Shown here piece by piece: positions 1-64,000 of a DNA stretch of 64,000 nucleotides; the stretch's first letter is position 1, and each line of letters opens with the position of its first letter. The notes beneath the pieces were generated by a model that saw nothing but the letters and a program-made list of their open reading frames with translations, did no database searches and had not been told where the DNA came from. Both the position numbers and the translations under genes were made by a program. Location: assembly GCA_029781865.1 (NCBI GenBank), contig JAKOVW010000054.1, forward strand, positions 248,001-312,000, given 5' to 3'. This DNA comes from Bacteroidota bacterium (lineage in GTDB: Bacteria; Bacteroidota; Bacteroidia; Chitinophagales; Saprospiraceae).

Positions 1-13
1 ATCAATCAATAAT

Positions 14-60
14 GTGGGTTTCACCCACTGGTAATTGAAGGGAAACCCTTCGGGTTTTTA
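14..60 (+). terminator. Tandem hairpins with T-tract
   Basis: A 6-bp stem (GTGGGT/ACCCAC, positions 14-28) is followed by a second one (AAACCC-TTC-GGGTTT, 43-57) that runs into a T-rich tract. The second has the form of a rho-independent terminator reading rightward. It would serve a plus-strand gene lying left of the window, which cannot be seen. Confidence 0.5.
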
Positions 61-206
61 TTATATGTTGTAATACAAAATCAAAATTGGTTCTTATTAA
101 ACAAATGCTGAATTAAACTATTAAATATGATCCTTCTGACCCCAACCCCCTTGAAAGGGGCTTTTGTTTCTCCTCAATCTAAAGCTTGGCTTTAAAAATA
201 TAGTAG

Positions 207-234
207 TTCGTAATTCATAATTCGTAATTCGTAA
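207..234. repeat. Heptanucleotide tandem repeat, TTCGTAA type
   Basis: Four consecutive 7-bp units: TTCGTAA three times and TTCATAA once. The array lies ten bases downstream of a second heptamer array that overlaps the end of the amidohydrolase gene. It belongs to the 7-bp-period family found at ten or more places in the window. Confidence 0.8.
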
Positions 235-244
235 TTTTAAATCC

Positions 245-272
245 TTCATTTTTCATTCTTCATTTTTAATTT
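245..272. repeat. Heptanucleotide repeat overlapping a gene end, TTCATTT type
   Basis: Four 7-bp units (TTCATTT, TTCATTC, TTCATTT, TTAATTT). The array encodes the last eight residues (KLKMKNEK) and the stop codon of the minus-strand amidohydrolase, so it has become part of the coding sequence. Confidence 0.8.
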
Positions 273-1538
273 ATCCACCACAACCTTTCCATCTTTCATT
301 ACCCACTTCACTCCTTTAATCACTGCGTTGATGTCTTTTGTTGGATCGCCATCTACAGCGACGATATCTGCAAAAAAACCGGGAGCTACTTGACCCAATT
401 CTTTTTCTTTACCAAGAAGTTCGGCACCATTTTTTGTGGCTGTGTTTAATGCTTCGAGCGGAGTCATGCCGGCTTTGACAAACCATTCCAGTTCGCGTGT
501 ATTTTCTCCGAAACCAGTGAACAGGGCATCCGAGCCCATTGCGATTTTGACATTCGATTGAACTGCCAGTTTTAAGGTTTCCAGGTTACGCTGGATGTAG
601 GCCTGCATATTTTTAATTGCTTCGGGGGTATATCCGTATTCATCATGGTGATCGATGTAATAACGGTTGTGATCAACAGTGGGTACATAGGTACAGTGAT
701 GCCTATTCATTAATTCAAAATCTTCCCGGTTTAATCCCGTGGCATGTTCGATGGATTCTGCACCTGCACGAATGGCATCACGTGCAGCTTCGGGTCCATA
801 CGAATGTATCGCTACCCGCTTACCGGCCTGATGCGCGATATCGCATGCGATTTTCATTTCTTCATAGGTGTATTGTTGCACACTTGTTACATCATCACCG
901 CTACCCGTGCTTGCATAAATTTTAATCCAGTCAACACCAGATGCGATTTCCTGGCGCGTCACTTTCATTACCTCATTGATATTTTCTGCCTTGCCGGGAT
1001 CCAGTTCGATATAATTTGGATCAATCGGATGACGGGAAACATGCAGACCATTTCCCGCGATAAATAATCTCGGACCTGTCATCGCTCCTCTGTTGATAAG
1101 CTCTCTCATTGCGATATCCAAGCCGTAGAATGAACCTAAATCTCTAACACTTGTCACTCCGCTTTCCAATGTTTTCCTTGCATTCTCTTGGGCGAGAAAG
1201 ACGATCACAGCCGGATTTAATTTATCTGCATCTCTCCAGGGATTGGTTCCGGGTGCTTTGTCCCAGTAATAAGTGATGTGGGTATGTGCGTCAATCAGAC
1301 CCGGTATGGCAGTCAGTGGACGCAAATCATTTACGGAAATGTTTTTTGGCAGACTTTTATCGTCCGTATAAATACCAACAATGTGATTGTCCTGAACAAC
1401 TACTGTTGCATTATTCATCATTTCACCTGTTGGACTTAAAACTTTACTGAAACGCCAGGCGGTAGATTGCGCCTCAGCACACTGAAGAATACTAAATAAG
1501 AATAATGTTTTCAGAATTTTAAATTTGAGTAGCTTCAT
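246..1538 (-). CDS. Secreted amidohydrolase (imidazolonepropionase/prolidase-like)
   Basis: A 430-residue metal-dependent amidohydrolase with an N-terminal signal peptide (residues 1 to about 23). The HxH metal motif is His85/His87 in GLIDAHTH, followed by the conserved GVTSVRDLG segment, a metal-lysine region (DWIKIYASTG), histidines in IHSYG and SIEHATG, and the catalytic Asp in AMGSDALF. The family hydrolyses cyclic amides or Xaa-Pro dipeptides; the substrate cannot be read from sequence. It is the last gene of the minus-strand SusCD/caspase block, 46 bp after the caspase gene, so it may process peptides that the system takes up or cuts. Its tail KLKMKNEK is encoded by a heptamer array. 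Family assignment is firm, role is inferred. Confidence 0.9.
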   Translation of the reverse strand: MKLLKFKILKTLFLFSILQCAEAQSTAWRFSKVLSPTGEMMNNATVVVQDNHIVGIYTDDKSLPKNISVNDLRPLTAIPGLIDAHTHITYYWDKAPGTNPWRDADKLNPAVIVFLAQENARKTLESGVTSVRDLGSFYGLDIAMRELINRGAMTGPRLFIAGNGLHVSRHPIDPNYIELDPGKAENINEVMKVTRQEIASGVDWIKIYASTGSGDDVTSVQQYTYEEMKIACDIAHQAGKRVAIHSYGPEAARDAIRAGAESIEHATGLNREDFELMNRHHCTYVPTVDHNRYYIDHHDEYGYTPEAIKNMQAYIQRNLETLKLAVQSNVKIAMGSDALFTGFGENTRELEWFVKAGMTPLEALNTATKNGAELLGKEKELGQVAPGFFADIVAVDGDPTKDINAVIKGVKWVMKDGKVVVDKLKMKNEK

Positions 1539-1584
1539 GGATTAAAATTTTATTTTATGAATTGAATATAATTTCACTTTGAAT

Positions 1585-4251
1585 TCATTTTTGAGTTTCA
1601 GGAAAATATCTTATCTTAATATTCTTGAAAAGAGGTGAATTCCTCAATTCCTTAAAAGCCGTTTCCTCCATAATTTTATCATAAAAAGGAAACAAGTTTT
1701 CCAATGCCTTTTGTAAATAATTTAATGCTTCGTCATTTAAATTAATTTTAGCCAGATAAATCGCCATACCATATTCTCCCCAATATCCCATTCGTCGGGC
1801 ATCAATAGATTTGATCAATTGCTCTTTTGCTTCGGGCATGCGGTTTTGATTCATTAAAAACAAGGCATATAAATAATGGGCTTCTTCAATAAAAGGAGGA
1901 CCATCCAGGCCATCACCACAAAATCGATAGTTTATTGCTTTATGAAATAATGAATCAGCCATACTATAGTTTTTCTCAATGAAGTAGCATTGCGCTAACC
2001 AGGCGTAAGTACCAATATAAGCTGAATTGGTTGACCAATGTTGTTTAAGCACTTCAAGAATTTTCATAAATGCCTGTTTGGCCTTTTGGATTTTACCCTG
2101 TTCGAAAAATACTTTCCCCTGCAACATATTCAAATGAACAGCTGGTATTTCGTCTTGATGCATTACAAAAAAACTATCAAGAATGGCCAAACTTATATTA
2201 TATTTTTTCTGATAAAAGTATGCTTCAGCTAAACACTCATTACAATTATTTCGAAAATCTATGGAATTAGCTAATTGAATAGTTTGCTTATATTTCCCTG
2301 TAGCAATCAAAGATTTTCCCAAAGCCCACTGAGCAAAGCTTGCTTTGGCTTCAAGTGCAATTGCTTTGCGAGCATAGATCTCTGCTTGCTTGAAATCACC
2401 ATCCATTTGAAAAAGCGTCTTGGCTAAAGTAGAATAGGCATTGAAGAGCTCCGGCTTTTGCTTAATCATGGCAAGAGAAATCTTTTTTGAATCTTCCGAA
2501 CGGTATTGCCATTGCCTGAGCCAGGAAAGCTTTTCTTCTGCCAAATAAGAATCTGGCCTTACATTATAAGCTTTTTCAATCCATGGTTCTGCCTTACACC
2601 CATTTTCCTGACAAAGATTAAACTCATAACCAATTTCCAATAATGGGCTTAGCCAGGTTGGTGCAAATTCACTAGCCCTTTCATTCCAATACTGAACTGA
2701 ATCTGATTTACAGGGTATCTTATCAGCATATAAATCAGCAATTGCATTGTATAAATAAGCAGCATTTGAATCCAGATTAACTGCCTTAAAAAGTTTTGAT
2801 TTAACTACATTGTCAAACGAATCAATTACCGAACGCCTTGCATTATCTGCGCGGACATTCCTTCTTATCAGATAAGCTTCAAAAAATAATTTCTTACTAC
2901 TTAAAGATTTAAATGCATAGTGCTTTAAACCTAAAAGTTCAATGGCTCTTTCTAAATATACAGGGTACTGACTATATTTTTCAGGATAATTATACCATTT
3001 GTTAAATTCATAAGGATCATCATCTAATAATGCATTCAAAGCCTGCTGAACTTCATCTTGCAATACAATTGCCAGATTTCGACGCATGAGATTAATTAAA
3101 GGTTCGAGCGATTTTTCTTTTTTCAATGATTCATATAAATCATTTGCGCAGGAATCTTTGGGTGACATTAATTTGTGTGATTCAATTGCGGCGAGAAACT
3201 GTTTGTATTTTTTCTGAACCGAAGAATCTGAATTGGCTAAATAAGCAGATTCCAATCCACGCATATTTGTAAGTACAAAAGCGATTGTTTCTTTTGACTT
3301 TGCTTTTTGAATTTCATTTTTATAATTCTCATCGACTTTGGCAACACCAGCCATGCGGTCTCCTACGGTTATCGGTATTTGCTGATGCGGTGCAGTAAGA
3401 CTTGGAACTCGCTCCTCGAGATATCGTCCGATCTCCATAAGGCTAACTGATTTGTCCTCATTTGCATCGGCCATACCATTTAATCCATCGATCAAAACCC
3501 AGGAAAATACTCCACGTCCATTACCCCATTCCCTACCCTCGAGTGAAAACTCATTTTGCTGGCAAGATAAAATCTTTACTTCATTCGCAAATTGTTGCGC
3601 AAGATTAGCATTGGTTATACCAGATCCATTAATTTTACTTCCAGCAAGTTTGCCCGCATGACAGGCATCCGCGATCATCATTACCTTTCCTTTTTTATCC
3701 AATGAAATCGTGGAGATTACAGATTGCAAATAATTCACCGGGCAAGCACCAGCTCCGTAAATTCTGGCGGGTGAATCATAGCATAATAAGAAACCCAATT
3801 GATCTCTCAATTTCGTTTCCACATCGCCATGTCCTGAAAAATAGATAATGGCCTGATCGCCTTCTTTTGTTTGTTCCATCAGCCAGTTTAATGCTTCCAT
3901 AAACCGTGCGGTCGTTGCTGAATCATTTACCAATAGAATAATATTTTCTTCCTTTACTTGCCCACCTGCCGGACTTCTCAGCCAATTGGCGAAAGCTCTG
4001 GCATCGCGATCCGCATATTGAAGATCAGGGATTTGAGGAGATTGGTAGTCGGAGATGCCGACGACGACGGCATAAGTAGAAGTTTTCAGTTGGCCGTTAG
4101 CAGTTGGCAGTTGGCTTATCGGAAAGATTGGTGTTGCGCCTTTTTGCGCAATACAATTAATGCTTTGTAACAAGAATATACCAACAGTAAAAATAATGGT
4201 TGATTTTATTCTTACTATCCTGCCTTTTGGTGAAAAGTTCATTTTATTCAT
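1585..4251 (-). CDS. Secreted caspase-fold protease with TPR repeats (copy 1)
   Basis: An 888-residue protein with a signal peptide (about residues 15-36) and a peptidase C14 (caspase-like) domain at about 56-300. The catalytic dyad is visible: His141 in YFSGHGD and Cys197 in IADACHAG. An EF-hand-like stretch (DANEDKSVSLME) follows, then a conserved segment around VQQALNALL shared with the second copy, then helical tetratricopeptide-type repeats over about residues 480-870. Such metacaspase-like enzymes usually cut after Arg or Lys; the target here is unknown. It lies about 115 bp downstream of a susD gene and 46 bp upstream of the amidohydrolase. Residues 46-57 are encoded by a heptanucleotide repeat placed exactly between signal peptide and caspase domain. 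Confidence 0.88.
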   Translation of the reverse strand: MNKMNFSPKGRIVRIKSTIIFTVGIFLLQSINCIAQKGATPIFPISQLPTANGQLKTSTYAVVVGISDYQSPQIPDLQYADRDARAFANWLRSPAGGQVKEENIILLVNDSATTARFMEALNWLMEQTKEGDQAIIYFSGHGDVETKLRDQLGFLLCYDSPARIYGAGACPVNYLQSVISTISLDKKGKVMMIADACHAGKLAGSKINGSGITNANLAQQFANEVKILSCQQNEFSLEGREWGNGRGVFSWVLIDGLNGMADANEDKSVSLMEIGRYLEERVPSLTAPHQQIPITVGDRMAGVAKVDENYKNEIQKAKSKETIAFVLTNMRGLESAYLANSDSSVQKKYKQFLAAIESHKLMSPKDSCANDLYESLKKEKSLEPLINLMRRNLAIVLQDEVQQALNALLDDDPYEFNKWYNYPEKYSQYPVYLERAIELLGLKHYAFKSLSSKKLFFEAYLIRRNVRADNARRSVIDSFDNVVKSKLFKAVNLDSNAAYLYNAIADLYADKIPCKSDSVQYWNERASEFAPTWLSPLLEIGYEFNLCQENGCKAEPWIEKAYNVRPDSYLAEEKLSWLRQWQYRSEDSKKISLAMIKQKPELFNAYSTLAKTLFQMDGDFKQAEIYARKAIALEAKASFAQWALGKSLIATGKYKQTIQLANSIDFRNNCNECLAEAYFYQKKYNISLAILDSFFVMHQDEIPAVHLNMLQGKVFFEQGKIQKAKQAFMKILEVLKQHWSTNSAYIGTYAWLAQCYFIEKNYSMADSLFHKAINYRFCGDGLDGPPFIEEAHYLYALFLMNQNRMPEAKEQLIKSIDARRMGYWGEYGMAIYLAKINLNDEALNYLQKALENLFPFYDKIMEETAFKELRNSPLFKNIKIRYFPETQK
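4087..4114. repeat. Heptamer array inside the caspase gene, CAGTTGG type
   Basis: Four 7-bp units on the plus strand (CAGTTGG three times, CCGTTAG once) lie in frame in the minus-strand caspase gene and encode SQLPTANGQLKT just after the signal peptide. Because 3 x 7 = 21, the peptide has a 7-residue period. The paralogous caspase gene has four perfect units at the same place. Confidence 0.85.
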
Positions 4252-4337
4252 GCAATTACTTTCTCCGGAAAACCAAACCCCTTTATGTAGGTTCAGATCT
4301 TTAAATTGTTTGTCCTGTAATTATTTATATAAGATCC

Positions 4338-4365
4338 TTCATAATTCATAATTCATAATTCATAA
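4338..4365. repeat. Heptanucleotide repeat abutting susD stop, TTCATAA type
   Basis: Four identical TTCATAA units end one base from the stop codon of the minus-strand susD gene. The array fills a large part of the susD-caspase spacer. Confidence 0.8.
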
Positions 4366-4366
4366 T

Positions 4367-5815
4367 CTATTTCGCCCACCACATTTTATCTCCATAAATT
4401 TCAAATCCCGGAAAAATGTGTTGCCTTGATTGTGCACTCTGCAAATTTGTACCATTTGTTGGTCCTTCGATTAGCGGATATGCGTAACGGTACGGTACAC
4501 CTTTGCCCTTAAATATAGAATTCACTGGCTCTTGAATTTCCGATGGATATCCCGTACGACGGTATTCCGTATAAGCTTCATTTTCATTGAGAAAAAGCAA
4601 TAACCATTTTTGCGTCATGATCGCCTGCAGATGATTGGTTTGCCACATCGAATCAGCAGTTGCTCTACTTGTTAGTGTTGTATTCACATTATAAATTTGG
4701 AGAGCTGCTTCAATTCCGTCCATATAAGCCTGCTTGTCATCCAACAATTCGGCTTTAATGAATAAAAGTTCAGGATAAGATATGGCTATCATAGGCAGTT
4801 TCGGATTTTTCAATAATGCATTGCTGAAGCTGCTATACTTAGTAATATCAACTGATGTTGGAAATGGAGGACATGCCCCGCCATTCATGAAACCAATATA
4901 ATCCCCATTTGCATTGGGGCTTAACCAAAATGAAAGTCTTGGGTCATTCCATTTATTCAGGATGCCCACCAACGTTTTACTGGGAAGCATGTAGAAAGGC
5001 GATAGAATATACCACTCATAAATTGGGGCAATGTAGGGCAAGGAACCGACAGGTTCAAGGCTTGCATTGTCAACATTGGATTCAAACAATGGATAAGCCT
5101 TTGGATCAGAGAACATCGTTATCAATTCTTGTCTGGCTGAAGTATCCAGATGCTTATACCGGTTTAATATGCGAATCCTCAATGTGTTTGCAAACTTTTT
5201 CCATTTTAAGAGATCTCCATAAAAAAGGACATCACCCCGTCCTAATGGATCACCGCTTAAATTAAATGTATCTGAAGCTTGTTTAAGTTGTCGATTTAAG
5301 GAATGATAAATGCTGTCCTGCGAATCATATACCGGTTGGGCAAATTGATTGATTTGTCCGGCCTGTGAAAATGGGATATCGCCATACAGGTCAACTAAAT
5401 AATTAATGAGATAAGCTCTCAGCACGAGCGCAGCCGATCGCATATTGTTAGGGCAATCAGGATCCGAAAGAATATTTTGAAGATCTGCAAAAGGATCTGT
5501 ATATGCGGCTTTCCAAATAAATTCAAAATCCGGAAAACTAGATCTATAAATGTCCCAGCCCAGCCCACAATTAGTTTCTGCAAAATGTTGATTCCATATT
5601 CCCGCCGGTCGTGGACCCCAGCCTCCAAAAGCAACAGTATATATCGTAAGAGCTTCATTAAATCCCTTTGATATGGAAGAGAGAAGTAAATTCGTCAAGG
5701 GAATTTTTTCAGGGGCATTGGGATTGGTATTGATTTCCTCAAAGTTCTTGGTACAGGATACTGATAAACTCAAGACAGTCAAAAGAACTATTTTATGAAT
5801 GATAGATTTTTTCAT
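4367..5815 (-). CDS. SusD/RagB-family lipoprotein (copy 1)
   Basis: A 482-residue surface lipoprotein of the SusD-like type-2 group. The start at 5815 is chosen because it yields a lipoprotein signal peptide ending in a lipobox (SLSVSC); a longer in-frame extension would overlap susC. Family features are the N-terminal FEEINTNPNAPEKI segment, the LLSSISKG helix, repeated TPR-like helices and the WKKFANTLRIRILNR helix. SusD proteins cap the SusC channel and deliver the ligand. It begins 25 bp after the susC stop, so the two are co-transcribed. The ligand is unknown; type-2 SusD members often accompany peptide or unknown substrates rather than starch. Confidence 0.92.
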   Translation of the reverse strand: MKKSIIHKIVLLTVLSLSVSCTKNFEEINTNPNAPEKIPLTNLLLSSISKGFNEALTIYTVAFGGWGPRPAGIWNQHFAETNCGLGWDIYRSSFPDFEFIWKAAYTDPFADLQNILSDPDCPNNMRSAALVLRAYLINYLVDLYGDIPFSQAGQINQFAQPVYDSQDSIYHSLNRQLKQASDTFNLSGDPLGRGDVLFYGDLLKWKKFANTLRIRILNRYKHLDTSARQELITMFSDPKAYPLFESNVDNASLEPVGSLPYIAPIYEWYILSPFYMLPSKTLVGILNKWNDPRLSFWLSPNANGDYIGFMNGGACPPFPTSVDITKYSSFSNALLKNPKLPMIAISYPELLFIKAELLDDKQAYMDGIEAALQIYNVNTTLTSRATADSMWQTNHLQAIMTQKWLLLFLNENEAYTEYRRTGYPSEIQEPVNSIFKGKGVPYRYAYPLIEGPTNGTNLQSAQSRQHIFPGFEIYGDKMWWAK

Positions 5816-5840
5816 GATCGTAAAATTTAAGGTTGAACGT

Positions 5841-8800
5841 TTAAAATTCCACATTGAGTTTGAAACCAATCGTGCGCGTGGGAGGATGTTGCGCAACCTC
5901 AAAACCCTGATCTCCATTGTTTGCAGTGAATTGGAATTCCGGATCAAAATGTTTTTGTCCAGTATATAAAAACAATACATTGCGCATATACAATCCTACA
6001 TTCATGCTTTTGAGATGTAATTTTGAATAAATGCGTTCGGGTAAGATCCAGCTTACATTGATCTCTCTTAACTTTACAAAGCTTCCATCGAAAATGGAAC
6101 GTGCGAAACTTCCACCTCCAAAAGGATAATAATGTGCATTCCAGGTCTGTGCTGAAACCTTTACATCATTTGGACGGTAAGTGCCATCACCATTGTCGAT
6201 GACACCATCGAATGCATATCCGTTTTTAATTTCATCCACAGTGTTCCTGCCTTCTAAGGTTTCTTCGGCAAGTCCCTGTGATCGCAGAAAGATGTATGAC
6301 CAGGATAAAAACTTATTGCCGAATCGTCCATCGATGAGAAAACTCAGACTGAAATCTTTGTATTTAAATGTATTGCTGATGCCACCCGTCCATCGTGGAG
6401 TGATGGTACCTTGTTTTACATTGCCAGCAGGATCGACCTGATCCAGTCCGTCTTTCAAAATCAATTTGCCTTCCGCATTGCGCAGGGGTTGCGTACTGTA
6501 GATCGAACCATATTCTTCTCCTTCACGTGCTACTACTAAACAACCACCATCATTGCCCAATACAATGGCATCAACGCCTTTTGGCAAATTATAAACTTTA
6601 GACCGGTTGCGTGCCCAATTCAAAGTGACTGACCAATTAAAATTTCTGTTGACAATCGGAGTACCCGTTAATTGCAATTCGATACCCGTATTTTGCACGG
6701 TACCTGCATTGAGAATATGCGTTGCATAACCCGTTGCCGGACTTACATCCACCGGTAAGATTTGATCGCGCGCGCGGCTATCATACCATGAAAGGTCAAG
6801 ACCCAGACGGCGATTGAATGCAAGAAATTCAACACCGGTTTCAAAAGAAGATTTGATTTCCGGTTTTAATGCAGCGTTGGGAAAGATATCAGGTACGGAA
6901 TAAGTAGGTATCGCATTGAAAGGTACATTGGCCGCTAGCACCTGGCGCAATCGATACGGATCCGTATCACTTCCAACCTGTGCCCAGCCTGCGCGAACTT
7001 TCAGAAAATCTATTTTATGCGAAAGATGCAATGCATCAGATAAAATCAAACCCAGATTTGCAGATGGATAAAAATAAGAGTTGGATTCTGTTGGCAATGC
7101 ACTCGACCAATCATTGCGTCCCGTAAGATCAAAGAATAACCAGTTGTTATATCCAATTGATGCTGATGCATACATGGAATTAATTCGCTTTTGCGAATTG
7201 AAGGTAGTTACTTTGGCATTGCCATCTGAATTGGACACATTAAAAATGGAAGGTTGAACCAATGCCGGCAAGACCACTGAATTTGATCTGAAGGTTTGAT
7301 CCAAACGATTTGCGCCGGCGGTAGCCAATAAACTGATGTGATCACCGAGTGAATGTTTTGCTGTTAAAAGAATGTCTGCATTTCTTTCATTCACAAAAAA
7401 ATCATCATCCTGAAAGGATCCGTGTCCCCAAACTGTCCAGTCATTTTGAATTTCATGATGTTCTCTGTAAAAATCTGTGCTGATCCGGCCCGTTACTTTT
7501 AACCAATCTTTTACATCATAGGTAATTGAGTAAAATCCATTTACCCGATCACGATTGAGTGGTTTCAACTGGCGGTAGACATCCCAAAATGGGTTGACAT
7601 CGTATAAGAAGTTGTAATCTCTTCCATATTGATCTTTTGTATTCCAATTATTTCGAAGATCTCGCCAGTCGACCTGTTGTCCGTTGAACAATGCGAGGTA
7701 GAAGAACCCACCAGCATAGCCGATACCTGGTCTGTTTTTGCTATCGGTACGGATATAATTTATATTTCCATCAGTGTGCCATTTTTTAGAAAGTTCATTA
7801 TTAAAACTAAGATTGAATGAATTGCGCTGCAACTCAGTATTCGGTATCATTCCTTTTTGCAAATAATTGGTGTAGGAGAATCGAAGATTGCCATGATCGC
7901 CATTCGATGTAATGGCAATGTTGTTCGTGATGTCTAGACCTATATCCAGGCTATTCGGAATTGGAGGTGCCGCTTTCCAGGGTTGGTGCTTACCCGTATA
8001 TTGATCGATGAATTGTCCTTCTCCGGGTTCATCGATTATTCCATTGCCATCATTGTCTATACTATCTTTTTCATTGATATGATAATCAAATGCAGGCCCC
8101 CAGCTCTCACCCGCATTATCGTTTAAATTACCCGATGCCGTACCACTGCCATCCACATATTTAAATTGTTGATTAGAACCTTGGCCATACTTCGTTTGCA
8201 AATCCCAAAATCGCAGCGTACTCGTAAAACCAATATTGGCAGAATAACTAACACCCAAACCCTTGGTTGATTTTGACTTTGCGGTTTTCGTTGTAATTAG
8301 AACTACTCCATTGGCAGCACGACTCCCATAAAGTGCAGTTGCGGCTGGTCCCTTTAATACGGAAACATTGTCGATGTCATCTGCACTGACATCACTTAAG
8401 GCATTCCCCCAATCGATACCTCCATACAGTCCCAATGCCGAAAAACTAGAATTGTCTATGGGCACGCCATTCACCACAAAGAGTGGCTGATTGTTGCCAG
8501 AGATCGATGAATTGCCGCGAATGACAACCCGCGCCGATGCACCTACCTGGCCCGCCGCAGAAATCACCTGCATTCCTGCAACCTTGCCTTGCAGAGTGCT
8601 CAATAGATTTTGGTCCCTGTTATTTGCGAGATCTTCACCATTTAATTTCTGAACCGAATATCCCAATGACTTTTTTTCTCTATTAATTCCTAGCGCCGTT
8701 ACAATGGTTTGTGACAATTCCAAACCATATTCCAATTTTACTTCGACATCTCCAGAAATTCGTTCAATATTTAGTTCAGTGGTTTTAAATCCAACGTAAC

Positions 8801-9014
8801 TCACTAGCAAGGCCGTTGCAGTTGCCGGTACTTCGATTTTAAAATTTCCATTGGCATCAGACAATACAGCTGTTTGCGTATTTTTAATTTGGATAACGGC
8901 TCCTGACAATGGCTGGCCTTCATGATCTCTGATGATGCCTTTGATTGTTTTTTGCGAGTGTAATTGAATACCTGCAAGAAAAATCAGTAAGAGACTGAAT
9001 GTATATTTTTTCAT
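5841..9014 (-). CDS. SusC/RagA-family TonB-linked outer membrane transporter (copy 1)
   Basis: A 1057-residue TonB-dependent transporter: signal peptide (1-20), CarboxypepD_reg-like domain (about 22-100, TIKGIIRDHEGQPLSGA), plug domain (about 110-245, with VVIRGNSSISGNNQPLFVVNGVPIDNSS), then a 22-strand barrel ending in an aromatic-rich strand (FKLNVEF). A calcium-site-like DNDGNGIIDE motif lies in an extracellular loop. SusC proteins import ligands handed over by SusD, driven by TonB. It heads the second module: susC, susD, caspase, amidohydrolase. Upstream is a 281-bp spacer with nested inverted repeats, which may hold its own promoter. Confidence 0.95.
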   Translation of the reverse strand: MKKYTFSLLLIFLAGIQLHSQKTIKGIIRDHEGQPLSGAVIQIKNTQTAVLSDANGNFKIEVPATATALLVSYVGFKTTELNIERISGDVEVKLEYGLELSQTIVTALGINREKKSLGYSVQKLNGEDLANNRDQNLLSTLQGKVAGMQVISAAGQVGASARVVIRGNSSISGNNQPLFVVNGVPIDNSSFSALGLYGGIDWGNALSDVSADDIDNVSVLKGPAATALYGSRAANGVVLITTKTAKSKSTKGLGVSYSANIGFTSTLRFWDLQTKYGQGSNQQFKYVDGSGTASGNLNDNAGESWGPAFDYHINEKDSIDNDGNGIIDEPGEGQFIDQYTGKHQPWKAAPPIPNSLDIGLDITNNIAITSNGDHGNLRFSYTNYLQKGMIPNTELQRNSFNLSFNNELSKKWHTDGNINYIRTDSKNRPGIGYAGGFFYLALFNGQQVDWRDLRNNWNTKDQYGRDYNFLYDVNPFWDVYRQLKPLNRDRVNGFYSITYDVKDWLKVTGRISTDFYREHHEIQNDWTVWGHGSFQDDDFFVNERNADILLTAKHSLGDHISLLATAGANRLDQTFRSNSVVLPALVQPSIFNVSNSDGNAKVTTFNSQKRINSMYASASIGYNNWLFFDLTGRNDWSSALPTESNSYFYPSANLGLILSDALHLSHKIDFLKVRAGWAQVGSDTDPYRLRQVLAANVPFNAIPTYSVPDIFPNAALKPEIKSSFETGVEFLAFNRRLGLDLSWYDSRARDQILPVDVSPATGYATHILNAGTVQNTGIELQLTGTPIVNRNFNWSVTLNWARNRSKVYNLPKGVDAIVLGNDGGCLVVAREGEEYGSIYSTQPLRNAEGKLILKDGLDQVDPAGNVKQGTITPRWTGGISNTFKYKDFSLSFLIDGRFGNKFLSWSYIFLRSQGLAEETLEGRNTVDEIKNGYAFDGVIDNGDGTYRPNDVKVSAQTWNAHYYPFGGGSFARSIFDGSFVKLREINVSWILPERIYSKLHLKSMNVGLYMRNVLFLYTGQKHFDPEFQFTANNGDQGFEVAQHPPTRTIGFKLNVEF

Positions 9015-9153
9015 AGAAGTATGATTTTTATTTTCAATTTATTATTATCAGTTGTATGATATTTTTTTATTAAAATATGTACCTTAATACTATTGATATT
9101 TTTATCCTTTTATTCATTATTTCACTTTGATATCATGCGCCATGAACCCTCCC

Positions 9154-9246
9154 AAATTCGCCGATTAAATTTGTCTATATAACTTTATTTCACTGGCGAA
9201 TTTGACCTCCCTTATTGCTTCACTACAAGCTATGCTCAAGGGAGGT
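9154..9246. repeat. Nested inverted repeats between the two SusCD/caspase modules
   Basis: Two perfect 9-bp inverted repeats lie side by side: AAATTCGCC (9154-9162) with GGCGAATTT (9195-9203), and ACCTCCCTT (9205-9213) with AAGGGAGGT (9238-9246). They form successive hairpins between caspase copy 2 and susC copy 1. They could be a terminator, an mRNA-stabilising structure or a dispersed intergenic repeat; there is no clear T-tract. Confidence 0.55.
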
Positions 9247-9293
9247 GAAGAAATTGTTCGATCATTAAAGTCTACTCTATATCATGTTACAAT

Positions 9294-9328
9294 AATTATT
9301 CATTATTCATTTTTAATTTTTCATTTCC
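9294..9328. repeat. Heptanucleotide repeat overlapping caspase gene end
   Basis: Five 7-bp units (AATTATT, CATTATT, CATTTTT, AATTTTT, CATTTCC). They encode the C-terminal residues NEKLKMNNE and contain the stop codon of the minus-strand caspase copy 2, like the array at the amidohydrolase end. Confidence 0.7.
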
Positions 9329-11965
9329 TCCAAAGTGTTTTTTCATTAAATCCTTAAACCGTTTTGTCATTCTGATTTTTTCAAACAATGGCTCTTGTAA
9401 TATAGGATCTGAAACCGGGTAATATCTATCCAATGATTTTTCTAAAAAATCCAAGGCAATTTTTTGGTCTCCGTGTTTTGAATAATATTTCGCCAGACCG
9501 TAATAACCTTCATACCCAAGAGGCATCCAGTCAATTGCTTTATTATAGAATATTATAGCTTCGGAGTCGCGACTTTGTTGAAGCAAGAAATCACCATACA
9601 TCGCGTCTGCAATATCATATCCATAAAATATAGTAACTGGAAAATGAAGCGCTGATTTAAAAAGACTATCCGCTTTTTGATAATTACCTTTTCTATTTTC
9701 CAATTCACCTAACCAACTCCTGCCCAAAATCGCGGCAATCTGCGGAGCTGGATCAATATTTATTCCTTTTTCTAAAAGTTGTTGGGCTTTTGTGTAATTC
9801 CCGTTGTATAATGCAATTTTTCCTGCCAATACATACGAATTAGCTATAAAATCCATTGATGAAACCTGCGATTCCATCACCTGTTTGGCATAATCCAGGG
9901 CTTTGTCAAATTTTTTATTTAAAAAATAATACTCTCCTAACTCATAGTAAATATCATTTACATTTACAGATGCAGTTCGTAAGCTTTGATCTTTGTTGTT
10001 TAGCTCAATGGCTTCATTCACTCGTTTTGTACTAATAAGTGCTTTAAAGTACCAGAACCAGGCCCAATTGTGTGCATTCGGTTCTATTTCGAGTGCATGT
10101 TTAGCATATTTAAATACATTATCCCAATCTCTCATTTCGCCATGCGTTTGGGTTAATGTCCCCCACGCATTAAATAAATTGGGTTTAGCCTGAATCAATT
10201 TCAAGCAAATAGAATCAGCTTCTTTATATCGATGATGCTTTTGCATAACCCATGACAATAAAAGATTCATCATATATGAATTTGGTTTATGGACAAGTGC
10301 ATTACGAATTATCTCTTCAGCTCTTGATGGCTGGACCTTTGCATTTAGAAAATCATCCGCTAAATCGTTATAGGGTATCAACCAATCCGGTGCCAATTCA
10401 ATCGCTTTATTACAATAAATTTCAAGTGAATCCTTCGAAATATCATGTTGGTTGCGATATAATATTCCGAGTGCATGATAAACATATGCCGCGTCTGGGG
10501 CATATGCTATTGCTTCCAATAATAGGGATTTTGCTTTCAGTCTCAACGAATCCCGTTTACCAGCGTCTTCTTCTGCTGCGAGTTTTATTTTAAATAACAA
10601 ATACGCTTCAAAATATTTCTGTTGTGAATATAAAAGTGGATAACTGTAATGATCTTTTCCCATCAGCTCAATGGCCCGCGCCAGGTATTTTGGGTACTCT
10701 GAATATTTGTTTGGATTAAAAAGCCAGTTGTTGTATTCATACGGATCATCTGCAAGTAAGGCATTCAATGCTTGTTGCACCACATCCTGAAGCGTTGCGG
10801 CATAATTTCTCCGCATGGCAGCATGAAGTGCCTTTAAATCCTGAATGCTATTAAGATGATCAAACAATAAATCGGCACAGATAATATTTTGTGAATCTTT
10901 ATTAAAAAAGAAATTTTTGGATTTTAATGCGGCCTTAAACGCGTTGTATTGACTGCGGGTCGCTTCATCCACCTTCATGAGTGTTACTTCTTCAATACCC
11001 CGGACATCCTGATAGGCCAGAATCCTACTATCTGAATACGCCTTCTTCTCCAACATAGCCAGTGCATTCAGGTCCACTTTTGCAATCGATTCATATTTAT
11101 CACCAATAACTACAGGTATCTGTTTCATTGGATTCACTTCTTTACTGACATGCTCTTCCAGATAGTTATTCAGTTCCATTAAACTAATGATTCCATCTGA
11201 ATTCTGATCTGCATATCCGTAAAGTCCCTGAACCAGAAAATAACTGAATACGCCACGACCACCACCCCATTGCTCGCCTTCCATACTATATTCATTTGGC
11301 TGGCAAGACAAAATTTTAATTTCATTTGCAAACTGATTTGCCAGACTTTGTGCTGTAGCCTGCGAACCGCCGACGCTGCTTCCTGCTAATTTTCCGGAAT
11401 GACAGGCATCAGCAATAATGAGCGTTTTCACTTTGTCATCAGAAAGTGTATTGACAACATCTTGCAGATCCGTCAGATGAAATGCACCTGCCGCATAATT
11501 ATTCGGAGGAGAGTCATAGCATAATAAATAACCGCGGTTGTATTTTGTCTTTGTTTCGATATCACCATGTCCGGAAAAATAAATGATCGCCTGATCACCT
11601 GTCTTGCAATTATCGATCAACCAATCCAATGCCGCGCCAAATTGTGCACGCGTTGCTTTTTGATTTGTAAGTAATTTAATATTGTCATCTTGCACACTTC
11701 CTCCACCAGGTGATTTCATCCAATCTACAAAAGCAAGCGCATCGCGGTCAGCGTATTTTAAATCGGGAATGTCTTTGTCCTGGTAGTCAGAGATACCGAC
11801 GACGACGGCGTAGGTAGAAGTTTTCAGTTGGCAGTTGGCAGTTGGCAGTTGGCTCTTCGGTGATATTGGCGTTGCTCCTTTTTGACTATAAATATTATCA
11901 ATTAAAAGGCATAATACAAAGATGATCCATGTAATGACATTTAATATTTTTAGTGAATCATTCAT
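9296..11965 (-). CDS. Secreted caspase-fold protease with TPR repeats (copy 2)
   Basis: An 889-residue paralogue of the protein at 1585-4251, collinear over its whole length. Signal peptide at about 1-27; caspase domain at about 48-290 with His133 (YFSGHGD) and Cys188 (IADACHSG); an intact EF-hand-like loop (DQNSDGIISLMEL); a VVQQALNALLADDPYEYNNW segment; then TPR-type helical repeats to the end. Residues 38-49 (SQLPTANCQLKT) are encoded by four perfect CAGTTGG heptamers. The gene follows susD copy 2 by about 105 bp and precedes susC copy 1. Catalytic residues are kept, so an active secreted cysteine protease is expected; substrate unknown. Confidence 0.88.
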   Translation of the reverse strand: MNDSLKILNVITWIIFVLCLLIDNIYSQKGATPISPKSQLPTANCQLKTSTYAVVVGISDYQDKDIPDLKYADRDALAFVDWMKSPGGGSVQDDNIKLLTNQKATRAQFGAALDWLIDNCKTGDQAIIYFSGHGDIETKTKYNRGYLLCYDSPPNNYAAGAFHLTDLQDVVNTLSDDKVKTLIIADACHSGKLAGSSVGGSQATAQSLANQFANEIKILSCQPNEYSMEGEQWGGGRGVFSYFLVQGLYGYADQNSDGIISLMELNNYLEEHVSKEVNPMKQIPVVIGDKYESIAKVDLNALAMLEKKAYSDSRILAYQDVRGIEEVTLMKVDEATRSQYNAFKAALKSKNFFFNKDSQNIICADLLFDHLNSIQDLKALHAAMRRNYAATLQDVVQQALNALLADDPYEYNNWLFNPNKYSEYPKYLARAIELMGKDHYSYPLLYSQQKYFEAYLLFKIKLAAEEDAGKRDSLRLKAKSLLLEAIAYAPDAAYVYHALGILYRNQHDISKDSLEIYCNKAIELAPDWLIPYNDLADDFLNAKVQPSRAEEIIRNALVHKPNSYMMNLLLSWVMQKHHRYKEADSICLKLIQAKPNLFNAWGTLTQTHGEMRDWDNVFKYAKHALEIEPNAHNWAWFWYFKALISTKRVNEAIELNNKDQSLRTASVNVNDIYYELGEYYFLNKKFDKALDYAKQVMESQVSSMDFIANSYVLAGKIALYNGNYTKAQQLLEKGINIDPAPQIAAILGRSWLGELENRKGNYQKADSLFKSALHFPVTIFYGYDIADAMYGDFLLQQSRDSEAIIFYNKAIDWMPLGYEGYYGLAKYYSKHGDQKIALDFLEKSLDRYYPVSDPILQEPLFEKIRMTKRFKDLMKKHFGGNEKLKMNNE
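11825..11852. repeat. Heptamer array inside caspase copy 2, CAGTTGG x4
   Basis: Four perfect CAGTTGG units on the plus strand, in frame in the minus-strand caspase gene, encode part of SQLPTANCQLKT between the signal peptide and the catalytic domain. Confidence 0.88.
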
Positions 11966-12046
11966 GAATATAAGTAATTTTCATTCTGAATAAATAAATT
12001 TGATTTTCATTTCTTGCCCATATTGATTGGTTATTCCGATGATATC

Positions 12047-12074
12047 AACTCATAACTCATCACTTCTAACTCAT
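12047..12074. repeat. Heptanucleotide repeat overlapping susD stop, AACTCAT type
   Basis: Four 7-bp units (AACTCAT three times, CACTTCT once). The last unit contains the TGA stop codon of the minus-strand susD copy 2. Confidence 0.75.
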
Positions 12075-13588
12075 TTTACGTCCCACCACAATCTCGTTGT
12101 TAGTTTATCAAATCCAGGTCCACCTAACATCAAAACTGCATTTTGATAATTTGCACTGTTTAGACTTTGCTCATCAGAAGGATAGATTAGTCGAAGAGGA
12201 GCAATTTTTGTATCGTCAAAATTGATGGATCCACCCACAGGCAAAATAAATTTCTTAAAATCCAATCGTCTCCATTCGCTCCAGGCCTGAATGCCTTGCA
12301 TAAAAAGAGCCAGCCATTTTTGTACTCCGATTTTTTGTTTCCAATCACCGGTTGCAAGATTATAATTGATTGTAGGTTGAGCCAGATAACTATCAATAGT
12401 AGTAGCGTCAGTTATTCCCCATTCTTTCATGGACGCACGAATGCCTTCATTATACCATTGCTCTGCGCTTCCACCAACATTCCATCCTCTTTCTTTAGCT
12501 TCAGCTAGAATAAAACATACTTCGGCATAATTCATCAAACAGGCATTGGCATCTGGACGAAGCACATCATACGGTTTAAAATCACTTCTACCCTGATTTA
12601 GTATAGCAGCTCCACTAGGTAGTGAATATAGTTGTGAACCCTGACTTGCCGCTACATTACTATTTTGGCCATATGGTCTTCCAAAATATCCACCACCCTG
12701 TGCGCGTTCATCTGCCCAAACATACAATCTCGGATCGTTAAGTGGTTTTAAAGTACTATCAATGAGCACATCAGAAAGACACAAAACTGCAACGCCACGT
12801 GATAACCATATTTGAAAAATCGGGTTATTATTTGGTGTTGAGTTCAGGTATTTAAAATTTGCATTATCATTATTACTATTAAATGCATTCTGATATCCAT
12901 TTTCTATTTCGGTTTGAGATATTTTCGCTTCCACATCACTCATGCGCATTGCTATGCGAAGTATTAGTGAATGCGCAAACTTTTTCCATTTAGCAACATC
13001 GCCATTATAAATAATATCCGCTCCACCATAACTATCATAGGTAGCATCCATCATTGATATAGCGGTTTTCAATTCACCAATGATACCTAAATATATAACT
13101 CTCATACTGTCGTATTTAGGAGCGCGATTATTGGCGCCTTCCAAAGCATCTTTATAAGGCACCGCACCAAAAATATCACTAACATATTCAAATGTATAAG
13201 CTCTCAGTACCGTGGCAATAGCAATTTTATTATTGTCTTCCGCTAGCTTGAGACCAGGTTTATTATGCACAATGTTTACTATTCGTTCAAGATCCTTTAA
13301 CGTAACTGAATAAATAGACTGAAACCATCCATTTTGATCTTGAGGCCTTATATCATACCTGCTTATATCAGTATAATTACTCTGTGCCCAGGTTTGCGAT
13401 AGAACTTCAGGTAAAGCTGAGTTTTGAAAAACATTATCTGCCAATATTTTTTCACAGTTAGTAAGTAAAACTTCCGGAGGAACAATTTGTGGATTGTTTG
13501 GATCTGAGTTTATATCACCGAAATCTTTTCCACAAGAATAAATACAAACTAGAAATATAATTGCACAGAAATAAATTCTTTTTTTCAT
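12071..13588 (-). CDS. SusD/RagB-family lipoprotein (copy 2)
   Basis: A 505-residue SusD-like lipoprotein with a signal peptide ending in a lipobox (CIYSC, Cys19) and the family's FGDINSDPNNPQIVPPEVLL start. Later features match copy 1: the AYTFEYVSDIFGAVPY region, the WKKFAHSLILRIAMR helix and the KIGVQKWLALFMQGIQAWSEWRR helix, ending LWWDVK. It starts 44 bp after susC copy 2 and is followed by caspase copy 2, so the module order is identical to the downstream set. Role: surface ligand capture for the partner SusC. Confidence 0.93.
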   Translation of the reverse strand: MKKRIYFCAIIFLVCIYSCGKDFGDINSDPNNPQIVPPEVLLTNCEKILADNVFQNSALPEVLSQTWAQSNYTDISRYDIRPQDQNGWFQSIYSVTLKDLERIVNIVHNKPGLKLAEDNNKIAIATVLRAYTFEYVSDIFGAVPYKDALEGANNRAPKYDSMRVIYLGIIGELKTAISMMDATYDSYGGADIIYNGDVAKWKKFAHSLILRIAMRMSDVEAKISQTEIENGYQNAFNSNNDNANFKYLNSTPNNNPIFQIWLSRGVAVLCLSDVLIDSTLKPLNDPRLYVWADERAQGGGYFGRPYGQNSNVAASQGSQLYSLPSGAAILNQGRSDFKPYDVLRPDANACLMNYAEVCFILAEAKERGWNVGGSAEQWYNEGIRASMKEWGITDATTIDSYLAQPTINYNLATGDWKQKIGVQKWLALFMQGIQAWSEWRRLDFKKFILPVGGSINFDDTKIAPLRLIYPSDEQSLNSANYQNAVLMLGGPGFDKLTTRLWWDVK

Positions 13589-13632
13589 AATTATACAAAT
13601 TAATGTAAGTTAATTAAGTCATTTAATATTAC

Positions 13633-16600
13633 TTAAAACCTAAAATTCAAATTACATCCTATAGATCGTGTTGAAGGAAGAGCAGCTCCTTCAAAACCAT
13701 AAATATTGTTCGTGCTTGTTGCCATGTCGGGATCGAGGTTTGGTAAGTTTTTGTAAAGAATTGCTAGATTACGACCAACTATGGAAATAGTAGCGTCTAT
13801 AATTTTTACTTTTGCTAACCATCTTTTTGGAATTGTATAGCTTAATGAGACCTCTCTTAATTTTATAAACGATCCATCATATAAATCCTGTTTATTGATA
13901 TAATATCCACTTGCATGAAATTTATAATAATCATAATTTATTTTTTTTGTATTTTTTTGCCCAGAACTTATATAAGTGTCGTCAAGCAAGGTCGCTGTGT
14001 TTCCACCTCCATCCAAAATAGGATTGCCGTTACTATCGAGTACTGCTAGTATACCGTTATACAATATCCCATTTTCTCTAATGCCTCCTTCTGCTGTTTC
14101 AGCAAAAAGCCCGGTGACTTTTCCATTAGTATTTGTTATTGAAAAAACATCACCTCCTTTTCTAAAGTCTATGAATACTTTTAAACTTAAACCTTTCCAA
14201 CTAAATGTGTTTGTGAAGCCTCCGATAAAATCTGGCGTAATATTTCCAATGGGCATTACACCTGGGGATACAAGATAATATCCAGTATTGGGATCTATTA
14301 ATTTATTGCCTGCATTGTCGAACAAAAAATTAGTGCCAAGTATTGTGCCATAAGACTTTCCAATAAGTGCATTAATTGAAACAACGTCCGAAGCAAGAGG
14401 TAAATTAGTAATTGATGGATCATTAGGAAGTATTGATTCTATTTTGTTTCTGTTCAGGCCATAATTAAAAATTATCTCCCACTTAAAATCATGTTTGTTA
14501 TAAGGAATGGCACGCAATACAAGTTCGATTCCTTTGTTGCTGATTTCCCCGGCATTTACATACTGATAATCAAATCCAGTTGTTGTAGATGTATGCAGAG
14601 GGATGATCTGATTGTTGGTCATTCCTGAATACAGTGATATGTCAATACCAAGTCTATCATTAAAAAAACGAAGGTCAGATCCTATTTCTATAGAAGAAGT
14701 TTGTTCGGATTTAAGTTGTTCATTATTCAAAGTATTAGATAAGGTATAATTTGGAATATTACCAAAACTTGGATTGTGATTATAGGTTGTAAAAATGTTA
14801 TATGGATCAGTATCACCGCCTACTTTAGCTAAGCCTATGCGAAATTTACCAAATGACAATTTTGGAATCTTAAAATCTTCCGAAAACACATATGCAAGCG
14901 AGGCGGAAGGGTAAAAATATCCATTCGCATTATCAGGCAATGTGCTTGACCAATCTTGACGCCCGGTTAAGTCCAAAAATAGCTTGCTAGCAAATCCAAA
15001 ACTAACACCTCCAAATAAACTTTCTATTTCCTTTTGATACAATGTATTTTCAATAATTGGCCGGTCTACTGAATTTTGCAAATTATAAATATCAGGAATA
15101 TTCATTCCCCCCACAGTAGCTCCAAAATTTCGCACTGTTTTTCTCCAGAGTTTATTTGCACCTCCAAATACACTGACAGATAGATTATCTCTAATGTATT
15201 TATCCGCTTTTACAATTAAATCTGTATTTGTCTCATTGACATGATATTTATCCAAAGTATATTGTGGTAGAAGCAAACTTCCAAATGCAATACGCTCCTC
15301 TCTGAATTCATCATAAAAATCAGTTAAAACTCTTCCTGTTGCACTTAGCCAACTATTGAATTTATAGGTGAGTCCTACATTCCCAAAAACCCGATCCCTT
15401 CCATCCGTTTCATAATTTTTATATCTAACCCAATATGGGTTATCCCAGTATTGAGGCCGCGGATTATCGGCACTCTGCCGATTCCAAGTTCGCATTGATC
15501 CATCTGGGTTTTCATAACTCATTAGATCAGCAAATCGCAAATCAGTATGCCACCATTGAGACAAACTAGCTAATGGATTAAAACCACCTCTAAAATCAAA
15601 TGTAACTGCTGCGCGCCCTAAGCTGTTAGATTTCACATAATTAGCACCCACAAAAGCCTGTAATGAGGGTGTTAAATGGAGCGAGCCATTGAAACTTATA
15701 GTGTTTCGCTGCATATTTGAGTTTGGGAAAATGCCTTTTTGATCGTAACGGTTATAAGAAAGGCGAAATGAAGAAATTTCATTACCTCCATCTATTGCAA
15801 TGTTTTGGCTACTGGTTACCCCCGTTTCAAAATATTTTATTGGATTATCTCCAACTTGCCATAAACGGCTTTTCCCAAAATGCGAAGTATCCCAATTATC
15901 CCAGGAGTTCCAATCACGAAAAAATAATTTATTTTGATTGGCACCAAATCCATTCGGGAAACTAAACTGATAATGAAGACTATCCCATTTCAAACTTTCC
16001 AGATGTTTAAAATGCTGATCAGTAGATGTAGCAAATCGCACGCCACTACTTTCGTCAACTCCATATATTGGAACCAAATCAAAAGTTTGGTAGGTCGAAT
16101 TTATAGATCCATCAGGATTATATGTGATCAACTTCGTTTTGTAAAAGCCCGAATTATCAGAATAACCACGAGGAAGCAGATCAACACCTCCTCCGTATTG
16201 ATTTTGAATTTTAGGAAAAACGGCGACATTATCAAAAGTCACACTTGAATTGAAAGTAATTCCAATGCCGTGCTTTGATTTACTTCCTTTTTTTGAAGTG
16301 ATTATAATCACGCCATTTGCACCACGCGAACCATAGAGAGCGGCGGCGGCCTGGCCTTTCAAGACATTGATATTTTCAATATCATTTGGATTAATATCCT
16401 GAATAGCATTGCCATAATCATTTTGACTTTGATAAATTGCACCACTACCATTTCCGAAGACCTGAGGTAAATTGGTAAAATTTGAATTGTCCATTGGAAT
16501 TCCATCAACAACAAACAATGGTTGATTCTCACCATTTATCGAGCGAATTCCACGGATTGTAATTCTGGATGAGCCACCCATATTTCCACCCGCAGAACCC

Positions 16601-17049
16601 ATTACAGAAACACCTGCCGCACGTCCTTCTAATTCATTTACAAAATTGCTACTAATAACTTGTGAAATATCTTCGCTATTAATTCTGGATGTTGCATATC
16701 CTAGGGATTTTTCCTCTCTTCTTATTCCCAATGCAGTTACAATCGCCATTTCTAATTGAACGCCTTTATTTAAAATCACGTCAACTTGGTTAAAAATAGT
16801 AAGTTCGATTTCTTTAGATTCAAATCCAGTATAACTAATTACAAGTATGTTTTTATCACTTGGAACAACAAGCTTAAACTTTCCTTCAAGATCCGAAACA
16901 GTTCCTATAGTCGTGCCCTTTACAATAATATTAGCGCCTATAATTCTCCCTCCAGCAGGATCGCTGACCGTTCCCTGAACCGTTCTTTGTGCATAAATTA
17001 AATTATAGGTGCAGAGTAGTGTTAAAAAAGCAAGTACGTACTTTTTCAT
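13633..17049 (-). CDS. SusC/RagA-family TonB-linked outer membrane transporter (copy 2)
   Basis: A 1138-residue TonB-dependent transporter: signal peptide (1-20), CarboxypepD_reg-like domain (about 22-100), plug domain (about 105-260, with ITIRGIRSINGENQPLFVVDGIPMD and the VLKGQAAAALYGSRGANGV segment), then the beta-barrel to a terminal LNFRF. It is the first gene of the minus-strand block and probably its transcription start. It differs clearly from copy 1 in the barrel, so the two modules are likely to recognise different ligands although the architecture was duplicated. Confidence 0.95.
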   Translation of the reverse strand: MKKYVLAFLTLLCTYNLIYAQRTVQGTVSDPAGGRIIGANIIVKGTTIGTVSDLEGKFKLVVPSDKNILVISYTGFESKEIELTIFNQVDVILNKGVQLEMAIVTALGIRREEKSLGYATSRINSEDISQVISSNFVNELEGRAAGVSVMGSAGGNMGGSSRITIRGIRSINGENQPLFVVDGIPMDNSNFTNLPQVFGNGSGAIYQSQNDYGNAIQDINPNDIENINVLKGQAAAALYGSRGANGVIIITSKKGSKSKHGIGITFNSSVTFDNVAVFPKIQNQYGGGVDLLPRGYSDNSGFYKTKLITYNPDGSINSTYQTFDLVPIYGVDESSGVRFATSTDQHFKHLESLKWDSLHYQFSFPNGFGANQNKLFFRDWNSWDNWDTSHFGKSRLWQVGDNPIKYFETGVTSSQNIAIDGGNEISSFRLSYNRYDQKGIFPNSNMQRNTISFNGSLHLTPSLQAFVGANYVKSNSLGRAAVTFDFRGGFNPLASLSQWWHTDLRFADLMSYENPDGSMRTWNRQSADNPRPQYWDNPYWVRYKNYETDGRDRVFGNVGLTYKFNSWLSATGRVLTDFYDEFREERIAFGSLLLPQYTLDKYHVNETNTDLIVKADKYIRDNLSVSVFGGANKLWRKTVRNFGATVGGMNIPDIYNLQNSVDRPIIENTLYQKEIESLFGGVSFGFASKLFLDLTGRQDWSSTLPDNANGYFYPSASLAYVFSEDFKIPKLSFGKFRIGLAKVGGDTDPYNIFTTYNHNPSFGNIPNYTLSNTLNNEQLKSEQTSSIEIGSDLRFFNDRLGIDISLYSGMTNNQIIPLHTSTTTGFDYQYVNAGEISNKGIELVLRAIPYNKHDFKWEIIFNYGLNRNKIESILPNDPSITNLPLASDVVSINALIGKSYGTILGTNFLFDNAGNKLIDPNTGYYLVSPGVMPIGNITPDFIGGFTNTFSWKGLSLKVFIDFRKGGDVFSITNTNGKVTGLFAETAEGGIRENGILYNGILAVLDSNGNPILDGGGNTATLLDDTYISSGQKNTKKINYDYYKFHASGYYINKQDLYDGSFIKLREVSLSYTIPKRWLAKVKIIDATISIVGRNLAILYKNLPNLDPDMATSTNNIYGFEGAALPSTRSIGCNLNFRF

Positions 17050-17937
17050 GATCCTTGAAGCTGATTAACGCAATAATTTGTCTAAGTCCATACCAAAGCT
17101 ATCAATAATTCATTTGGCTTTAATTAAATTTTTAAATAATTTAATTATTCGTCAAACAACATGATTTTATTAAATTCATTTTAAAATGAATGATTAGGCT
17201 AATAAATTCCTTCGCTTTTAATTACAAGCCAATGAAGCTCTCCTAATATTGAATAATTAAACTGTTTAAGTGTTATCAGCAAATAAACTAAAATCAAAAT
17301 ATTTAATCAATAAAATACTTCATTCAATCAGTGATACGGCTTATTCAATAAGCCAAAACCGAAATCTAGAATATCAATTCGAATATATTAAGTCCCCAAA
17401 ACTGATTTTTACCCTATTCGGCTTAACCAGAATTTATATAGAAAAAGGCCATATTAGGCATGCTAAGTTTGCTTCCTTTATCTAACTTAATGGTCTGCTT
17501 TTACATGAGGTCCTTACATTTACTTTCCCAAGCCCAGACTTTATCTGGAGAGACTTTGCACCATCGGGAGTCATTAATTAATGACGGTCACCCCCTTTTG
17601 CGATTATCTTCATTACATCCCCAAACTTTGTAAAATGAGCTGAAAAAGAGGTTTTTGTCCTTAAAATCGCGAACCACAGCTGTAATACTTAACTAAATAC
17701 ACCATACGAATTCCGATAGCGGCATTCATAAAAAAAGTGTTCCAATTACTGATCTTTGAAATGTCGTGTTTCATCCAATTTTATCCTATGTAATTTCGGT
17801 GACTGCCATTTCAATCCTCTATACAATTTGAAATTTCAAATTATGCATTACCATCGGATCAATACCTTGAATCGGAATACCAATTAATTTGAATTATCTT
17901 GTCGCGGGTTAAACATTGCATTTAAATTTTTTAGTCC
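17050..17937. other. 888-bp intergenic region between susC and the APC antiporter
   Basis: Divergent promoter region for the minus-strand SusCD/caspase block and the plus-strand antiporter. No convincing gene is visible; a 71-codon open frame at 17270-17485 has no recognisable features. A perfect 16-bp palindrome (GTCATTAATTAATGAC) lies at 17570-17585, and a candidate minus-strand -7 box near susC. Confidence 0.5.
17094..17101 (-). promoter_or_regulatory. Candidate -7 box of the susC copy 2 operon
   Basis: TAGCTTTG on the minus strand matches the Bacteroidota -7 consensus TAnnTTTG, 45 bp before the susC start. No good TTTG was found at the expected -33 spacing, so the call is weak. Confidence 0.35.
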
Positions 17938-19269
17938 ATGCCGGAGATACCAAATACAAACAACAAACTTGGACTTTGGACCAGCACATCATTGGTTGTC
18001 GGAAATATGATCGGTTCCGGTGTGTTTTTAATGCCGGCAGCACTGGCTTCATATGGTGGTATCAGTTTATTCGGATGGCTTTTCTCGGCAATCGGAGCTA
18101 TTTTACTTGCCAGGGTATTCGCCAATTTAAGCAAGCTCGTACCTCAAACAGATGGTGGTCCTTATGCCTATACGCATAAAGGATTCGGAGATTTTGCAGG
18201 ATTTCTGGTTGCCTGGGGTTATTGGATTTCCATCTGGTGCTCGAATGCAGCCATTACGGTTTCATTAATCAGTGCATTGAGTACTTTTTTTCCGGAGCTT
18301 GCAAGTAATCCGGTTCTTTCGATATTCACGGGATTAGCTGCAATCTGGTTTCTCACCTGGATAAATACACTTGGTGTTGTGGCATCCGGTCATTTGCAAT
18401 TGATGACTACGATACTAAAAATTATTCCATTACTACTCATCGGCATTGCAGGATTCTTTTTTATGAATTTATCCAATTTTTCTCCATTTAACACCAGCGG
18501 TACTTCCGACTTTGCTGCCATTTCTGCAACTGCAAGTTTTACTTTTTTTGCTTTTTTAGGTTTTGAATGCGCCACGATACCATCCTGTAGTGTATCCAAT
18601 CCGGATAAAACCATTCCAAGGGCTACCATGCTGGGAACTTTGCTTGCAACCATCATCTATATGTTGAGCAGCGCCAGTATTCTGGGAATGATCCCGGCAA
18701 AGGAATTACAACATTCCGTTACTCCATTTGCGGATGCTGCCGTAATGATCTGGGGCAATGCATCTAAATACTGGGTAAGTGCCGGTGTGGCAATCGCTGC
18801 TTTTGGTGCTTTAAATGGCTGGATACTCATCCAGGGTCAAATACCTTTTGCTATAGCTAAGGACAATTTGTTTCCGGCTATTTTTGGTAAACAAAATAAC
18901 AAAGGAGTACCGGGAACCGGAATTATTATTTCCAGTATATTAGTATCCGTACTCATGATGATGAATTATACCAAAGGATTGGTGGAACAATACAAATTTT
19001 TGATTCTGCTCTCCACTGTAACTGTTTTGGTTGCTTATCTTTTTTCGGTTGCTTCCTATATAGTGATCAAAATGAACACAAAACTTCTGAAATCAAAATC
19101 CAACTGGATTCCAGCCATTCTTCTATCCATATTTGCATTCGCATTTTCTCTATGGGTCATCGCAGGCTCCGGACAAGAAACAGTTTACTGGGGATTTATT
19201 TTATTGCTTTCCGGAATACCTTTTTATGTTCTGATCTTATGGAATCGAAAAGCAAAAGAGGAAAAATAA
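17938..19269 (+). CDS. APC-family basic amino acid antiporter (AdiC/PotE-like)
   Basis: A 443-residue inner-membrane protein with about 12 hydrophobic segments. The N-terminal GNMIGSGVFLMPAALASYGG matches the substrate-binding first helix of AdiC/PotE-type transporters (GSG motif), and the GGPYAYTHKGFGDFAGF stretch is typical of the basic amino acid/polyamine antiporter group. These exchange arginine, lysine, ornithine or their amines. The following gene encodes a guanidino-group hydrolase, 56 bp downstream on the same strand, which suggests arginine or agmatine-like traffic. Exact substrate is inferred. Confidence 0.87.
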   Translation: MPEIPNTNNKLGLWTSTSLVVGNMIGSGVFLMPAALASYGGISLFGWLFSAIGAILLARVFANLSKLVPQTDGGPYAYTHKGFGDFAGFLVAWGYWISIWCSNAAITVSLISALSTFFPELASNPVLSIFTGLAAIWFLTWINTLGVVASGHLQLMTTILKIIPLLLIGIAGFFFMNLSNFSPFNTSGTSDFAAISATASFTFFAFLGFECATIPSCSVSNPDKTIPRATMLGTLLATIIYMLSSASILGMIPAKELQHSVTPFADAAVMIWGNASKYWVSAGVAIAAFGALNGWILIQGQIPFAIAKDNLFPAIFGKQNNKGVPGTGIIISSILVSVLMMMNYTKGLVEQYKFLILLSTVTVLVAYLFSVASYIVIKMNTKLLKSKSNWIPAILLSIFAFAFSLWVIAGSGQETVYWGFILLLSGIPFYVLILWNRKAKEEK

Positions 19270-19325
19270 CTGTTATGCTTTTACCTGACAATAACTCAAA
19301 TTTAAAATAAATTCATTTCATTCCC

Positions 19326-20204
19326 ATGCATTTAACCTCACATTCGGAAACAGGAAAACTAAAATCACTTTTCATTAAGCATGCTAAACACGCATTTCTT
19401 AGTGATGAACATATTGAAACACATTGGAAACATTTGAATTACCTGGATAAACCAAATCTGAATTCCGCATTACGCGAGTTCGAATCTTTTGAAACTATTT
19501 TAAAACAAAACGGGGCTGATCTTTATCATTTGCCAGAAGATCCGGATGTCAATATGGATTCCATATATTGCAGAGACGCAGCAATTGCTACAAACCTGGG
19601 AATGATAATTTGTAACATGGGTAAGGAAGCCAGAAAGCATGAACCAAGGGCTGAAAGAAAAGCTTTCGAATCAAATGACATTCCAATTTTAGGTTCAATA
19701 TTTGCCCCCGGGACACTTGAAGGAGGTGATGTAGCCTGGATTGATGAACACACTCTTGCCGTTGGTCACACTTACCGCTCGAATGAAGACGGAATCAGAC
19801 AATTGAAAGTCCTTTTAGCTCCTATGCACGTAAATGTCATCGTTGTACCATTACCCCATTATAAAGGTCCGGGAGATGTGTTTCATCTTATGTCCATTAT
19901 AAGTCCTGTGGATAAAGATCTTGCTGTAGTGTATTCTCCACTGATGCCCATTGCATTTCGCAATGAGTTGCTGAGACGTGGTTATCAATTCATAGAAGTT
20001 GCAGATGATGAATTTGAAACTATGGGTTGTAACGTCTTGGCTCTAGCACCACGGGTATGCATGATGGTTGACGGCAATCCTAAAACCAAACTTGCACTGG
20101 AAAATGCAGGTTGCACGGTCTTTGAATACAAAGGAGTAGAAATCAGCGTAAAAGGCGGTGGCGGTCCTACTTGTCTGACCAGGCCAATTCAACGGTATGT
20201 TTGA
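19326..20204 (+). CDS. Guanidino-modifying hydrolase (DDAH/arginine deiminase superfamily)
   Basis: A 292-residue protein of the amidinotransferase/dimethylarginine dimethylaminohydrolase fold. Visible catalytic positions: Asp84 in YCRDAA, the LEGGD motif (131-135), His187 in GDVFHLMS and nucleophile Cys283 in GGGGPTCLTRP near the C-terminus, the usual order Asp/Glu-His-Cys. The family hydrolyses the guanidinium of arginine or methylated arginines to give citrulline plus amine or ammonia. The antiporter gene just upstream probably imports the substrate or exports the product. Arginine deiminase proper is longer (about 400 residues), so a DDAH-type activity is more likely. Confidence 0.82.
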   Translation: MHLTSHSETGKLKSLFIKHAKHAFLSDEHIETHWKHLNYLDKPNLNSALREFESFETILKQNGADLYHLPEDPDVNMDSIYCRDAAIATNLGMIICNMGKEARKHEPRAERKAFESNDIPILGSIFAPGTLEGGDVAWIDEHTLAVGHTYRSNEDGIRQLKVLLAPMHVNVIVVPLPHYKGPGDVFHLMSIISPVDKDLAVVYSPLMPIAFRNELLRRGYQFIEVADDEFETMGCNVLALAPRVCMMVDGNPKTKLALENAGCTVFEYKGVEISVKGGGGPTCLTRPIQRYV

Positions 20205-20296
20205 AGAAATAAGTAAAGATCCAACATCAGACTATAAGTATCCAAACGCAGAGTAAAGTACTATGCTGATTCATTTCTATATCTGAAAAATGCAAA

Positions 20297-20327
20297 AAAA
20301 ATAGCCTTCATGTTGAAGGCTATTTTT
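20297..20327. terminator. Bidirectional terminator between convergent genes
   Basis: A 14-bp perfect stem (AAAAATAGCCTTCA/TGAAGGCTATTTTT) with a 3-nt loop, A-rich before and T-rich after. It sits between the convergent hydrolase and PhaE-like genes and can stop both. Confidence 0.88.
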
Positions 20328-20406
20328 ATTCATATTAAATTGTTTCTATTTCATTTAAAAATACATGAAAGCAATCTCATAGATGCTTAGAAACAATTTC
20401 CATACA

Positions 20407-21696
20407 TTACTTTTTAGAAGAAGCAACCGGAGTTGTTTTTCCTTTTTCCTGAGCTGATGTTTTTGTTTTATCACCATTTACAGCATGATCCTTTTTATCG
20501 GCAGCTTTAGGTTGAAACATTGCATTGAATTCATGCATCATTTCATTCATCATATTGGTCACTTTTTCTTTCGAAATAGTTAATTCTTCTTTAAGTTGTT
20601 TCAACTCCTCAGAATTTAAAATTTCAGAAACGCGAACCTGAGTAATTTTCAACCAGCTATTCATGAATGCTTCATAATTCGGTGCTTTGCCTTCAGTCTG
20701 ATACAAAGTCCAGAAATTCTCCATGGTTTCCGTCATGCTTTCTTTTGCTTTTGCGTATACCTTATTCTGAAAGTTTATATTCTTTTCAACATAGTCCAAA
20801 AATGTCTTTCTTCCTTTAAAATACTTTTCAGAAATTGCTTTTACATCTTCTTTAAGATCGAAATCTCCGATAACAGTCTTTGATTGTTCAAATTGATTCA
20901 TAAAATCGGCATACATCTTTCCGATTGGCTCAAGAACTGTATTTTTCGTACCGCTTACAATCTGTTCGTTCATGCTTTTTACAGCCTTTTGCGCTTCTTT
21001 TTGTCTGGATTCCATTTGAGTAAAGTAGGTCTCATAGAAATGATCAAATGTTTCCGTTGACTTTTTCAAATTATCGATCGTATTCAAACCCATTAAGCTA
21101 TCGACAATTTTATTGAATGAATCACTAGGGAAAAAACTATGAAAATTTTCTTTAGTGACCATACCTTTCATAATACCTTCTTCAAGGATTTTTTTCCAAT
21201 GCATTTGCATGTCTTCATAAGCCTTGAAAAAATGACTTAAAAAGGCATTGCTACCGGTCATTTCTGAGAAAGAATTTTTAAAATCTCCGGTAAACGCATT
21301 TTTTGCTTCGCGCATCATATTCTCCCATGCTGATATGGTAGCTTTGAATGAATCAGAAAAGGTCTTGTTGTTTGCCTGGAATTTCTCCATGGCATTTCCT
21401 GAATAAGACTGAATTAAGTCTTGCCATTTTTGAGTGTACTCCTGTTGAATAGTCAACCAATTTTGGAAAAAATTGGGAACATTTTGCATGTTTTCAGTCA
21501 TGTCCTTTGAAATCATTTTATTGATTACGCCATTATATGCTTGCGCGTTTTCCTTCAACAATTCAGCTCCGGCTTTAAAAGGAGTTGTCATGGAATGGAT
21601 AGAATCTTCGAAAATCGTCTTTGAATTATTCGTCCAATTTTCGATTACTTCTTTTTGCTTTTTAACCATGGTTTCTAAAGTTTCTGTTGTATTCAT
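20407..21696 (-). CDS. Probable PHA synthase subunit PhaE / phasin-like protein
   Basis: A 429-residue, highly charged, almost entirely helical protein with no signal peptide. The start at 21696 is preferred over a longer in-frame extension because it follows an A-rich leader shared with the fasciclin gene. Repeated Trp- and Phe-containing helices (NFFQNWLTIQQEYTQKWQDL) and a C-terminal coiled coil (about 350-400, FWTLYQTEG..FMNSWLKITQ..LKQLKEEL) resemble PhaE of class III polyhydroxyalkanoate synthases; the last 35 residues are a Lys-rich tail as in granule-bound phasins. A LytTR regulator and phaB lie next to it, which supports a PHA role. No phaC is in the window. A plain phasin is the main alternative. 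Confidence 0.55.
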   Translation of the reverse strand: MNTTETLETMVKKQKEVIENWTNNSKTIFEDSIHSMTTPFKAGAELLKENAQAYNGVINKMISKDMTENMQNVPNFFQNWLTIQQEYTQKWQDLIQSYSGNAMEKFQANNKTFSDSFKATISAWENMMREAKNAFTGDFKNSFSEMTGSNAFLSHFFKAYEDMQMHWKKILEEGIMKGMVTKENFHSFFPSDSFNKIVDSLMGLNTIDNLKKSTETFDHFYETYFTQMESRQKEAQKAVKSMNEQIVSGTKNTVLEPIGKMYADFMNQFEQSKTVIGDFDLKEDVKAISEKYFKGRKTFLDYVEKNINFQNKVYAKAKESMTETMENFWTLYQTEGKAPNYEAFMNSWLKITQVRVSEILNSEELKQLKEELTISKEKVTNMMNEMMHEFNAMFQPKAADKKDHAVNGDKTKTSAQEKGKTTPVASSKK

Positions 21697-21722
21697 AATT
21701 TTGTATTTTATGTTTGTAATAA
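21697..21722 (-). promoter_or_regulatory. A-rich leader shared with the fasciclin gene
   Basis: Read on the minus strand, the 26 bases before the ATG (TTATTACAAACA, then TAAAATACAAAA) are nearly identical to those before the fasciclin gene (24046-24072). A-rich, SD-free leaders are typical of well-translated Bacteroidota genes. Confidence 0.5.
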
Positions 21723-21829
21723 GAACTCGAAGATATCCCATAATATAGTGCCTGCAGGGCCGATCGTTGTGAACAGGCAATTATTGAAGGTGAATCGGTA
21801 AATTTATCAGGTGAAGGAAACCCGGTAGC

Positions 21830-22456
21830 TTACATAAAAAGCAAACCCGAAAGCAGGTCTTCCTTGTAGGCCGGTCCGATCGGAATGGCTTCGGATTCTA
21901 TAATCACCTCACCTTCTTCGATAGCTTCGATAAAATCGAGGTTGACCAGGTAGGATCGGTGAATGCGTTTGAAATTAGAAAAAGGGGCAAGTTTTTCCTC
22001 CATTTCTTTTAGACTATGGCTTACCAGGTATCTTGCATCGCTGGTTCTGATGATAGAATACACATCTTTCGCCATAATCCAACGAATCTCTTTGAAATGA
22101 ATTTTTTCAAGCCTGTTTTTCACTTTTAGAAAAATGCCGGTATGATTAGAGGCCAACGAATTATTTTCCATCAAGAATTTAAATTGATCAATCGTTATAC
22201 TGCCTTTGATTAATGCAGATTTCGCTAGCCACTTTTGCACTTGATTTTCTGCCATATAAACGCCTACTAATTGGTCTTGTAGTTCTTTTAATTTTGGCTG
22301 TTTATTCAATAATTTATTTAAATTGGATTCAACATCAAGATATACAAAAATCAACCGGTAGTCATTACGGAAGGATTCCGGATTAACGTCGACTGAATAA
22401 CCTGCCAAATTCTGAAACAGATTCAGATCATGCGTAACTAATGCAAATTTTGCCAA
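21830..22456 (-). CDS. LytTR-domain DNA-binding regulator
   Basis: A 208-residue protein with a C-terminal LytTR DNA-binding domain (about 108-205: FLKVKNRLEKIHFKEIRWI, then FKRIHRSYLVNLDFI, the signature of the family). The N-terminal 100 residues are not a recognisable receiver domain and lack the aspartate pocket, so it is not a classical response regulator. The only start in frame is TTG at 22456; no upstream ATG exists. It lies between the PhaE-like gene and divergent phaB, so control of PHA genes is a reasonable inference. Confidence 0.8.
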   Translation of the reverse strand: MAKFALVTHDLNLFQNLAGYSVDVNPESFRNDYRLIFVYLDVESNLNKLLNKQPKLKELQDQLVGVYMAENQVQKWLAKSALIKGSITIDQFKFLMENNSLASNHTGIFLKVKNRLEKIHFKEIRWIMAKDVYSIIRTSDARYLVSHSLKEMEEKLAPFSNFKRIHRSYLVNLDFIEAIEEGEVIIESEAIPIGPAYKEDLLSGLLFM

Positions 22457-22549
22457 TGCCCGTGAATTTAATACGAAAACAAAATGTCCGACAGGATTTA
22501 AGGTGACAAAACTACAAAATATAAATGAACAAGTCTTACACCCCTGACC

Positions 22550-22580
22550 TTTGATAATTTGAATTCAAAATATATCTTTA
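22550..22580 (+). promoter_or_regulatory. phaB promoter
   Basis: TTTG (22550-22553), 19 nt, TATCTTTA (22573-22580): one mismatch to the Bacteroidota consensus TTTG-N19-TAnnTTTG. It lies 29 bp before the phaB ATG. Confidence 0.6.
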
Positions 22581-22609
22581 TGTTTTATTAATCAAAAAAT
22601 TCAGCAAAT

Positions 22610-23356
22610 ATGAATCCAAGAAGTAAAACCATAGCCTTGATAACCGGAGCCACAGGAGGATTAGGGACAGCCATGTGTCAAAAATTATCACGTGATGGCT
22701 ATACTGTAGTTGCAAATTACAGAAACGAAACCAAGGCACAGGAATGGAAAGCAAAAAACAAGGAACTTGGATTTGATTTCAACATGGTAAAGGGAGATGT
22801 AACGGATTTTGATGATATGGGCAGAATGATGGCAGAAGTAAAAGATGCATTTGGCGGTGTATCCATTCTAATCAATAATGCAGGAATAACCAGGGATACT
22901 CCAATTTGGAAAATGACCAAGGAACAATGGCACGATGTGATTTCATCGAATCTGAACAGTGTGTTTAATTGCACACGACATGTCATTGAAGATATGATTG
23001 AACAGGGATTCGGTCGTATCATCAATATTTCTTCTGTCAATGGGCAAAGAGGTCAATTCGGACAAGTCAATTATTCAGCAGCTAAAGCAGGTATGCATGG
23101 ATTCACAAAATCCCTGGCCATGGAAGTTGCAAAGAAAGGAATTACCGTCAATACCATCTCGCCGGGATACATTGGCACTGATATGGTCATGGCTATCCGG
23201 GAAGAAGTGCGCAATAAAATTGTCGAACAAATACCGATGGGACGCCTGGGAGGAACTGAGGAAATTGCTCATCTCGTGTCTTTTCTTGCATCAGAAAAAG
23301 CGGCTTACATCACAGGAGCCAATTATGCAATCAACGGAGGACAGCACGTCTATTAA
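22610..23356 (+). CDS. phaB: Acetoacetyl-CoA reductase
   Basis: A 248-residue short-chain dehydrogenase that reduces acetoacetyl-CoA to (R)-3-hydroxybutyryl-CoA with NADPH, the monomer step of polyhydroxybutyrate synthesis. Visible: cofactor motif TGATGGLG (12-19), NNAGITRD (89-96), catalytic Ser142, Tyr155 and Lys159. The stretch SSVNGQRGQFGQVNYSAAKAG and the C-terminal GANYAINGGQHVY are specific for PhaB rather than FabG. It stands divergent from the LytTR gene and near the PhaE-like gene. FabG activity is the less likely alternative. Confidence 0.88.
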   Translation: MNPRSKTIALITGATGGLGTAMCQKLSRDGYTVVANYRNETKAQEWKAKNKELGFDFNMVKGDVTDFDDMGRMMAEVKDAFGGVSILINNAGITRDTPIWKMTKEQWHDVISSNLNSVFNCTRHVIEDMIEQGFGRIINISSVNGQRGQFGQVNYSAAKAGMHGFTKSLAMEVAKKGITVNTISPGYIGTDMVMAIREEVRNKIVEQIPMGRLGGTEEIAHLVSFLASEKAAYITGANYAINGGQHVY

Positions 23357-23434
23357 AAGTGAGCAGTTATGTATGAATTTTAAATCAATCCAGAATAAAT
23401 TAAGATCATTTAACCGCAATAATAAAAATGGAAC

Positions 23435-23462
23435 GGAGCGCTGTAGAAATCCACAGCACTCC
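23435..23462. terminator. Hairpin between convergent phaB and fasciclin genes
   Basis: A 12-bp stem with two G-T mismatches (GGAGCGCTGTAG / CCACAGCACTCC) and a short loop lies between two convergent genes. It is followed by an imperfect T-rich stretch. Confidence 0.5.
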
Positions 23463-23487
23463 ATTCAACCATTTTAATTCAATCAAT

Positions 23488-24045
23488 TTAATTTGGCATC
23501 ACAACAGTATCCACAACATGGATTACTCCGTTGCTTTGATAAACATTTTTAATAGTTACTGTTGACATAGCACCCTTTTCATCTGTCAAAACCAATTTAT
23601 CTCCTTTCATCATTGCTTTAAGCGTTCCTCCGGAAACCGTTTTAAAACTTGCAGATCCTTTGTGCGCTTTAATCTCAGCAGCAATTGCATTTGAGTCATA
23701 CTTTCCTGACAAGACATGATAGCTTAGTATCTTAGTCAGAAGAGCCTTGTTTTCCGGTTTTAACAAAGACTCAACTGTTCCTTTTGGCAGTTTTGCAAAG
23801 GCTTCATTGGTGGGCGCAAATACAGTAAATGGACCTGCAGACTGCAAGGTTTCCACTAATCCGGCAGCTTTAACTGCAGCCACCAAAGTGGTGTGATCCT
23901 TTGAGTTTACCGCGTTTTCGATGATATTTTTAGAAGGGTACATGACAGCGCCACCCACTTCTACCGTTCGGTCCATTTTTGTTTGGGCAAATGTCATCGC
24001 ATTCACAATTAGCACCGCAAGCATCATAAATCCAATCTTTTTCAT
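23488..24045 (-). CDS. Secreted fasciclin-domain protein
   Basis: A 185-residue protein with a signal peptide (1-20, ending TFAQ) and one fasciclin (FAS1) domain over about 40-184. Family motifs are visible: the H1-type FTVFAPTNEAFAKLP and the C-terminal NGVIHVVDTVVMP. FAS1 domains mediate adhesion to surfaces or matrix. The ATG at 24045 is chosen because it gives the signal peptide; a longer in-frame start would add 13 residues that spoil it. The A-rich leader is shared with the PhaE-like gene. Confidence 0.92.
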   Translation of the reverse strand: MKKIGFMMLAVLIVNAMTFAQTKMDRTVEVGGAVMYPSKNIIENAVNSKDHTTLVAAVKAAGLVETLQSAGPFTVFAPTNEAFAKLPKGTVESLLKPENKALLTKILSYHVLSGKYDSNAIAAEIKAHKGSASFKTVSGGTLKAMMKGDKLVLTDEKGAMSTVTIKNVYQSNGVIHVVDTVVMPN

Positions 24046-24396
24046 TGTTTTGTATTTTATTGTTTGTAATAAATTTAAATTCACTGTGAGATACGTTTCG
24101 AATGTTTGATTTGGATTTACATTTTCGAAATTATTTTTTTAAGCGCATAATAAATCAGTTTTAAATCCTTTGTATTAAGGTTCAATTGAGCTAGTATAAA
24201 ATAAAGTCAGTCCGTAATTACGAACATCAAATCATAAATGCGATATTTTAAGTAATTTTGTAAAATATAAATGCGGTTTTACGAAGTATTCATAGCCTAT
24301 TACCAAACTATTTTGGATTTTTAATGTTAAAAATTCTTGTGCTTTATTGACTCATAATAACCTGGATCCTATTTATTAATTTTTAATCCATTTCAA
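24046..24396. other. 351-bp divergent intergenic region
   Basis: Between the fasciclin gene (minus) and the Msr fusion (plus). Apart from the A-rich leader at 24046-24072 nothing recognisable was seen: no clear -33/-7 pair, no hairpin, no open frame of note. Confidence 0.5.
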
Positions 24397-25479
24397 ATGA
24401 AATATTTACTTTTTGCTTTTGTCCTACTGACCAACTTCATCCATTGCACGCCAACGAGTAAAAGCAATGCATCTACTCCAATGCCTGAAATGACAACAGA
24501 TATAAAAACGGAAAATCAGGGTATGGACACAAACTGGACCGAAAAGGTCATAAAGCCCAAAGAGGAATGGAAAAGGATATTGACCAAAGAACAATATTAC
24601 ATTACCAGGGAACAAGGCACTGAACCTGCTTTTTCCAGTGATCTTTACAATAACCATGAAGATGGAATGTATTTATGTGTTTGCTGTAATAATCCATTAT
24701 TCAGCTCCGAAACCAAATTTGAATCGGGAACCGGTTGGCCAAGTTTTTTTCTGCCTTATTCACTTAAAAGTGTAAGTGTTTCTGTAGATAATTCTTTGGG
24801 AATGTCCAGAGATGAAATTTCATGCAAACGCTGCGATGCGCACTTAGGGCATGTATTTAATGATGGTCCTCAACCTACCGGATTGCGATATTGTATGGAT
24901 GGACTAGCCTTAAAGTTTGTCAAAAAAGAAACACCAAGTACGCTTAAAAAAGCAACATTTGCAGCCGGTTGCTTTTGGTGTGAAGAATATACCTTTGAAC
25001 ATGTCATCGGGGTTAGTAGTGTGATCTCCGGATATTGCGGCGGCAAATCGGAAAACCCTACATATGAAGAAGTCGGATCCGGAAAAACCGATCATGCAGA
25101 ATCGTTTGAATTGGAATATGATCCTTCGAAAATTTCATACGCTTCATTATTAAAAGTATTTTTCGCTTCTCAGGATCCAACTCAGGTGAATGGACAGGGA
25201 CCTGATCATGGCAGGCAATATCGCTCCATAGTTTTTTACAGAAACGAAGAGGAAAAGAAAATGGCCTCAGATTATATTCAGGAATTAACGAATTCAAAAA
25301 AATATTCCAAACCCATAGCCACTGAGTTGGTACCATTTACAAAATTCTGGAAAGCGGAAGATTATCATCAGGATTATATTAAAAACCATCCCGATGATCC
25401 TTATGTACAACAGGAATCTTTTCCCAGATACAATCGAACTAAAAGCAGAGTGCCTGAATTTTTTAAAAAGACGGAATAG
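24397..25479 (+). CDS. msrBA: Lipoprotein MsrB-MsrA methionine sulfoxide reductase fusion
   Basis: A 360-residue bifunctional repair enzyme that reduces both R- and S-methionine sulfoxide. A lipobox (NFIHC, Cys17) places it outside the cytoplasm. MsrB comes first (about 55-175): zinc cysteines 94/97 and 143/146, the GTGWPSF motif, and catalytic Cys166 in LRYCMDG. MsrA follows (about 185-345) with GCFWC, catalytic Cys192, and the DPTQVNGQGPDHGRQYRS stretch. The domain order B-A is the reverse of the PilB/MsrAB type of Neisseria. No thioredoxin domain is attached, so an external periplasmic reductant is needed. Confidence 0.95.
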   Translation: MKYLLFAFVLLTNFIHCTPTSKSNASTPMPEMTTDIKTENQGMDTNWTEKVIKPKEEWKRILTKEQYYITREQGTEPAFSSDLYNNHEDGMYLCVCCNNPLFSSETKFESGTGWPSFFLPYSLKSVSVSVDNSLGMSRDEISCKRCDAHLGHVFNDGPQPTGLRYCMDGLALKFVKKETPSTLKKATFAAGCFWCEEYTFEHVIGVSSVISGYCGGKSENPTYEEVGSGKTDHAESFELEYDPSKISYASLLKVFFASQDPTQVNGQGPDHGRQYRSIVFYRNEEEKKMASDYIQELTNSKKYSKPIATELVPFTKFWKAEDYHQDYIKNHPDDPYVQQESFPRYNRTKSRVPEFFKKTE

Positions 25480-25567
25480 ATGATCAGACTTTAACTAACT
25501 CTTAAATTATCTCAAGAAATATGAGGAATAGCCTGATCTGCTAACCGCAATTATTCTTATGCATTAC

Positions 25568-25575
25568 TATCTTTG
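25568..25575 (+). promoter_or_regulatory. -7 box of the small membrane protein gene
   Basis: TATCTTTG fits TAnnTTTG, 25 bp before the ATG at 25601. No matching -33 TTTG is evident. Confidence 0.4.
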
Positions 25576-25600
25576 CTTTAGTCTATTAAGAAAGTAAGTT

Positions 25601-26005
25601 ATGCATCAAACCTCTCTAAGAAGTATAGGCGCTATCGTTACCGGAATGATAACTATTATCATTCTATCTATTGTTACAGATAAATTACTCGAATCCTTTG
25701 GATTGTTTCCGGTTGTTGAAAATGAAACATTCATTCCCTGGATGTTAGTTGTTGCATTGGTGTATCGTTGCATTTATGCAGTTGCAGGAGGATATGTAAC
25801 TGCAAGACTAGCCCCTGGTCAACCTATAAAACATGCCATCATACTTGGAATAATAGGAATCGTTTTAAGCATGATAGGAACCATTGTTGGATGGAATCAA
25901 TCTGCGCATTGGTATCCGATTGCGCTTGTAATAACTTCGTTGCCGTGCACCTGGCTGGGAGGAAGATTAAAACCAATATCTAATCCAGGATCATCTGCTG
26001 CGTAA
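25601..26005 (+). CDS. Small integral membrane protein, unknown function
   Basis: A 134-residue protein with four hydrophobic helices (about 8-30, 46-66, 78-98, 105-122) and a short polar C-terminus. Conserved-looking glycines in YAVAGGYVTARLAPGQPIKHA suggest a four-helix membrane family found in Bacteroidota. No catalytic motif is visible. It stands alone between the Msr fusion and the two-component system. Confidence 0.75.
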   Translation: MHQTSLRSIGAIVTGMITIIILSIVTDKLLESFGLFPVVENETFIPWMLVVALVYRCIYAVAGGYVTARLAPGQPIKHAIILGIIGIVLSMIGTIVGWNQSAHWYPIALVITSLPCTWLGGRLKPISNPGSSAA

Positions 26006-26065
26006 TTCTAAAATATACGAACAGAAATTATGAATCCTTTTATTTTAGTGATTAATTATATAGAT

Positions 26066-26113
26066 AACTGAACATTTGTTCAGTTCTTACTTGAGATGCA
26101 GCATGTAATTTTG
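26066..26113 (+). promoter_or_regulatory. Palindromic operator and promoter of the response regulator gene
   Basis: A 20-bp palindrome (AACTGAACATTTGTTCAGTT, 26066-26085; 9-bp arms, 2-bp centre) abuts the -33 position; TAATTTTG (26106-26113) fits the -7 consensus. Almost the same palindrome and a -7 box at nearly the same distance lie before the heparinase gene at 29897-29945. This looks like the binding site of the adjacent LuxR-type regulator. Confidence 0.7.
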
Positions 26114-26127
26114 ACAAATTTTTCATC

Positions 26128-26778
26128 ATGAACCCAGATAAAGACTTGACTGTAGCCATTGTGGATGACGATCCGGATATCCGGGAAGCAATGCAATGGA
26201 TTCTTGATAATACTGAAGGCTTTGCCTGTATTGGTCTGTTTAAGACATGTTCTGATGCTATCAACGGTTTAGACCAGGTAGAATCTCTTCCAAATGTTTT
26301 ACTTATGGATATCGGACTGCCCGGCCATTCGGGTGTTCAGTGTGTTAGAATTCTCAAAGAAAAATATCCTTCCATTCAAATTGTGATGCAAACTGTTCAC
26401 AGTTCCGATGAGATGATTTTTGATTCACTTCAGGCCGGTGCAAGCGGATATATCCTAAAAAAAATGGATGCAGACCGCTTGTTACAGGCAATCCGGGATG
26501 CTCACGAAGGTGGTGTGCCCATGAGCGGTGAAGTAGCCAAAAAAGTACTTAGATTTTTTCAAAAACCAATCGCTGATCCAGAAATACTGGCTTTATCTGA
26601 TCGTGAATTTGATGTTCTTAAATTGCTCATCGAAGGCCATAGCTATAAAATGATTGCCAACAGGCTTTTTCTGAGTGTCCATACCGTACGTTTTCACCTG
26701 CATAACATTTATGAAAAATTACATGTACGCTCAAGAATGGAAGCCGTTGCGAAGGCCATGAAAAACAGATGGTTTTAA
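26128..26778 (+). CDS. LuxR/NarL-family response regulator
   Basis: A 216-residue response regulator. The receiver domain (about 7-125) has the acidic pair DDD (13-15), phospho-acceptor Asp61 (LLMDIGLPG) and the KK of YILKK. The C-terminal LuxR-type helix-turn-helix (about 150-213) reads LSDREFDVLKLLIEGHSYKMIANRLFLS and HTVRFHLHNIYEKL. The sensor kinase gene lies about 95 bp downstream on the same strand. Its own promoter carries the palindrome also found before the heparinase gene, so autoregulation plus control of that enzyme is likely. Confidence 0.93.
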   Translation: MNPDKDLTVAIVDDDPDIREAMQWILDNTEGFACIGLFKTCSDAINGLDQVESLPNVLLMDIGLPGHSGVQCVRILKEKYPSIQIVMQTVHSSDEMIFDSLQAGASGYILKKMDADRLLQAIRDAHEGGVPMSGEVAKKVLRFFQKPIADPEILALSDREFDVLKLLIEGHSYKMIANRLFLSVHTVRFHLHNIYEKLHVRSRMEAVAKAMKNRWF

Positions 26779-26873
26779 CACAACCCTGATACCAAAAAAG
26801 AGATGATTCAAGAAACTGAAATAGTAAAATGTGAACTATTACTATTTGCTTGGATAAAACTAAATCAACATCA

Positions 26874-29825
26874 ATGATGCCTGTTACCAGAATCATTCTT
26901 TTTGTATTGATTGGTTTTTCAATTCAAGGGCAACAACTTTTATTCCGCAATTACACAACCCGGGATGGATTATTGTCCAATGTAAATTACTATTTTTTTC
27001 AGGATTCAGAAGGATATCTGTGGATTAGCACAGAAAGCGGTTTAAGCCGGTTTGATGGGAAAAATTTTAAGAACTTTGAAAAAACAAACGATGGCCAATC
27101 CATCAGTTCAAGTTTTTGTATTACTCAAACTTCCAATGGACATATCTGGGTTGGAGGATATGGAAATGGCTTATTTGAATATAACGGAGAAAAATTTGTC
27201 AGGCATATTATCGGCTCCAATCCCAAAAGCAATTATATCAATGATCTATTGGAAACAAATCCTAACGAATTATTGATCTGCACAGAAAATGGTTTATATA
27301 AATTTTACAATAATAAAGTCATCGATTCTATTCCAGATGCTGATAATAAACCTCTTATCATAGCATCGACAGGAAATATCGTAAAGGATTCCAGTAAACA
27401 CATTTATATATTGTACAACGGAAAGCTGTGGAATCTGGATCCTGAATGCAAAGTGATTTCAGAAGCCTTATCCCATGCTCACAAAACGGACTATTATTCC
27501 TGGATGAATCTGTTGCACGATGGCCGCTTAATTATTGGCAGCGTAGAAAACCAGATGATCTATATCTCCAAGCAAAATAGTATTGAACATTCATTTCACC
27601 TGAGCAATTGCCGAACGGGTTACGCCATAGATGATCTCAACGGATTTCTTTGGATTTCTACCAATAAAGGTTTTTTCAAAACATCCCTGTCCGATCCATT
27701 TACAAAAGGAAACCAGTGGTTCAGATCTGAAAATGGACTTCCAACGGATATGATCAGTATGGTTTTTCTGGATCGCGAACATAACCTTTGGTTTGGTTCA
27801 TATGGAAAAGGCATCTATAAACTTGCAGAACCGGAAACCTATCGTTTCGAATATCCATACACTTCCGCCCTAGGTTGCGCAGATCTGAAGGGTCGTCTAT
27901 GGATTTCAACACCAGAAGGCATTCGCGTAATAAGTAAATCGCTCAATGAAAATTCATCTGTTGAATTGAAGCAACAGCAGTTGCATCCATTTCCGGATAA
28001 GTACTTCAAAACCATGGGTGCGATTCAATTGGTAGGTGAAAATCAATTATGGCTCGGATGTGACAATGGCACTTTGGTCAACTTCGAAATCATTGAAGAC
28101 AAGACCGGAAAAATAAACCTGAAATACCTGAGAGAATTAAGTCCGCGAAATGGATTTCCACTATCTATGTCGATTTGGATTTTTATTGATCGTGAGGGCC
28201 GGCTCTGGTATTCTGAACTCAATAAAAACCGCATTCATGTTGTAGATATATCTTCAAATAATCCTGTCCTGGTTAAAACAATCACTTACGAACCAGGTAC
28301 CAATTCTTCCAACCGGCGTGATGTATTTGAAGATGAAAAGGGAAATTTTTGGATTGCCTATGGTACAAACAAAATATTGATTTTAAATTCTGATTTGTCC
28401 CTGCATGAGAAAATGGAATTCAGTACATCCGGAAAAGAACAGCAGATCAATTGCATCTTCAAGGAACCAGATGGGAAACTATGGCTGGGTACAAATTCAG
28501 ATGGTATATTATACATTACACCTGATGGAAAAAGAATTCAATATAATAAATCATCAGGATTATTAAGTAACCGGATTTCCCGCATTGTCAAAAGAGATGA
28601 AAATACATTCTGGATTGCAACCTGGAATGGAATTGCATTTGTTTATCATCAGGGAGATTCCATTCGCCTCGATGAGAATCGCGAATTAACTCAAAGTCCA
28701 ATTTGGTCATTGGGTATCTTTCCCGACAGCACAGGTTGGTTCGCGACCAATTTCGAAGTGGTGCTTCATAAAAAAGATTCATCGCGGCGGGCATTTTTTC
28801 CGCCTGCCGTTTTACATAAAGTAATCATCAATGGTAAAGAGCGAACCTTTGACATTCCATTACAACTTACTATTGATGAAAATGATCTCGTCTTTGAATA
28901 TGGATCAGTATGTTTGCAAAGCAGAGTTGGAATTCGCTATAGTTATAAGTTGGAAGGGAATATCACAAGCGATTGGAGTCAACCATCAGAAATGGAATCC
29001 GTGAATTATGCAGGATTAAAACCAGGATCATATATATTTTTGGTAAAAGCAATTACAACGGATGGATTGGAAAGTCTAACACCAGCTTCTTTTGAATTCA
29101 CAATAATTCCTCCGTTCTGGCAAAAATGGTGGTTCATTGTGTTATGCTTTATAGTTGCAAGTACTATCGTTTGGTTTCTGGTTATTTTACGAATCAGAAG
29201 ACTTGTCGAAATTGAGCGATTGCGCGCACGCATTGCTGCAGACTTACATGATGATATCGGATCTGGATTATCGAGAATTGCATTGGCGACTGATATGTTA
29301 ATCCGCCAAAAAGCAGATGCAACCAATATGGTAAATATGAATTTGACATATCGCATTGGGAAAATAGCTCGCGAACTTATTGAGTCAATGGGTGATATCG
29401 TATGGGCGATTGATCCTTTAAATGATTCTCTTAGCCGCGTTATAGATCTGATCAGGGTATTTGCTAATGATATTTGTGAAGCGAAAGATATTAATTGCCA
29501 ATTCGCATTTGATCCCAAAGCTCTTGACTTTAGATTAGGTTCAGAAGTAGTTTTGAATTTTATATTGATTGCGAAAGAAGCCATTCATAATGCGGCAGTA
29601 CATTCATCATGTAAAAATATTAGAATTGAAATAAAATCAGAACAAAAAGACCTTCAATTATCGATAATCGATGATGGAAAAGGTTTCAATGAAAATGAGC
29701 TCGAGCGCATCAATGGACTTAACAATATGAAGCGAAGAGCTGAAAAAATTAATGGCACATTGAAAATCATGTCATCTCGCGGAACAGGAACAGAAATTCT
29801 CTTTAATCTTCACCTGCCCCGTTGA
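26874..29825 (+). CDS. Propeller-type two-component sensor histidine kinase
   Basis: About 983 residues: signal peptide, two seven-bladed ligand-sensor propellers built of Reg_prop repeats (repeated W-I-STESGLSRFDG-type motifs, about 30-640), a Y_Y_Y domain (about 650-745), one membrane helix (about 751-773, WWFIVLCFIVASTIVWF), a HisKA_3 dimerisation domain with His at about residue 792 (ADLHDDIGSGLSRIA) and a HATPase domain (EAIHNAAVH, DDGKGF, NNMKRRAE, GTGTEI). This is the carbohydrate-sensing design of Bacteroidota, here as a classical, not hybrid, kinase paired with the upstream LuxR regulator. The ATG at 26874 is preferred over an upstream TTG at 26850. Confidence 0.93.
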   Translation: MMPVTRIILFVLIGFSIQGQQLLFRNYTTRDGLLSNVNYYFFQDSEGYLWISTESGLSRFDGKNFKNFEKTNDGQSISSSFCITQTSNGHIWVGGYGNGLFEYNGEKFVRHIIGSNPKSNYINDLLETNPNELLICTENGLYKFYNNKVIDSIPDADNKPLIIASTGNIVKDSSKHIYILYNGKLWNLDPECKVISEALSHAHKTDYYSWMNLLHDGRLIIGSVENQMIYISKQNSIEHSFHLSNCRTGYAIDDLNGFLWISTNKGFFKTSLSDPFTKGNQWFRSENGLPTDMISMVFLDREHNLWFGSYGKGIYKLAEPETYRFEYPYTSALGCADLKGRLWISTPEGIRVISKSLNENSSVELKQQQLHPFPDKYFKTMGAIQLVGENQLWLGCDNGTLVNFEIIEDKTGKINLKYLRELSPRNGFPLSMSIWIFIDREGRLWYSELNKNRIHVVDISSNNPVLVKTITYEPGTNSSNRRDVFEDEKGNFWIAYGTNKILILNSDLSLHEKMEFSTSGKEQQINCIFKEPDGKLWLGTNSDGILYITPDGKRIQYNKSSGLLSNRISRIVKRDENTFWIATWNGIAFVYHQGDSIRLDENRELTQSPIWSLGIFPDSTGWFATNFEVVLHKKDSSRRAFFPPAVLHKVIINGKERTFDIPLQLTIDENDLVFEYGSVCLQSRVGIRYSYKLEGNITSDWSQPSEMESVNYAGLKPGSYIFLVKAITTDGLESLTPASFEFTIIPPFWQKWWFIVLCFIVASTIVWFLVILRIRRLVEIERLRARIAADLHDDIGSGLSRIALATDMLIRQKADATNMVNMNLTYRIGKIARELIESMGDIVWAIDPLNDSLSRVIDLIRVFANDICEAKDINCQFAFDPKALDFRLGSEVVLNFILIAKEAIHNAAVHSSCKNIRIEIKSEQKDLQLSIIDDGKGFNENELERINGLNNMKRRAEKINGTLKIMSSRGTGTEILFNLHLPR

Positions 29826-29896
29826 ATGATGTCCGATTGATGAACCGATAGATTCCGGCATTAGCAATTTAGGCTTGAAAACCTGAATTGTATTAA

Positions 29897-29945
29897 AACT
29901 GTACATTCGTTCAGTTGCTCTAAGCGAATTTGGACTCTACTTTTG
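29897..29945 (+). promoter_or_regulatory. Palindromic operator and promoter of the heparinase gene
   Basis: AACTGTACATTCGTTCAGTT (29897-29916) differs by two bases from the palindrome before the response regulator. TTG (29915-29917), 20 nt and TACTTTTG (29938-29945) form the promoter. Both sites are also followed by CATGTAATT and an AAATTTTT-CA stretch, so the similarity extends beyond the palindrome. Confidence 0.7.
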
Positions 29946-29987
29946 CCCATGTAATTCTTCAAATTTTTTCACCTTAAAAACCCAATT

Positions 29988-32900
29988 ATGAAACCGTATT
30001 TAACTTCAGCGATTTTATTGAAAATCTGCGCTTTGATCACCATTCCGGTTTTCCTTTTTTCACAATCCTTGCCAAGTCCGGTATTGTTTTTTCCGGCAAA
30101 CAATGCAATTAATCAACCGGTAAATGTAACTATCAAATGGCACGCAGTACCCGATGCCGACCAATACAAAGTTGCGTTGGGTACGACCCAATACGCGGAA
30201 GGTTCCATTGTATGGGATACGATGTACACTGATACTTCCTATCTTGTAACAAACCTTTCTCCGGGAACCTACTATTGGAGGATAAAAGCAAAACATACTG
30301 CCACCCCCTTTCAATCCAGCAGTTGGTCGGGAGTTTGGAATTTTACTGTGTCCAATCCCAATGCACCGCTGGCGACTCCTGTGCAAATCAGTCCGGCCAA
30401 TGGAGCTACCGGACAACCAACAATTGTAAACTTAAGCTGGCAAGCGGTATCCGGTGCTACGCAGTATAAAGTTTCCATCGGAACAAATTCGCAGGGAACC
30501 GGAGACATTGTATATGATACCAGTTATACCGGTACCACGTATAAATCTCCAACTCTTTCATCCGGTACGTATTACTGGCGGATTCAAGCCAAAAACAATT
30601 CACCTTATCAGACCAGTAACTGGTCATCTTTCAGAAGTTTTACGGTCAGTGCACCAACACTAGGCACACCTGTTCTGGTAAGCCCTTCGAATAATTCAAC
30701 ACTTCAGGTTCCTGGAACTAATCTTACCTGGCAAGCAGTAAGTGGTGCAACTTTTTATAAAGTTAAAATCGCAACGGATCCTTTAATGACAGCTATAATT
30801 TTTCAGGATAACAATGTAATAAATACTAATCGAATCGCTCAAAACTTAAATTATAATACTCAATATTACTGGACAGTACAGGCAGCAAATGGCAATTCCA
30901 CCGGAACGGTATCAAATCCAAAAACATTTAAGACCATGCCTGATAATCCTAATGCGGTCACTACGCATCCCAGATTATTAATTACACAAGCTAATTTGGC
31001 AACTATCCAAAGTTGGGCGACTCCTTCAAATCCCATTTTTGTCGCTTTACAGAATGCATTAAATACGGCAATTTCCAATTACAATACAAAATTTTTTCCC
31101 GGAGGTCAACCTAATCCGGTTTGGCCGGACATTGGCAATATTACCTGGTCAGGTTATGTCACTGAACAGTATGCAGAGTTTTTTGCATTCTGGTCTCTCA
31201 TTGATCCTAATTTATCCAATCGTCCGATACATGCACAAAGAGCTCGCAACCTGCTGATGTATGTAATTAACGAAGCGATCAAAGGCCCGGCAGCCGGATT
31301 GCCATTCCGTGATCCTCAGTTTATGACTTATGATCGCTCACGGGTGTATGGTGAGGCTTGTCCACTTACAGTGGATTGGATATATAATGCAAAAGATGCC
31401 AATAACAATGACATTCTTACCACATCGGACAAAGCTAAAATTCGAACGGTATTTCTGCGCTGGAGCAATGATCAGGTCTGGGCATGGAATCATCCTACCC
31501 CTGAAGGGATAATGAATGACAAACAAATTACATTGACCAACCGATGGATACTAAACAATTACTATTCAGGCCATGCACGAAATCTAACTTTCATGGCATT
31601 GGCAATGGATGCAATCGATGATGCACCATTAGATCCTAACATACACTATTCAGCGCTTGGAAATAGTTTGCGCAGTTATATTTTCAATGCAACGGGTGCC
31701 TGGCTATATCAACAATATGCCCAATATGAAAACCCTGAAATCGTGTCAACAGATTACAATGTCTCCCCTGCAGGACTTGGAATGGGAAGCGGCGGCATGT
31801 CTGTAGAAGGATCATTATATGGAGAAAGCTTAGGTTGGGTGGCGCAAGAAGTCTTTGCTTTAAAAACCTGTGGATGGATGGATGAAGCTGTCATTGGAAA
31901 ACAAGCAAAACTTCTCAACAGTAGTTATTGGACTGAAGTAGTAGATGGAATGTTACATGAAATAGCACCTGTTCCCTTTATCCCACAACAGGCCAGTTAT
32001 TATGGACCAATTTATCCGGTGGCAAATTATGGTGACCTGCACCGCATATGGATGACCCCATTTTTTATTGATATTACAGCTCCGATTGGATTAATGGATA
32101 TGCATCTGAATAACAATGCTACGCGTCTTGACAAATGTCGCTGGTTTACGCGGAATGCCTTACAGGGCGGAGCAGGCTTGTTACTGCAACGCGTTGGCAA
32201 TGTATGGTCTGAAAGTCTTGCAACACAAAGTATTTATTATTTCTTATTGCTTCCTCCCAACGGTTCAAATCCTGCTGATCCAAGACCAAATATGGAAACT
32301 ACTTTTTTTGATCCTGCATTTAACAGAATTCTCGCACGCACTGACTGGACTTCAAATTGCTCCTGGTTTGATTGGCATTGCCACTGGACGAAAATAAATC
32401 ACCAGGCGGGCGATGGCAATCAATTCGAATTTTACAGAAAAGGTGAATGGCTTACTAAGGAAAGAAGTGGATACACCAATGATAATATCGGAACGACTTC
32501 AGAATTTCACAATACGATTGGATTACAAAATGATGTACCAGCCAATTTGCAATGGTATGAAGGACCTATTTCACAAAGGGGCGGACAATGGAAGGAAGGC
32601 TTGAATGCCGGAGATCCATCAGTACAAACCAGTTTTGGTACAGATTATATTTATGCAACAGGTGACGCGACCAATCTCTATAACAGACCGAATCAGTTTA
32701 GCCAGGCCAATGCAGCCACTGATATTTTATTTGCCGTTCGCTCTATAGTCTGGTTAAAGCCTGATCATATTGTTATATACGACAGAGCTAAATCAAAAAC
32801 AGCCAATCGCTTTAAACGATTTTTTCTTCAGTTTACAGCTGCTCCAACTGTATCCGGTAAAAATGTTACAGTGAATACACCCGGAGGTCAAAAAGTGTTC

Positions 32901-33668
32901 GTCTCTAATCTGCTTCCTTTGAATTCTGCAATTACTTCAAGTGTTTCTGAAAGTCTCAATGCAATGGCAGAACTTGAAAACACCACACATGAAATTAAAA
33001 TTGAAGATCCATCCAATCCATCTGATATCCGTTTTCTGAATGTGTTACAGGGAGCTGATGGTAACGGCACCAAAGACAATCCTTCGCTGATTCAAAGTAA
33101 TGCGGGAACTGACTTCGAAGGAACGACTGTAAAAAATACGGCAGTGCTGTTTCAAAAAGTATGGAATGCTTCATTCAGTTTTACCACATACTCCATTCCC
33201 AATGTGATTACCCGTCAAATAGTAACAGGAATGGTACCGAACGCTGGATTTGATATCAGTATTATACCAAATGGCAGCAATTACGATGTGACCATTACAC
33301 CGGGTGATGACATCTATGCAGACAAAGGAGGAGTATTGATCATTGAGAATGCCAACTTCATTGTGAATACATTGGAAGCCAGATCAAGAACACATCCTCA
33401 AAATAATGCTGCTGATTTTCAAATTACGCCCAATCCATTTGATGAATGCACGCAAATCTGTTTCTCTTTAAAACAGGATGCTGAAGTTAGTCTTGAAATT
33501 CTGGATCTGAATGGGAAAACGCTGCATAAAGTTTTAAACCAGCTGGCAATGAATTGTGGTGATTATAAAATTCCATTCAGCGATAAAAATTTAAATCCAG
33601 GATCTTATATATGCAAATTGACTATTGGAGCAAAACAACTTAGTCAGGTTATGATCCTTCAACGCTAA
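29988..33668 (+). CDS. T9SS-exported heparinase II/III-like polysaccharide lyase with FN3-like repeats
   Basis: A 1226-residue secreted protein: signal peptide (1-25), three fibronectin-III-like repeats (about 28-128, 130-230, 232-335, each with a WQAVSGATQYKV-type strand and a YYWRI strand), an alpha-toroid domain typical of heparinase/alginate-lyase folds (about 345-780, starting HPRLLITQANL), a heparinase II/III-type beta-sheet domain (about 800-1130, with HHxx-like NHQAGDGNQFEFYRKGEW and SEFHNTIG), and a T9SS sorting domain (about 1140-1226, ITPNPF ... GSYICKL). Such enzymes cleave uronic-acid polysaccharides by elimination. The gene shares its operator with the preceding two-component system. 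The precise substrate is unknown. Confidence 0.85.
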   Translation: MKPYLTSAILLKICALITIPVFLFSQSLPSPVLFFPANNAINQPVNVTIKWHAVPDADQYKVALGTTQYAEGSIVWDTMYTDTSYLVTNLSPGTYYWRIKAKHTATPFQSSSWSGVWNFTVSNPNAPLATPVQISPANGATGQPTIVNLSWQAVSGATQYKVSIGTNSQGTGDIVYDTSYTGTTYKSPTLSSGTYYWRIQAKNNSPYQTSNWSSFRSFTVSAPTLGTPVLVSPSNNSTLQVPGTNLTWQAVSGATFYKVKIATDPLMTAIIFQDNNVINTNRIAQNLNYNTQYYWTVQAANGNSTGTVSNPKTFKTMPDNPNAVTTHPRLLITQANLATIQSWATPSNPIFVALQNALNTAISNYNTKFFPGGQPNPVWPDIGNITWSGYVTEQYAEFFAFWSLIDPNLSNRPIHAQRARNLLMYVINEAIKGPAAGLPFRDPQFMTYDRSRVYGEACPLTVDWIYNAKDANNNDILTTSDKAKIRTVFLRWSNDQVWAWNHPTPEGIMNDKQITLTNRWILNNYYSGHARNLTFMALAMDAIDDAPLDPNIHYSALGNSLRSYIFNATGAWLYQQYAQYENPEIVSTDYNVSPAGLGMGSGGMSVEGSLYGESLGWVAQEVFALKTCGWMDEAVIGKQAKLLNSSYWTEVVDGMLHEIAPVPFIPQQASYYGPIYPVANYGDLHRIWMTPFFIDITAPIGLMDMHLNNNATRLDKCRWFTRNALQGGAGLLLQRVGNVWSESLATQSIYYFLLLPPNGSNPADPRPNMETTFFDPAFNRILARTDWTSNCSWFDWHCHWTKINHQAGDGNQFEFYRKGEWLTKERSGYTNDNIGTTSEFHNTIGLQNDVPANLQWYEGPISQRGGQWKEGLNAGDPSVQTSFGTDYIYATGDATNLYNRPNQFSQANAATDILFAVRSIVWLKPDHIVIYDRAKSKTANRFKRFFLQFTAAPTVSGKNVTVNTPGGQKVFVSNLLPLNSAITSSVSESLNAMAELENTTHEIKIEDPSNPSDIRFLNVLQGADGNGTKDNPSLIQSNAGTDFEGTTVKNTAVLFQKVWNASFSFTTYSIPNVITRQIVTGMVPNAGFDISIIPNGSNYDVTITPGDDIYADKGGVLIIENANFIVNTLEARSRTHPQNNAADFQITPNPFDECTQICFSLKQDAEVSLEILDLNGKTLHKVLNQLAMNCGDYKIPFSDKNLNPGSYICKLTIGAKQLSQVMILQR

Positions 33669-34040
33669 TCCAAAGTTCTTAAATAACATTAATTATATAA
33701 AGAAAGCCGGCTCTCGCCGGCTTTCCCATTTATCAAAAGCTGCATTGATTGTTCTGAATTTTTTTAAATAGCGAAAAGAAATTCTAATTTAATGCGTTGC
33801 CCTTTGACTTAGGAAATAGTAAAGGGGTTTGTTTGTAATCTAATATGTATAGGACTATTGCGTAACTAATTTAACTAAGGCCGCAGATTTTTTTGTGGGA
33901 TTCATTTGGGTGAGTTCAACTGTATTTTTGATTCAATGAATTTTTTTAAAACAAGATCTTCATTGAATTTTTTTTGATGACAATGTAAAACACACGTCCA
34001 ATCTCTAACAATTTCGTTTCACGAAAAGTACAATAACAAT
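33669..34040. other. 372-bp region between heparinase and icmF genes
   Basis: Convergent 3' ends. Besides the terminator at 33702-33725 only AT-rich sequence is seen, with no coding features and no repeat. Confidence 0.5.
33702..33725. terminator. Strong hairpin terminator after the heparinase gene
   Basis: A perfect 10-bp GC-rich stem (GAAAGCCGGC/GCCGGCTTTC) with a TCTC loop, 34 bp after the stop codon. A-rich on one side and pyrimidine-rich on the other. Confidence 0.85.
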
Positions 34041-37000
34041 TTACATATTCCTCCTGTACTTTCCGCCTACAGCATACAAGGCGGTTGTAATCTGACCCAG
34101 TGAACAGGACTTGACTGCTTCCATCAATTCAGCAAAAATATTTTTGTTGTGTAAAGATGCTTTTTGCAAAGCCAGCAAACGATCCGGTGATGAAGAAGTG
34201 TTAGCCTTCTTCAATAACTCCAATGAAGCAATTTGATTGTTTTTTTCATCTTCCGTTGCGCGAATGACTTCCCTGGGCAAAACGGTTGGAGAACCATCTT
34301 TTGATAAAAATGTATTCACGCCAATTATAGGATATTCACCGGTATGTTTTAAGGTTTCGTAGTACAAGCTTTCCTCCTGTATTTTGCTGCGCTGATACAT
34401 TGTTTCCATTGCTCCAAGTACTCCGCCCCGTTCTGTCATTCTGTCAAACTCGGATAGCACGGCTTCTTCAACGAGATCGGTCAATTCTTCAATAATGAAT
34501 GAACCCTGCAGTGGGTTTTCATTTTTTGCGAGTCCCAATTCGTTATTGATGATGAGTTGAATGGCCATTGCACGACGCACAGATTCTTCAGTAGGAGTCG
34601 TAATTGCTTCATCATAGGCATTCGTATGCAGTGAATTGCAATTATCATAGATGGCATATAATGCCTGCAATGTCGTCCGTATATCATTAAATGAAATTTC
34701 CTGTGCGTGCAGGGAGCGACCGGATGTTTGGATGTGATATTTCAACATCTGGCTGCGTTCGTTGCCATGATATTTATACTTCATTGCTTTCGCCCATATT
34801 CTCCTGGCCACTCTTCCGATTACTGCATACTCCGGATCGACTCCATTTGAAAAAAAGAATGAAAGATTGGGAGCGAAATCGTCGATATGCATTCCACGGG
34901 ATAAGTAGTATTCCACGAATGTAAATCCATTCGCTAAAGTGAATGCCAGTTGAGAAATTGGATTGGCTCCTGCTTCAGCAATATGATATCCGCTGATGGA
35001 AACCGAATAAAAGTTTCGCACTGCATTTTGAATAAAATACTCCTGCACATCACCCATAAGCTTCAACGAAAACTCTGTAGAGAATATACAGGTATTTTGT
35101 GCCTGATCTTCTTTGAGTATATCTGCTTGTACGGTGCCGCGCACAGATTTTAGTGCTTTCGCTTTTAACTGATTGTAAATAGCCGGTTCTAATACTTCAT
35201 CACCGGTAATACCCAGCAACAATAAACCCAAACCATTATTTCCGGGTGGGAGCTCTCCTTCGTATTTAGGCCTTGCCAATCCCTTATCGTCGTATTTCTT
35301 TTTTAAAACTTCTTCTACTTTGGCAGACAAGTTATGTTCGTGAATGTATTTCTCACATTGCTGATCGATTGCCGCATTCATAAAAAATGCACAAATGGTT
35401 GCAGCAGGACCATTGATGGTCATACTTACCGAAGTCTTCGGATCGCATAAATCAAACCCGCTGTACAATTTTTTTGCATCATCCAGACTACATACACTCA
35501 CACCACTATTTCCAACCTTTCCATAAATATCCGGTCGGAAATCGGGGTCCTCTCCATACAGCGTTACTGAATCAAATGCCGTACTCAATCGGTTTGCCGG
35601 CATATCGACACTCACATAATGAAATCTCCGGTTAGTGCGTTCCGGACCACCTTCTCCGGCAAACATGCGGGTTGGATCTTCTTCTGATCGTTTAAAAGGA
35701 TAGACTCCGGCAGTATAAGGAAACTCTCCAGGTACATTTTCCTGCAATACCCATTTCAAAATATCACCCCAATCGCTGTATTTGGGAAGCACGACACGCG
35801 GGATCCGCGAATGGGAAAGTGATTTTGAATAAGTTGGAACCCGAATTTCTTTATCTCTTACCTTATAAATGTATTCATCTGCCTGATAGCGATGCTTTTT
35901 ATCTTCCCAGGTTTCGAGGATGACTTTGGGAATCCCGTCTATTTTCAATGCAATGTCGTCAGATACTTTTTTAAGTGAAGTAGAACCAGATTTATCCACA
36001 TCACCACATAAAGAAATTGCTGTTTGAATGGCCTGCCATTGATGCGCATATAATGCTTGCTGATTCACCCATTGATCATATTGACGGTTGTTATCTGTGA
36101 TTTCACTCAGATAGCGGGTTCGACCTGGTGGGATGATGTAAATTTTTTCAGATTCACCGGTAACGAGATTCAGATGAGCACTTAAGCTAACCTTGGTTTT
36201 TTGTTGAATGATCTCAATGAGCTTTTTGAATAGCATATTTGTGCCCGGATCATTAAACTGGGAAGCTATGGTACCAAATACCGGCATATCATCCGGTTTT
36301 TGATCAAATGCTTTATGATTGCGTTGAAATTGTTTACGCACATCCCGGATTGCATCCTGCGCTCCTCTTTTATCAAATTTATTGATTGCAACTATATCTG
36401 CAAAATCGAGCATGTCGATCTTTTCCAATTGCGTGGCTGCTCCATATTCCGGAGTCATGACATATAAGGAAACATCGCCGAAATCTACAATCTCCGTATC
36501 GCTTTGACCAATTCCGGAAGTTTCCAGGATGATTAAATCGAAAGCTGCCGCTTTCAGTATTTTCAAGGCATTCTTGATGTGTGGTGAAAGTGCCAGGTTG
36601 CTTTGCCGGGTCGCCAATGATCGCATGTAAACCCTACCGCCATGAAATTCAGGATGTATGGAATTCATGCGGATCCGGTCTCCCAGTAAGGCACCTCCAG
36701 TCTTGCGTTTAGATGGGTCGACCGAAAGAATGGCTATGGTCTTACCCGGAAATTCGAGGATAAACCTCCGTACGAGCTCATCCACCAGACTGGACTTACC
36801 AGCTCCACCTGTCCCGGTAATGCCCAAAACGGGTATAGTCTTAGTGCCGGCTCCTTTGGATAAGGATTCTATAAGCTGTTCTGCTTTTTCCGGATAATTC
36901 TCCACTGCTGAAATCAATCTCGCGATTGCCTTAAAATCTGTATTCGCAACCGCTTTCAATTCACCGTTTAAGGATGCCCCGGTTGCGAAATCACATTGTG

Positions 37001-37424
37001 AAATCAGGTCATTAATCATGCCCTGAAGCCCCATATGGCGTCCATCATCAGGGCTATAGATCCGATTGATCCCATATTTCTGTAGGGCCTCAATTTCTGA
37101 AGGAAGAATGGTACCCCCACCACCGCCAAAGATTTTAATATGTCCGCATCCTTTCTCCCTAAGAAGATCATAGATGTATTTAAAAAATTCATTATGTCCA
37201 CCCTGATAGGAGGTTATGGCGATTCCCTGTACATCTTCCTGAATTGCAGCATCGACAATTTCAAGAGCAGACCGGTTATGTCCGAGGTGAATTATTTCAG
37301 CACCACTGCTCTGCAAAATCCGGCGCATAATATTGATTGCGGCATCATGCCCGTCGTAGAGGGACGCTGCAGTAAGGATTCTGATCTTGTGTTTGGGGTG
37401 ATAAACCGCGACTTCAGCCAGCAT
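34041..37424 (-). CDS. icmF: Fused isobutyryl-CoA mutase
   Basis: A 1127-residue fusion of three parts: an N-terminal adenosylcobalamin-binding domain (about 10-140; the usual DxHxxG is DGHDAAI, followed by GGGGGT), a MeaB/ArgK-type G-protein chaperone (about 185-420; Walker [14 protein letters not shown]) and the acyl-CoA mutase TIM barrel (about 540-1080, with the [21 protein letters not shown] stretch). IcmF interconverts isobutyryl- and n-butyryl-CoA (sometimes isovaleryl/pivalyl-CoA), with the G domain protecting the B12 cofactor. Length and order match the family. It links branched-chain and butyrate-level acyl-CoA pools, which may also feed PHA metabolism. Confidence 0.95.
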
Positions 37425-37443
37425 AAGCTAATTAATTAGAGCC

Positions 37444-37451
37444 CAAAATTA
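37444..37451 (-). promoter_or_regulatory. Candidate -7 box of icmF
   Basis: TAATTTTG on the minus strand, 19 bp before the icmF ATG, fits TAnnTTTG. No matching -33 element is obvious. Confidence 0.35.
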
Positions 37452-37602
37452 CACAAGTCGCTGTTTGTAAATCAGAAATGTTGGATAAAAGCGTTATTTG
37501 ATCATTCCGCAAATAGTTCGAAGTCGATATATTTGCCGGAAGCTTTAATCTTAATTTTAAGCATTTAGATAAGTCCAACTTTATTTTCCTAATTTGCAGG
37601 AT

Positions 37603-38265
37603 ATGAAAAAGACAGGATTTTTAATTCTAATTCTATTTTTCTACTCGGCTGGCCTGTTTTCCAAACAATGGATCGTGTTTTTTGCCAAGGAAGGTTTTTT
37701 TGATGGCTTGTTCCGGCAATCTTTTGGTCATGCGTACATTGGATTGGTTTGGGAAGATCCCACTTTGAATCAAAAAGTTCTGGTCGATTGTTTCGGATTT
37801 TATCCAAAAGGAGGTATTCAATCCTCCGGTTTATTTGGTTATATGGAAGGGGAAACCAGGGATGATGTTGCTTCATTGCGCGAACATGACTTTGCTGTGG
37901 AAATTTCCGAACAGGAATTAATGTCCTGCCTGCTGCTGAAAAATGTCTGGGAGAATAAAAAATACTCGTTGCTTGGAAATAATTGCATTGATTTTATGAA
38001 AAATTACTGCAAGCTGATTTCCAAATTAAAAATACCTTCCGGTTTCTTCCTGCTGCCATCCACATTCCTGAGTTCACTGAGAACGGAAAACGAAAATCTG
38101 GAACGCAGGAATGAAATAACAAACGTCGTTGAAGTGGACCAGGCGTATAAAAGCAAATTTGGATTTATTAAAAGACAGCAACATTTGATCAACGAGAAAT
38201 TTAAAAAGATCAAATTTCATAAACTCCGTTTTCTATTCCGTCATCCCAAACCTGCAACAAAATAA
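37603..38265 (+). CDS. Secreted protein of a probable permuted NlpC/P60-like fold
   Basis: A 220-residue protein with a signal peptide (1 to about 19). A conserved-looking His in SFGHAYIGLVWE comes before a Cys in LLGNNCIDFMKNY. The His-then-Cys order and the NC motif recall permuted papain-like (LRAT/NlpC-P60-type) domains, but this is inference from two motifs. The C-terminal 60 residues are basic. ATG 37603 is chosen over an in-frame TTG nine bases upstream. No functional partner is evident nearby; uppP follows. Confidence 0.6.
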   Translation: MKKTGFLILILFFYSAGLFSKQWIVFFAKEGFFDGLFRQSFGHAYIGLVWEDPTLNQKVLVDCFGFYPKGGIQSSGLFGYMEGETRDDVASLREHDFAVEISEQELMSCLLLKNVWENKKYSLLGNNCIDFMKNYCKLISKLKIPSGFFLLPSTFLSSLRTENENLERRNEITNVVEVDQAYKSKFGFIKRQQHLINEKFKKIKFHKLRFLFRHPKPATK

Positions 38266-38279
38266 ATTATATATCTACT

Positions 38280-38319
38280 AAATAAATAGCCCATGGAATA
38301 ATTCATGGGCTATTTATTT
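38280..38319. terminator. 16-bp hairpin related to the transposase palindrome
   Basis: Perfect arms AAATAAATAGCCCATG / CATGGGCTATTTATTT with an 8-nt loop, ending in T-rich sequence, just after the preceding gene. It is likely a terminator, but its core ATAGCCCATG/CATGGGCTAT is identical to the core of the 48-bp palindrome next to the transposase at 41371-41418. Confidence 0.7.
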
Positions 38320-38360
38320 TGAATTAATTTAAGATCTTTACCAAAACAATTGAAAATCGA

Positions 38361-39143
38361 ATGACCATCTTTGAAGCCATCATCGTAGCTATAGTCGAAG
38401 GAGTTACTGAATTTCTACCCGTATCTTCTACAGGACATATGATCTTAACCTCAGCCTGTCTTGGCATTGAAAATGATGAATTTTTAAAAACCTTTGAAAT
38501 TTCCATACAAATCGGTGCCATACTGGCAATAGCCATTATGTATATGCAACGATTTTTCAAAGGTCTGGACATTTACCGAAAATTGATTACCGCATTTCTG
38601 CCCACTGCGATTATTGGATTTTTAGCGTATGGATTTATCAAACATCATTTATTCAGTCCTTTGATTGTATCTGTATCATTAATCATAGGAGGCATTATAC
38701 TGATTTTGCTGGATAAAAAAATAGATGCCGCTAAAAGTCATTATGACGAATTGGAAAAAATAGATTTTAAAAATTCTTTTTTCATTGGCTTGATTCAATG
38801 CATCTCTATGATACCGGGTGTATCACGGGCAGGTGCAACTATTGTTGGCGGAATATTTAATGGTTTCAATAAAAAACAGGCTACAGAATTTTCATTTCTG
38901 CTTGCAGTACCAACTATGTTTGCAGCTACCGCTTATGATATTTTGAAAACCCCTTTGGTTTTTAATTCGGATCAAAAAATCCTATTAATTACCGGGCTCA
39001 TCACTGCATTTGTATCTGCCTGGATTTCCGTGAAACTGTTTCTGCGATTTATTGAACATTATGGCTTCGCACACTTCGGCTGGTACCGCATAGTCATCGG
39101 TTTGGTATTTTTGATTTTAATATACCGCGGAATAATTCAGTAG
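38361..39143 (+). CDS. uppP: Undecaprenyl-diphosphatase
   Basis: A 260-residue inner-membrane enzyme (BacA family) that recycles undecaprenyl pyrophosphate to the monophosphate carrier for peptidoglycan and other envelope polymers. Both signatures are present: EGVTEFLPVSSTGHMIL (about 14-30) and the PGVSRAGATIVGG stretch (about 153-165), with about eight hydrophobic helices. The length is normal for the family. Single gene between a terminator hairpin and a YciI-like gene. Confidence 0.96.
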   Translation: MTIFEAIIVAIVEGVTEFLPVSSTGHMILTSACLGIENDEFLKTFEISIQIGAILAIAIMYMQRFFKGLDIYRKLITAFLPTAIIGFLAYGFIKHHLFSPLIVSVSLIIGGIILILLDKKIDAAKSHYDELEKIDFKNSFFIGLIQCISMIPGVSRAGATIVGGIFNGFNKKQATEFSFLLAVPTMFAATAYDILKTPLVFNSDQKILLITGLITAFVSAWISVKLFLRFIEHYGFAHFGWYRIVIGLVFLILIYRGIIQ

Positions 39144-39188
39144 TGATAAGGCCTGTTCAATTTAACTTTTTTTAAAAACAGTTTTGAC

Positions 39189-39644
39189 ATGAAATTTTTA
39201 GCAACAGTATTAATTATTCCAATAGCTATTCTGATTGGTTACAGTCAAAATCTAAATCCAAAATACGATTCATTACTGGCCAAAAAATTTCAGGCAGATG
39301 ATTATGGCATGAAATATTATACTCTGGTACTACTTAAGACCGGTACCGCAAAAATCGAGGACAAGAAAATCGTAGATAGTTTGTTTTACGCCCATTTAAA
39401 AAATATTGGCCGATTGGCAGATGAGGGTAAATTGGTTGTGGCCGGACCATTAGCTAAAAATGACAAGTATAGAGGCATTTTTATCCTGAATGTAGATACT
39501 ATCGAAAAGGCAACTGAACTTCTGGATACTGATCCTGCGGTTCATGCAAAACTTTTAGAACCGGATATTTTTCGTTGGTATGGGTCTGCTGCACTTCCTG
39601 ATTATCTGGAGTTGAGTAAAAAACTTGGCAAGTATAGTTTTTAA
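39189..39644 (+). CDS. Secreted YciI-like protein
   Basis: A 151-residue protein with a signal peptide (1-19) and a YCII-related domain (about 40-130): KYYTLVLLKTGTAK, AHLKNIGRLADEGKLVVAGPL, GIFILNV and DPAVHAKLLEPDIFRW. YciI-type domains are ferredoxin-like and rarely have known reactions. A periplasmic copy is common in Bacteroidota. It starts 45 bp after uppP and may share its transcript. Confidence 0.82.
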   Translation: MKFLATVLIIPIAILIGYSQNLNPKYDSLLAKKFQADDYGMKYYTLVLLKTGTAKIEDKKIVDSLFYAHLKNIGRLADEGKLVVAGPLAKNDKYRGIFILNVDTIEKATELLDTDPAVHAKLLEPDIFRWYGSAALPDYLELSKKLGKYSF

Positions 39645-39677
39645 AGGAATGCTACCAATTAATCTAAAAATATAGCC

Positions 39678-40124
39678 ATGAAATTTCAGATCGTTTTGAT
39701 CCTATTCTGTTCTTTGTTGTCAACCCATTGCAAAGACAATTTAAAAAAGGATTCTAATAAATCCGGACTTAAAGAAATCTTTGAAATAGAAAAAGAATTT
39801 CAAAAACGAGTAGCAGAGAAAGGCCTGGCGGAATCATTTTATCAATTTGCAGACGACAGTGCTGTTATAAAAAGGGGCGAAGGATTGATAAAAGGTAAGG
39901 AAGCAATTCGGAAACACTATTCCGCTTCCAGTTTGAAAAATGTTTCTTTAAAATGGGATGTTGAATTTGCAGATATTTCTCAATCCGGAGATCTCGCCTA
40001 TACGTATGGAAAGTATACCTTCACTTCCATCGACTCCTCCAACAAGCAAAATGACGGAACCGGTTTGTTTCATACCGTATGGAAAAAACAGAGTAACGGA
40101 AGCTGGAAGTTTGTTTGGGACTAA
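39678..40124 (+). CDS. NTF2-like (DUF4440-type) lipoprotein
   Basis: A 148-residue lipoprotein with a lipobox (LLSTHC, Cys19). The rest fits a SnoaL/DUF4440 NTF2-like cone: an N-terminal helix (FEIEKEFQKRVAEKGLAESFYQFADDSAVI), GLIKGKEAIRKHY, then the strands WDVEFADISQSGDLAYTYGKYTF and FHTVWKKQSNGSWKFVWD. The function is unknown. It lies 33 bp after the YciI-like gene on the same strand. Confidence 0.82.
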   Translation: MKFQIVLILFCSLLSTHCKDNLKKDSNKSGLKEIFEIEKEFQKRVAEKGLAESFYQFADDSAVIKRGEGLIKGKEAIRKHYSASSLKNVSLKWDVEFADISQSGDLAYTYGKYTFTSIDSSNKQNDGTGLFHTVWKKQSNGSWKFVWD

Positions 40125-40232
40125 AATTAAGATGTAAGTCAATTCACCAATAACACTAAATCCATTTGAACAGGTTCTTACTAATTCAATTCACACTATT
40201 CTAACAGATTGCTTTTTCTATTGACAATTGAA

Positions 40233-41150
40233 TTAATATATCTTCCCTTGTTCTGCCAGACCAAATCCTTTCATCAGTATTTCCAGCTTTTTTTCTTTGG
40301 ACCATAAGAGCGGATTGGTATGGTTAAAATGAATGAATTTAATTTTTGATTTTTCCTCCGGTCGTGCGGATTCAAATAATTCCATCGTTTCCGAAACCAG
40401 CGGATGTGGAACTTCTTCAATCTTTCTGTTTTTCAATTCGCTGCTTTTCAGAAATGTGGCATCGAGAAATGCCACATTGACATTCTTTACCATTTCAACA
40501 ATACTCTGATTCCATTTGCTCCATTTATCAATATCCGGAATAAACAAATAGGATTTCTTGTTAGTCCTGATTTTGAATCCGGCCGTTTCCGAAAATTCAT
40601 CCCGATGAGGCACAGTAAATGCCTCAATGGATATCGCAGTATCCAATTGAAAATTTGAACCTTCAATGAGATCCTTCAACAAAATATTATTTAAAGAGAC
40701 CAATTGACTCCAGGGTCCATTAGTTTGTAAAAACTGCTTCATTCGTGGAAGGACATACACGGGAATTTCATTTGTGTTCATGACTTCCTTTCCCAGCTGC
40801 ATCAGTCCGGTATAATGTCCGATATGCGCATGGGTGAGTATAATTCCATTGGGCAGATACGCATATGCTCTGTTTGTCAGTTGCCGAAACAAGTGCAACT
40901 GTTCCTTGATATCCGGTGTAGCTTCAATCAGCCACCATTTATTTTCCGCAGGATCTACCAGCGCCAGGGAAACGACGTACCTTTTAATGGAAGGATCTGC
41001 TTCTACCCTTGCGCAACATTCTTTTTCGCATCCCATATGTGGATAGCCTCCATCCTGAGCAATACCAAGTGCCAGGATAAATGGAGGATTAGATTGAGCG
41101 TTTAGCGGTATAAAGGGCAACAATATGAGAAACGGGAAAATTAATTTCAT
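40233..41150 (-). CDS. Secreted PqqB-like metallo-beta-lactamase-fold hydrolase
   Basis: A 305-residue protein with a signal peptide (about 1-18) and an MBL fold like the PQQ-synthesis protein PqqB. Signature stretches: LALGIAQDGGYPHMGC with a Cys-rich CEKECC loop, LTHAHIGHYTGL as the metal motif, VPHRDE, and FIHFNHTNPL near the end. No pqqA, C, D or E genes are present, so it is an orphan family member and PQQ synthesis is not implied. ATG 41150 is preferred to an upstream TTG. Confidence 0.83.
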   Translation of the reverse strand: MKLIFPFLILLPFIPLNAQSNPPFILALGIAQDGGYPHMGCEKECCARVEADPSIKRYVVSLALVDPAENKWWLIEATPDIKEQLHLFRQLTNRAYAYLPNGIILTHAHIGHYTGLMQLGKEVMNTNEIPVYVLPRMKQFLQTNGPWSQLVSLNNILLKDLIEGSNFQLDTAISIEAFTVPHRDEFSETAGFKIRTNKKSYLFIPDIDKWSKWNQSIVEMVKNVNVAFLDATFLKSSELKNRKIEEVPHPLVSETMELFESARPEEKSKIKFIHFNHTNPLLWSKEKKLEILMKGFGLAEQGKIY

Positions 41151-41370
41151 TTCGAACTGCAAATTTGATCAGAAATAGCTCTAAATTAATATTGCAAATT
41201 AATGAAACATTCTAAATTAATAAAAACTTGACTTTTCACTTCAATGCTACAACTTATTTCAAGCAAGTCATCATTTGATAAAATGTAACTTAAACATAAA
41301 TTCTATGCTTTCAAAATTCAAAGATTAATATGTCTTAAACTTGAAATTCAATATAGCCAAATTCTGATTC

Positions 41371-41418
41371 AATTTAACAGATAGCCCATGACTTAAGTCA
41401 TGGGCTATCTGTTAAATT
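41371..41418. repeat. 48-bp perfect palindrome at the transposase 3' end
   Basis: Two 24-bp arms are exact reverse complements with no spacer; each arm contains ATAGCCCATGACTT. It abuts the stop codon of the IS200-like transposase. Terminal hairpins are the recognition structures of this transposase class; it would also stop transcription. Confidence 0.85.
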
Positions 41419-41822
41419 TATAATTCCTGAAATATTTCTTGATCATTTCGCAAATGATGACGTTTCTGATCTGTAATATATGAATTGACAATCGACAAAT
41501 GTGATTGACTAATTGAATAAGATGAATATCCAACTTGCCACCCAAAATAGTCCTTAGATAGTTTCTGCTCATTAATCCAGTGAGATGTATTTCCTTTTAT
41601 ATTCTTTACTACCTGAGACATTGAGATATTTCTGTGTAATGAGAAAAGACAATGAACATGATTTGGCATTCCATTGATTATTTTTGCAGGACAGTGAATA
41701 TTTTCGAAAAGTCCATACATATGCGTGTAAATGGATTCTTCTATTTCAGGTATAATTAATGGAAGACGATCTTTAGTTGACCATACAGCGTGGATCCATA
41801 TTTGATTTAGGGAATGAGGCAT
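41418..41822 (-). CDS. IS200/IS605-type (RAYT-like) Y1 transposase
   Basis: A 134-residue HUH single-strand transposase of the REP-associated/IS200 type. The HUH motif is in GMPNHVHCLFSLH, and the nucleophilic Tyr is expected in the helix SYITDQKRHH; the WQVGYSSYSISQS stretch between them is family-typical. ATG 41822 is chosen because it gives the usual start (MPHSLNQIWIHAVW); longer frames add an unrelated stretch. The gene is intact. A perfect 48-bp palindrome directly follows the stop. No tnpB is present. Confidence 0.9.
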   Translation of the reverse strand: MPHSLNQIWIHAVWSTKDRLPLIIPEIEESIYTHMYGLFENIHCPAKIINGMPNHVHCLFSLHRNISMSQVVKNIKGNTSHWINEQKLSKDYFGWQVGYSSYSISQSHLSIVNSYITDQKRHHLRNDQEIFQEL

Positions 41823-41979
41823 AGTGATGTTATTTAGATTACAAAAATAAAAACAAGTTAAAATTGAGATATCCCTGGCTACAAAAAAATTATTTTTAAA
41901 TAATAAAAATTGATCTACTGCACTTGTTGAAATAACAAACAATGCGTCCTACCTACTATTTTTGATTTAGAAAGAAAAA

Positions 41980-44004
41980 TCAGGATAGCGTCTCCTTTAA
42001 TTTCTTTTTCAAAAAATTCATCTCATCCCGGTGTGCGGCTGCTTGAATGAAATCCAGATCTTTGGCTGCAGCTTTCATTTTCTGTTCCGTTTCATGGATT
42101 AGTTTTTCCAGTTGAGAACGGTTCATGTATGCAACCAGTGGATCGGCTGCAATATTGGGCTCATCACTCTCGATATATGGTTTTGGTTTGGAACGCATAT
42201 CGAGAATAGAACTTTTCTGCATGATTTCTTCCTTGGTTTTACTCATAGTCGTTGGTGTAATATTATGTTCTATGTTGTACGCCATTTGTTTCGACCGTCT
42301 GCGATTCGTTTCATCAATGGTACGCTGCATAGAATCTGTTATTTTATCTGCATAGAAAATGACCATACCATTCACATTTCTCGCAGCACGACCTGCAGTT
42401 TGCGTTAGGGACCGGTCATTGCGTAAAAATCCTTCTTTGTCTGCATCTAATATGGCGACCAGTGAAACTTCAGGCAGATCCAAACCTTCACGCAATAAAT
42501 TCACCCCAACCAAAACATCAAAATCGCCTAAACGAAGATCCCTCAAAATTTCAACCCGCTCCATGGTTTCTATTTCAGAATGGATGTATTTGCAACGTAT
42601 ATTCAATCCCTGCAAATACTTACTCAATTCCTCCGCCATCCGTTTGGTGAGTGTGGTAACCAGAACCCTCTCATTCGATATTTTTCTTTTTTGAATTTCT
42701 TCGAGCAGATCATCGATCTGGTTTACCGAAGGACGAATTTCAATTGGAGGATCCAATAACCCGGTAGGTCTGACTACTTGTTCCACAAAAACGCCATCCG
42801 TTTGAGACAATTCATAATCAGCAGGTGTTGCGCTCACAAAAACCACCTGGTTAATTTGCTGTTCGAATTCATCAAAACTCAAGGGTCGATTGTCCAATGC
42901 AGAAGGTAACCGAAAACCAAACTGAACCAAATTCTGTTTTCGCGCGCGATCTCCTCCCCACATACCGCGTATCTGTGGAATCGTCACGTGACTTTCATCA
43001 ATAACCAATAAATAATCATCCGGAAAGTAATCCAAAAGGCAAAACGGCCGGGTACCCGGTTTCCTGCCATCAAAAAAACGGGAGTAATTTTCAATCCCAC
43101 TGCAATATCCTAATTCCCGAATCATCTCCAGATCAAATTGTGTTCGTTCGGTAACCCGTTTTGCTTCGAGGTATTTATTTTCCGATTCAAAATATTTCTT
43201 ATGTTCAAACAATTCGTCTTCTATGGAATGGATAATCTGTTTTAACCGGTCTTTTGGTGCGACATATAAATTTGCAGGAAAGATTGCGGCAAAATCCATG
43301 CTAATAATCCGCTTACCTGTACTCAATTCGATTTGATCAATGTTTTCAATTTCATCTCCTAAAAAGTGAATCCGGTAACCATAATCTGCATAGGGTAAAT
43401 GAATATCCACCGTGTCCCCTTTCACACGGAATTCACCTCTGGTCAGCTGTCCTTCCGTGCGATTGTATAAACTATCGACCAATTTAAATAAAAAGCCATT
43501 TCGCGAAATGACCTGCCCCTTTTGCAAGCGGATAATCCCGGTTTTATAGTCTTCCGGATTACCCATTCCAAAAATGCAGGAAACGGTAGCAACAATGATG
43601 ATATCTCTTCTCCCTGACAATAGCGAAGAGGTCGCTTTTAATCGCAACTTATCCACTTCCTCATTGATTTGCAGATCTTTTTCTATATACGTGTCTGAAA
43701 CTGATAAATATGCTTCCGGCTGATAATAATCATAATATGAGACAAAGTACTCCACAGCATTATCCGGAAAAAACTCCCTGAATTCTCCGTACAATTGTGC
43801 CGTAAGTGTTTTGTTGTGAGTCATGACCAGGGTGGGCTTGTTTACCTGGGCAATAACATTGGCCATGGTAAATGTTTTTCCCGATCCGGTTACTCCAAGT
43901 AAAACTTGTGCGTGTTCTCCGCTGTTGATACCATCTACCAATTGCTTGATGGCCTGAGGCTGATCGCCTGTTGGTTGATATGTGGATTCGATTTTAAATG
44001 GCAT
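41980..44004 (-). CDS. uvrB: Excinuclease ABC subunit B
   Basis: A 674-residue DNA repair helicase that takes damaged DNA from UvrA and loads UvrC. Visible: Walker A GVTGSGKTFTMANV, the beta-hairpin region YFVSYYDYYQPEAY, DESHVTIPQ, helicase motif VI TQTAGRAARN, and the C-terminal UVR domain (about 635-670). The start at 44004 gives the standard N-terminus MPFKIES; a longer frame is an artefact. It is divergent from ybfF with only 33 bp between starts. uvrA lies elsewhere in this window. Confidence 0.97.
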   Translation of the reverse strand: MPFKIESTYQPTGDQPQAIKQLVDGINSGEHAQVLLGVTGSGKTFTMANVIAQVNKPTLVMTHNKTLTAQLYGEFREFFPDNAVEYFVSYYDYYQPEAYLSVSDTYIEKDLQINEEVDKLRLKATSSLLSGRRDIIIVATVSCIFGMGNPEDYKTGIIRLQKGQVISRNGFLFKLVDSLYNRTEGQLTRGEFRVKGDTVDIHLPYADYGYRIHFLGDEIENIDQIELSTGKRIISMDFAAIFPANLYVAPKDRLKQIIHSIEDELFEHKKYFESENKYLEAKRVTERTQFDLEMIRELGYCSGIENYSRFFDGRKPGTRPFCLLDYFPDDYLLVIDESHVTIPQIRGMWGGDRARKQNLVQFGFRLPSALDNRPLSFDEFEQQINQVVFVSATPADYELSQTDGVFVEQVVRPTGLLDPPIEIRPSVNQIDDLLEEIQKRKISNERVLVTTLTKRMAEELSKYLQGLNIRCKYIHSEIETMERVEILRDLRLGDFDVLVGVNLLREGLDLPEVSLVAILDADKEGFLRNDRSLTQTAGRAARNVNGMVIFYADKITDSMQRTIDETNRRRSKQMAYNIEHNITPTTMSKTKEEIMQKSSILDMRSKPKPYIESDEPNIAADPLVAYMNRSQLEKLIHETEQKMKAAAKDLDFIQAAAHRDEMNFLKKKLKETLS

Positions 44005-44010
44005 AAAGAG

Positions 44011-44018
44011 CAAAAATA
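44011..44018 (-). promoter_or_regulatory. -7 box of uvrB, near-leaderless
   Basis: TATTTTTG on the minus strand fits TAnnTTTG and ends 6 bp before the uvrB ATG, so transcription would start at or next to the start codon. -33 spacing is imperfect. Confidence 0.4.
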
Positions 44019-44037
44019 AATCTTTCGGGTGAAGCAA

Positions 44038-44817
44038 ATGCAAACAATCAAACTTCATTACAAACAAACCGGGAGTGGTCCGGTTCTGATCATATTACAC
44101 GGTTTGTTTGGAAGTCTGGACAACTGGCAGACTATGGTCAAAATGCTCTCCGATGAATTTACAGTTTATAGCCTGGATCTGAGAAATCATGGCAAATCCC
44201 CTCATACCGATGACTTTTCGATCCGTTTAATGGCAGGAGATGTCATGCAATTTATCCAAGATCATCAACTGGCAGACCTAAACATCATCGGACACAGCAT
44301 GGGTGGTAAAGTGGCTCTCGAATTGCTCAATCTTGAAGACACCCTGTTGCATAAAATGATGATCCTGGATATTGCACCAAAAAAATATCCCAACGGACAT
44401 GAACAACTATTTAAAGCAATGTTTGCTTTGGATCTGAATTCCATGCATTCCAGAAAAGAGGCTGAAGAGCAAATGATGCCATTTATACCTGACCTTGGAG
44501 TACGCCAGTTCATTTTAAAAAACCTCGATCGGACTAAAGAAGGCAATTTCATTTGGAAAGTAAACCTGGAATCTGTTTATAAACATTACGATGAAATTAA
44601 TAAGGAAATCAGCTTTCGTCAAAAATTTATGACGGATGTACTTTTTATAAAAGGAAGTTTATCCCGATACATACTTCCCGAAGATGAAACCAAAATAAAA
44701 CAGTTATTACCCAATGCAAAATTCGTTGAAATCAAAGGTGCAGGGCATTGGATACATGCTGACAAGCCTGATGAATTAATGCATGTCATTAAACAATTTA
44801 TGCAAACAACTAATTAG
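44038..44817 (+). CDS. Alpha/beta hydrolase, YbfF esterase-like
   Basis: A 259-residue cytoplasmic alpha/beta hydrolase. The nucleophile elbow is GHSMGGK, the oxyanion region ILHGLFGSLDNW, an Asp lies in the DLRNHGKSPHTDDF stretch, and the catalytic His in GAGHWIHADKP. This matches YbfF-like thioesterase/esterases. Frame also allows a GTG start nine bases upstream. It leads an operon with an SDR gene (6-bp gap) and rsmA (9-bp gap). Confidence 0.88.
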   Translation: MQTIKLHYKQTGSGPVLIILHGLFGSLDNWQTMVKMLSDEFTVYSLDLRNHGKSPHTDDFSIRLMAGDVMQFIQDHQLADLNIIGHSMGGKVALELLNLEDTLLHKMMILDIAPKKYPNGHEQLFKAMFALDLNSMHSRKEAEEQMMPFIPDLGVRQFILKNLDRTKEGNFIWKVNLESVYKHYDEINKEISFRQKFMTDVLFIKGSLSRYILPEDETKIKQLLPNAKFVEIKGAGHWIHADKPDELMHVIKQFMQTTN

Positions 44818-44823
44818 AATAAT

Positions 44824-45531
44824 ATGGAATTAATTAATGCAAGAGTATTGATTACCGGCGGAAGCCAGGGAATTGGTTTAGAAACGGCAAAATTACTATC
44901 GGCAAAAGGTGCGCTGGTCGCCATCTGCGGACGGGATAAAACCAAACTGGAGAAGGCGGCAGCAGAAACAGGTGCCATTCCCATACTTGCTGACGTCAGC
45001 AAAGAAGATCAGGTCATTGAAATGATACGCAGAGTGACCGGCGAATGGGATGATTATAATGTTTTGATCAATAATGCAGGATACGGATACTTCAATCTGC
45101 TTGAAAATATTGACATTGCAGCATTTAAAAAATTATTGGATACAAATTTAATTGGTGCAACTTTGTGCGCTCGTGAATCCGCGAAACACTTTATGAAAAG
45201 AAATTATGGCAACATCATCAATATTGCATCCACCGCTGCGAAATCCGGTTTCCCGAATGGTACTGCATATTGTGCCAGTAAATTTGCACTCACTGCCTTA
45301 TCTGAATGCTGGAGATCGGAATTGCGCAAATACAATATCCGCGTCATGCAAGTCAATCCGAGTGAAGTGCAAACTCAATTTGTAGTCAACAGTGGACGGG
45401 AAGCGAGATCATTCAATCCCACCAAATTACAGGCCGGAGAAATTGCGCATAGCATCGCAAACATGCTTGAAATGAATGATCGCGGTTTCATTACCGAATT
45501 AACGGTTTTTGCTACCAATCCACAAGTCTAA
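44824..45531 (+). CDS. Short-chain dehydrogenase/reductase (3-ketoacyl-ACP reductase-like)
   Basis: A 235-residue SDR with cofactor motif TGGSQGIG (10-17), NNAGYGYF, catalytic Ser in NIASTAAKSG and the YCASK Tyr/Lys pair. The C-terminal part is shorter than in FabG. Substrate unknown. Middle gene of the ybfF-like, SDR, rsmA operon. Confidence 0.88.
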   Translation: MELINARVLITGGSQGIGLETAKLLSAKGALVAICGRDKTKLEKAAAETGAIPILADVSKEDQVIEMIRRVTGEWDDYNVLINNAGYGYFNLLENIDIAAFKKLLDTNLIGATLCARESAKHFMKRNYGNIINIASTAAKSGFPNGTAYCASKFALTALSECWRSELRKYNIRVMQVNPSEVQTQFVVNSGREARSFNPTKLQAGEIAHSIANMLEMNDRGFITELTVFATNPQV

Positions 45532-45540
45532 ATCGAATCC

Positions 45541-46311
45541 TTGGTCTACGCAAAAAAATCATACGGTCAACATTTTCTGCATCAAAAAGCAATTCTTCAA
45601 AAAATTGCTGACCTCATCCTGCAACACGATCCGGAAAATTTGCTGGAGATCGGGCCGGGAAAAGGTGCACTAACCAAATACTTATTAAAAGGAAACCGCA
45701 ATTTTAAATCTATTGAAGCGGATCATGATATGCAGGATTATTTAATTCATTACAATATTCTAACGGAATCCCAATTAATCCGCGCTGATGTTTTAAAAGT
45801 GAATTTTAACGAATGCTTCCAATCCCGGCCTTTTTTATTGTGCGGTAATTTTCCTTACAATATATCATCTCAAATCCTCATCAAAACACTGGAAAATGCA
45901 AATCTGATCCCGGTAATGATTGGCATGTTTCAAAAAGAAGTCGTGCTGCGTATTGTTTCTGATCCCGGTTCAAAAGAATATGGAACGCTGAGCGTGATGA
46001 CTCAACTCATGTATGATTGCAAAAAAAGTTTTGATATCAGCCCTTCCGCATTTACACCACCACCAAAAGTCATGTCCTCTGTTTTGGAATTAAAGCGCAA
46101 GGAACAGTTTCTTTCTGCCGAACATTTTAAAAGAATACAAAAACTGGTTCGAACCTCCTTTCAATTCAGGAGAAAAACGCTGCGTAATAATCTGAAATCA
46201 TTCGTTCAGGATCAGTCTTTCCTGGAAGATCCGTTTTTTAATCGGAGACCGGAGGAATTGAGTCCGCTGGAGTATTTGAAATTGCTGGAACGAATTGAAA
46301 TGGGGATGTGA
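45541..46311 (+). CDS. rsmA: 16S rRNA dimethyladenosine transferase
   Basis: A 256-residue enzyme that dimethylates two adjacent adenines near the 3' end of 16S rRNA (KsgA). Visible: the N-terminal KSYGQHFLHQK, SAM-binding LLEIGPGKGALT, and catalytic motif NFPYNISSQ. The family N-terminus begins at this point and the only start is TTG at 45541. The gene ends at 46311 directly against a heptamer array. Third gene of its operon. Confidence 0.95.
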   Translation: MVYAKKSYGQHFLHQKAILQKIADLILQHDPENLLEIGPGKGALTKYLLKGNRNFKSIEADHDMQDYLIHYNILTESQLIRADVLKVNFNECFQSRPFLLCGNFPYNISSQILIKTLENANLIPVMIGMFQKEVVLRIVSDPGSKEYGTLSVMTQLMYDCKKSFDISPSAFTPPPKVMSSVLELKRKEQFLSAEHFKRIQKLVRTSFQFRRKTLRNNLKSFVQDQSFLEDPFFNRRPEELSPLEYLKLLERIEMGM

Positions 46312-46409
46312 GTTAGGAACTAGGAGCTAGAAGATAGGAGCTAGGAGTTATGAGCGATAAGAGATTAATGTGGGGATCTGTGACAGGAGATAGGAGCTAT
46401 GAGCTGCAG
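46312..46409. repeat. Heptanucleotide repeat after rsmA, GCTAGGA type, two blocks
   Basis: Eight degenerate units directly follow the rsmA stop (46312-46367: GTTAGGA, ACTAGGA, GCTAGAA and relatives), then a short spacer, then four more (46382-46409: GACAGGA, GATAGGA and relatives). The second block is preceded by TGGGGATCTGTG, a near-copy of the end of rsmA (TGGGGATGTGAG), so the array has duplicated together with flanking sequence. Confidence 0.75.
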
Positions 46410-46509
46410 GATTGAATTGTTTTTAGTTTGGGTGAATGCAATTAATCCATACAATTAGTATTTTGAACAACTTAATGGAATTGATTTTTAGAAATTCTAA
46501 AAGGTTTGT

Positions 46510-47286
46510 TTACAATTTAAATCTTATAGGTAAAGTAAAACTTACTTTAACGTTTTTCCCATTATGACGTCCCGGAATCCATGCAGGCATTACAGTCAGA
46601 ATCCTTAAAGCTTCCTGATCACACGGAGGATAGATTCCTCTTATAAGAGCTGGAGAAATGACATTTCCGTATTTGTCAACAATGCATGCGACAACTACTG
46701 TACCCTCAATTTTATTTATTTTGGCTGAATCCGGATAAATTAAATTTGAGTTAATAAACGCTAACATCGCACTATCGCCTCCGGGAAACTGAGGCATCTG
46801 CTCAACAAATTTATATACTAAATCGTATTTACTTGAATCATATAGAAACTCGAAATTCATGCTTAATGAAACAAATACTTTTTTCTGAGATTGTTTGCCC
46901 GGAATCCATTTTGGCATTGCTTTTATCAATCTTAAAACTTCATTGTCGCAATCGGGTGTAAGTGACGTAATAATTTCAGGGCAAATGACTTTACCAACCG
47001 TATCAATTGTGAATTTTGCAATTACCTTCCCATTGATTTCTGAAACCACTGCGGATGAGGGATAAACTAAATTAGTTTTGATATAAGAATTTAGAGAATC
47101 ATTTCCTCCAGGAAACTCCGGCATATCTTCGACTAGTGTAAACACTTGATTATTTGAATCGCAGTCCATTATTTCAGGTTCTGCACAAATAGTACAGCCA
47201 TTAAATAATAAAAGCGTGGCAATCTAGCATATTCCTGTAAAAACAAGAATTTCAGGTTTATGGAGCAATGAAATAATTTCTTTCAT
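46510..47286 (-). pseudogene. Lipoprotein with two TonB C-terminal domains, in-frame stop in signal peptide
   Basis: The open part (46510-47169, 219 codons) holds two tandem TonB_C domains, each with an MPxFPGGxxxLxxYI start and a GxVxxxxxVDxxGxV strand. Reading upstream in the same frame gives a lipoprotein signal: ATG at 47286 (MKEIISLLHK...), a hydrophobic core, and a lipobox LFNGC, but a TAG at 47224-47226 interrupts the core. No ATG, GTG or TTG lies between the TAG and codon 47169. One base change (for example TTG to TAG) would explain it. The gene is thus probably broken or non-exported; a sequencing error is possible. TonB_C repeats without a TonB helix are common surface or periplasmic proteins in Bacteroidota. 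Confidence 0.6.
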
Positions 47287-47296
47287 GAATAAGTGA

Positions 47297-47731
47297 TTAC
47301 TTCGTTTTATCAACAAACTCTTTCAAAGACGTCCCTATAATATAGGTCCAACCGGCGAAAAAATTCTCGCGATTAAAGTCTCCGGTTTCTGATGGAAACG
47401 TTTCCAGGCCTTCATGTGTCAGCTTCAATCTTGTCTGTTCGCCTTCTTCAAACAACTCAAAGACCACCAATGAACTTCCGGTATAACCATCGTATCGCCA
47501 GCTATATGAAAGCTTTTGATCAGGGATCACCTCGATGATTTTACATAGATGCAAAAACTGTTTTTCTTCTGTGCCTCCATAAAACTGAAACTCAAATCCA
47601 ACTATCGGTTTGAATTCGGCAAAGTCAAAATACCAACGTTTCATTTCGTCTTTATCTGTAATCGCATCCCAAACACGATTAACCGGGGCATTCAATATTT
47701 CTTCAACAACTAAAGGGGCAACACTCCTCAT
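47297..47731 (-). CDS. SRPBCC/AHSA1-family protein
   Basis: A 144-residue START-like helix-grip protein: VVEEILNAPVNRVWDAITDKDEMKRWYFDF at the N-terminus, GGTEEKQFLHLCKIIEVIPDQKLSYSWRY in the middle, and LTHEGLETF and NFFAGWTYIIGTSLKEFV at the end. It is the AHSA1 type, a ligand-binding or Hsp90-activator-like fold of unknown function. Cytoplasmic, no signal peptide. Confidence 0.88.
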   Translation of the reverse strand: MRSVAPLVVEEILNAPVNRVWDAITDKDEMKRWYFDFAEFKPIVGFEFQFYGGTEEKQFLHLCKIIEVIPDQKLSYSWRYDGYTGSSLVVFELFEEGEQTRLKLTHEGLETFPSETGDFNRENFFAGWTYIIGTSLKEFVDKTK

Positions 47732-47757
47732 TTAAGTGAATTATCGCATACTTTGAA

Positions 47758-48111
47758 TTAATCAAGTTCGCCTACCTGTAAGTTCTTTTTTGCTCCAGGT
47801 CTGCGATCAATCCGGAATCCGAAAGGTTTTACTTTGTTTACAAAATTGGTTTTTGCTGTGCCGGTGTTGATTCCATCAGAAATCAAAAATCCCAATTCAT
47901 TTAATTTATTGCCGTCGTATTTCACAGAGGTGTATGTCATGTGAATGCCCTTGTATTCCAAAGCAGTTTGAATGGAATCCAACAAAGTCCTTGACATCAC
48001 TCTTCCAAATTGTACTTCCACGTAATTTGGTTCGATGATTACTTTATGGGGTTTGTAAGCAGGCTTACAGGCAAATAAGCAAACAAACAATAATAAAATA
48101 AATACTCTCAT
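47758..48111 (-). CDS. Small lipoprotein, unknown function
   Basis: A 117-residue lipoprotein. The start at 48111 gives a classic signal peptide (MRVFILLLFVCLFAC) with the lipid cysteine at 15. The rest has VEVQFGRVMSRTLLDSIQTALEYKGIHMTY and a conserved-looking NELGFLISDGINTGTAKT. No family was recognised. Confidence 0.75.
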   Translation of the reverse strand: MRVFILLLFVCLFACKPAYKPHKVIIEPNYVEVQFGRVMSRTLLDSIQTALEYKGIHMTYTSVKYDGNKLNELGFLISDGINTGTAKTNFVNKVKPFGFRIDRRPGAKKNLQVGELD

Positions 48112-48356
48112 AAGGTGAAGATATAAAAATTGTGCGATGATATGGCCTTGCGATTGAGGTAAAAAACATTTCATGCCCGGTCAGGATACGCAACAAAATA
48201 GAACAGATCCGTTTCCAAAAGCTCAAGTCTGCCATTCACTTTAGGCTGGCGTCCCTGCATATTGCTTCCGGACAGACTTGAATTTAATTTTATCTTCTGA
48301 ATGCTTGTGTGAAGAAGCAAACTGCTTCATCTTTCCCGGGTCCTTTACCCTGATGT

Positions 48357-51041
48357 TTAGGCAAGTTTCTGTTTCACTTCCGTAATCTCAACCGCTTCAA
48401 TGATGTCGCCTTCTTTGATGTCGTTGAAATTTTTAATGGAAATACCGCATTCCATGTGATCCTTGACTTCTTTGACATCATCTTTAAATCGCTTGAGTGC
48501 AGCAAGTTCTGCTGTTGCACCTTCACGGTTTGGATAGACCACAATTCCATTGCGGATGATCCGTACCGGACTATTCCGCATGATCTTTCCATCAATCACA
48601 ATACAACCGGCAACAGTTCCGATTTTAGAAATCTTGAATATCTCTTTTACTTCGGCCTGACCTACCAGCTTTTCAACTTTCGTAGGTTCAAGCATTCCTT
48701 CCATCGCCATTTTAATTTCATCGATGGCTTCATAGATGATGGAATACAATTTTATTTCGACGCCTTCTTTTTCAGCAAGAGCTCTTGCACTTGGAGAAGG
48801 CCTTACCTGAAATCCTATAATGATTGCATCAGATGCAGAGGCAAGTAACACATCAGATTCAACAATCTGTCCTACTGCTTTATGAATGACACTTACTTTA
48901 ATAGATTCGACTGATAGTTTGATAAGACTATCGGATAGCGCTTCCACTGAACCATCGACATCACCTTTGACAATCAATTTCAATTCTTTGAAATTACCCA
49001 ATGCCAAACGACGTCCTACTTCATCTAATGAAATTCGCTTGGAAGCCCGGTTTGCCTGTTCGCGATTAATTTGTGAGCGCTTACCTGCCAGCAATCTTGC
49101 TTCACCTTCATCTTCCATCTCCTTAAATTTTTCTCCTGCTGTAGGCGCACCTTGTAAACCCAATACCAAAACCGGAGTAGATGGACCTGCTTCTTTGAGT
49201 TTTTTTCCTTTCTCATTAAACATGGCTTTTACTCTTCCGGCATGATCTCCTGCAAGGATGATATCTCCTGTATTGAGTGTTCCGTTTTGAACCAGCAATT
49301 TGGTGACATATCCGCGTCCTTTATCCAAAGAAGCTTCAATCACCGTTCCGGTTGCTAGTTTATGTGGATTTGCTTTAAGATTCAATACTTCAGCTTCCAG
49401 CAAAATTTTTTCAAGAAGTTGATCTATACCTGCTCCTGTTTTCGCGGAAATATCCTGGGATTGATATTTTCCACCCCATTCCTCCACCAGCAAGTTCATT
49501 TGAGAAAGTTCATTTTTGATTCGCTCTGGATCTGCACCTGGTTTGTCCACTTTATTTATGGCAAAAACCATCGGAACATTTGCCGCCTGTGCATGGCTGA
49601 TTGCTTCTTTAGTCTGAGGCATGATTCTGTCATCAGCCGCAATAATGATTACGGCAACGTCTGTAACTTTTGCTCCACGTGCTCTCATTGCAGTAAATGC
49701 TTCGTGACCCGGAGTATCCAAAAAGGTTATCCGTTTATGATCTTTTCCCACTACTACTTCATAAGCTCCGATATGCTGGGTTATCCCTCCAGCTTCACCG
49801 GAAGCAACATTAGCCTTACGAATATAATCGAGCAAAGAAGTTTTACCGTGATCGACGTGTCCCATAACGGTAACAATCGGCGCGCGCTCTTCCAATTCTT
49901 CCGGATCGTCATCAATTACTTCTTCTTCTTCAGATATTTCTTCAGCACTGATGAATTCAATTTTTTGTCCGAATTCTTCGGAAAGAATTTCAATTACTTC
50001 TGCATCCAATCTTTGATTAATGGATACGATGATTCCCATATTCATACAGGTCGTAATTACATCCGTAACCGGAATATCCATTAAACTGGCAAGTTCAGAC
50101 ACGGTAACAAACTCCGTTAGCTGAATTACGGATTTGTCTTCTGAAGATTGTTTCAGTTCTTCCTTTTCCCGCATTTCTTCCCGCTTGTCTCTTCTGATTT
50201 TTTGGCGTTTATTTTTGCCTCCCATGTTGAGACGCGCCATGGTTGCCTTAATCTGGTCTTCAATTTCTTTTTGAGTGACTTCCTTGACAGACTCTTCCGG
50301 ACGTCTTACTCCTCCTCTGTTTCTGTCATCGGGTTGGAAATCAACGGTATTGACTTTTTTGCGTTTCCGTTTTCTCTTTTTCTTATCCGCTTCCGATTCC
50401 GTAGAAGGACCTCTTGCCGGACCAGGACCACCTGCGCCTGCAGCGCGTTTCGGTGGTTCTTCTTTTTTCTTGGGTGTTTCTTTAAATTTATTGGTATCTA
50501 TTTTTCCAAGAATTTTCAGTCCTTTCAATTGAGGTGCTTCAATTCTTGTGATTTCCTCTTCAACAACTTCTTCTTCGACTACCGGTTCAACTTTTGCAAC
50601 AGGTTGTTCTTCTTCTTTCTTTGTCTTCCGTTTCGTTTTGGATTCCGGTTTTTCTAACTCTATTTTCCCAACGACTTTAATCTTAGGTTTCTGTTCTTCA
50701 TCAACTTTTGCCGTGATGACTTCCTCCTGTTTAGGTTCCGGTGCTTTCTCTTTTACCGGCGGCGGTGGCGGAGGTGCAGCAACGGTTGTATCCCCAAACA
50801 GATTTACCGATACTTTGGGTTTATCTTTTAGTGCAACAGTAGCAGCGGCTTTCTGCAATTGGTCAGCTTGTTCCTTTTCCTTAATGGATCCCTGGAACTC
50901 CTTAACCAGTTCAGCATACATTTCATCGGATACTTTTGCAGTGGGCTTATTGTCAATTTCAAAGCCTTTCTTCTGCAAATGCTCGACGACGGTGCTGAGA
51001 CCTACGTTTAATTCTGTCGCTACTTTTACTAATAATTTCAT
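48357..51041 (-). CDS. infB: Translation initiation factor IF-2
   Basis: An 894-residue GTPase that delivers initiator tRNA to the ribosome. N-terminal IF2_N domain (1-55), a long Lys/Glu/Pro-rich linker (about 70-300), second IF2_N segment (about 310-365), G domain (about 392-560, [28 protein letters not shown]) and domains II-IV to the end. Last gene of rimP-nusA-infB. The length is normal for Bacteroidota. Confidence 0.97.
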
Positions 51042-51077
51042 TCAATGGTATTACAAAAAATAGTTTTCGTTTTTCGA

Positions 51078-52316
51078 TTAATCTTTTTTCAATTCCTCAT
51101 CCAGAATGCGGATAACATCCTGTACTGTTTCTTCTTCGAGATCCGTTCTTCTCACTAATTCTTCCACACTTAAATTCAGAACACTTCTTGCGGTATCGCA
51201 ACCAATCTTTTTGAATGCATCAATTACCCATTCTTCAATTTCATCGGTAAATTCATCCAAATCAACATCGTCGATTTCACCTTCTTCCTGGTCTCTGTAA
51301 ACATCGATTTCATATCCGACCAATTTAGATGCCAGTTTAATATTCGCTCCTCCTTTACCAATTGCAAGTGATAACTGATCCGCTTTCAAATAGACGTTGG
51401 CTTTTTTATTTACATCATCCAATTCTATACTGCTGATCTTGGCAGGAGTCAATGCTCGTTGAATGTACAAGGTCAGGTTATTGGTGAAATTGACTATATC
51501 AATATTTTCATTTCTCAACTCTCTTACGATTCCGTGGATCCTGCTTCCCTTCATACCTACGCAGGCACCTACAGGATCGATGCGGTCATCAAATGATTCC
51601 ACTGCGACCTTTGCGCGTTCGCCCGGTATCCTTACAATTTTGCGGATGGCAATCAATCCATCTTCGATTTCCGGTACTTCCTGCTCCATCAGTCTTTGCA
51701 GGAAAGCACCATCGGTGCGGGAAAGCGTGATCAACGGAAGTCCGTTTTTCAGTTCTACTTTTTTGATTACAGATCTTACGATATCGCCCTTTCTGAAATG
51801 ATCTCCACGGATCGTTTCTGTTTTGGGCAAAATCAATTCGTTGCTGGTCGCATCATCAATAATTAAAAACTCTTTTTTTAATACCTGATTGACTTCTCCG
51901 ATCACCAATTCTCCTTCGCGTTCGCTATATCTGCGGAATACATCGTCCTTTTCGAGCTCCATGACCCTGGAAACCAGTGTTTGACGGGCTGCCATGATGG
52001 CACGTCTTCCAAAATCATCCAGTTCAAGTTGTTCATAACATTCCAATCCCACCTCATAATCTTCATCAATAGCCAAAGCTTCTGAAATCGCAATTTCCTT
52101 AAGATCATCCGTCACCTCACCGTCCGGTACAATTTTGCGGATTCTCCAGATTTCAAGATCGCCTTTTTGTGTATTGACAATGACATTAAAATTTTCATCC
52201 GAACCATATTTTTTGCGAATCAGGGAACGAAATACATCTTCCAGTACCCTCATCATGGTAGGACGGTCTATATTTTTACCGGCCTTAAATTCTGCAAAAG
52301 TTTCTACAAGTTTCAT
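51078..52316 (-). CDS. nusA: Transcription termination/antitermination factor
   Basis: A 412-residue protein: NusA N-domain (about 1-125), S1 domain (about 130-200, GEVNQVLKKEFLIIDD), KH1 and KH2 (about 200-345, PVGACVGMKGSRIHGI and LAIGKGGANIKLASKL), then a short helix-hairpin-helix tail. It lacks the two acidic repeats of E. coli NusA, as is usual outside Gammaproteobacteria. NusA controls pausing and termination; a terminator-like hairpin in the operon leader could be its own target. Confidence 0.96.
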   Translation of the reverse strand: MKLVETFAEFKAGKNIDRPTMMRVLEDVFRSLIRKKYGSDENFNVIVNTQKGDLEIWRIRKIVPDGEVTDDLKEIAISEALAIDEDYEVGLECYEQLELDDFGRRAIMAARQTLVSRVMELEKDDVFRRYSEREGELVIGEVNQVLKKEFLIIDDATSNELILPKTETIRGDHFRKGDIVRSVIKKVELKNGLPLITLSRTDGAFLQRLMEQEVPEIEDGLIAIRKIVRIPGERAKVAVESFDDRIDPVGACVGMKGSRIHGIVRELRNENIDIVNFTNNLTLYIQRALTPAKISSIELDDVNKKANVYLKADQLSLAIGKGGANIKLASKLVGYEIDVYRDQEEGEIDDVDLDEFTDEIEEWVIDAFKKIGCDTARSVLNLSVEELVRRTDLEEETVQDVIRILDEELKKD

Positions 52317-52320
52317 CTTG

Positions 52321-52791
52321 TTAAATTTTTATGACAATTTTTGCGTCTTTAATGGTATTATAAAGTAATTGAGTTTCAATTGTTTCCTTAATTTTTTTCT
52401 TGCCTTCCTTTTTGATTTCCTCCCGAGTTAAAGTCACGGAATGCTCATCGGCTTCGACAATGGTTCCTTTGATTTCTGATCCATCCGTAAGCTTCACCTG
52501 CAGTTCCCTGCCTTTATTTTTGATAAACTGCCTTGGAAAAATCAAAGGCCGGTCAATACCCGGGGATGACACTTCCAGTACATAATCCTCTCCAAACCAG
52601 GCTTTTTCATCAAAAACGGACTCTAAATATCGGCTGATTTTCTGGCATTTTTCAAAATTAACCCCACTATCTGCGTCAATAAAGACCTGGATATTTTTAT
52701 TCTTCTGCTCCAGGGATACCAGAAAACAATCCTGAAAGCCTTCTTCCCGGAATTTCTCTGCTAATAAATTTTGAATTTCTTCCGTGTACAT
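52321..52791 (-). CDS. rimP: Ribosome maturation factor
   Basis: A 156-residue 30S assembly factor. Visible: VFIDADSGVNFEKCQKISRYLE, DYVLEVSSPGIDRPL (family signature), and a C-terminal Sm-like barrel (GREVQ-type LQVKLTDGSEIKGTI). First gene of rimP-nusA-infB; 4 bp separates it from nusA. Confidence 0.95.
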   Translation of the reverse strand: MYTEEIQNLLAEKFREEGFQDCFLVSLEQKNKNIQVFIDADSGVNFEKCQKISRYLESVFDEKAWFGEDYVLEVSSPGIDRPLIFPRQFIKNKGRELQVKLTDGSEIKGTIVEADEHSVTLTREEIKKEGKKKIKETIETQLLYNTIKDAKIVIKI

Positions 52792-52804
52792 GGCCGAACT
52801 TCTT

Positions 52805-52834
52805 AAAACAAAAAGAGGGAACTTCCGTCCCCTC
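52805..52834 (-). terminator. Terminator-like hairpin in the rimP leader (candidate attenuator)
   Basis: On the minus strand GAGGGGAC, loop GGAA, GTTCCCTC, then TTTTTGTTTT: an 8-bp stem (one G-T pair) with a GNRA tetraloop and U-tract, lying between the rimP promoter and the rimP start. In form it is a rho-independent terminator, so the operon may be attenuated. Confidence 0.65.
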
Positions 52835-52849
52835 CCTTAGAAAGCGCTG

Positions 52850-52881
52850 CAAAGGTAACTCATTTTCATATGATTTGCAAA
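52850..52881 (-). promoter_or_regulatory. rimP-nusA-infB promoter
   Basis: On the minus strand TTTG (52878-52881), 20 nt, TACCTTTG (52850-52857), a full match to the Bacteroidota housekeeping consensus. The IS1 element begins just 14 bp upstream of the -33 box. Confidence 0.85.
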
Positions 52882-52887
52882 GAATTC

Positions 52888-52895
52888 GATGCTTG
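52888..52895. repeat. Left 8-bp target site duplication of the IS1-family element
   Basis: GATGCTTG, repeated at 55406-55413 beyond the right end of the element. IS1-family elements make 8-10 bp duplications. Confidence 0.88.
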
Positions 52896-52931
52896 GGTAG
52901 TGTCTCAGTTTGAAAAGAAAATTAAATCATA

Positions 52932-53045
52932 ATGATAAAAAAAGTAATTACAGGAAGATACTTTGGAGATACAAACTCCAAATATAGCAAAGTAATAACA
53001 TATTACTTCTTAGGTATTCCGATATTTATTTCAGTGGAGATTTAA
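52932..53045 (+). CDS. Possible 37-residue ORF in the IS element
   Basis: ATG to TAA at the left end of the element, encoding MIKKVITGRYFGDTNSKY and a hydrophobic tail. No family was recognised. It may be chance. Confidence 0.2.
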   Translation: MIKKVITGRYFGDTNSKYSKVITYYFLGIPIFISVEI

Positions 53046-53048
53046 AAC

Positions 53049-53246
53049 TTAACTGCCTTTTTGAACAACAAAGGTCAAATTGATTACTCCGGTGGTACCG
53101 GCTTCGATGGGGAATGCCGTTTGATACACATTTACTATCTTCCATTGATCATCAAGATATTTTTCTAATTCTGGAAACTTATATTCAATAAAACCATTTT
53201 TACTTGAATATTGGCTCATGATATTAACACTAATCACATGTTGCAT
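53049..53246 (-). CDS. Passenger ORF of the IS1-family element
   Basis: A 65-residue protein (MQHVISVNIMSQYSSKNG ... FPELEKYLDDQWKIVN ... INLTFVVQKGS) downstream of the transposase. An ATG at 53285 would add 13 residues but lies inside the U-tract of the transposase terminator, so 53246 is preferred. Alpha/beta-looking; no family recognised. Confidence 0.55.
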   Translation of the reverse strand: MQHVISVNIMSQYSSKNGFIEYKFPELEKYLDDQWKIVNVYQTAFPIEAGTTGVINLTFVVQKGS

Positions 53247-53285
53247 AACTAAATTTTGCCTTAAAGGATACAAATTCGATGCCAT

Positions 53286-53307
53286 AAAAAGGGCTGGTTT
53301 CCCAGCC
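53286..53307 (-). terminator. Terminator after the IS1-family transposase
   Basis: GGCTGG, loop GAAA, CCAGCC followed by CTTTTT on the minus strand, a few bases after the transposase stop. A-rich sequence on the other side makes it possibly bidirectional. Confidence 0.7.
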
Positions 53308-53313
53308 TCCTTT

Positions 53314-54144
53314 TTATTTTGCATCTGCCAATCTAACCAAATCTTCAATTTCCCATAGCTTAGTGGTTAATCCAGCTTCCATTGCCGGGGTAACTCTTAA
53401 TGTTTTATGAATCTTTACAAAGTTGTAATACATGAAGTGTAAAGCGATTGCATAGCAATGATTTTCTACCTTTTTAGAGAAAGCATTTGTTAGCCTTGTA
53501 AACCTTCTCATGTGCATTCTCATTGTTAAATTTTGTCTTTCTATGTGGCTTGTAGTTACGTGGTTAGGGTTTGGAGTTCCTGAAATTCTTGTCTCTTTAG
53601 TTCCGATACATTCAGCTGGGCTGTATCTCTTTTCGTTCCCTTTGCCTTCACCTTGACCGTAAATCTTAATTAACTGGGAATAATCTACGTTACCACCAAA
53701 GGCCGTTTCTACAGCCTCCAAATAAGCCTTAAGGCCATCTGTAGTTAATTGCACCTTTCTTGTTAACCTTCCGGCAATATCTTCCATAAATGTAGTGGCT
53801 GTATCTAAATCTCTTGAACCTACCAACCATGAAATAACTAACTTAGAATCTGGGTCTATCCCTACAAACGTCCAAACATCACCAGCTTTATCTTCCATTC
53901 CATTAGGTACATTTTTCTCTTTAGCGTAAACAAAGCTCCAAATCTCATCACATTGGATTCTTTTAGAGCTTACTTTAACTACATTCTCATTGTGCCATTT
54001 TTGACAAGCAGCACCAACGTCAACCAGTAATTTGGTAACTGTATTTATTGATACATCAGCAATTCTTGAAGTTGCTCTTAAGCTACTGCCCTCAACAAGA
54101 AGGTTAATTATCTGGGTTCTTTTTTCTATTGATAACTTATTCAT
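53314..54144 (-). CDS. IS1-family transposase (single ORF)
   Basis: A 276-residue DDE transposase. N-terminal helix-turn-helix (about 5-45), then catalytic Asp66 (IQCDEIWSFV), Asp136 (LTTDGLKAY) and Glu202 (SHIERQNL), followed by the MRRFTRLTNAFSKK helix typical of IS1. It is one continuous frame, unlike E. coli IS1 with its InsA/InsB frameshift, so it belongs with the single-ORF IS1 subgroup. Its promoter gives a near-leaderless mRNA. It appears intact and functional. Confidence 0.92.
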   Translation of the reverse strand: MNKLSIEKRTQIINLLVEGSSLRATSRIADVSINTVTKLLVDVGAACQKWHNENVVKVSSKRIQCDEIWSFVYAKEKNVPNGMEDKAGDVWTFVGIDPDSKLVISWLVGSRDLDTATTFMEDIAGRLTRKVQLTTDGLKAYLEAVETAFGGNVDYSQLIKIYGQGEGKGNEKRYSPAECIGTKETRISGTPNPNHVTTSHIERQNLTMRMHMRRFTRLTNAFSKKVENHCYAIALHFMYYNFVKIHKTLRVTPAMEAGLTTKLWEIEDLVRLADAK

Positions 54145-54148
54145 GCCT

Positions 54149-54178
54149 CAAAGATATAACAATTACTTGATCGGTCAA
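54149..54178 (-). promoter_or_regulatory. Promoter of the IS1-family transposase
   Basis: On the minus strand TTG(ACC), 19 nt, TATCTTTG (54149-54156), ending 5 bp before the ATG, so the mRNA is leaderless or nearly so. The same motif block (TTATGCTTGACCG ... GTTATATCTTTG) stands before the 77-residue passenger gene. Confidence 0.7.
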
Positions 54179-54375
54179 GCATAAATATCAATTTAAATAT
54201 GGTATTTTTTATATTAAAAAATAATATAATATAACTAATTACTTCATAATGAGCTGATTGTCAATATAGGCGAATTACTATCTGCCTGTAAATCACATTA
54301 TTATATAAATATTGACAAAAATTTGGATTTTAGTGTACGTTAAATACGTTATATATCAATATATTTGCGGTTAAC

Positions 54376-54431
54376 TAGGTATAAACTCCCGCGAATTAAA
54401 CTATTTATAGTTATATTAGTCTTTATACCTA
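54376..54431. repeat. Inverted repeat upstream of the plus-strand passenger ORFs
   Basis: TAGGTATAAA and TTTATACCTA are exact complements 36 bp apart, just upstream of the 42-residue ORF. It could be an operator. Confidence 0.45.
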
Positions 54432-54460
54432 ACAATTAATATTGTAAAAGAACTTTGGAT

Positions 54461-54589
54461 ATGGAAGCGACCACTAACAACAAATCAAAATTGGCTGAGG
54501 CTATTATTAAGAGAATAGAGCGTAAAGAGCTAATTATCAAACACATTGTAAATGGTGAATTTGATAAGGTAAAAGAATTGCTTTCTTAA
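54461..54589 (+). CDS. Possible 42-residue passenger protein
   Basis: ATG to TAA, encoding a Lys/Glu-rich, helical peptide (MEATTNNKSKLAEAIIKR, ending KVKELLS). Too short for the usual gene caller. It lies 33 bp before the next plus-strand ORF and may form a two-gene unit with it. No family recognised. Confidence 0.4.
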   Translation: MEATTNNKSKLAEAIIKRIERKELIIKHIVNGEFDKVKELLS

Positions 54590-54621
54590 ATCTGACCACC
54601 TAATCCAGAAAGCATTCCGAT

Positions 54622-55110
54622 TTGTTCCAATCAACAACTATTTTCTTTAACCAGTTGTATCGTATTCATTGCGAAGAAGTAAACATTGGTTATATTGTAG
54701 GATTTAGTAATTTGGACAGGGAAACAGAAACACTCTTATTTACCGATTATCCAGAATTACAGGCCAAAGAAATTGTATTAACAAAAAGCAACCCCGACAT
54801 GGGTTTGGCTATTCAACAAGAAGCAATAAACGAAATAGTTAGAACAATTTACTCTGTTATAAAGGATCAACCACAATGCGCTTTTTATTATTTGTGTCAA
54901 GAAGACGGATCACACACACTTGGTAGATTGTTTAATCAGTGGTATTCAAGTCAAGGCAGCTCGAGTGGCATAGTCCTTTATACTTGTGAATTTGATTATT
55001 TAGAAAAAAAATTTTCTGGCGGCTTGTTATTAATTAATGGATTCCAAGACCAAGATAAACTTGGAAACTATTTTGTTAATTTACAAGCTGAAATAAATAA
55101 GGATAATTAA
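54622..55110 (+). CDS. Passenger protein of the IS1-family element, unknown function
   Basis: A 162-residue cytoplasmic protein (YRIHCEEVNIGYIVGFSNLD, CAFYYLCQEDGSHTLGRLFNQWY, GGLLLINGFQDQDKLGNYF). No family assigned with confidence. No ATG exists near the start; TTG at 54622, 21 bp after an in-frame stop, is the only usable one. Its 3' end overlaps by 4 bp with the convergent 77-residue gene, which indicates a compact, co-selected cargo. Confidence 0.6.
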   Translation: MFQSTTIFFNQLYRIHCEEVNIGYIVGFSNLDRETETLLFTDYPELQAKEIVLTKSNPDMGLAIQQEAINEIVRTIYSVIKDQPQCAFYYLCQEDGSHTLGRLFNQWYSSQGSSSGIVLYTCEFDYLEKKFSGGLLLINGFQDQDKLGNYFVNLQAEINKDN

Positions 55111-55340
55111 CCAGCCTTCTTTTTCCACCTTGCTTTAGCCGCTTTCTTAGCAATTTCAGACCTCTTTTTAGCCGTTAAGGATTCAGCCCTTGCTTTCCCT
55201 CCTTTTAGACCTCCGAGCTTTCCAAGAGCCACAGCAGCAGCGTTTTTACCGTCCTCTGTTATTTGGATTTCTCCGGTTGCCAAATCTACTATACTTTTGG
55301 CTTTCTGATTAAAATCAGTAGGTAACTTTGATTTTTTCAT
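55107..55340 (-). CDS. KGG-type Lys/Ala-rich small protein
   Basis: A 77-residue basic protein with the widely distributed pattern KKSKLPTDFNQKAKSIVDLATGE, then NAAAVALGKLGGLKGGKARAE and SEIAKKAAKARWKKK. Homologues of this form are usually annotated as hypothetical or histone H1-like; nucleic-acid binding is plausible from charge but unproven. Carried at the right end of the IS1-family element with a near-leaderless promoter of its own. Confidence 0.8.
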   Translation of the reverse strand: MKKSKLPTDFNQKAKSIVDLATGEIQITEDGKNAAAVALGKLGGLKGGKARAESLTAKKRSEIAKKAAKARWKKKAG

Positions 55341-55345
55341 ATTCG

Positions 55346-55376
55346 CAAAGATATAACGCTATTCTTATCCGGTCAA
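55346..55376 (-). promoter_or_regulatory. Promoter of the KGG-type passenger gene
   Basis: On the minus strand TTG(ACC), 20 nt, TATCTTTG (55346-55353), ending 5-6 bp before the ATG. Near-identical to the transposase promoter. Confidence 0.7.
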
Positions 55377-55405
55377 GCATAAAAATTTCAAACTGAGACA
55401 CTACC

Positions 55406-55413
55406 GATGCTTG
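55406..55413. repeat. Right 8-bp target site duplication
   Basis: GATGCTTG, identical to 52888-52895. Confidence 0.88.
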
Positions 55414-55451
55414 AAAGGCCTTAAAACAATGTCTTGCCCACAGTGTTTCTC

Positions 55452-55459
55452 TATATTTG
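55452..55459 (+). promoter_or_regulatory. -7 box of mqnC
   Basis: TATATTTG fits TAnnTTTG, 7 bp before the ATG, so a very short leader is expected. The -33 region is not clear. The IS element ends about 46 bp upstream. Confidence 0.45.
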
Positions 55460-55466
55460 AGCAATT

Positions 55467-56624
55467 ATGCCTAACGCCAGTCGAATTACAGATCCTTTAT
55501 TGCATCGTGCCTTGAATTCAGAATTCCTTTCCGCGGAGGAAGGCCTGGTTTTATTTGAACAGGCACCAACCGCAGAACTCATGAATGTAGGCCATTTGCT
55601 GCGAAAACAAAGGGTACCTGGCAATACAGTTACCTGGATTATCGACCGCAATTCCAATACGACAAATGTCTGTGTGGCAAATTGTAAATTTTGCAACTTC
55701 TACAGACCACCGGGGCATAAGGAATCCTATATCACCAGCATTGAAGAATACAAGGAAAAAATAGAAGAGACTTTCCGGTATGGAGGTGAACAACTTTTAC
55801 TTCAGGGAGGCCATCATCCGGAGCTTGGACTTGAATTTTACTGTAATTTATTCCGTGAACTGAAAGCTTTGTATCCACGATTAAAGCTTCATGCCTTAGG
55901 ACCTCCGGAGGTTGCCCATATAACCAAACTGGAGAAATCCAGTCATCACGAGGTGCTGAAAGCACTAAAGGAAGCCGGCCTGGATTCGTTACCCGGAGCG
56001 GGAGCAGAGATTTTATCCGACCGCGTCAGGCGTCTGGTCAGCAAAGGCAAATGCGGAGCCGAGGAATGGCTTGACGTAATGCGTGCAGCCCATAAACTGG
56101 ATTTGACTACTTCCGCAACCATGATGTTTGGACATGTCGAAACGAACCTGGAGCGCATGGAGCATTTGGTTTCAATTCGCAATGTGCAGGCGGAAAAACC
56201 TCCGCATGCCAAAGGATTTCTCGCATTCATTTCCTGGCCCTTTCAGGATGAAGGAACTATGCTAAAACGACTCAAACGGGCCTACAATGCCTGTACTGCA
56301 GATGAATACATCCGAATGGTTGCTGTTTCACGCATCATGTTACCCAATATCATCAACATCCAGGCGTCGTGGCTGACCGTTGGAAAACAAACTGCCCAAT
56401 TGTGTCTGCATGGAGGCGCCAATGATTTTGGAAGCATCATGATTGAAGAAAATGTGGTCTCCGCCGCCGGTGCATCGCATCGTTTCACCACAACCGGAAT
56501 CCAGAAAGCCATCCGCGAAGCGGGTTTCATTCCTCAACTCCGCAATCAGCAATACGAATTTATTTCATTGCCGGTTGAAACAGTTGATCAGCAATTGGAT
56601 CATAGCAAGATGCTGGTGGATTGA
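55467..56624 (+). CDS. mqnC: Cyclic dehypoxanthinyl futalosine synthase
   Basis: A 385-residue radical SAM enzyme of the futalosine pathway to menaquinone; it cyclises dehypoxanthine futalosine. The iron-sulfur cysteines are 69, 73 and 76 (VCVANCKFC). MqnC-specific stretches are LPGAGAEILSDRVRR, KCGAEEWLDVMRAAH, ATMMFGHVET and IMIEENVVSAAG. MqnE is the close relative but has different sequences at these points. Stands alone, with the IS element between it and rimP. Confidence 0.94.
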   Translation: MPNASRITDPLLHRALNSEFLSAEEGLVLFEQAPTAELMNVGHLLRKQRVPGNTVTWIIDRNSNTTNVCVANCKFCNFYRPPGHKESYITSIEEYKEKIEETFRYGGEQLLLQGGHHPELGLEFYCNLFRELKALYPRLKLHALGPPEVAHITKLEKSSHHEVLKALKEAGLDSLPGAGAEILSDRVRRLVSKGKCGAEEWLDVMRAAHKLDLTTSATMMFGHVETNLERMEHLVSIRNVQAEKPPHAKGFLAFISWPFQDEGTMLKRLKRAYNACTADEYIRMVAVSRIMLPNIINIQASWLTVGKQTAQLCLHGGANDFGSIMIEENVVSAAGASHRFTTTGIQKAIREAGFIPQLRNQQYEFISLPVETVDQQLDHSKMLVD

Positions 56625-56834
56625 GAGAGAAGGAGATTAGGAAGATAGTCTGTTAGTTGTTTAGGTTGTGAGTTACTCATGTTTAATTTCAATTAATTAT
56701 TGAGAAAAACTTTTTTAAATGTTTTATAAGAAATAAATACCATAGCTAAAATTATGACCTGTTTGTTCCACTCAAACATTCATCCATTAAAACCTAACTT
56801 ACTAAAAGCCTAAACCCCTAACCATCTTCTCCTC

Positions 56835-57659
56835 ATGTCCGAACTCTATTCCCAAATACAAGAAAGCGCTGAATTCATTTTAAAAAAATTCAAAGATATT
56901 CCCCGTCATGCAATCATTTTAGGTACGGGTCTGGGATCATTGACTGACAGAATTGAAATCATAAAAGAAATTTCGTTTAAAGTTATTCCGCATTTCATTC
57001 CGACCACTGTTGAAAGTCATTCCGGTAAATTGATATTTGCAACTTGGAAAAATAAACCGGTCATTATTTTATCCGGAAGATTGCATTATTATGAAGGCCA
57101 TTCTACACAGGAAATTACTTTTCCGATCAGAGTATTGAAAGCAATCGGTGTAGATAAATTATGGATAACGAATGCATCAGGCACTGTAAATCCGGAATTC
57201 AAAGCTGGTGATATTGTATTCATTGAAGATCACATCAACTTTCATCCGGAAAATCCATTGCGTGGACTGTATGATCCTCAAATGGGAGAACGATTTCCGG
57301 ATATGTCCGATGTTTACAATAAAGAAATGCTTGAAAAAGCAAAGGATTGTTGTGATATATTAAAAATCAAATTCAATAAGGGAATTTATTTTGGATTGCA
57401 GGGGCCGAGTTTGGAAACACCGGCAGAATACCGGATGATTCGGATACTGGGAGCTGATATTGTTGGCATGTCAACCGTGCCAGAAGTGATTGTCGCTCAT
57501 CAATGCAATATGCAGATCATGGCGGTATCCATTGTTACCAACGCAACACCTCAAACCGGACCATTTGAAAAGACCACGATGGAATCCGTCATTGAGGTAG
57601 TGCGCGTTTCTTCAGGGAAATTGTTTGATTTGATGGAATCGTTGATTGAAGACAACTAA
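56835..57659 (+). CDS. Purine nucleoside phosphorylase
   Basis: A 274-residue trimeric-type PNP that splits inosine/guanosine with phosphate. Phosphate loop GTGLGSLTDRI (about 31-41), SGRLHYYEGHS, NASGTVNPEFKAGD, GLQGPSLETPAEYRM and GMSTVPEVIVAHQ are all family motifs. Full length. Confidence 0.95.
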   Translation: MSELYSQIQESAEFILKKFKDIPRHAIILGTGLGSLTDRIEIIKEISFKVIPHFIPTTVESHSGKLIFATWKNKPVIILSGRLHYYEGHSTQEITFPIRVLKAIGVDKLWITNASGTVNPEFKAGDIVFIEDHINFHPENPLRGLYDPQMGERFPDMSDVYNKEMLEKAKDCCDILKIKFNKGIYFGLQGPSLETPAEYRMIRILGADIVGMSTVPEVIVAHQCNMQIMAVSIVTNATPQTGPFEKTTMESVIEVVRVSSGKLFDLMESLIEDN

Positions 57660-57975
57660 TTTTAATTAAAATCGGTTTTCCATAATATTTAGGTATAGCG
57701 TAAAATAACTGAATATTTTCATTCATAAACAGTAAATGCAATTTGTACGATTTTCAAACAAATGAATCTAATGAATTAGATTTGAGAATATGATTTTAGT
57801 TCCATAAAGAAAAACTTAAACGCAAAGAAGCAAAGTTTTCGCAAAGTTCGCAAAAAAGAATACCATTTGTTAGCGCCCTTTGCGTTCTTCCTTAGCGACT
57901 TTGCGTTTATTGAATTCCACCAATTCAAAATATATTTATTAAATGATTCAATAGTATCTTTAAACAAATTAAATT
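57660..57975. other. 316-bp intergenic region with an inverted GCAAAG-rich repeat
   Basis: Contains AAACGCAAAG (57818-57827) and its complement CTTTGCGTTT (57899-57908), with further GCAAAG and TTAGCG-type words inside. A minus-strand open frame here looks like a by-product of the repeat, not a gene. Confidence 0.5.
57818..57908. repeat. Inverted repeat of GCAAAG words
   Basis: A 10-bp perfect inverted repeat encloses about 70 bp with extra imperfect copies of GCAAAG and CTTTGCG. It could fold into a long imperfect hairpin and resembles short dispersed intergenic repeats. Confidence 0.55.
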
Positions 57976-58419
57976 ATGAAAGACTATATCCTTAATCTAT
58001 TTGACTACCACGACCAGGCCAATGCGAAAGTAATTGATGTTCTATATCCGGAAAATTCCGCAATTTCTGATTATGCTTATAAAATGTTCAGGCATATCGT
58101 CATGGCTCATCATATCTGGTCACACCGGATACTGAAACTTCCTTTTGATTATGAGTTCTGGGCAGAACTGGATAAAAACCAAATTGAAGCATTGATTCAA
58201 AAAAATAAAATAGAACTGAAACAAATACTGGATCAGGTTAATCTCGATGATCCGATTTCATTCACTAATCTGCAAGGAGAAACATACACGATGAAACTGA
58301 TCGATATTTTAAGTCATGTGTCACATCATTATGCCTATCATCGCGGACAAATTGCAAGAGCAATACGAGAAGCAGGTATTGATCCGCCAAAAACGGATTT
58401 GATGTTGTTCCGGCGATAG
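57976..58419 (+). CDS. DinB/YfiT-family putative metal-dependent protein
   Basis: A 147-residue four-helix protein. Metal-site histidines are in FRHIVMAHHIWSHRI and SHVSHHYAYHRGQI. N-terminal FDYHDQANAKVIDVL is family-typical. DinB-like proteins are thiol- or metal-dependent transferases of mostly unknown function. The stop runs directly into a long heptamer array. Confidence 0.9.
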   Translation: MKDYILNLFDYHDQANAKVIDVLYPENSAISDYAYKMFRHIVMAHHIWSHRILKLPFDYEFWAELDKNQIEALIQKNKIELKQILDQVNLDDPISFTNLQGETYTMKLIDILSHVSHHYAYHRGQIARAIREAGIDPPKTDLMLFRR

Positions 58420-58761
58420 GAAGAGGGAGGAGTTAGAACTAAGAGCTAGGAACTAGGAGCTAGGAGCCAGGAGCTAGGAACTAGGAGCTAGGAGCCAGGA
58501 GCTAGGAACTAGGAGCTAGGAGATTAGTGCTAAGAGATTTTAATTTAATTTACCGGTTCGTTTAATTCAATAAATTGCATTTCAATCAGTAAACAGGTTT
58601 GTTTAATAAATTTAATTGGAAATTGAAGAAGTGTTAAATCCAGTTAAATGTTATAGGATTACTTTTGATATGATAAAGTTCAATTTTGGAAATAATGCAA
58701 ACTAATAACCAAATTGGATTTAAAGAATAAGCGTATTAATTCGACATTTTTTAACCTCATT
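58420..58761. other. 342-bp region with a large heptamer array
   Basis: The first third is the GCTAGGA array; the rest, up to the S23-type gene, is AT-rich without recognisable signals. Confidence 0.5.
58431..58535. repeat. Heptanucleotide array with 28-bp higher-order unit, GCTAGGA type
   Basis: Fifteen 7-bp units. In 58445-58521 they form a 28-bp higher-order unit (GCTAGGA, ACTAGGA, GCTAGGA, GCCAGGA) present 2.75 times, so the array has grown by duplicating blocks of four units. It follows the DinB stop codon. Confidence 0.88.
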
Positions 58762-59136
58762 ATGAGATCATCAAAATCAATTTTGCAGGAAAGGTCTTTC
58801 CGATTTGCCATTTCTATTGTTACTCTCTATAAAGAACTTTGTAATGAACAGAAGGAATTTGTGATGAGTAAACAATTATTGAGATCAGGTACTTCAATAG
58901 GTGCCAATATTAGTGAATCAAAAAATGCAGAGAGTACTAAAGACTTCATGCATAAAAATTACATTGCCCAAAAGGAATGTGCAGAAACCATATATTGGCT
59001 TGAACTTTTAAAAGAAACTAATTACATAAATAATGAGAAGTACGAACTGATTTATGATGAAGCGAATCAGATTTTCAATATGCTAAGAAGTACAATTGCC
59101 ACACTTAAACAGAAATTCTCAAAATCAATAGAATAA
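58762..59136 (+). CDS. Four-helix-bundle protein (23S rRNA intervening-sequence protein, S23 type)
   Basis: A 124-residue all-helical protein. FRFAISIVTLYKELC, LRSGTSIGANISESKNAESTKDFMHKNYIAQKECAETIYWLELL and the C-terminal NMLRSTIATLKQK are typical of the IVP family first seen in 23S rRNA intervening sequences. It is not inside an rRNA gene here. The start 58762 (ATG) is preferred to an in-frame TTG at 58714. Heptamer arrays in opposite orientations flank it. Confidence 0.9.
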   Translation: MRSSKSILQERSFRFAISIVTLYKELCNEQKEFVMSKQLLRSGTSIGANISESKNAESTKDFMHKNYIAQKECAETIYWLELLKETNYINNEKYELIYDEANQIFNMLRSTIATLKQKFSKSIE

Positions 59137-59153
59137 TTGTTCCTAATTTAAAA

Positions 59154-59195
59154 TTCCAGCTCCTGGTTCCTAGTTCCTAGCTCCTATCTCTTATC
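59154..59195. repeat. Heptanucleotide array before uvrA, TCCTAGC type (inverted)
   Basis: Six units (TTCCAGC, TCCTGGT, TCCTAGT, TCCTAGC, TCCTATC, TCTTATC). It is the reverse-complement orientation of the array at 58431-58535, and its last unit merges into the uvrA -7 box. Confidence 0.8.
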
Positions 59196-59199
59196 TTTG
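59192..59199 (+). promoter_or_regulatory. -7 box of uvrA inside the heptamer array end
   Basis: TATCTTTG fits TAnnTTTG, 9 bp before the uvrA ATG; the -33 region falls within the heptamer array, which offers no TTTG. Confidence 0.5.
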
Positions 59200-59208
59200 C
59201 CAGTTCTT

Positions 59209-62052
59209 ATGAAAACAACCGAAGTTTATCGCGATCTGGATCATATTGATATTGTTGGTGCAGCTGAACATAATTTAAAGCATGTTTCGCTGAAAATTCC
59301 TCGCAATCAGTTAACTGTGATTACCGGTATTTCAGGAAGTGGTAAATCCTCCCTGGCTTTTGACACGATTTATGCAGAAGGCCAGCGCCGGTATATGGAA
59401 ACATTTTCCCATTATGCCCGTCAGTTTATAGGTAATATTGAACGACCTGAAGTGGAAAAAATAGACGGGTTAAGCCCGGTGATTTCCATCGAACAGAAAA
59501 CCAGTGGCTGGAACCCGAGATCCACAGTCGGCACAATTACCGAAATCTATGATCTCTTCCGTTTATTGTATGCTCGAGCCGGAGATGCTTATTCACATGT
59601 GAGCGGAAAAAAAATGGTGCGATACACAGAAGAACAAATGCTCGATCTCATTCAAAAGCAATTTAATGGTAAACACATAAGCATTCTGGCACCGGTGATA
59701 CGCTCCAGAAAAGGTCATTACCGGGAATTGTTCGATCAGATCAGAAAACAGGGCTTTAATAAAGTGAGAATTGATGGCGAAATCACAGAATTGAAACCGG
59801 GTCTTCAAATTGATCGTTTCAAAATTCACGATATCGAAGTATTGATCGACCGGATTCAGGTTAGTCCTGATAAAACAGAGCGTCTAACCTATAGTGTTCA
59901 AACAGCATTGAAGATCGGTCAGGACGTATTATTTATTTTGTTACCTGAAGAAAACAAACTGTTTCCCTTAAGTAAACGATTGATGGACGCAGAGTCGGGA
60001 TTATCGTATGACGAACCTTCACCCAACACCTTTTCATTTAATTCGCCGTATGGCGCCTGCCCGGAATGCAAAGGATTGGGAACGGTACACGACGTAGATC
60101 TTAAACTCGTCATACCGGATGACAACAAAACCATTAATGAAGCAGGCATTGTTCCATTAGGAGAAGTGCGGGACAATTATTTATTTAAACAACTCAAACA
60201 AATTGCCGACCGGTATAAATTCAATTATTCCACTCCGATAAAAAAAATACCGAAGAAAGCACTGGATACTATTTTAAATGGAGGTGATGATAGCTACCCG
60301 GCACCGGTTGCGAACGCATGGTTTGAAGGCAATTACCATTTGGCGAGCGAAGGAATTTTTAATATGCTTAAACGATGGTATCGTGAAACTACTTCCGAAA
60401 AAGTGAGACAGTTCGCCGAAGATTTTATGCTGATCACGGATTGCCATTCCTGCAATGGAACCCGATTAAAAAAAGAAAGTCTTAGTTTTAAAATTGATGA
60501 AAAAAATATTGCTGAATTAGCCAATATGGATATCAGCGATTTAAATATCTGGTTACAGGATGTTGAACCCAGATTAACAGAACGGCAACGATTAATTGGA
60601 AAAGATATCCTTAAAGAAATCAGAGCCCGAGTTGGATTTTTATTTTATGTCGGACTCGATTACTTAAGTCTTAACCGCACCGCTATCAGTTTGTCCGGAG
60701 GAGAGTCGCAGCGCACACGCCTGGCAACGCAAATTGGTTCTCAACTTACCGGTATCACATATATACTGGATGAACCTTCTATCGGATTGCATCAACGCGA
60801 CAATCATCGATTGATTCACTCTTTAAAGGAGCTTGTAGAAATTGGAAATACGGTTATCGTAGTGGAACATGATAAAGATATCATGCTGGCTTCAGATCAT
60901 ATCATTGATTTAGGGCCCGGAGCAGGATTGCATGGAGGAGAATTAGTTGCAGAGGGAACGCCGGAAGCTTTTTTAAAGTTGAATTCCATTACGGCCGATT
61001 ATTTATCCGGCAGAAAGAAAATCGAAATTCCTAAAGTCAGAAGAAAAGGAAATGGAAACTATTTAACGCTGTATGGTGCAGATGGACATAACCTCAAAAA
61101 TCTGAGTATTAAATTTCCACTGGGCGTTTTCATTTGTGTTACCGGTGTTTCCGGAAGTGGTAAATCAAGTTTAATCAATGAAACACTGTATCCCATCCTG
61201 CGTGAATACTTTTACAACAGTTTGCAACGACCTTTAGTCTATGACAAAATTGAAGGCATAGAACATCTGGACAAAGTCATAGAAATAGATCAGGATCCCA
61301 TAGGCAGAACGCCAAGATCCAATCCTGCAACATACACAGGAGTCTTTACCGAAATCAGAAATTTATTTACCGGATTGCCCGAAGCCAAAATCAGGGGCTA
61401 CAAACCAGGACGGTTTTCATTTAATGTCAAAGGAGGAAGATGTGAAACCTGCGAAGGCGGGGGAATGAAAGTCATCGAAATGAATTTTTTACCTGATGTC
61501 TATGTTCACTGCGAATCATGCAATGGCAAACGATACAATCGCGAAACCTTAGAAATCCTTTACAAAGGAAAATCCATAGGCGATGTATTGGATATGACGG
61601 TTGAAGATGCAACTATATTCTTTGAAAATATTCCGGCGATTTACCGCAAATTAAAAACCCTGTGTGATGTAGGTCTGACCTATATCACCCTGGGACAACA
61701 AGCCACAACCCTTTCCGGTGGAGAAGCACAACGCGTCAAATTAGCAGAAGAATTATCCAAGAAAGATACCGGCCAGACTTTATATATCCTCGATGAACCG
61801 ACTACCGGATTGCATTTTGAAGACATTCAACATTTGATTGCTGTCCTGCAAAAATTAGTAGATCGCGGAAATACCGTTATGATTATCGAACACAATCTGG
61901 ATGTTATTAAAGTAGCAGATTATGTACTGGATCTTGGCCCGGATGGTGGCAAAAATGGTGGAAAGATAGTTGCCTTTGGCACGCCGGAACAATTAACTAA
62001 AATTAAGGAGAGTTATACCGGACAATTTTTAATTCATGAGTTGAATACCTGA
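59209..62052 (+). CDS. uvrA: Excinuclease ABC subunit A
   Basis: A 947-residue ABC-type damage sensor. Two ATPase modules: Walker A GISGSGKSSLAFDT (about 43-56) and GVSGSGKSSLINET (about 645-658), signatures SLSGGESQR and TLSGGEAQR, and zinc modules with CPECKGLG / CHSCNGTRL and CETCEGGGMKVIEMNFLPD / CESCNGKRYN. The ATG at 59209 is chosen over a TTG twelve bases upstream. It loads UvrB, whose gene is also in this window but not adjacent. Confidence 0.97.
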   Translation: MKTTEVYRDLDHIDIVGAAEHNLKHVSLKIPRNQLTVITGISGSGKSSLAFDTIYAEGQRRYMETFSHYARQFIGNIERPEVEKIDGLSPVISIEQKTSGWNPRSTVGTITEIYDLFRLLYARAGDAYSHVSGKKMVRYTEEQMLDLIQKQFNGKHISILAPVIRSRKGHYRELFDQIRKQGFNKVRIDGEITELKPGLQIDRFKIHDIEVLIDRIQVSPDKTERLTYSVQTALKIGQDVLFILLPEENKLFPLSKRLMDAESGLSYDEPSPNTFSFNSPYGACPECKGLGTVHDVDLKLVIPDDNKTINEAGIVPLGEVRDNYLFKQLKQIADRYKFNYSTPIKKIPKKALDTILNGGDDSYPAPVANAWFEGNYHLASEGIFNMLKRWYRETTSEKVRQFAEDFMLITDCHSCNGTRLKKESLSFKIDEKNIAELANMDISDLNIWLQDVEPRLTERQRLIGKDILKEIRARVGFLFYVGLDYLSLNRTAISLSGGESQRTRLATQIGSQLTGITYILDEPSIGLHQRDNHRLIHSLKELVEIGNTVIVVEHDKDIMLASDHIIDLGPGAGLHGGELVAEGTPEAFLKLNSITADYLSGRKKIEIPKVRRKGNGNYLTLYGADGHNLKNLSIKFPLGVFICVTGVSGSGKSSLINETLYPILREYFYNSLQRPLVYDKIEGIEHLDKVIEIDQDPIGRTPRSNPATYTGVFTEIRNLFTGLPEAKIRGYKPGRFSFNVKGGRCETCEGGGMKVIEMNFLPDVYVHCESCNGKRYNRETLEILYKGKSIGDVLDMTVEDATIFFENIPAIYRKLKTLCDVGLTYITLGQQATTLSGGEAQRVKLAEELSKKDTGQTLYILDEPTTGLHFEDIQHLIAVLQKLVDRGNTVMIIEHNLDVIKVADYVLDLGPDGGKNGGKIVAFGTPEQLTKIKESYTGQFLIHELNT

Positions 62053-62117
62053 TTGCTTCTGAGAAAAGAAAGATAAATCGGGTAAAACGCTATGTAACTT
62101 TAGTGCTTTCTACAAAA

Positions 62118-62152
62118 TCAATTTTCAATATCCAATTTTCAATGCTCAATGC
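62118..62152. repeat. Heptanucleotide repeat after uvrA, TCAATTT type
   Basis: Five units (TCAATTT, TCAATAT, CCAATTT, TCAATGC, TCAATGC) in the uvrA/CHRD-gene spacer. Confidence 0.75.
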
Positions 62153-62308
62153 TATTTGAAAATCGATTATTGAAAATATGACATCAATCGAAAATTTTTT
62201 AATTCCTGATTGTACTTGAAATTGCGAAGTTATCTGTGCAGAATCTGGATTATTTCCAGTACCGAAGACTATGAGGTAAAAATAATTTCTTCAAAAATAT
62301 TCAATTGA

Positions 62309-64000
62309 TCAAATTTTAATAATCTTAAACGTCTGAATATTATTATTTTCTTTGATTACATTCATCAAATAAAAACCATTGGAAATTGATGAAACATCAT
62401 AAGATGTTTTGCTGAAGCCTGCCGGAAACAAAGTATTCCATTGCATTAATCTGTTTCCTGTAAGATCACTAAGGACAACAATAGCATTAATATTTTTGTC
62501 CAAATTTGATTCCAGATAAATGGTTTGATTATTATAATTTTGAATGAAAGCACTATTTTGAGAATTCACTTGTTCATTAGCGGTATTAATTTTACAGGAC
62601 AACACTCGCCTGACCTGTCCTCTGATTTCTCCGGCAGGATTAGCAGCTGTATGATTATTGATATAGCCCCGGTCGGCATTTATTTTTGTTGCTATGACTC
62701 CGGTAATGGGTACGGCTTTGCTCGCAACAGGATTGGGCAGATCAAGACTGAGTAATGTGGTTCCATTCGCACCGAATGCACCGTCGTATAGCCGGGTCGT
62801 CGTAGCATCCCCATTGACCCCATCTGTAATTATGCCATAGTCCATTTCAGTGTTTGCCTTATTTATAGCTACGTATGCAGCACCATATCCATTGACATTT
62901 TTCTTAGGTGCTTCCTGATCCCCACAGAGATCAAATGTAAAGGAGTTCATGATATTATTTTCGGATTGACCGCGGATTTCTCCGTTTGGATTTGCTGATG
63001 AATGAATATTAAAATACAACTCATCTTTTAAAAATGAAGTGAATACATCATCACCAAGAACAGTTTTACCAGAATAAATACCGGGTATTAATAGATTGAG
63101 TGGAATGACAACAGGACCATCAATACCCACCGCTGCCTGATGAATATGAGCTCCAATCGGAGTAATTCCGGTGTATCCCATGGTATATCGCAGGGTATCT
63201 AAAGTAGCATTAATCGATGTGATAGCATACGCTTTGGCAGTTGTAGTTACCGGTGGCACTTCCTGATCGCCATTTAATAATGCAGATGAATTGATTCCAT
63301 GGTTGAAGGATAGATCTGCACGAATTTCACCAGTTGGTTTTGCGGAAGTACTAATCGTAATATAGGCCATATTATTAGTTAGTTGCGCAAAACTATTTTT
63401 TACAATACTGGTGTCTTCAATAGTACCGGTAATAAAATCGCCGGCTACTAAATCGGCCAATAAGTCGCCATTAGATCCCGGTGAGCCTATGCGCAATTGT
63501 GCAGCAGTTACCGGACCGGACAAGCCGACAGGCAATATCTGATATTGCATGCGGGTTAAATTCTGAGAATATCGCAAAGTGCCTAATGCAAATCCTGTAG
63601 GAGTAGAATCAGGTGGAACCACATAACTACCCGAAGCAATAACCGGAATAATATATTCAGACTTCATAACAAGCTGGCCCCTTATTTCACCATTCGGATG
63701 ACCCGCAGTATGCACATTGATATAAATCTGACCGTTTTGAGCCATCTGTATAAATCCGGCCGGTAACGGAATATTTGCTTTAATACGGTTGCCTGAAACG
63801 AAGGTACTCAGATCAAGAAAAACAGGTCCGTTAGCCCCGCTGAATCCCTGATGCAAATTGCATCCTAGTACGGCTCCTGTCAGATTGGTAAAAAGACCAT
63901 GTATCAAAACTTCCTTCCTGTCTTCTGACAATAAAAATGTGACCATTCCCAATGCATCACCCCTAACCATTGGAACTTCATTGTCTGTATTCATTCTTGC
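62309..64000 (-). CDS. T9SS-exported CHRD-domain protein (5' end outside window)
   Basis: At least 563 residues of a secreted protein built of four or more CHRD (chordin-type) domains, each ending NIH(S/T)xANPNGEIRGQ-like, e.g. YINVHTAGHPNGEIRGQ and YFNIHSSANPNGEIRGQ. The C-terminus (about the last 85 residues, NNQTIYLESNLDK ... YDVSSISNGFYLMNV) is a type IX sorting domain. The first visible Met lies inside a CHRD domain, so the true start lies beyond the window. CHRD proteins are cell-surface or extracellular and of unknown bacterial role. The reading frame runs through the window edge. Confidence 0.85.
   Translation of the reverse strand, partial: ARMNTDNEVPMVRGDALGMVTFLLSEDRKEVLIHGLFTNLTGAVLGCNLHQGFSGANGPVFLDLSTFVSGNRIKANIPLPAGFIQMAQNGQIYINVHTAGHPNGEIRGQLVMKSEYIIPVIASGSYVVPPDSTPTGFALGTLRYSQNLTRMQYQILPVGLSGPVTAAQLRIGSPGSNGDLLADLVAGDFITGTIEDTSIVKNSFAQLTNNMAYITISTSAKPTGEIRADLSFNHGINSSALLNGDQEVPPVTTTAKAYAITSINATLDTLRYTMGYTGITPIGAHIHQAAVGIDGPVVIPLNLLIPGIYSGKTVLGDDVFTSFLKDELYFNIHSSANPNGEIRGQSENNIMNSFTFDLCGDQEAPKKNVNGYGAAYVAINKANTEMDYGIITDGVNGDATTTRLYDGAFGANGTTLLSLDLPNPVASKAVPITGVIATKINADRGYINNHTAANPAGEIRGQVRRVLSCKINTANEQVNSQNSAFIQNYNNQTIYLESNLDKNINAIVVLSDLTGNRLMQWNTLFPAGFSKTSYDVSSISNGFYLMNVIKENNNIQTFKIIKI

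Follow-up and report, generated by a model that had tools for sequence, protein, structure and literature searches.

Among the described systems closest to the locus reported here is RagAB of Porphyromonas gingivalis, a SusCD-type importer of peptides cut by the same organism's gingipains (PMC11817032, in the excerpts available). Excerpted sources also place the gingipains in family C25 of peptidase clan CD, which they share with caspases, and describe their route to the surface via the T9SS (PMC5053529). A SusCD locus can also carry a peptidase gene within it, as in the mucin locus BT4240-50 of B. theta (Bacteroides thetaiotaomicron), where the M60-like metallopeptidase BT4244 is accompanied by glycosidases, according to the accessible sections of PMC11992087. 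Discussion of what prokaryotic caspase homologues do leans on cell death; the operon section of one survey, in its available part, does not mention SusC/SusD (PMC3501461). Our literature search, mostly of open-access journals, found no report of a link between SusCD and caspases or metacaspases.

Here we analyse an array of SusC, SusD and caspase/TPR genes in a Saprospiraceae genome (G000), within a window of 64,000 nucleotides, the term being used for the whole stretch of DNA analysed. Like RagAB, the array encodes SusC/SusD-type pairs in company with clan CD homologues, but its enzymes belong to C14, carry TPRs, are encoded beside SusCD and have no T9SS tail model listed. As in BT4240-50, putative peptidases are encoded within a SusCD locus; however, these are caspase homologues, and no glycoside hydrolase or lyase family was listed for the seven genes in Pfam, so that the array does not class as a polysaccharide utilization locus. 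We give about an even chance to the array being a protein/peptide-acquisition operon that combines SusCD import, exported metacaspase-type endopeptidases and a trimming amidohydrolase.

Results

The seven genes lie on the minus strand in an operon-like order, and the original prediction had placed them correctly apart from one start codon. Read 5′ to 3′, the array opens with susC2 (13633..17049), encoding a SusC/RagA TonB-linked outer-membrane protein of 1138 aa, susD2 (12071..13588; SusD-like lipoprotein, 505 aa) and caspase/TPR A (9296..11965; 889 aa), continues with susC1 (5841..9014; SusC/RagA protein, 1057 aa), susD1 (4367..5815; SusD-like lipoprotein) and caspase/TPR B (1585..4251; 888 aa), and then reaches an exported amidohydrolase (246..1538; 430 aa; PF01979, 152 bits). 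The start of susD1 has been moved from 5980 to the ATG at 5815. Spacers from susC2 to the amidohydrolase are 44, 105, 281, 25, 115 and 46 bp, and their earlier description as short is apt for all but the 281 bp ahead of susC1. Nor does the array end in the amidohydrolase, as had been thought, since 259 bp beyond it, outside the window and just past its left edge, starts a third caspase/TPR gene (G000:C37:247986-245299), intact and with the dyad, which encodes 895 aa; of the two TGA noted for this gene, one is its stop codon and the other lies immediately after. The genome has three SusC genes in total, two of them in this array, and 18 C14 matches. A search of 72,556 plasmid records gave a single, weak match.

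The seven genes may share a single transcript. From susC2 to the amidohydrolase no spacer has a minus-strand terminator-like match, and one such stem, a pattern match at 14..28 (28-14, minus strand), lies after the amidohydrolase and before the third caspase/TPR gene; terminator-like stems were not clearly commoner than in shuffles (18 vs 12.5, sd 4.0). No full match to the Bacteroidota -7/-33 promoter consensus was found upstream of the genes tested, and there was one -7-only match at 17101, ahead of susC2.

Both SusC proteins score above the TIGR04056 cut-off of 368.25 bits (SusC2, 564.9; SusC1, 557.6) and above that of TIGR04057, and each is encoded directly upstream of a SusD (44 bp in pair 2, 25 bp in pair 1) that matches PF12771 (SusD2, 359.4 bits; SusD1, 232.6; cut-off 27), as in SusCD uptake pairs. 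A lipobox, IYSC, was read by eye in SusD2, whose PDB matches are glycan-binding or, by name, without assignment. The two sets had been taken as a duplication of the full module, but we reject this because SusD1 and SusD2 are only 28% identical (34% for SusC1 and SusC2) and SusD2 is closer to the SusD of other genomes, being 50-53% identical to orthologues in five of them; only the caspases are near paralogues. The orthologues of SusC2 are 56-58% identical in G005, G007, L161 and L164 and 56% in G245, the best relative of SusC1 among the loci examined is 37% identical, and that of SusD1 is the SusD of G314, at 40%. The two pairs stand far apart in the SusCD tree, and what these comparisons point to is a second, unrelated SusCD pair that joined a caspase operon.

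Caspases A and B, which are 42% identical overall (59.5% within the caspase domain and 30.2% across the TPRs), match PF00656 at 70 and 60.5 bits (cut-off 21.4) and contain TPRs, in keeping with the architecture first proposed for them. The predicted His/Cys dyad is intact (H133/C188, invariant in 58/58 aligned homologues), and so is the EF-hand-like motif, the loop residues of which are conserved as D in 56/58, N or D in 58/58, D in 57/58 and E in 58/58. Residues D75 and D186 of a candidate acidic S1 pocket for Arg/Lys are likewise invariant (58/58), and S131 is present in 55/58; D186-x-C188 and S131-x-H133 align with TbMCA2, whose potential pocket is given as C92, D95, S156 and D211 in the accessible part of PMC4357240, and D75 is placed only by its position on the first helix. 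An AF2 model of caspase A had a pLDDT of 86.5 and a pTM of 0.82. Foldseek with the full model gave TPR proteins among the 50 matches listed, and the caspase domain was therefore modelled alone; the best 50 of its 84 solved folds at E<=0.001 were all MALT1, metacaspases or GSU0716, with TM-scores by query of 0.51-0.68. With PF00656, the His/Cys dyad, putative acidic pocket residues and a fold nearest to metacaspases/paracaspases, these proteins class with the C14B metacaspases/orthocaspases, from which they differ in being exported (signal peptide read by eye), in their long C-terminal TPR solenoid and in their SusCD neighbours. Neither reaches the 140 bits needed for the NCBIfam model caspase_w_EACC1 (NF047832), the scores being 76.8 and 72.9 bits.

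The caspases had been described as secreted; exported is the better word. Signal peptides of the array proteins were read by eye only, no T9SS C-terminal sorting model was found for either caspase among the Pfam/NCBIfam matches at E<=1e-3, and no lipobox was seen by eye. Because of these last two results the caspases are probably periplasmic, and would probably cut their substrates there, after uptake. A [K/R]-G-A motif that follows the signal sequence was considered as a general feature and dropped, as it is present in just 71/157.

Codirectional susC-susD-caspase rows were found at 8 places in 7 genomes (twice in the window, and in G005, G007, G245, G318, L161 and L164). Caspase genes that come immediately after a codirectional susD numbered 6 of 96 in 27 genomes against 0.059 expected under a model that places genes at random, at a density of 0.87 per kb and with either strand equally likely, which rules out chance neighbourhood as the sole cause. 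These 27 were picked from 63 genomes with caspases examined and include every G genome known to be linked. The other 36 (42 caspases) held no linked case, and with a high SusC guess of 24 for each of them the expectation for all 63 is 0.185 for the same 6. The six cases represent three SusCD lineages, and collapsed to these the result is still P = 3e-5 (27 genomes) or 9e-4 (63 genomes). Caspases counted are those examined, for example 14 of the 18 C14 matches of G000; in the SusC counts split matches were taken once in G005, G007 and G245, two genomes have at least 24, and for others the count is among 24 candidates. L159, L160, L162 and L169 are the same genomes as G005, G007, G318 and G245 and were not counted anew.

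The proposed linkage is thus non-random, and caspases with the link group together on the caspase tree, where 12 label changes compare with a shuffled mean of 19.2 and a minimum of 17 in 1000 shuffles. This test was run without L176 (SusC match of 81 bits); the third caspase of L039, cut at its start, was labelled unlinked, and relabelling it keeps the 12 changes. A 16-member sub-clade that includes the window copies has 10 members linked by the rule used, by which L061_8710, a member of the G318 array, counts as unlinked owing to a gap.

Across the family, the 188 unique caspases (copies with identical C-terminal 400 residues removed) divide into 21 linked, 101 that lack SusCD on a resolved upstream side (both sides being resolved for 73) and 66 at contig edges; the 21 include L176 (2 rows), together with L211, L226 and L178, in which SusC is partial or edge-cut. 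The original prediction held that caspase homologues without SusCD neighbours would reduce the linkage to chance, and such homologues prevail family-wide (101/188), from which it follows that SusCD is not needed for whatever these caspases do. The closest relative of caspase B (G005, L048) stands alone. In some linked loci the order differs, SusC following the caspase where the contig ends (L178, L211). Looked at from the importer side, a caspase of this class was absent from the stretches examined at 14/14 SusCD loci (L058, L065-L073, L076, L077, L156, L157), which were picked because their SusD was similar or because they hold further SusD genes of these genomes. Among 298 genomes three SusD were more than 50% identical to SusD2, of which two are linked, both from the window's own genus, and one (G245) is not. 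The linked SusCD2 pairs form one clade, starred in the tree, with 46-58% identity between its distant members, and this clade is not an unbiased sample, as two of its five members came via the caspase query.

These distributions bear on a rival explanation, that repeat-rich caspase arrays are recombination hotspots which expand, shuffle and take up neighbours, so that SusCD was caught by position and shares no task with the caspases. Two or three unrelated SusCD lineages take part, SusCD genes near caspases can also lie on the other strand (L174, L198 and L205, not counted as linked), and the positions flanking the amidohydrolase hold different caspase paralogues in G000 and in G005/G007. Heptanucleotide tandem repeats are found in the window in the spacer between susD1 and caspase B (4338..4366) and, on the minus strand, in the coding linker of caspase A between signal sequence and caspase domain (11825..11853; 4.1 copies, 100% match), and at the start of contig C2 five caspases have heptanucleotide runs in all four spacers. 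However, all 8 places counted have the caspase codirectional with susD and behind it, where enzyme genes usually sit, the SusCD2 link spans pairs only about half identical, and the linked cases are some 30 to 100 times as many as random placement would give; on balance we regard a hotspot as unlikely, if the most serious of the alternatives. Because two of the five SusCD2 clade members came via the caspase query and all 14 of the other SusCD loci lacked a caspase, we have nevertheless slightly lowered our confidence in a nutrient operon and slightly raised it in the hotspot.

Discussion

We favour a role in protein/peptide acquisition, and protein-degrading Saprospiraceae are known from the accessible part of PMC9304909. 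The SusCD pairs would capture peptides and import them across the outer membrane, with peptides as the presumed cargo. The caspase/TPR proteins, exported and in all likelihood periplasmic, may then act as Ca2+-dependent metacaspase-type endopeptidases cutting after Arg/Lys, the residues which C14B enzymes are reported to recognise. Their fast-evolving TPR solenoid could choose or hold a partner or substrate.

This TPR part, with a mean pairwise identity among homologues of 24.8% compared with 60.0% for the caspase domain, is large and diverging, and suggests partner recognition. It is common for homologues of caspases to have a small number of specific targets. The caspase might accordingly be a regulatory or maturation protease, working as a switch by processing SusD, SusC or another envelope protein or by sensing the imported ligand, and not digesting food. 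The many paralogues per genome, as judged from the C14 matches of G000, fit such a switch poorly, as does the fact that most caspases of the family lack an adjoining SusCD, and we consider it improbable.

A third rival gives the array a part in conflict or self-destruction, with tandem exported caspases acting on competitors, predators or the own cell and SusCD as entry port or sensor. The tandem arrays of diverging paralogues, some of them with TPR-CHAT proteins alongside, would suit this, and fratricide is raised as a possibility in the available sections of the survey of prokaryotic caspase homologues (PMC3501461). All three caspases of the locus match the PADLOC model 'caspase' at 40-64 bits, but the alignment stays within the first 40% of that model (158-183 of 453 positions). 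In Pfam/NCBIfam we recognised neither a known immunity gene nor a delivery tail for any of the seven genes, and SusCD with a peptidase-like amidohydrolase in one row suits nutrition better. A conflict system therefore seems very unlikely.

If the acquisition reading is true, SusCD loci, generally interpreted as glycan systems, would gain an enzyme class new to them, and it suggests that caspase-type enzymes in some environmental Bacteroidota may serve protein-food processing rather than cell killing. The repeated occurrence of such an operon-like row beside an outer-membrane importer offers a specific function other than death that can be tested, and a gene set to assay. More speculatively, and with rather more doubt than belief, we propose that in Saprospiraceae protein-utilization loci tandem exported caspase/TPR paralogues could be exchangeable, substrate-choosing enzymes for SusCD importers, and that the heptanucleotide repeats in spacers and one coding linker might allow copy-number change and possibly on/off switching.

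The amidohydrolase would act on the products as a trimming dipeptidase or carboxypeptidase and might remove the C-terminal Arg/Lys left by the caspase cuts. Its best sequence matches among solved structures are 9kov (record name trum-mut) and the L-Arg carboxypeptidase Cc2672 (3mtw). It aligns with the latter over near its whole length (E 1.8e-54), including the regions which we take to hold the metal ligands, but 9kov scores slightly higher. At 278.7 bits it misses the Xaa-Pro dipeptidase model NF051886 (500 bits needed), and no T9SS sorting model was found for it among the Pfam and 25/29 NCBIfam matches listed (E<=1e-3). It was not seen in the remaining linked loci, several of which end at contig edges, and a homologue sits between caspases in G000, G005 and G007.

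Results

The gene array occupies the minus strand of the window, which is part of contig C37 in a 4.52 Mb genome of 93 contigs. In transcription order it reads susC2 (17049-13633), susD2 (13588-12071), caspase-TPR A (11965-9296), susC1 (9014-5841), susD1 (5815-4367), caspase-TPR B (4251-1585) and an amidohydrolase (1538-246), and the SusC, SusD, caspase and amidohydrolase matches all exceed curated Pfam or TIGR cut-offs. Outside the window, 259 bp past the amidohydrolase, the row continues with a third intact caspase-TPR gene, whose 895-aa product retains both residues of the catalytic dyad. The genome has 18 C14 hits and three SusD-like_2 genes (PF12771, the SusD family searched), and two of its three SusC genes (TIGR04056) are in this array. 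Elsewhere in the window, an IS1-type transposase gene at 53314-54144 scores 71.9 of 100 bits, under the family cut-off.

The original prediction took the array for a duplication of a full SusC-SusD-caspase module. This origin is contradicted by the sequences: SusC1 and SusD1 are not recent copies of SusC2 and SusD2 (34% and 28% identity, respectively), and a tree of 24 SusCD pairs widely separates SusCD1 from SusCD2. SusD2 shares more, 50-53% identity, with SusD proteins encoded by five other genomes. Two genomes of the same genus (G005 and G007) have the order susC-susD-caspase-caspase-amidohydrolase-caspase, relative to which susC1-susD1 is inserted between the first and second caspase. The simplest history suggested by this comparison would be that a SusCD pair of unrelated origin entered an existing SusCD2-caspase row, possibly bringing its caspase along. 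The tree also joined SusCD1 to a third SusCD lineage (G245, G318 and Ww119), a grouping that involves long branches and that we do not trust. Linked SusCD2 pairs form one clade of five, whose sister is the G245 pair, itself without a caspase; since two of the five (L161 and L164, from named genomes) were retrieved by a caspase query, the clade shows common descent of linked pairs rather than linkage frequency.

Caspases without SusCD neighbours in relatives had been named as a sign of chance linkage, and most of the family is indeed unlinked. Of 188 unique long caspases, 21 share a same-strand run with SusC or SusD, two of them via a weak SusC match. For 101 the upstream side is resolved and free of SusCD (73 of these are resolved on both sides), and for 66 contig ends prevent judgement. 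However, of the 96 caspases fetched from the 27 genomes with counted SusC, six immediately follow a susD in the same orientation, against 0.059 expected under random placement; this set is not a random draw and includes the linked genomes. The genome carrying the window alone contributes two, against 0.005 expected. With all 63 fetched genomes (137 caspases) the expectation is 0.185 if 24 SusC are guessed for each uncounted genome. The six cases do not count as independent, since they come from two genera and three SusCD lineages; collapsed to three lineages, P is about 3e-5 (27 genomes) or 9e-4 (63 genomes). L161 and L164 add two such places, for a total of eight in seven genomes, and in L193, another named-genome locus, one gene separates susD from the caspase. 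Linkage is also clustered on the caspase tree (12 changes, against 17 or more in 1000 shuffles), a result inflated by neighbours sharing one locus and involving some weak inner branches.

Within a 16-leaf sub-clade around the window copies, ten caspases are linked, to which the third caspase of the window's genome can be added: it belongs to the locus, although the window edge cuts it off. Two solitary members have resolved flanks on both sides: L048 from G005, which is caspase B's nearest relative, and L064 from G226. Besides the window's own genome, three SusD proteins more than 50% identical to SusD2 occur in 298 genomes, two linked and one (G245) unlinked, and no caspase of this class was found in 14 further fetched SusCD stretches, the G245 pair included.

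The AF2 model of caspase A (mean pLDDT 86.5, pTM 0.82) joins a caspase domain to an extended helical solenoid. Modelled alone (pLDDT 91.7), the domain has 50 best listed matches to solved structures that are all MALT1, plant or fungal metacaspases or Geobacter GSU0716. His133, Cys188, Asp75, Asp186 and Cys221 are invariant in 58 aligned homologues, which also show almost no variation in the Ca-loop residues. Alignment pairs Asp186 and Ser131 with TbMCA2 Asp211 and Ser156 (chain offset of 20 plus the paper's numbering), described as residues of a potential S1 pocket (PMC4357240); Asp75 matches TbMCA2 Asp95 by first-helix position only. Mean pairwise identity is 60.0% for the caspase domain, 39.9% for the linker and 24.8% for the TPR part, a pattern that would suit a single catalytic core adapted to many partners.

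Discussion

In a survey of caspase homologues across prokaryotes, Haliscomenobacter hydrossis had the most, 28, and the survey's section on operons does not mention SusC/SusD (PMC3501461); our literature search found no report joining SusCD with caspase homologues. At roughly even confidence, we prefer over three rivals a role in peptide uptake, whereby peptides would be imported by SusCD and digested in the periplasm by the exported caspases. No T9SS tail model is among the listed Pfam/NCBIfam matches of the caspases and no lipobox was seen by eye, making the periplasm their likely location. Because metacaspases and paracaspases cut after Arg/Lys (PMC4357240), the same cleavage is predicted here. 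The amidohydrolase aligns nearly full-length with the L-Arg carboxypeptidase Cc2672 (3mtw), 9kov being a marginally better match, and misses the Xaa-Pro dipeptidase cut-off; a C-terminal Arg/Lys carboxypeptidase would fit the predicted caspase cuts. Divergently upstream of the susC operon (17938-20204) are an arginine/agmatine-antiporter-like permease (338.6 of 574 bits) and a dimethylargininase/arginine-deiminase-like gene (87.1 of 414 bits), both under cut-off. These offer weak support, since nothing comparable was noticed upstream of the G005 and G007 loci, where 2 to 5 kb were covered. That the caspases instead serve as regulatory proteases appears improbable, and that they belong to a conflict system more improbable still.

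The strongest rival, itself rather unlikely, is an accident of a recombination hotspot, to which heptanucleotide tandem repeats give real weight. They occur in array spacers (4338-4366 and 203-236) and, in frame, within the linker-coding part of caspase A (11825-11853), as well as in spacers of L040, a caspase array on contig C2; 184 kb of fetched sequence from this genome contains 16 such runs, against none in five mononucleotide shuffles, a lenient control. As loss or gain of one unit in the linker would shift the frame, on/off switching of caspase A is possible. A longer heptamer/28-mer tandem repeat (AGGAGCT, 13.7 copies) lies between listed genes at 58428-58522.

Long caspase-TPR tandem arrays also occur without SusCD in the same genome (L040 and L042, on C2 and C8) and in G004 (L052-L053, C19), with five consecutive paralogues on C2 and ten in G004. 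The C2 array includes a 1165-aa C14 protein (L040:15500-18997) whose start resembles WD40-type repeats by eye. TPR-CHAT proteins adjoin caspase genes at L055:86-3094, L051:8373-10493 and L193:3-3239, the last next to a SusCD-caspase locus. Relatives of caspase A were found in 61 of 298 family genomes (E<=1e-60, three candidates scored per genome) and in seven of 395 phylum-drawn genomes, the window's own included (E<=1e-40, two candidates scored per genome). Among 69 named loci encoding caspase relatives, 36 are named as Saprospiraceae, five as other Saprospirales, 21 are labelled just Bacteroidetes, Bacteroidota or Bacteroidia, and seven are assigned to other phyla: six in Thermoanaerobaculia MAG.385 and one in Leptospiraceae HKST-UBA05. 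These seven (L158, L175, L189, L195, L211, L225 and L226) are probably mis-binned Saprospiraceae contigs.
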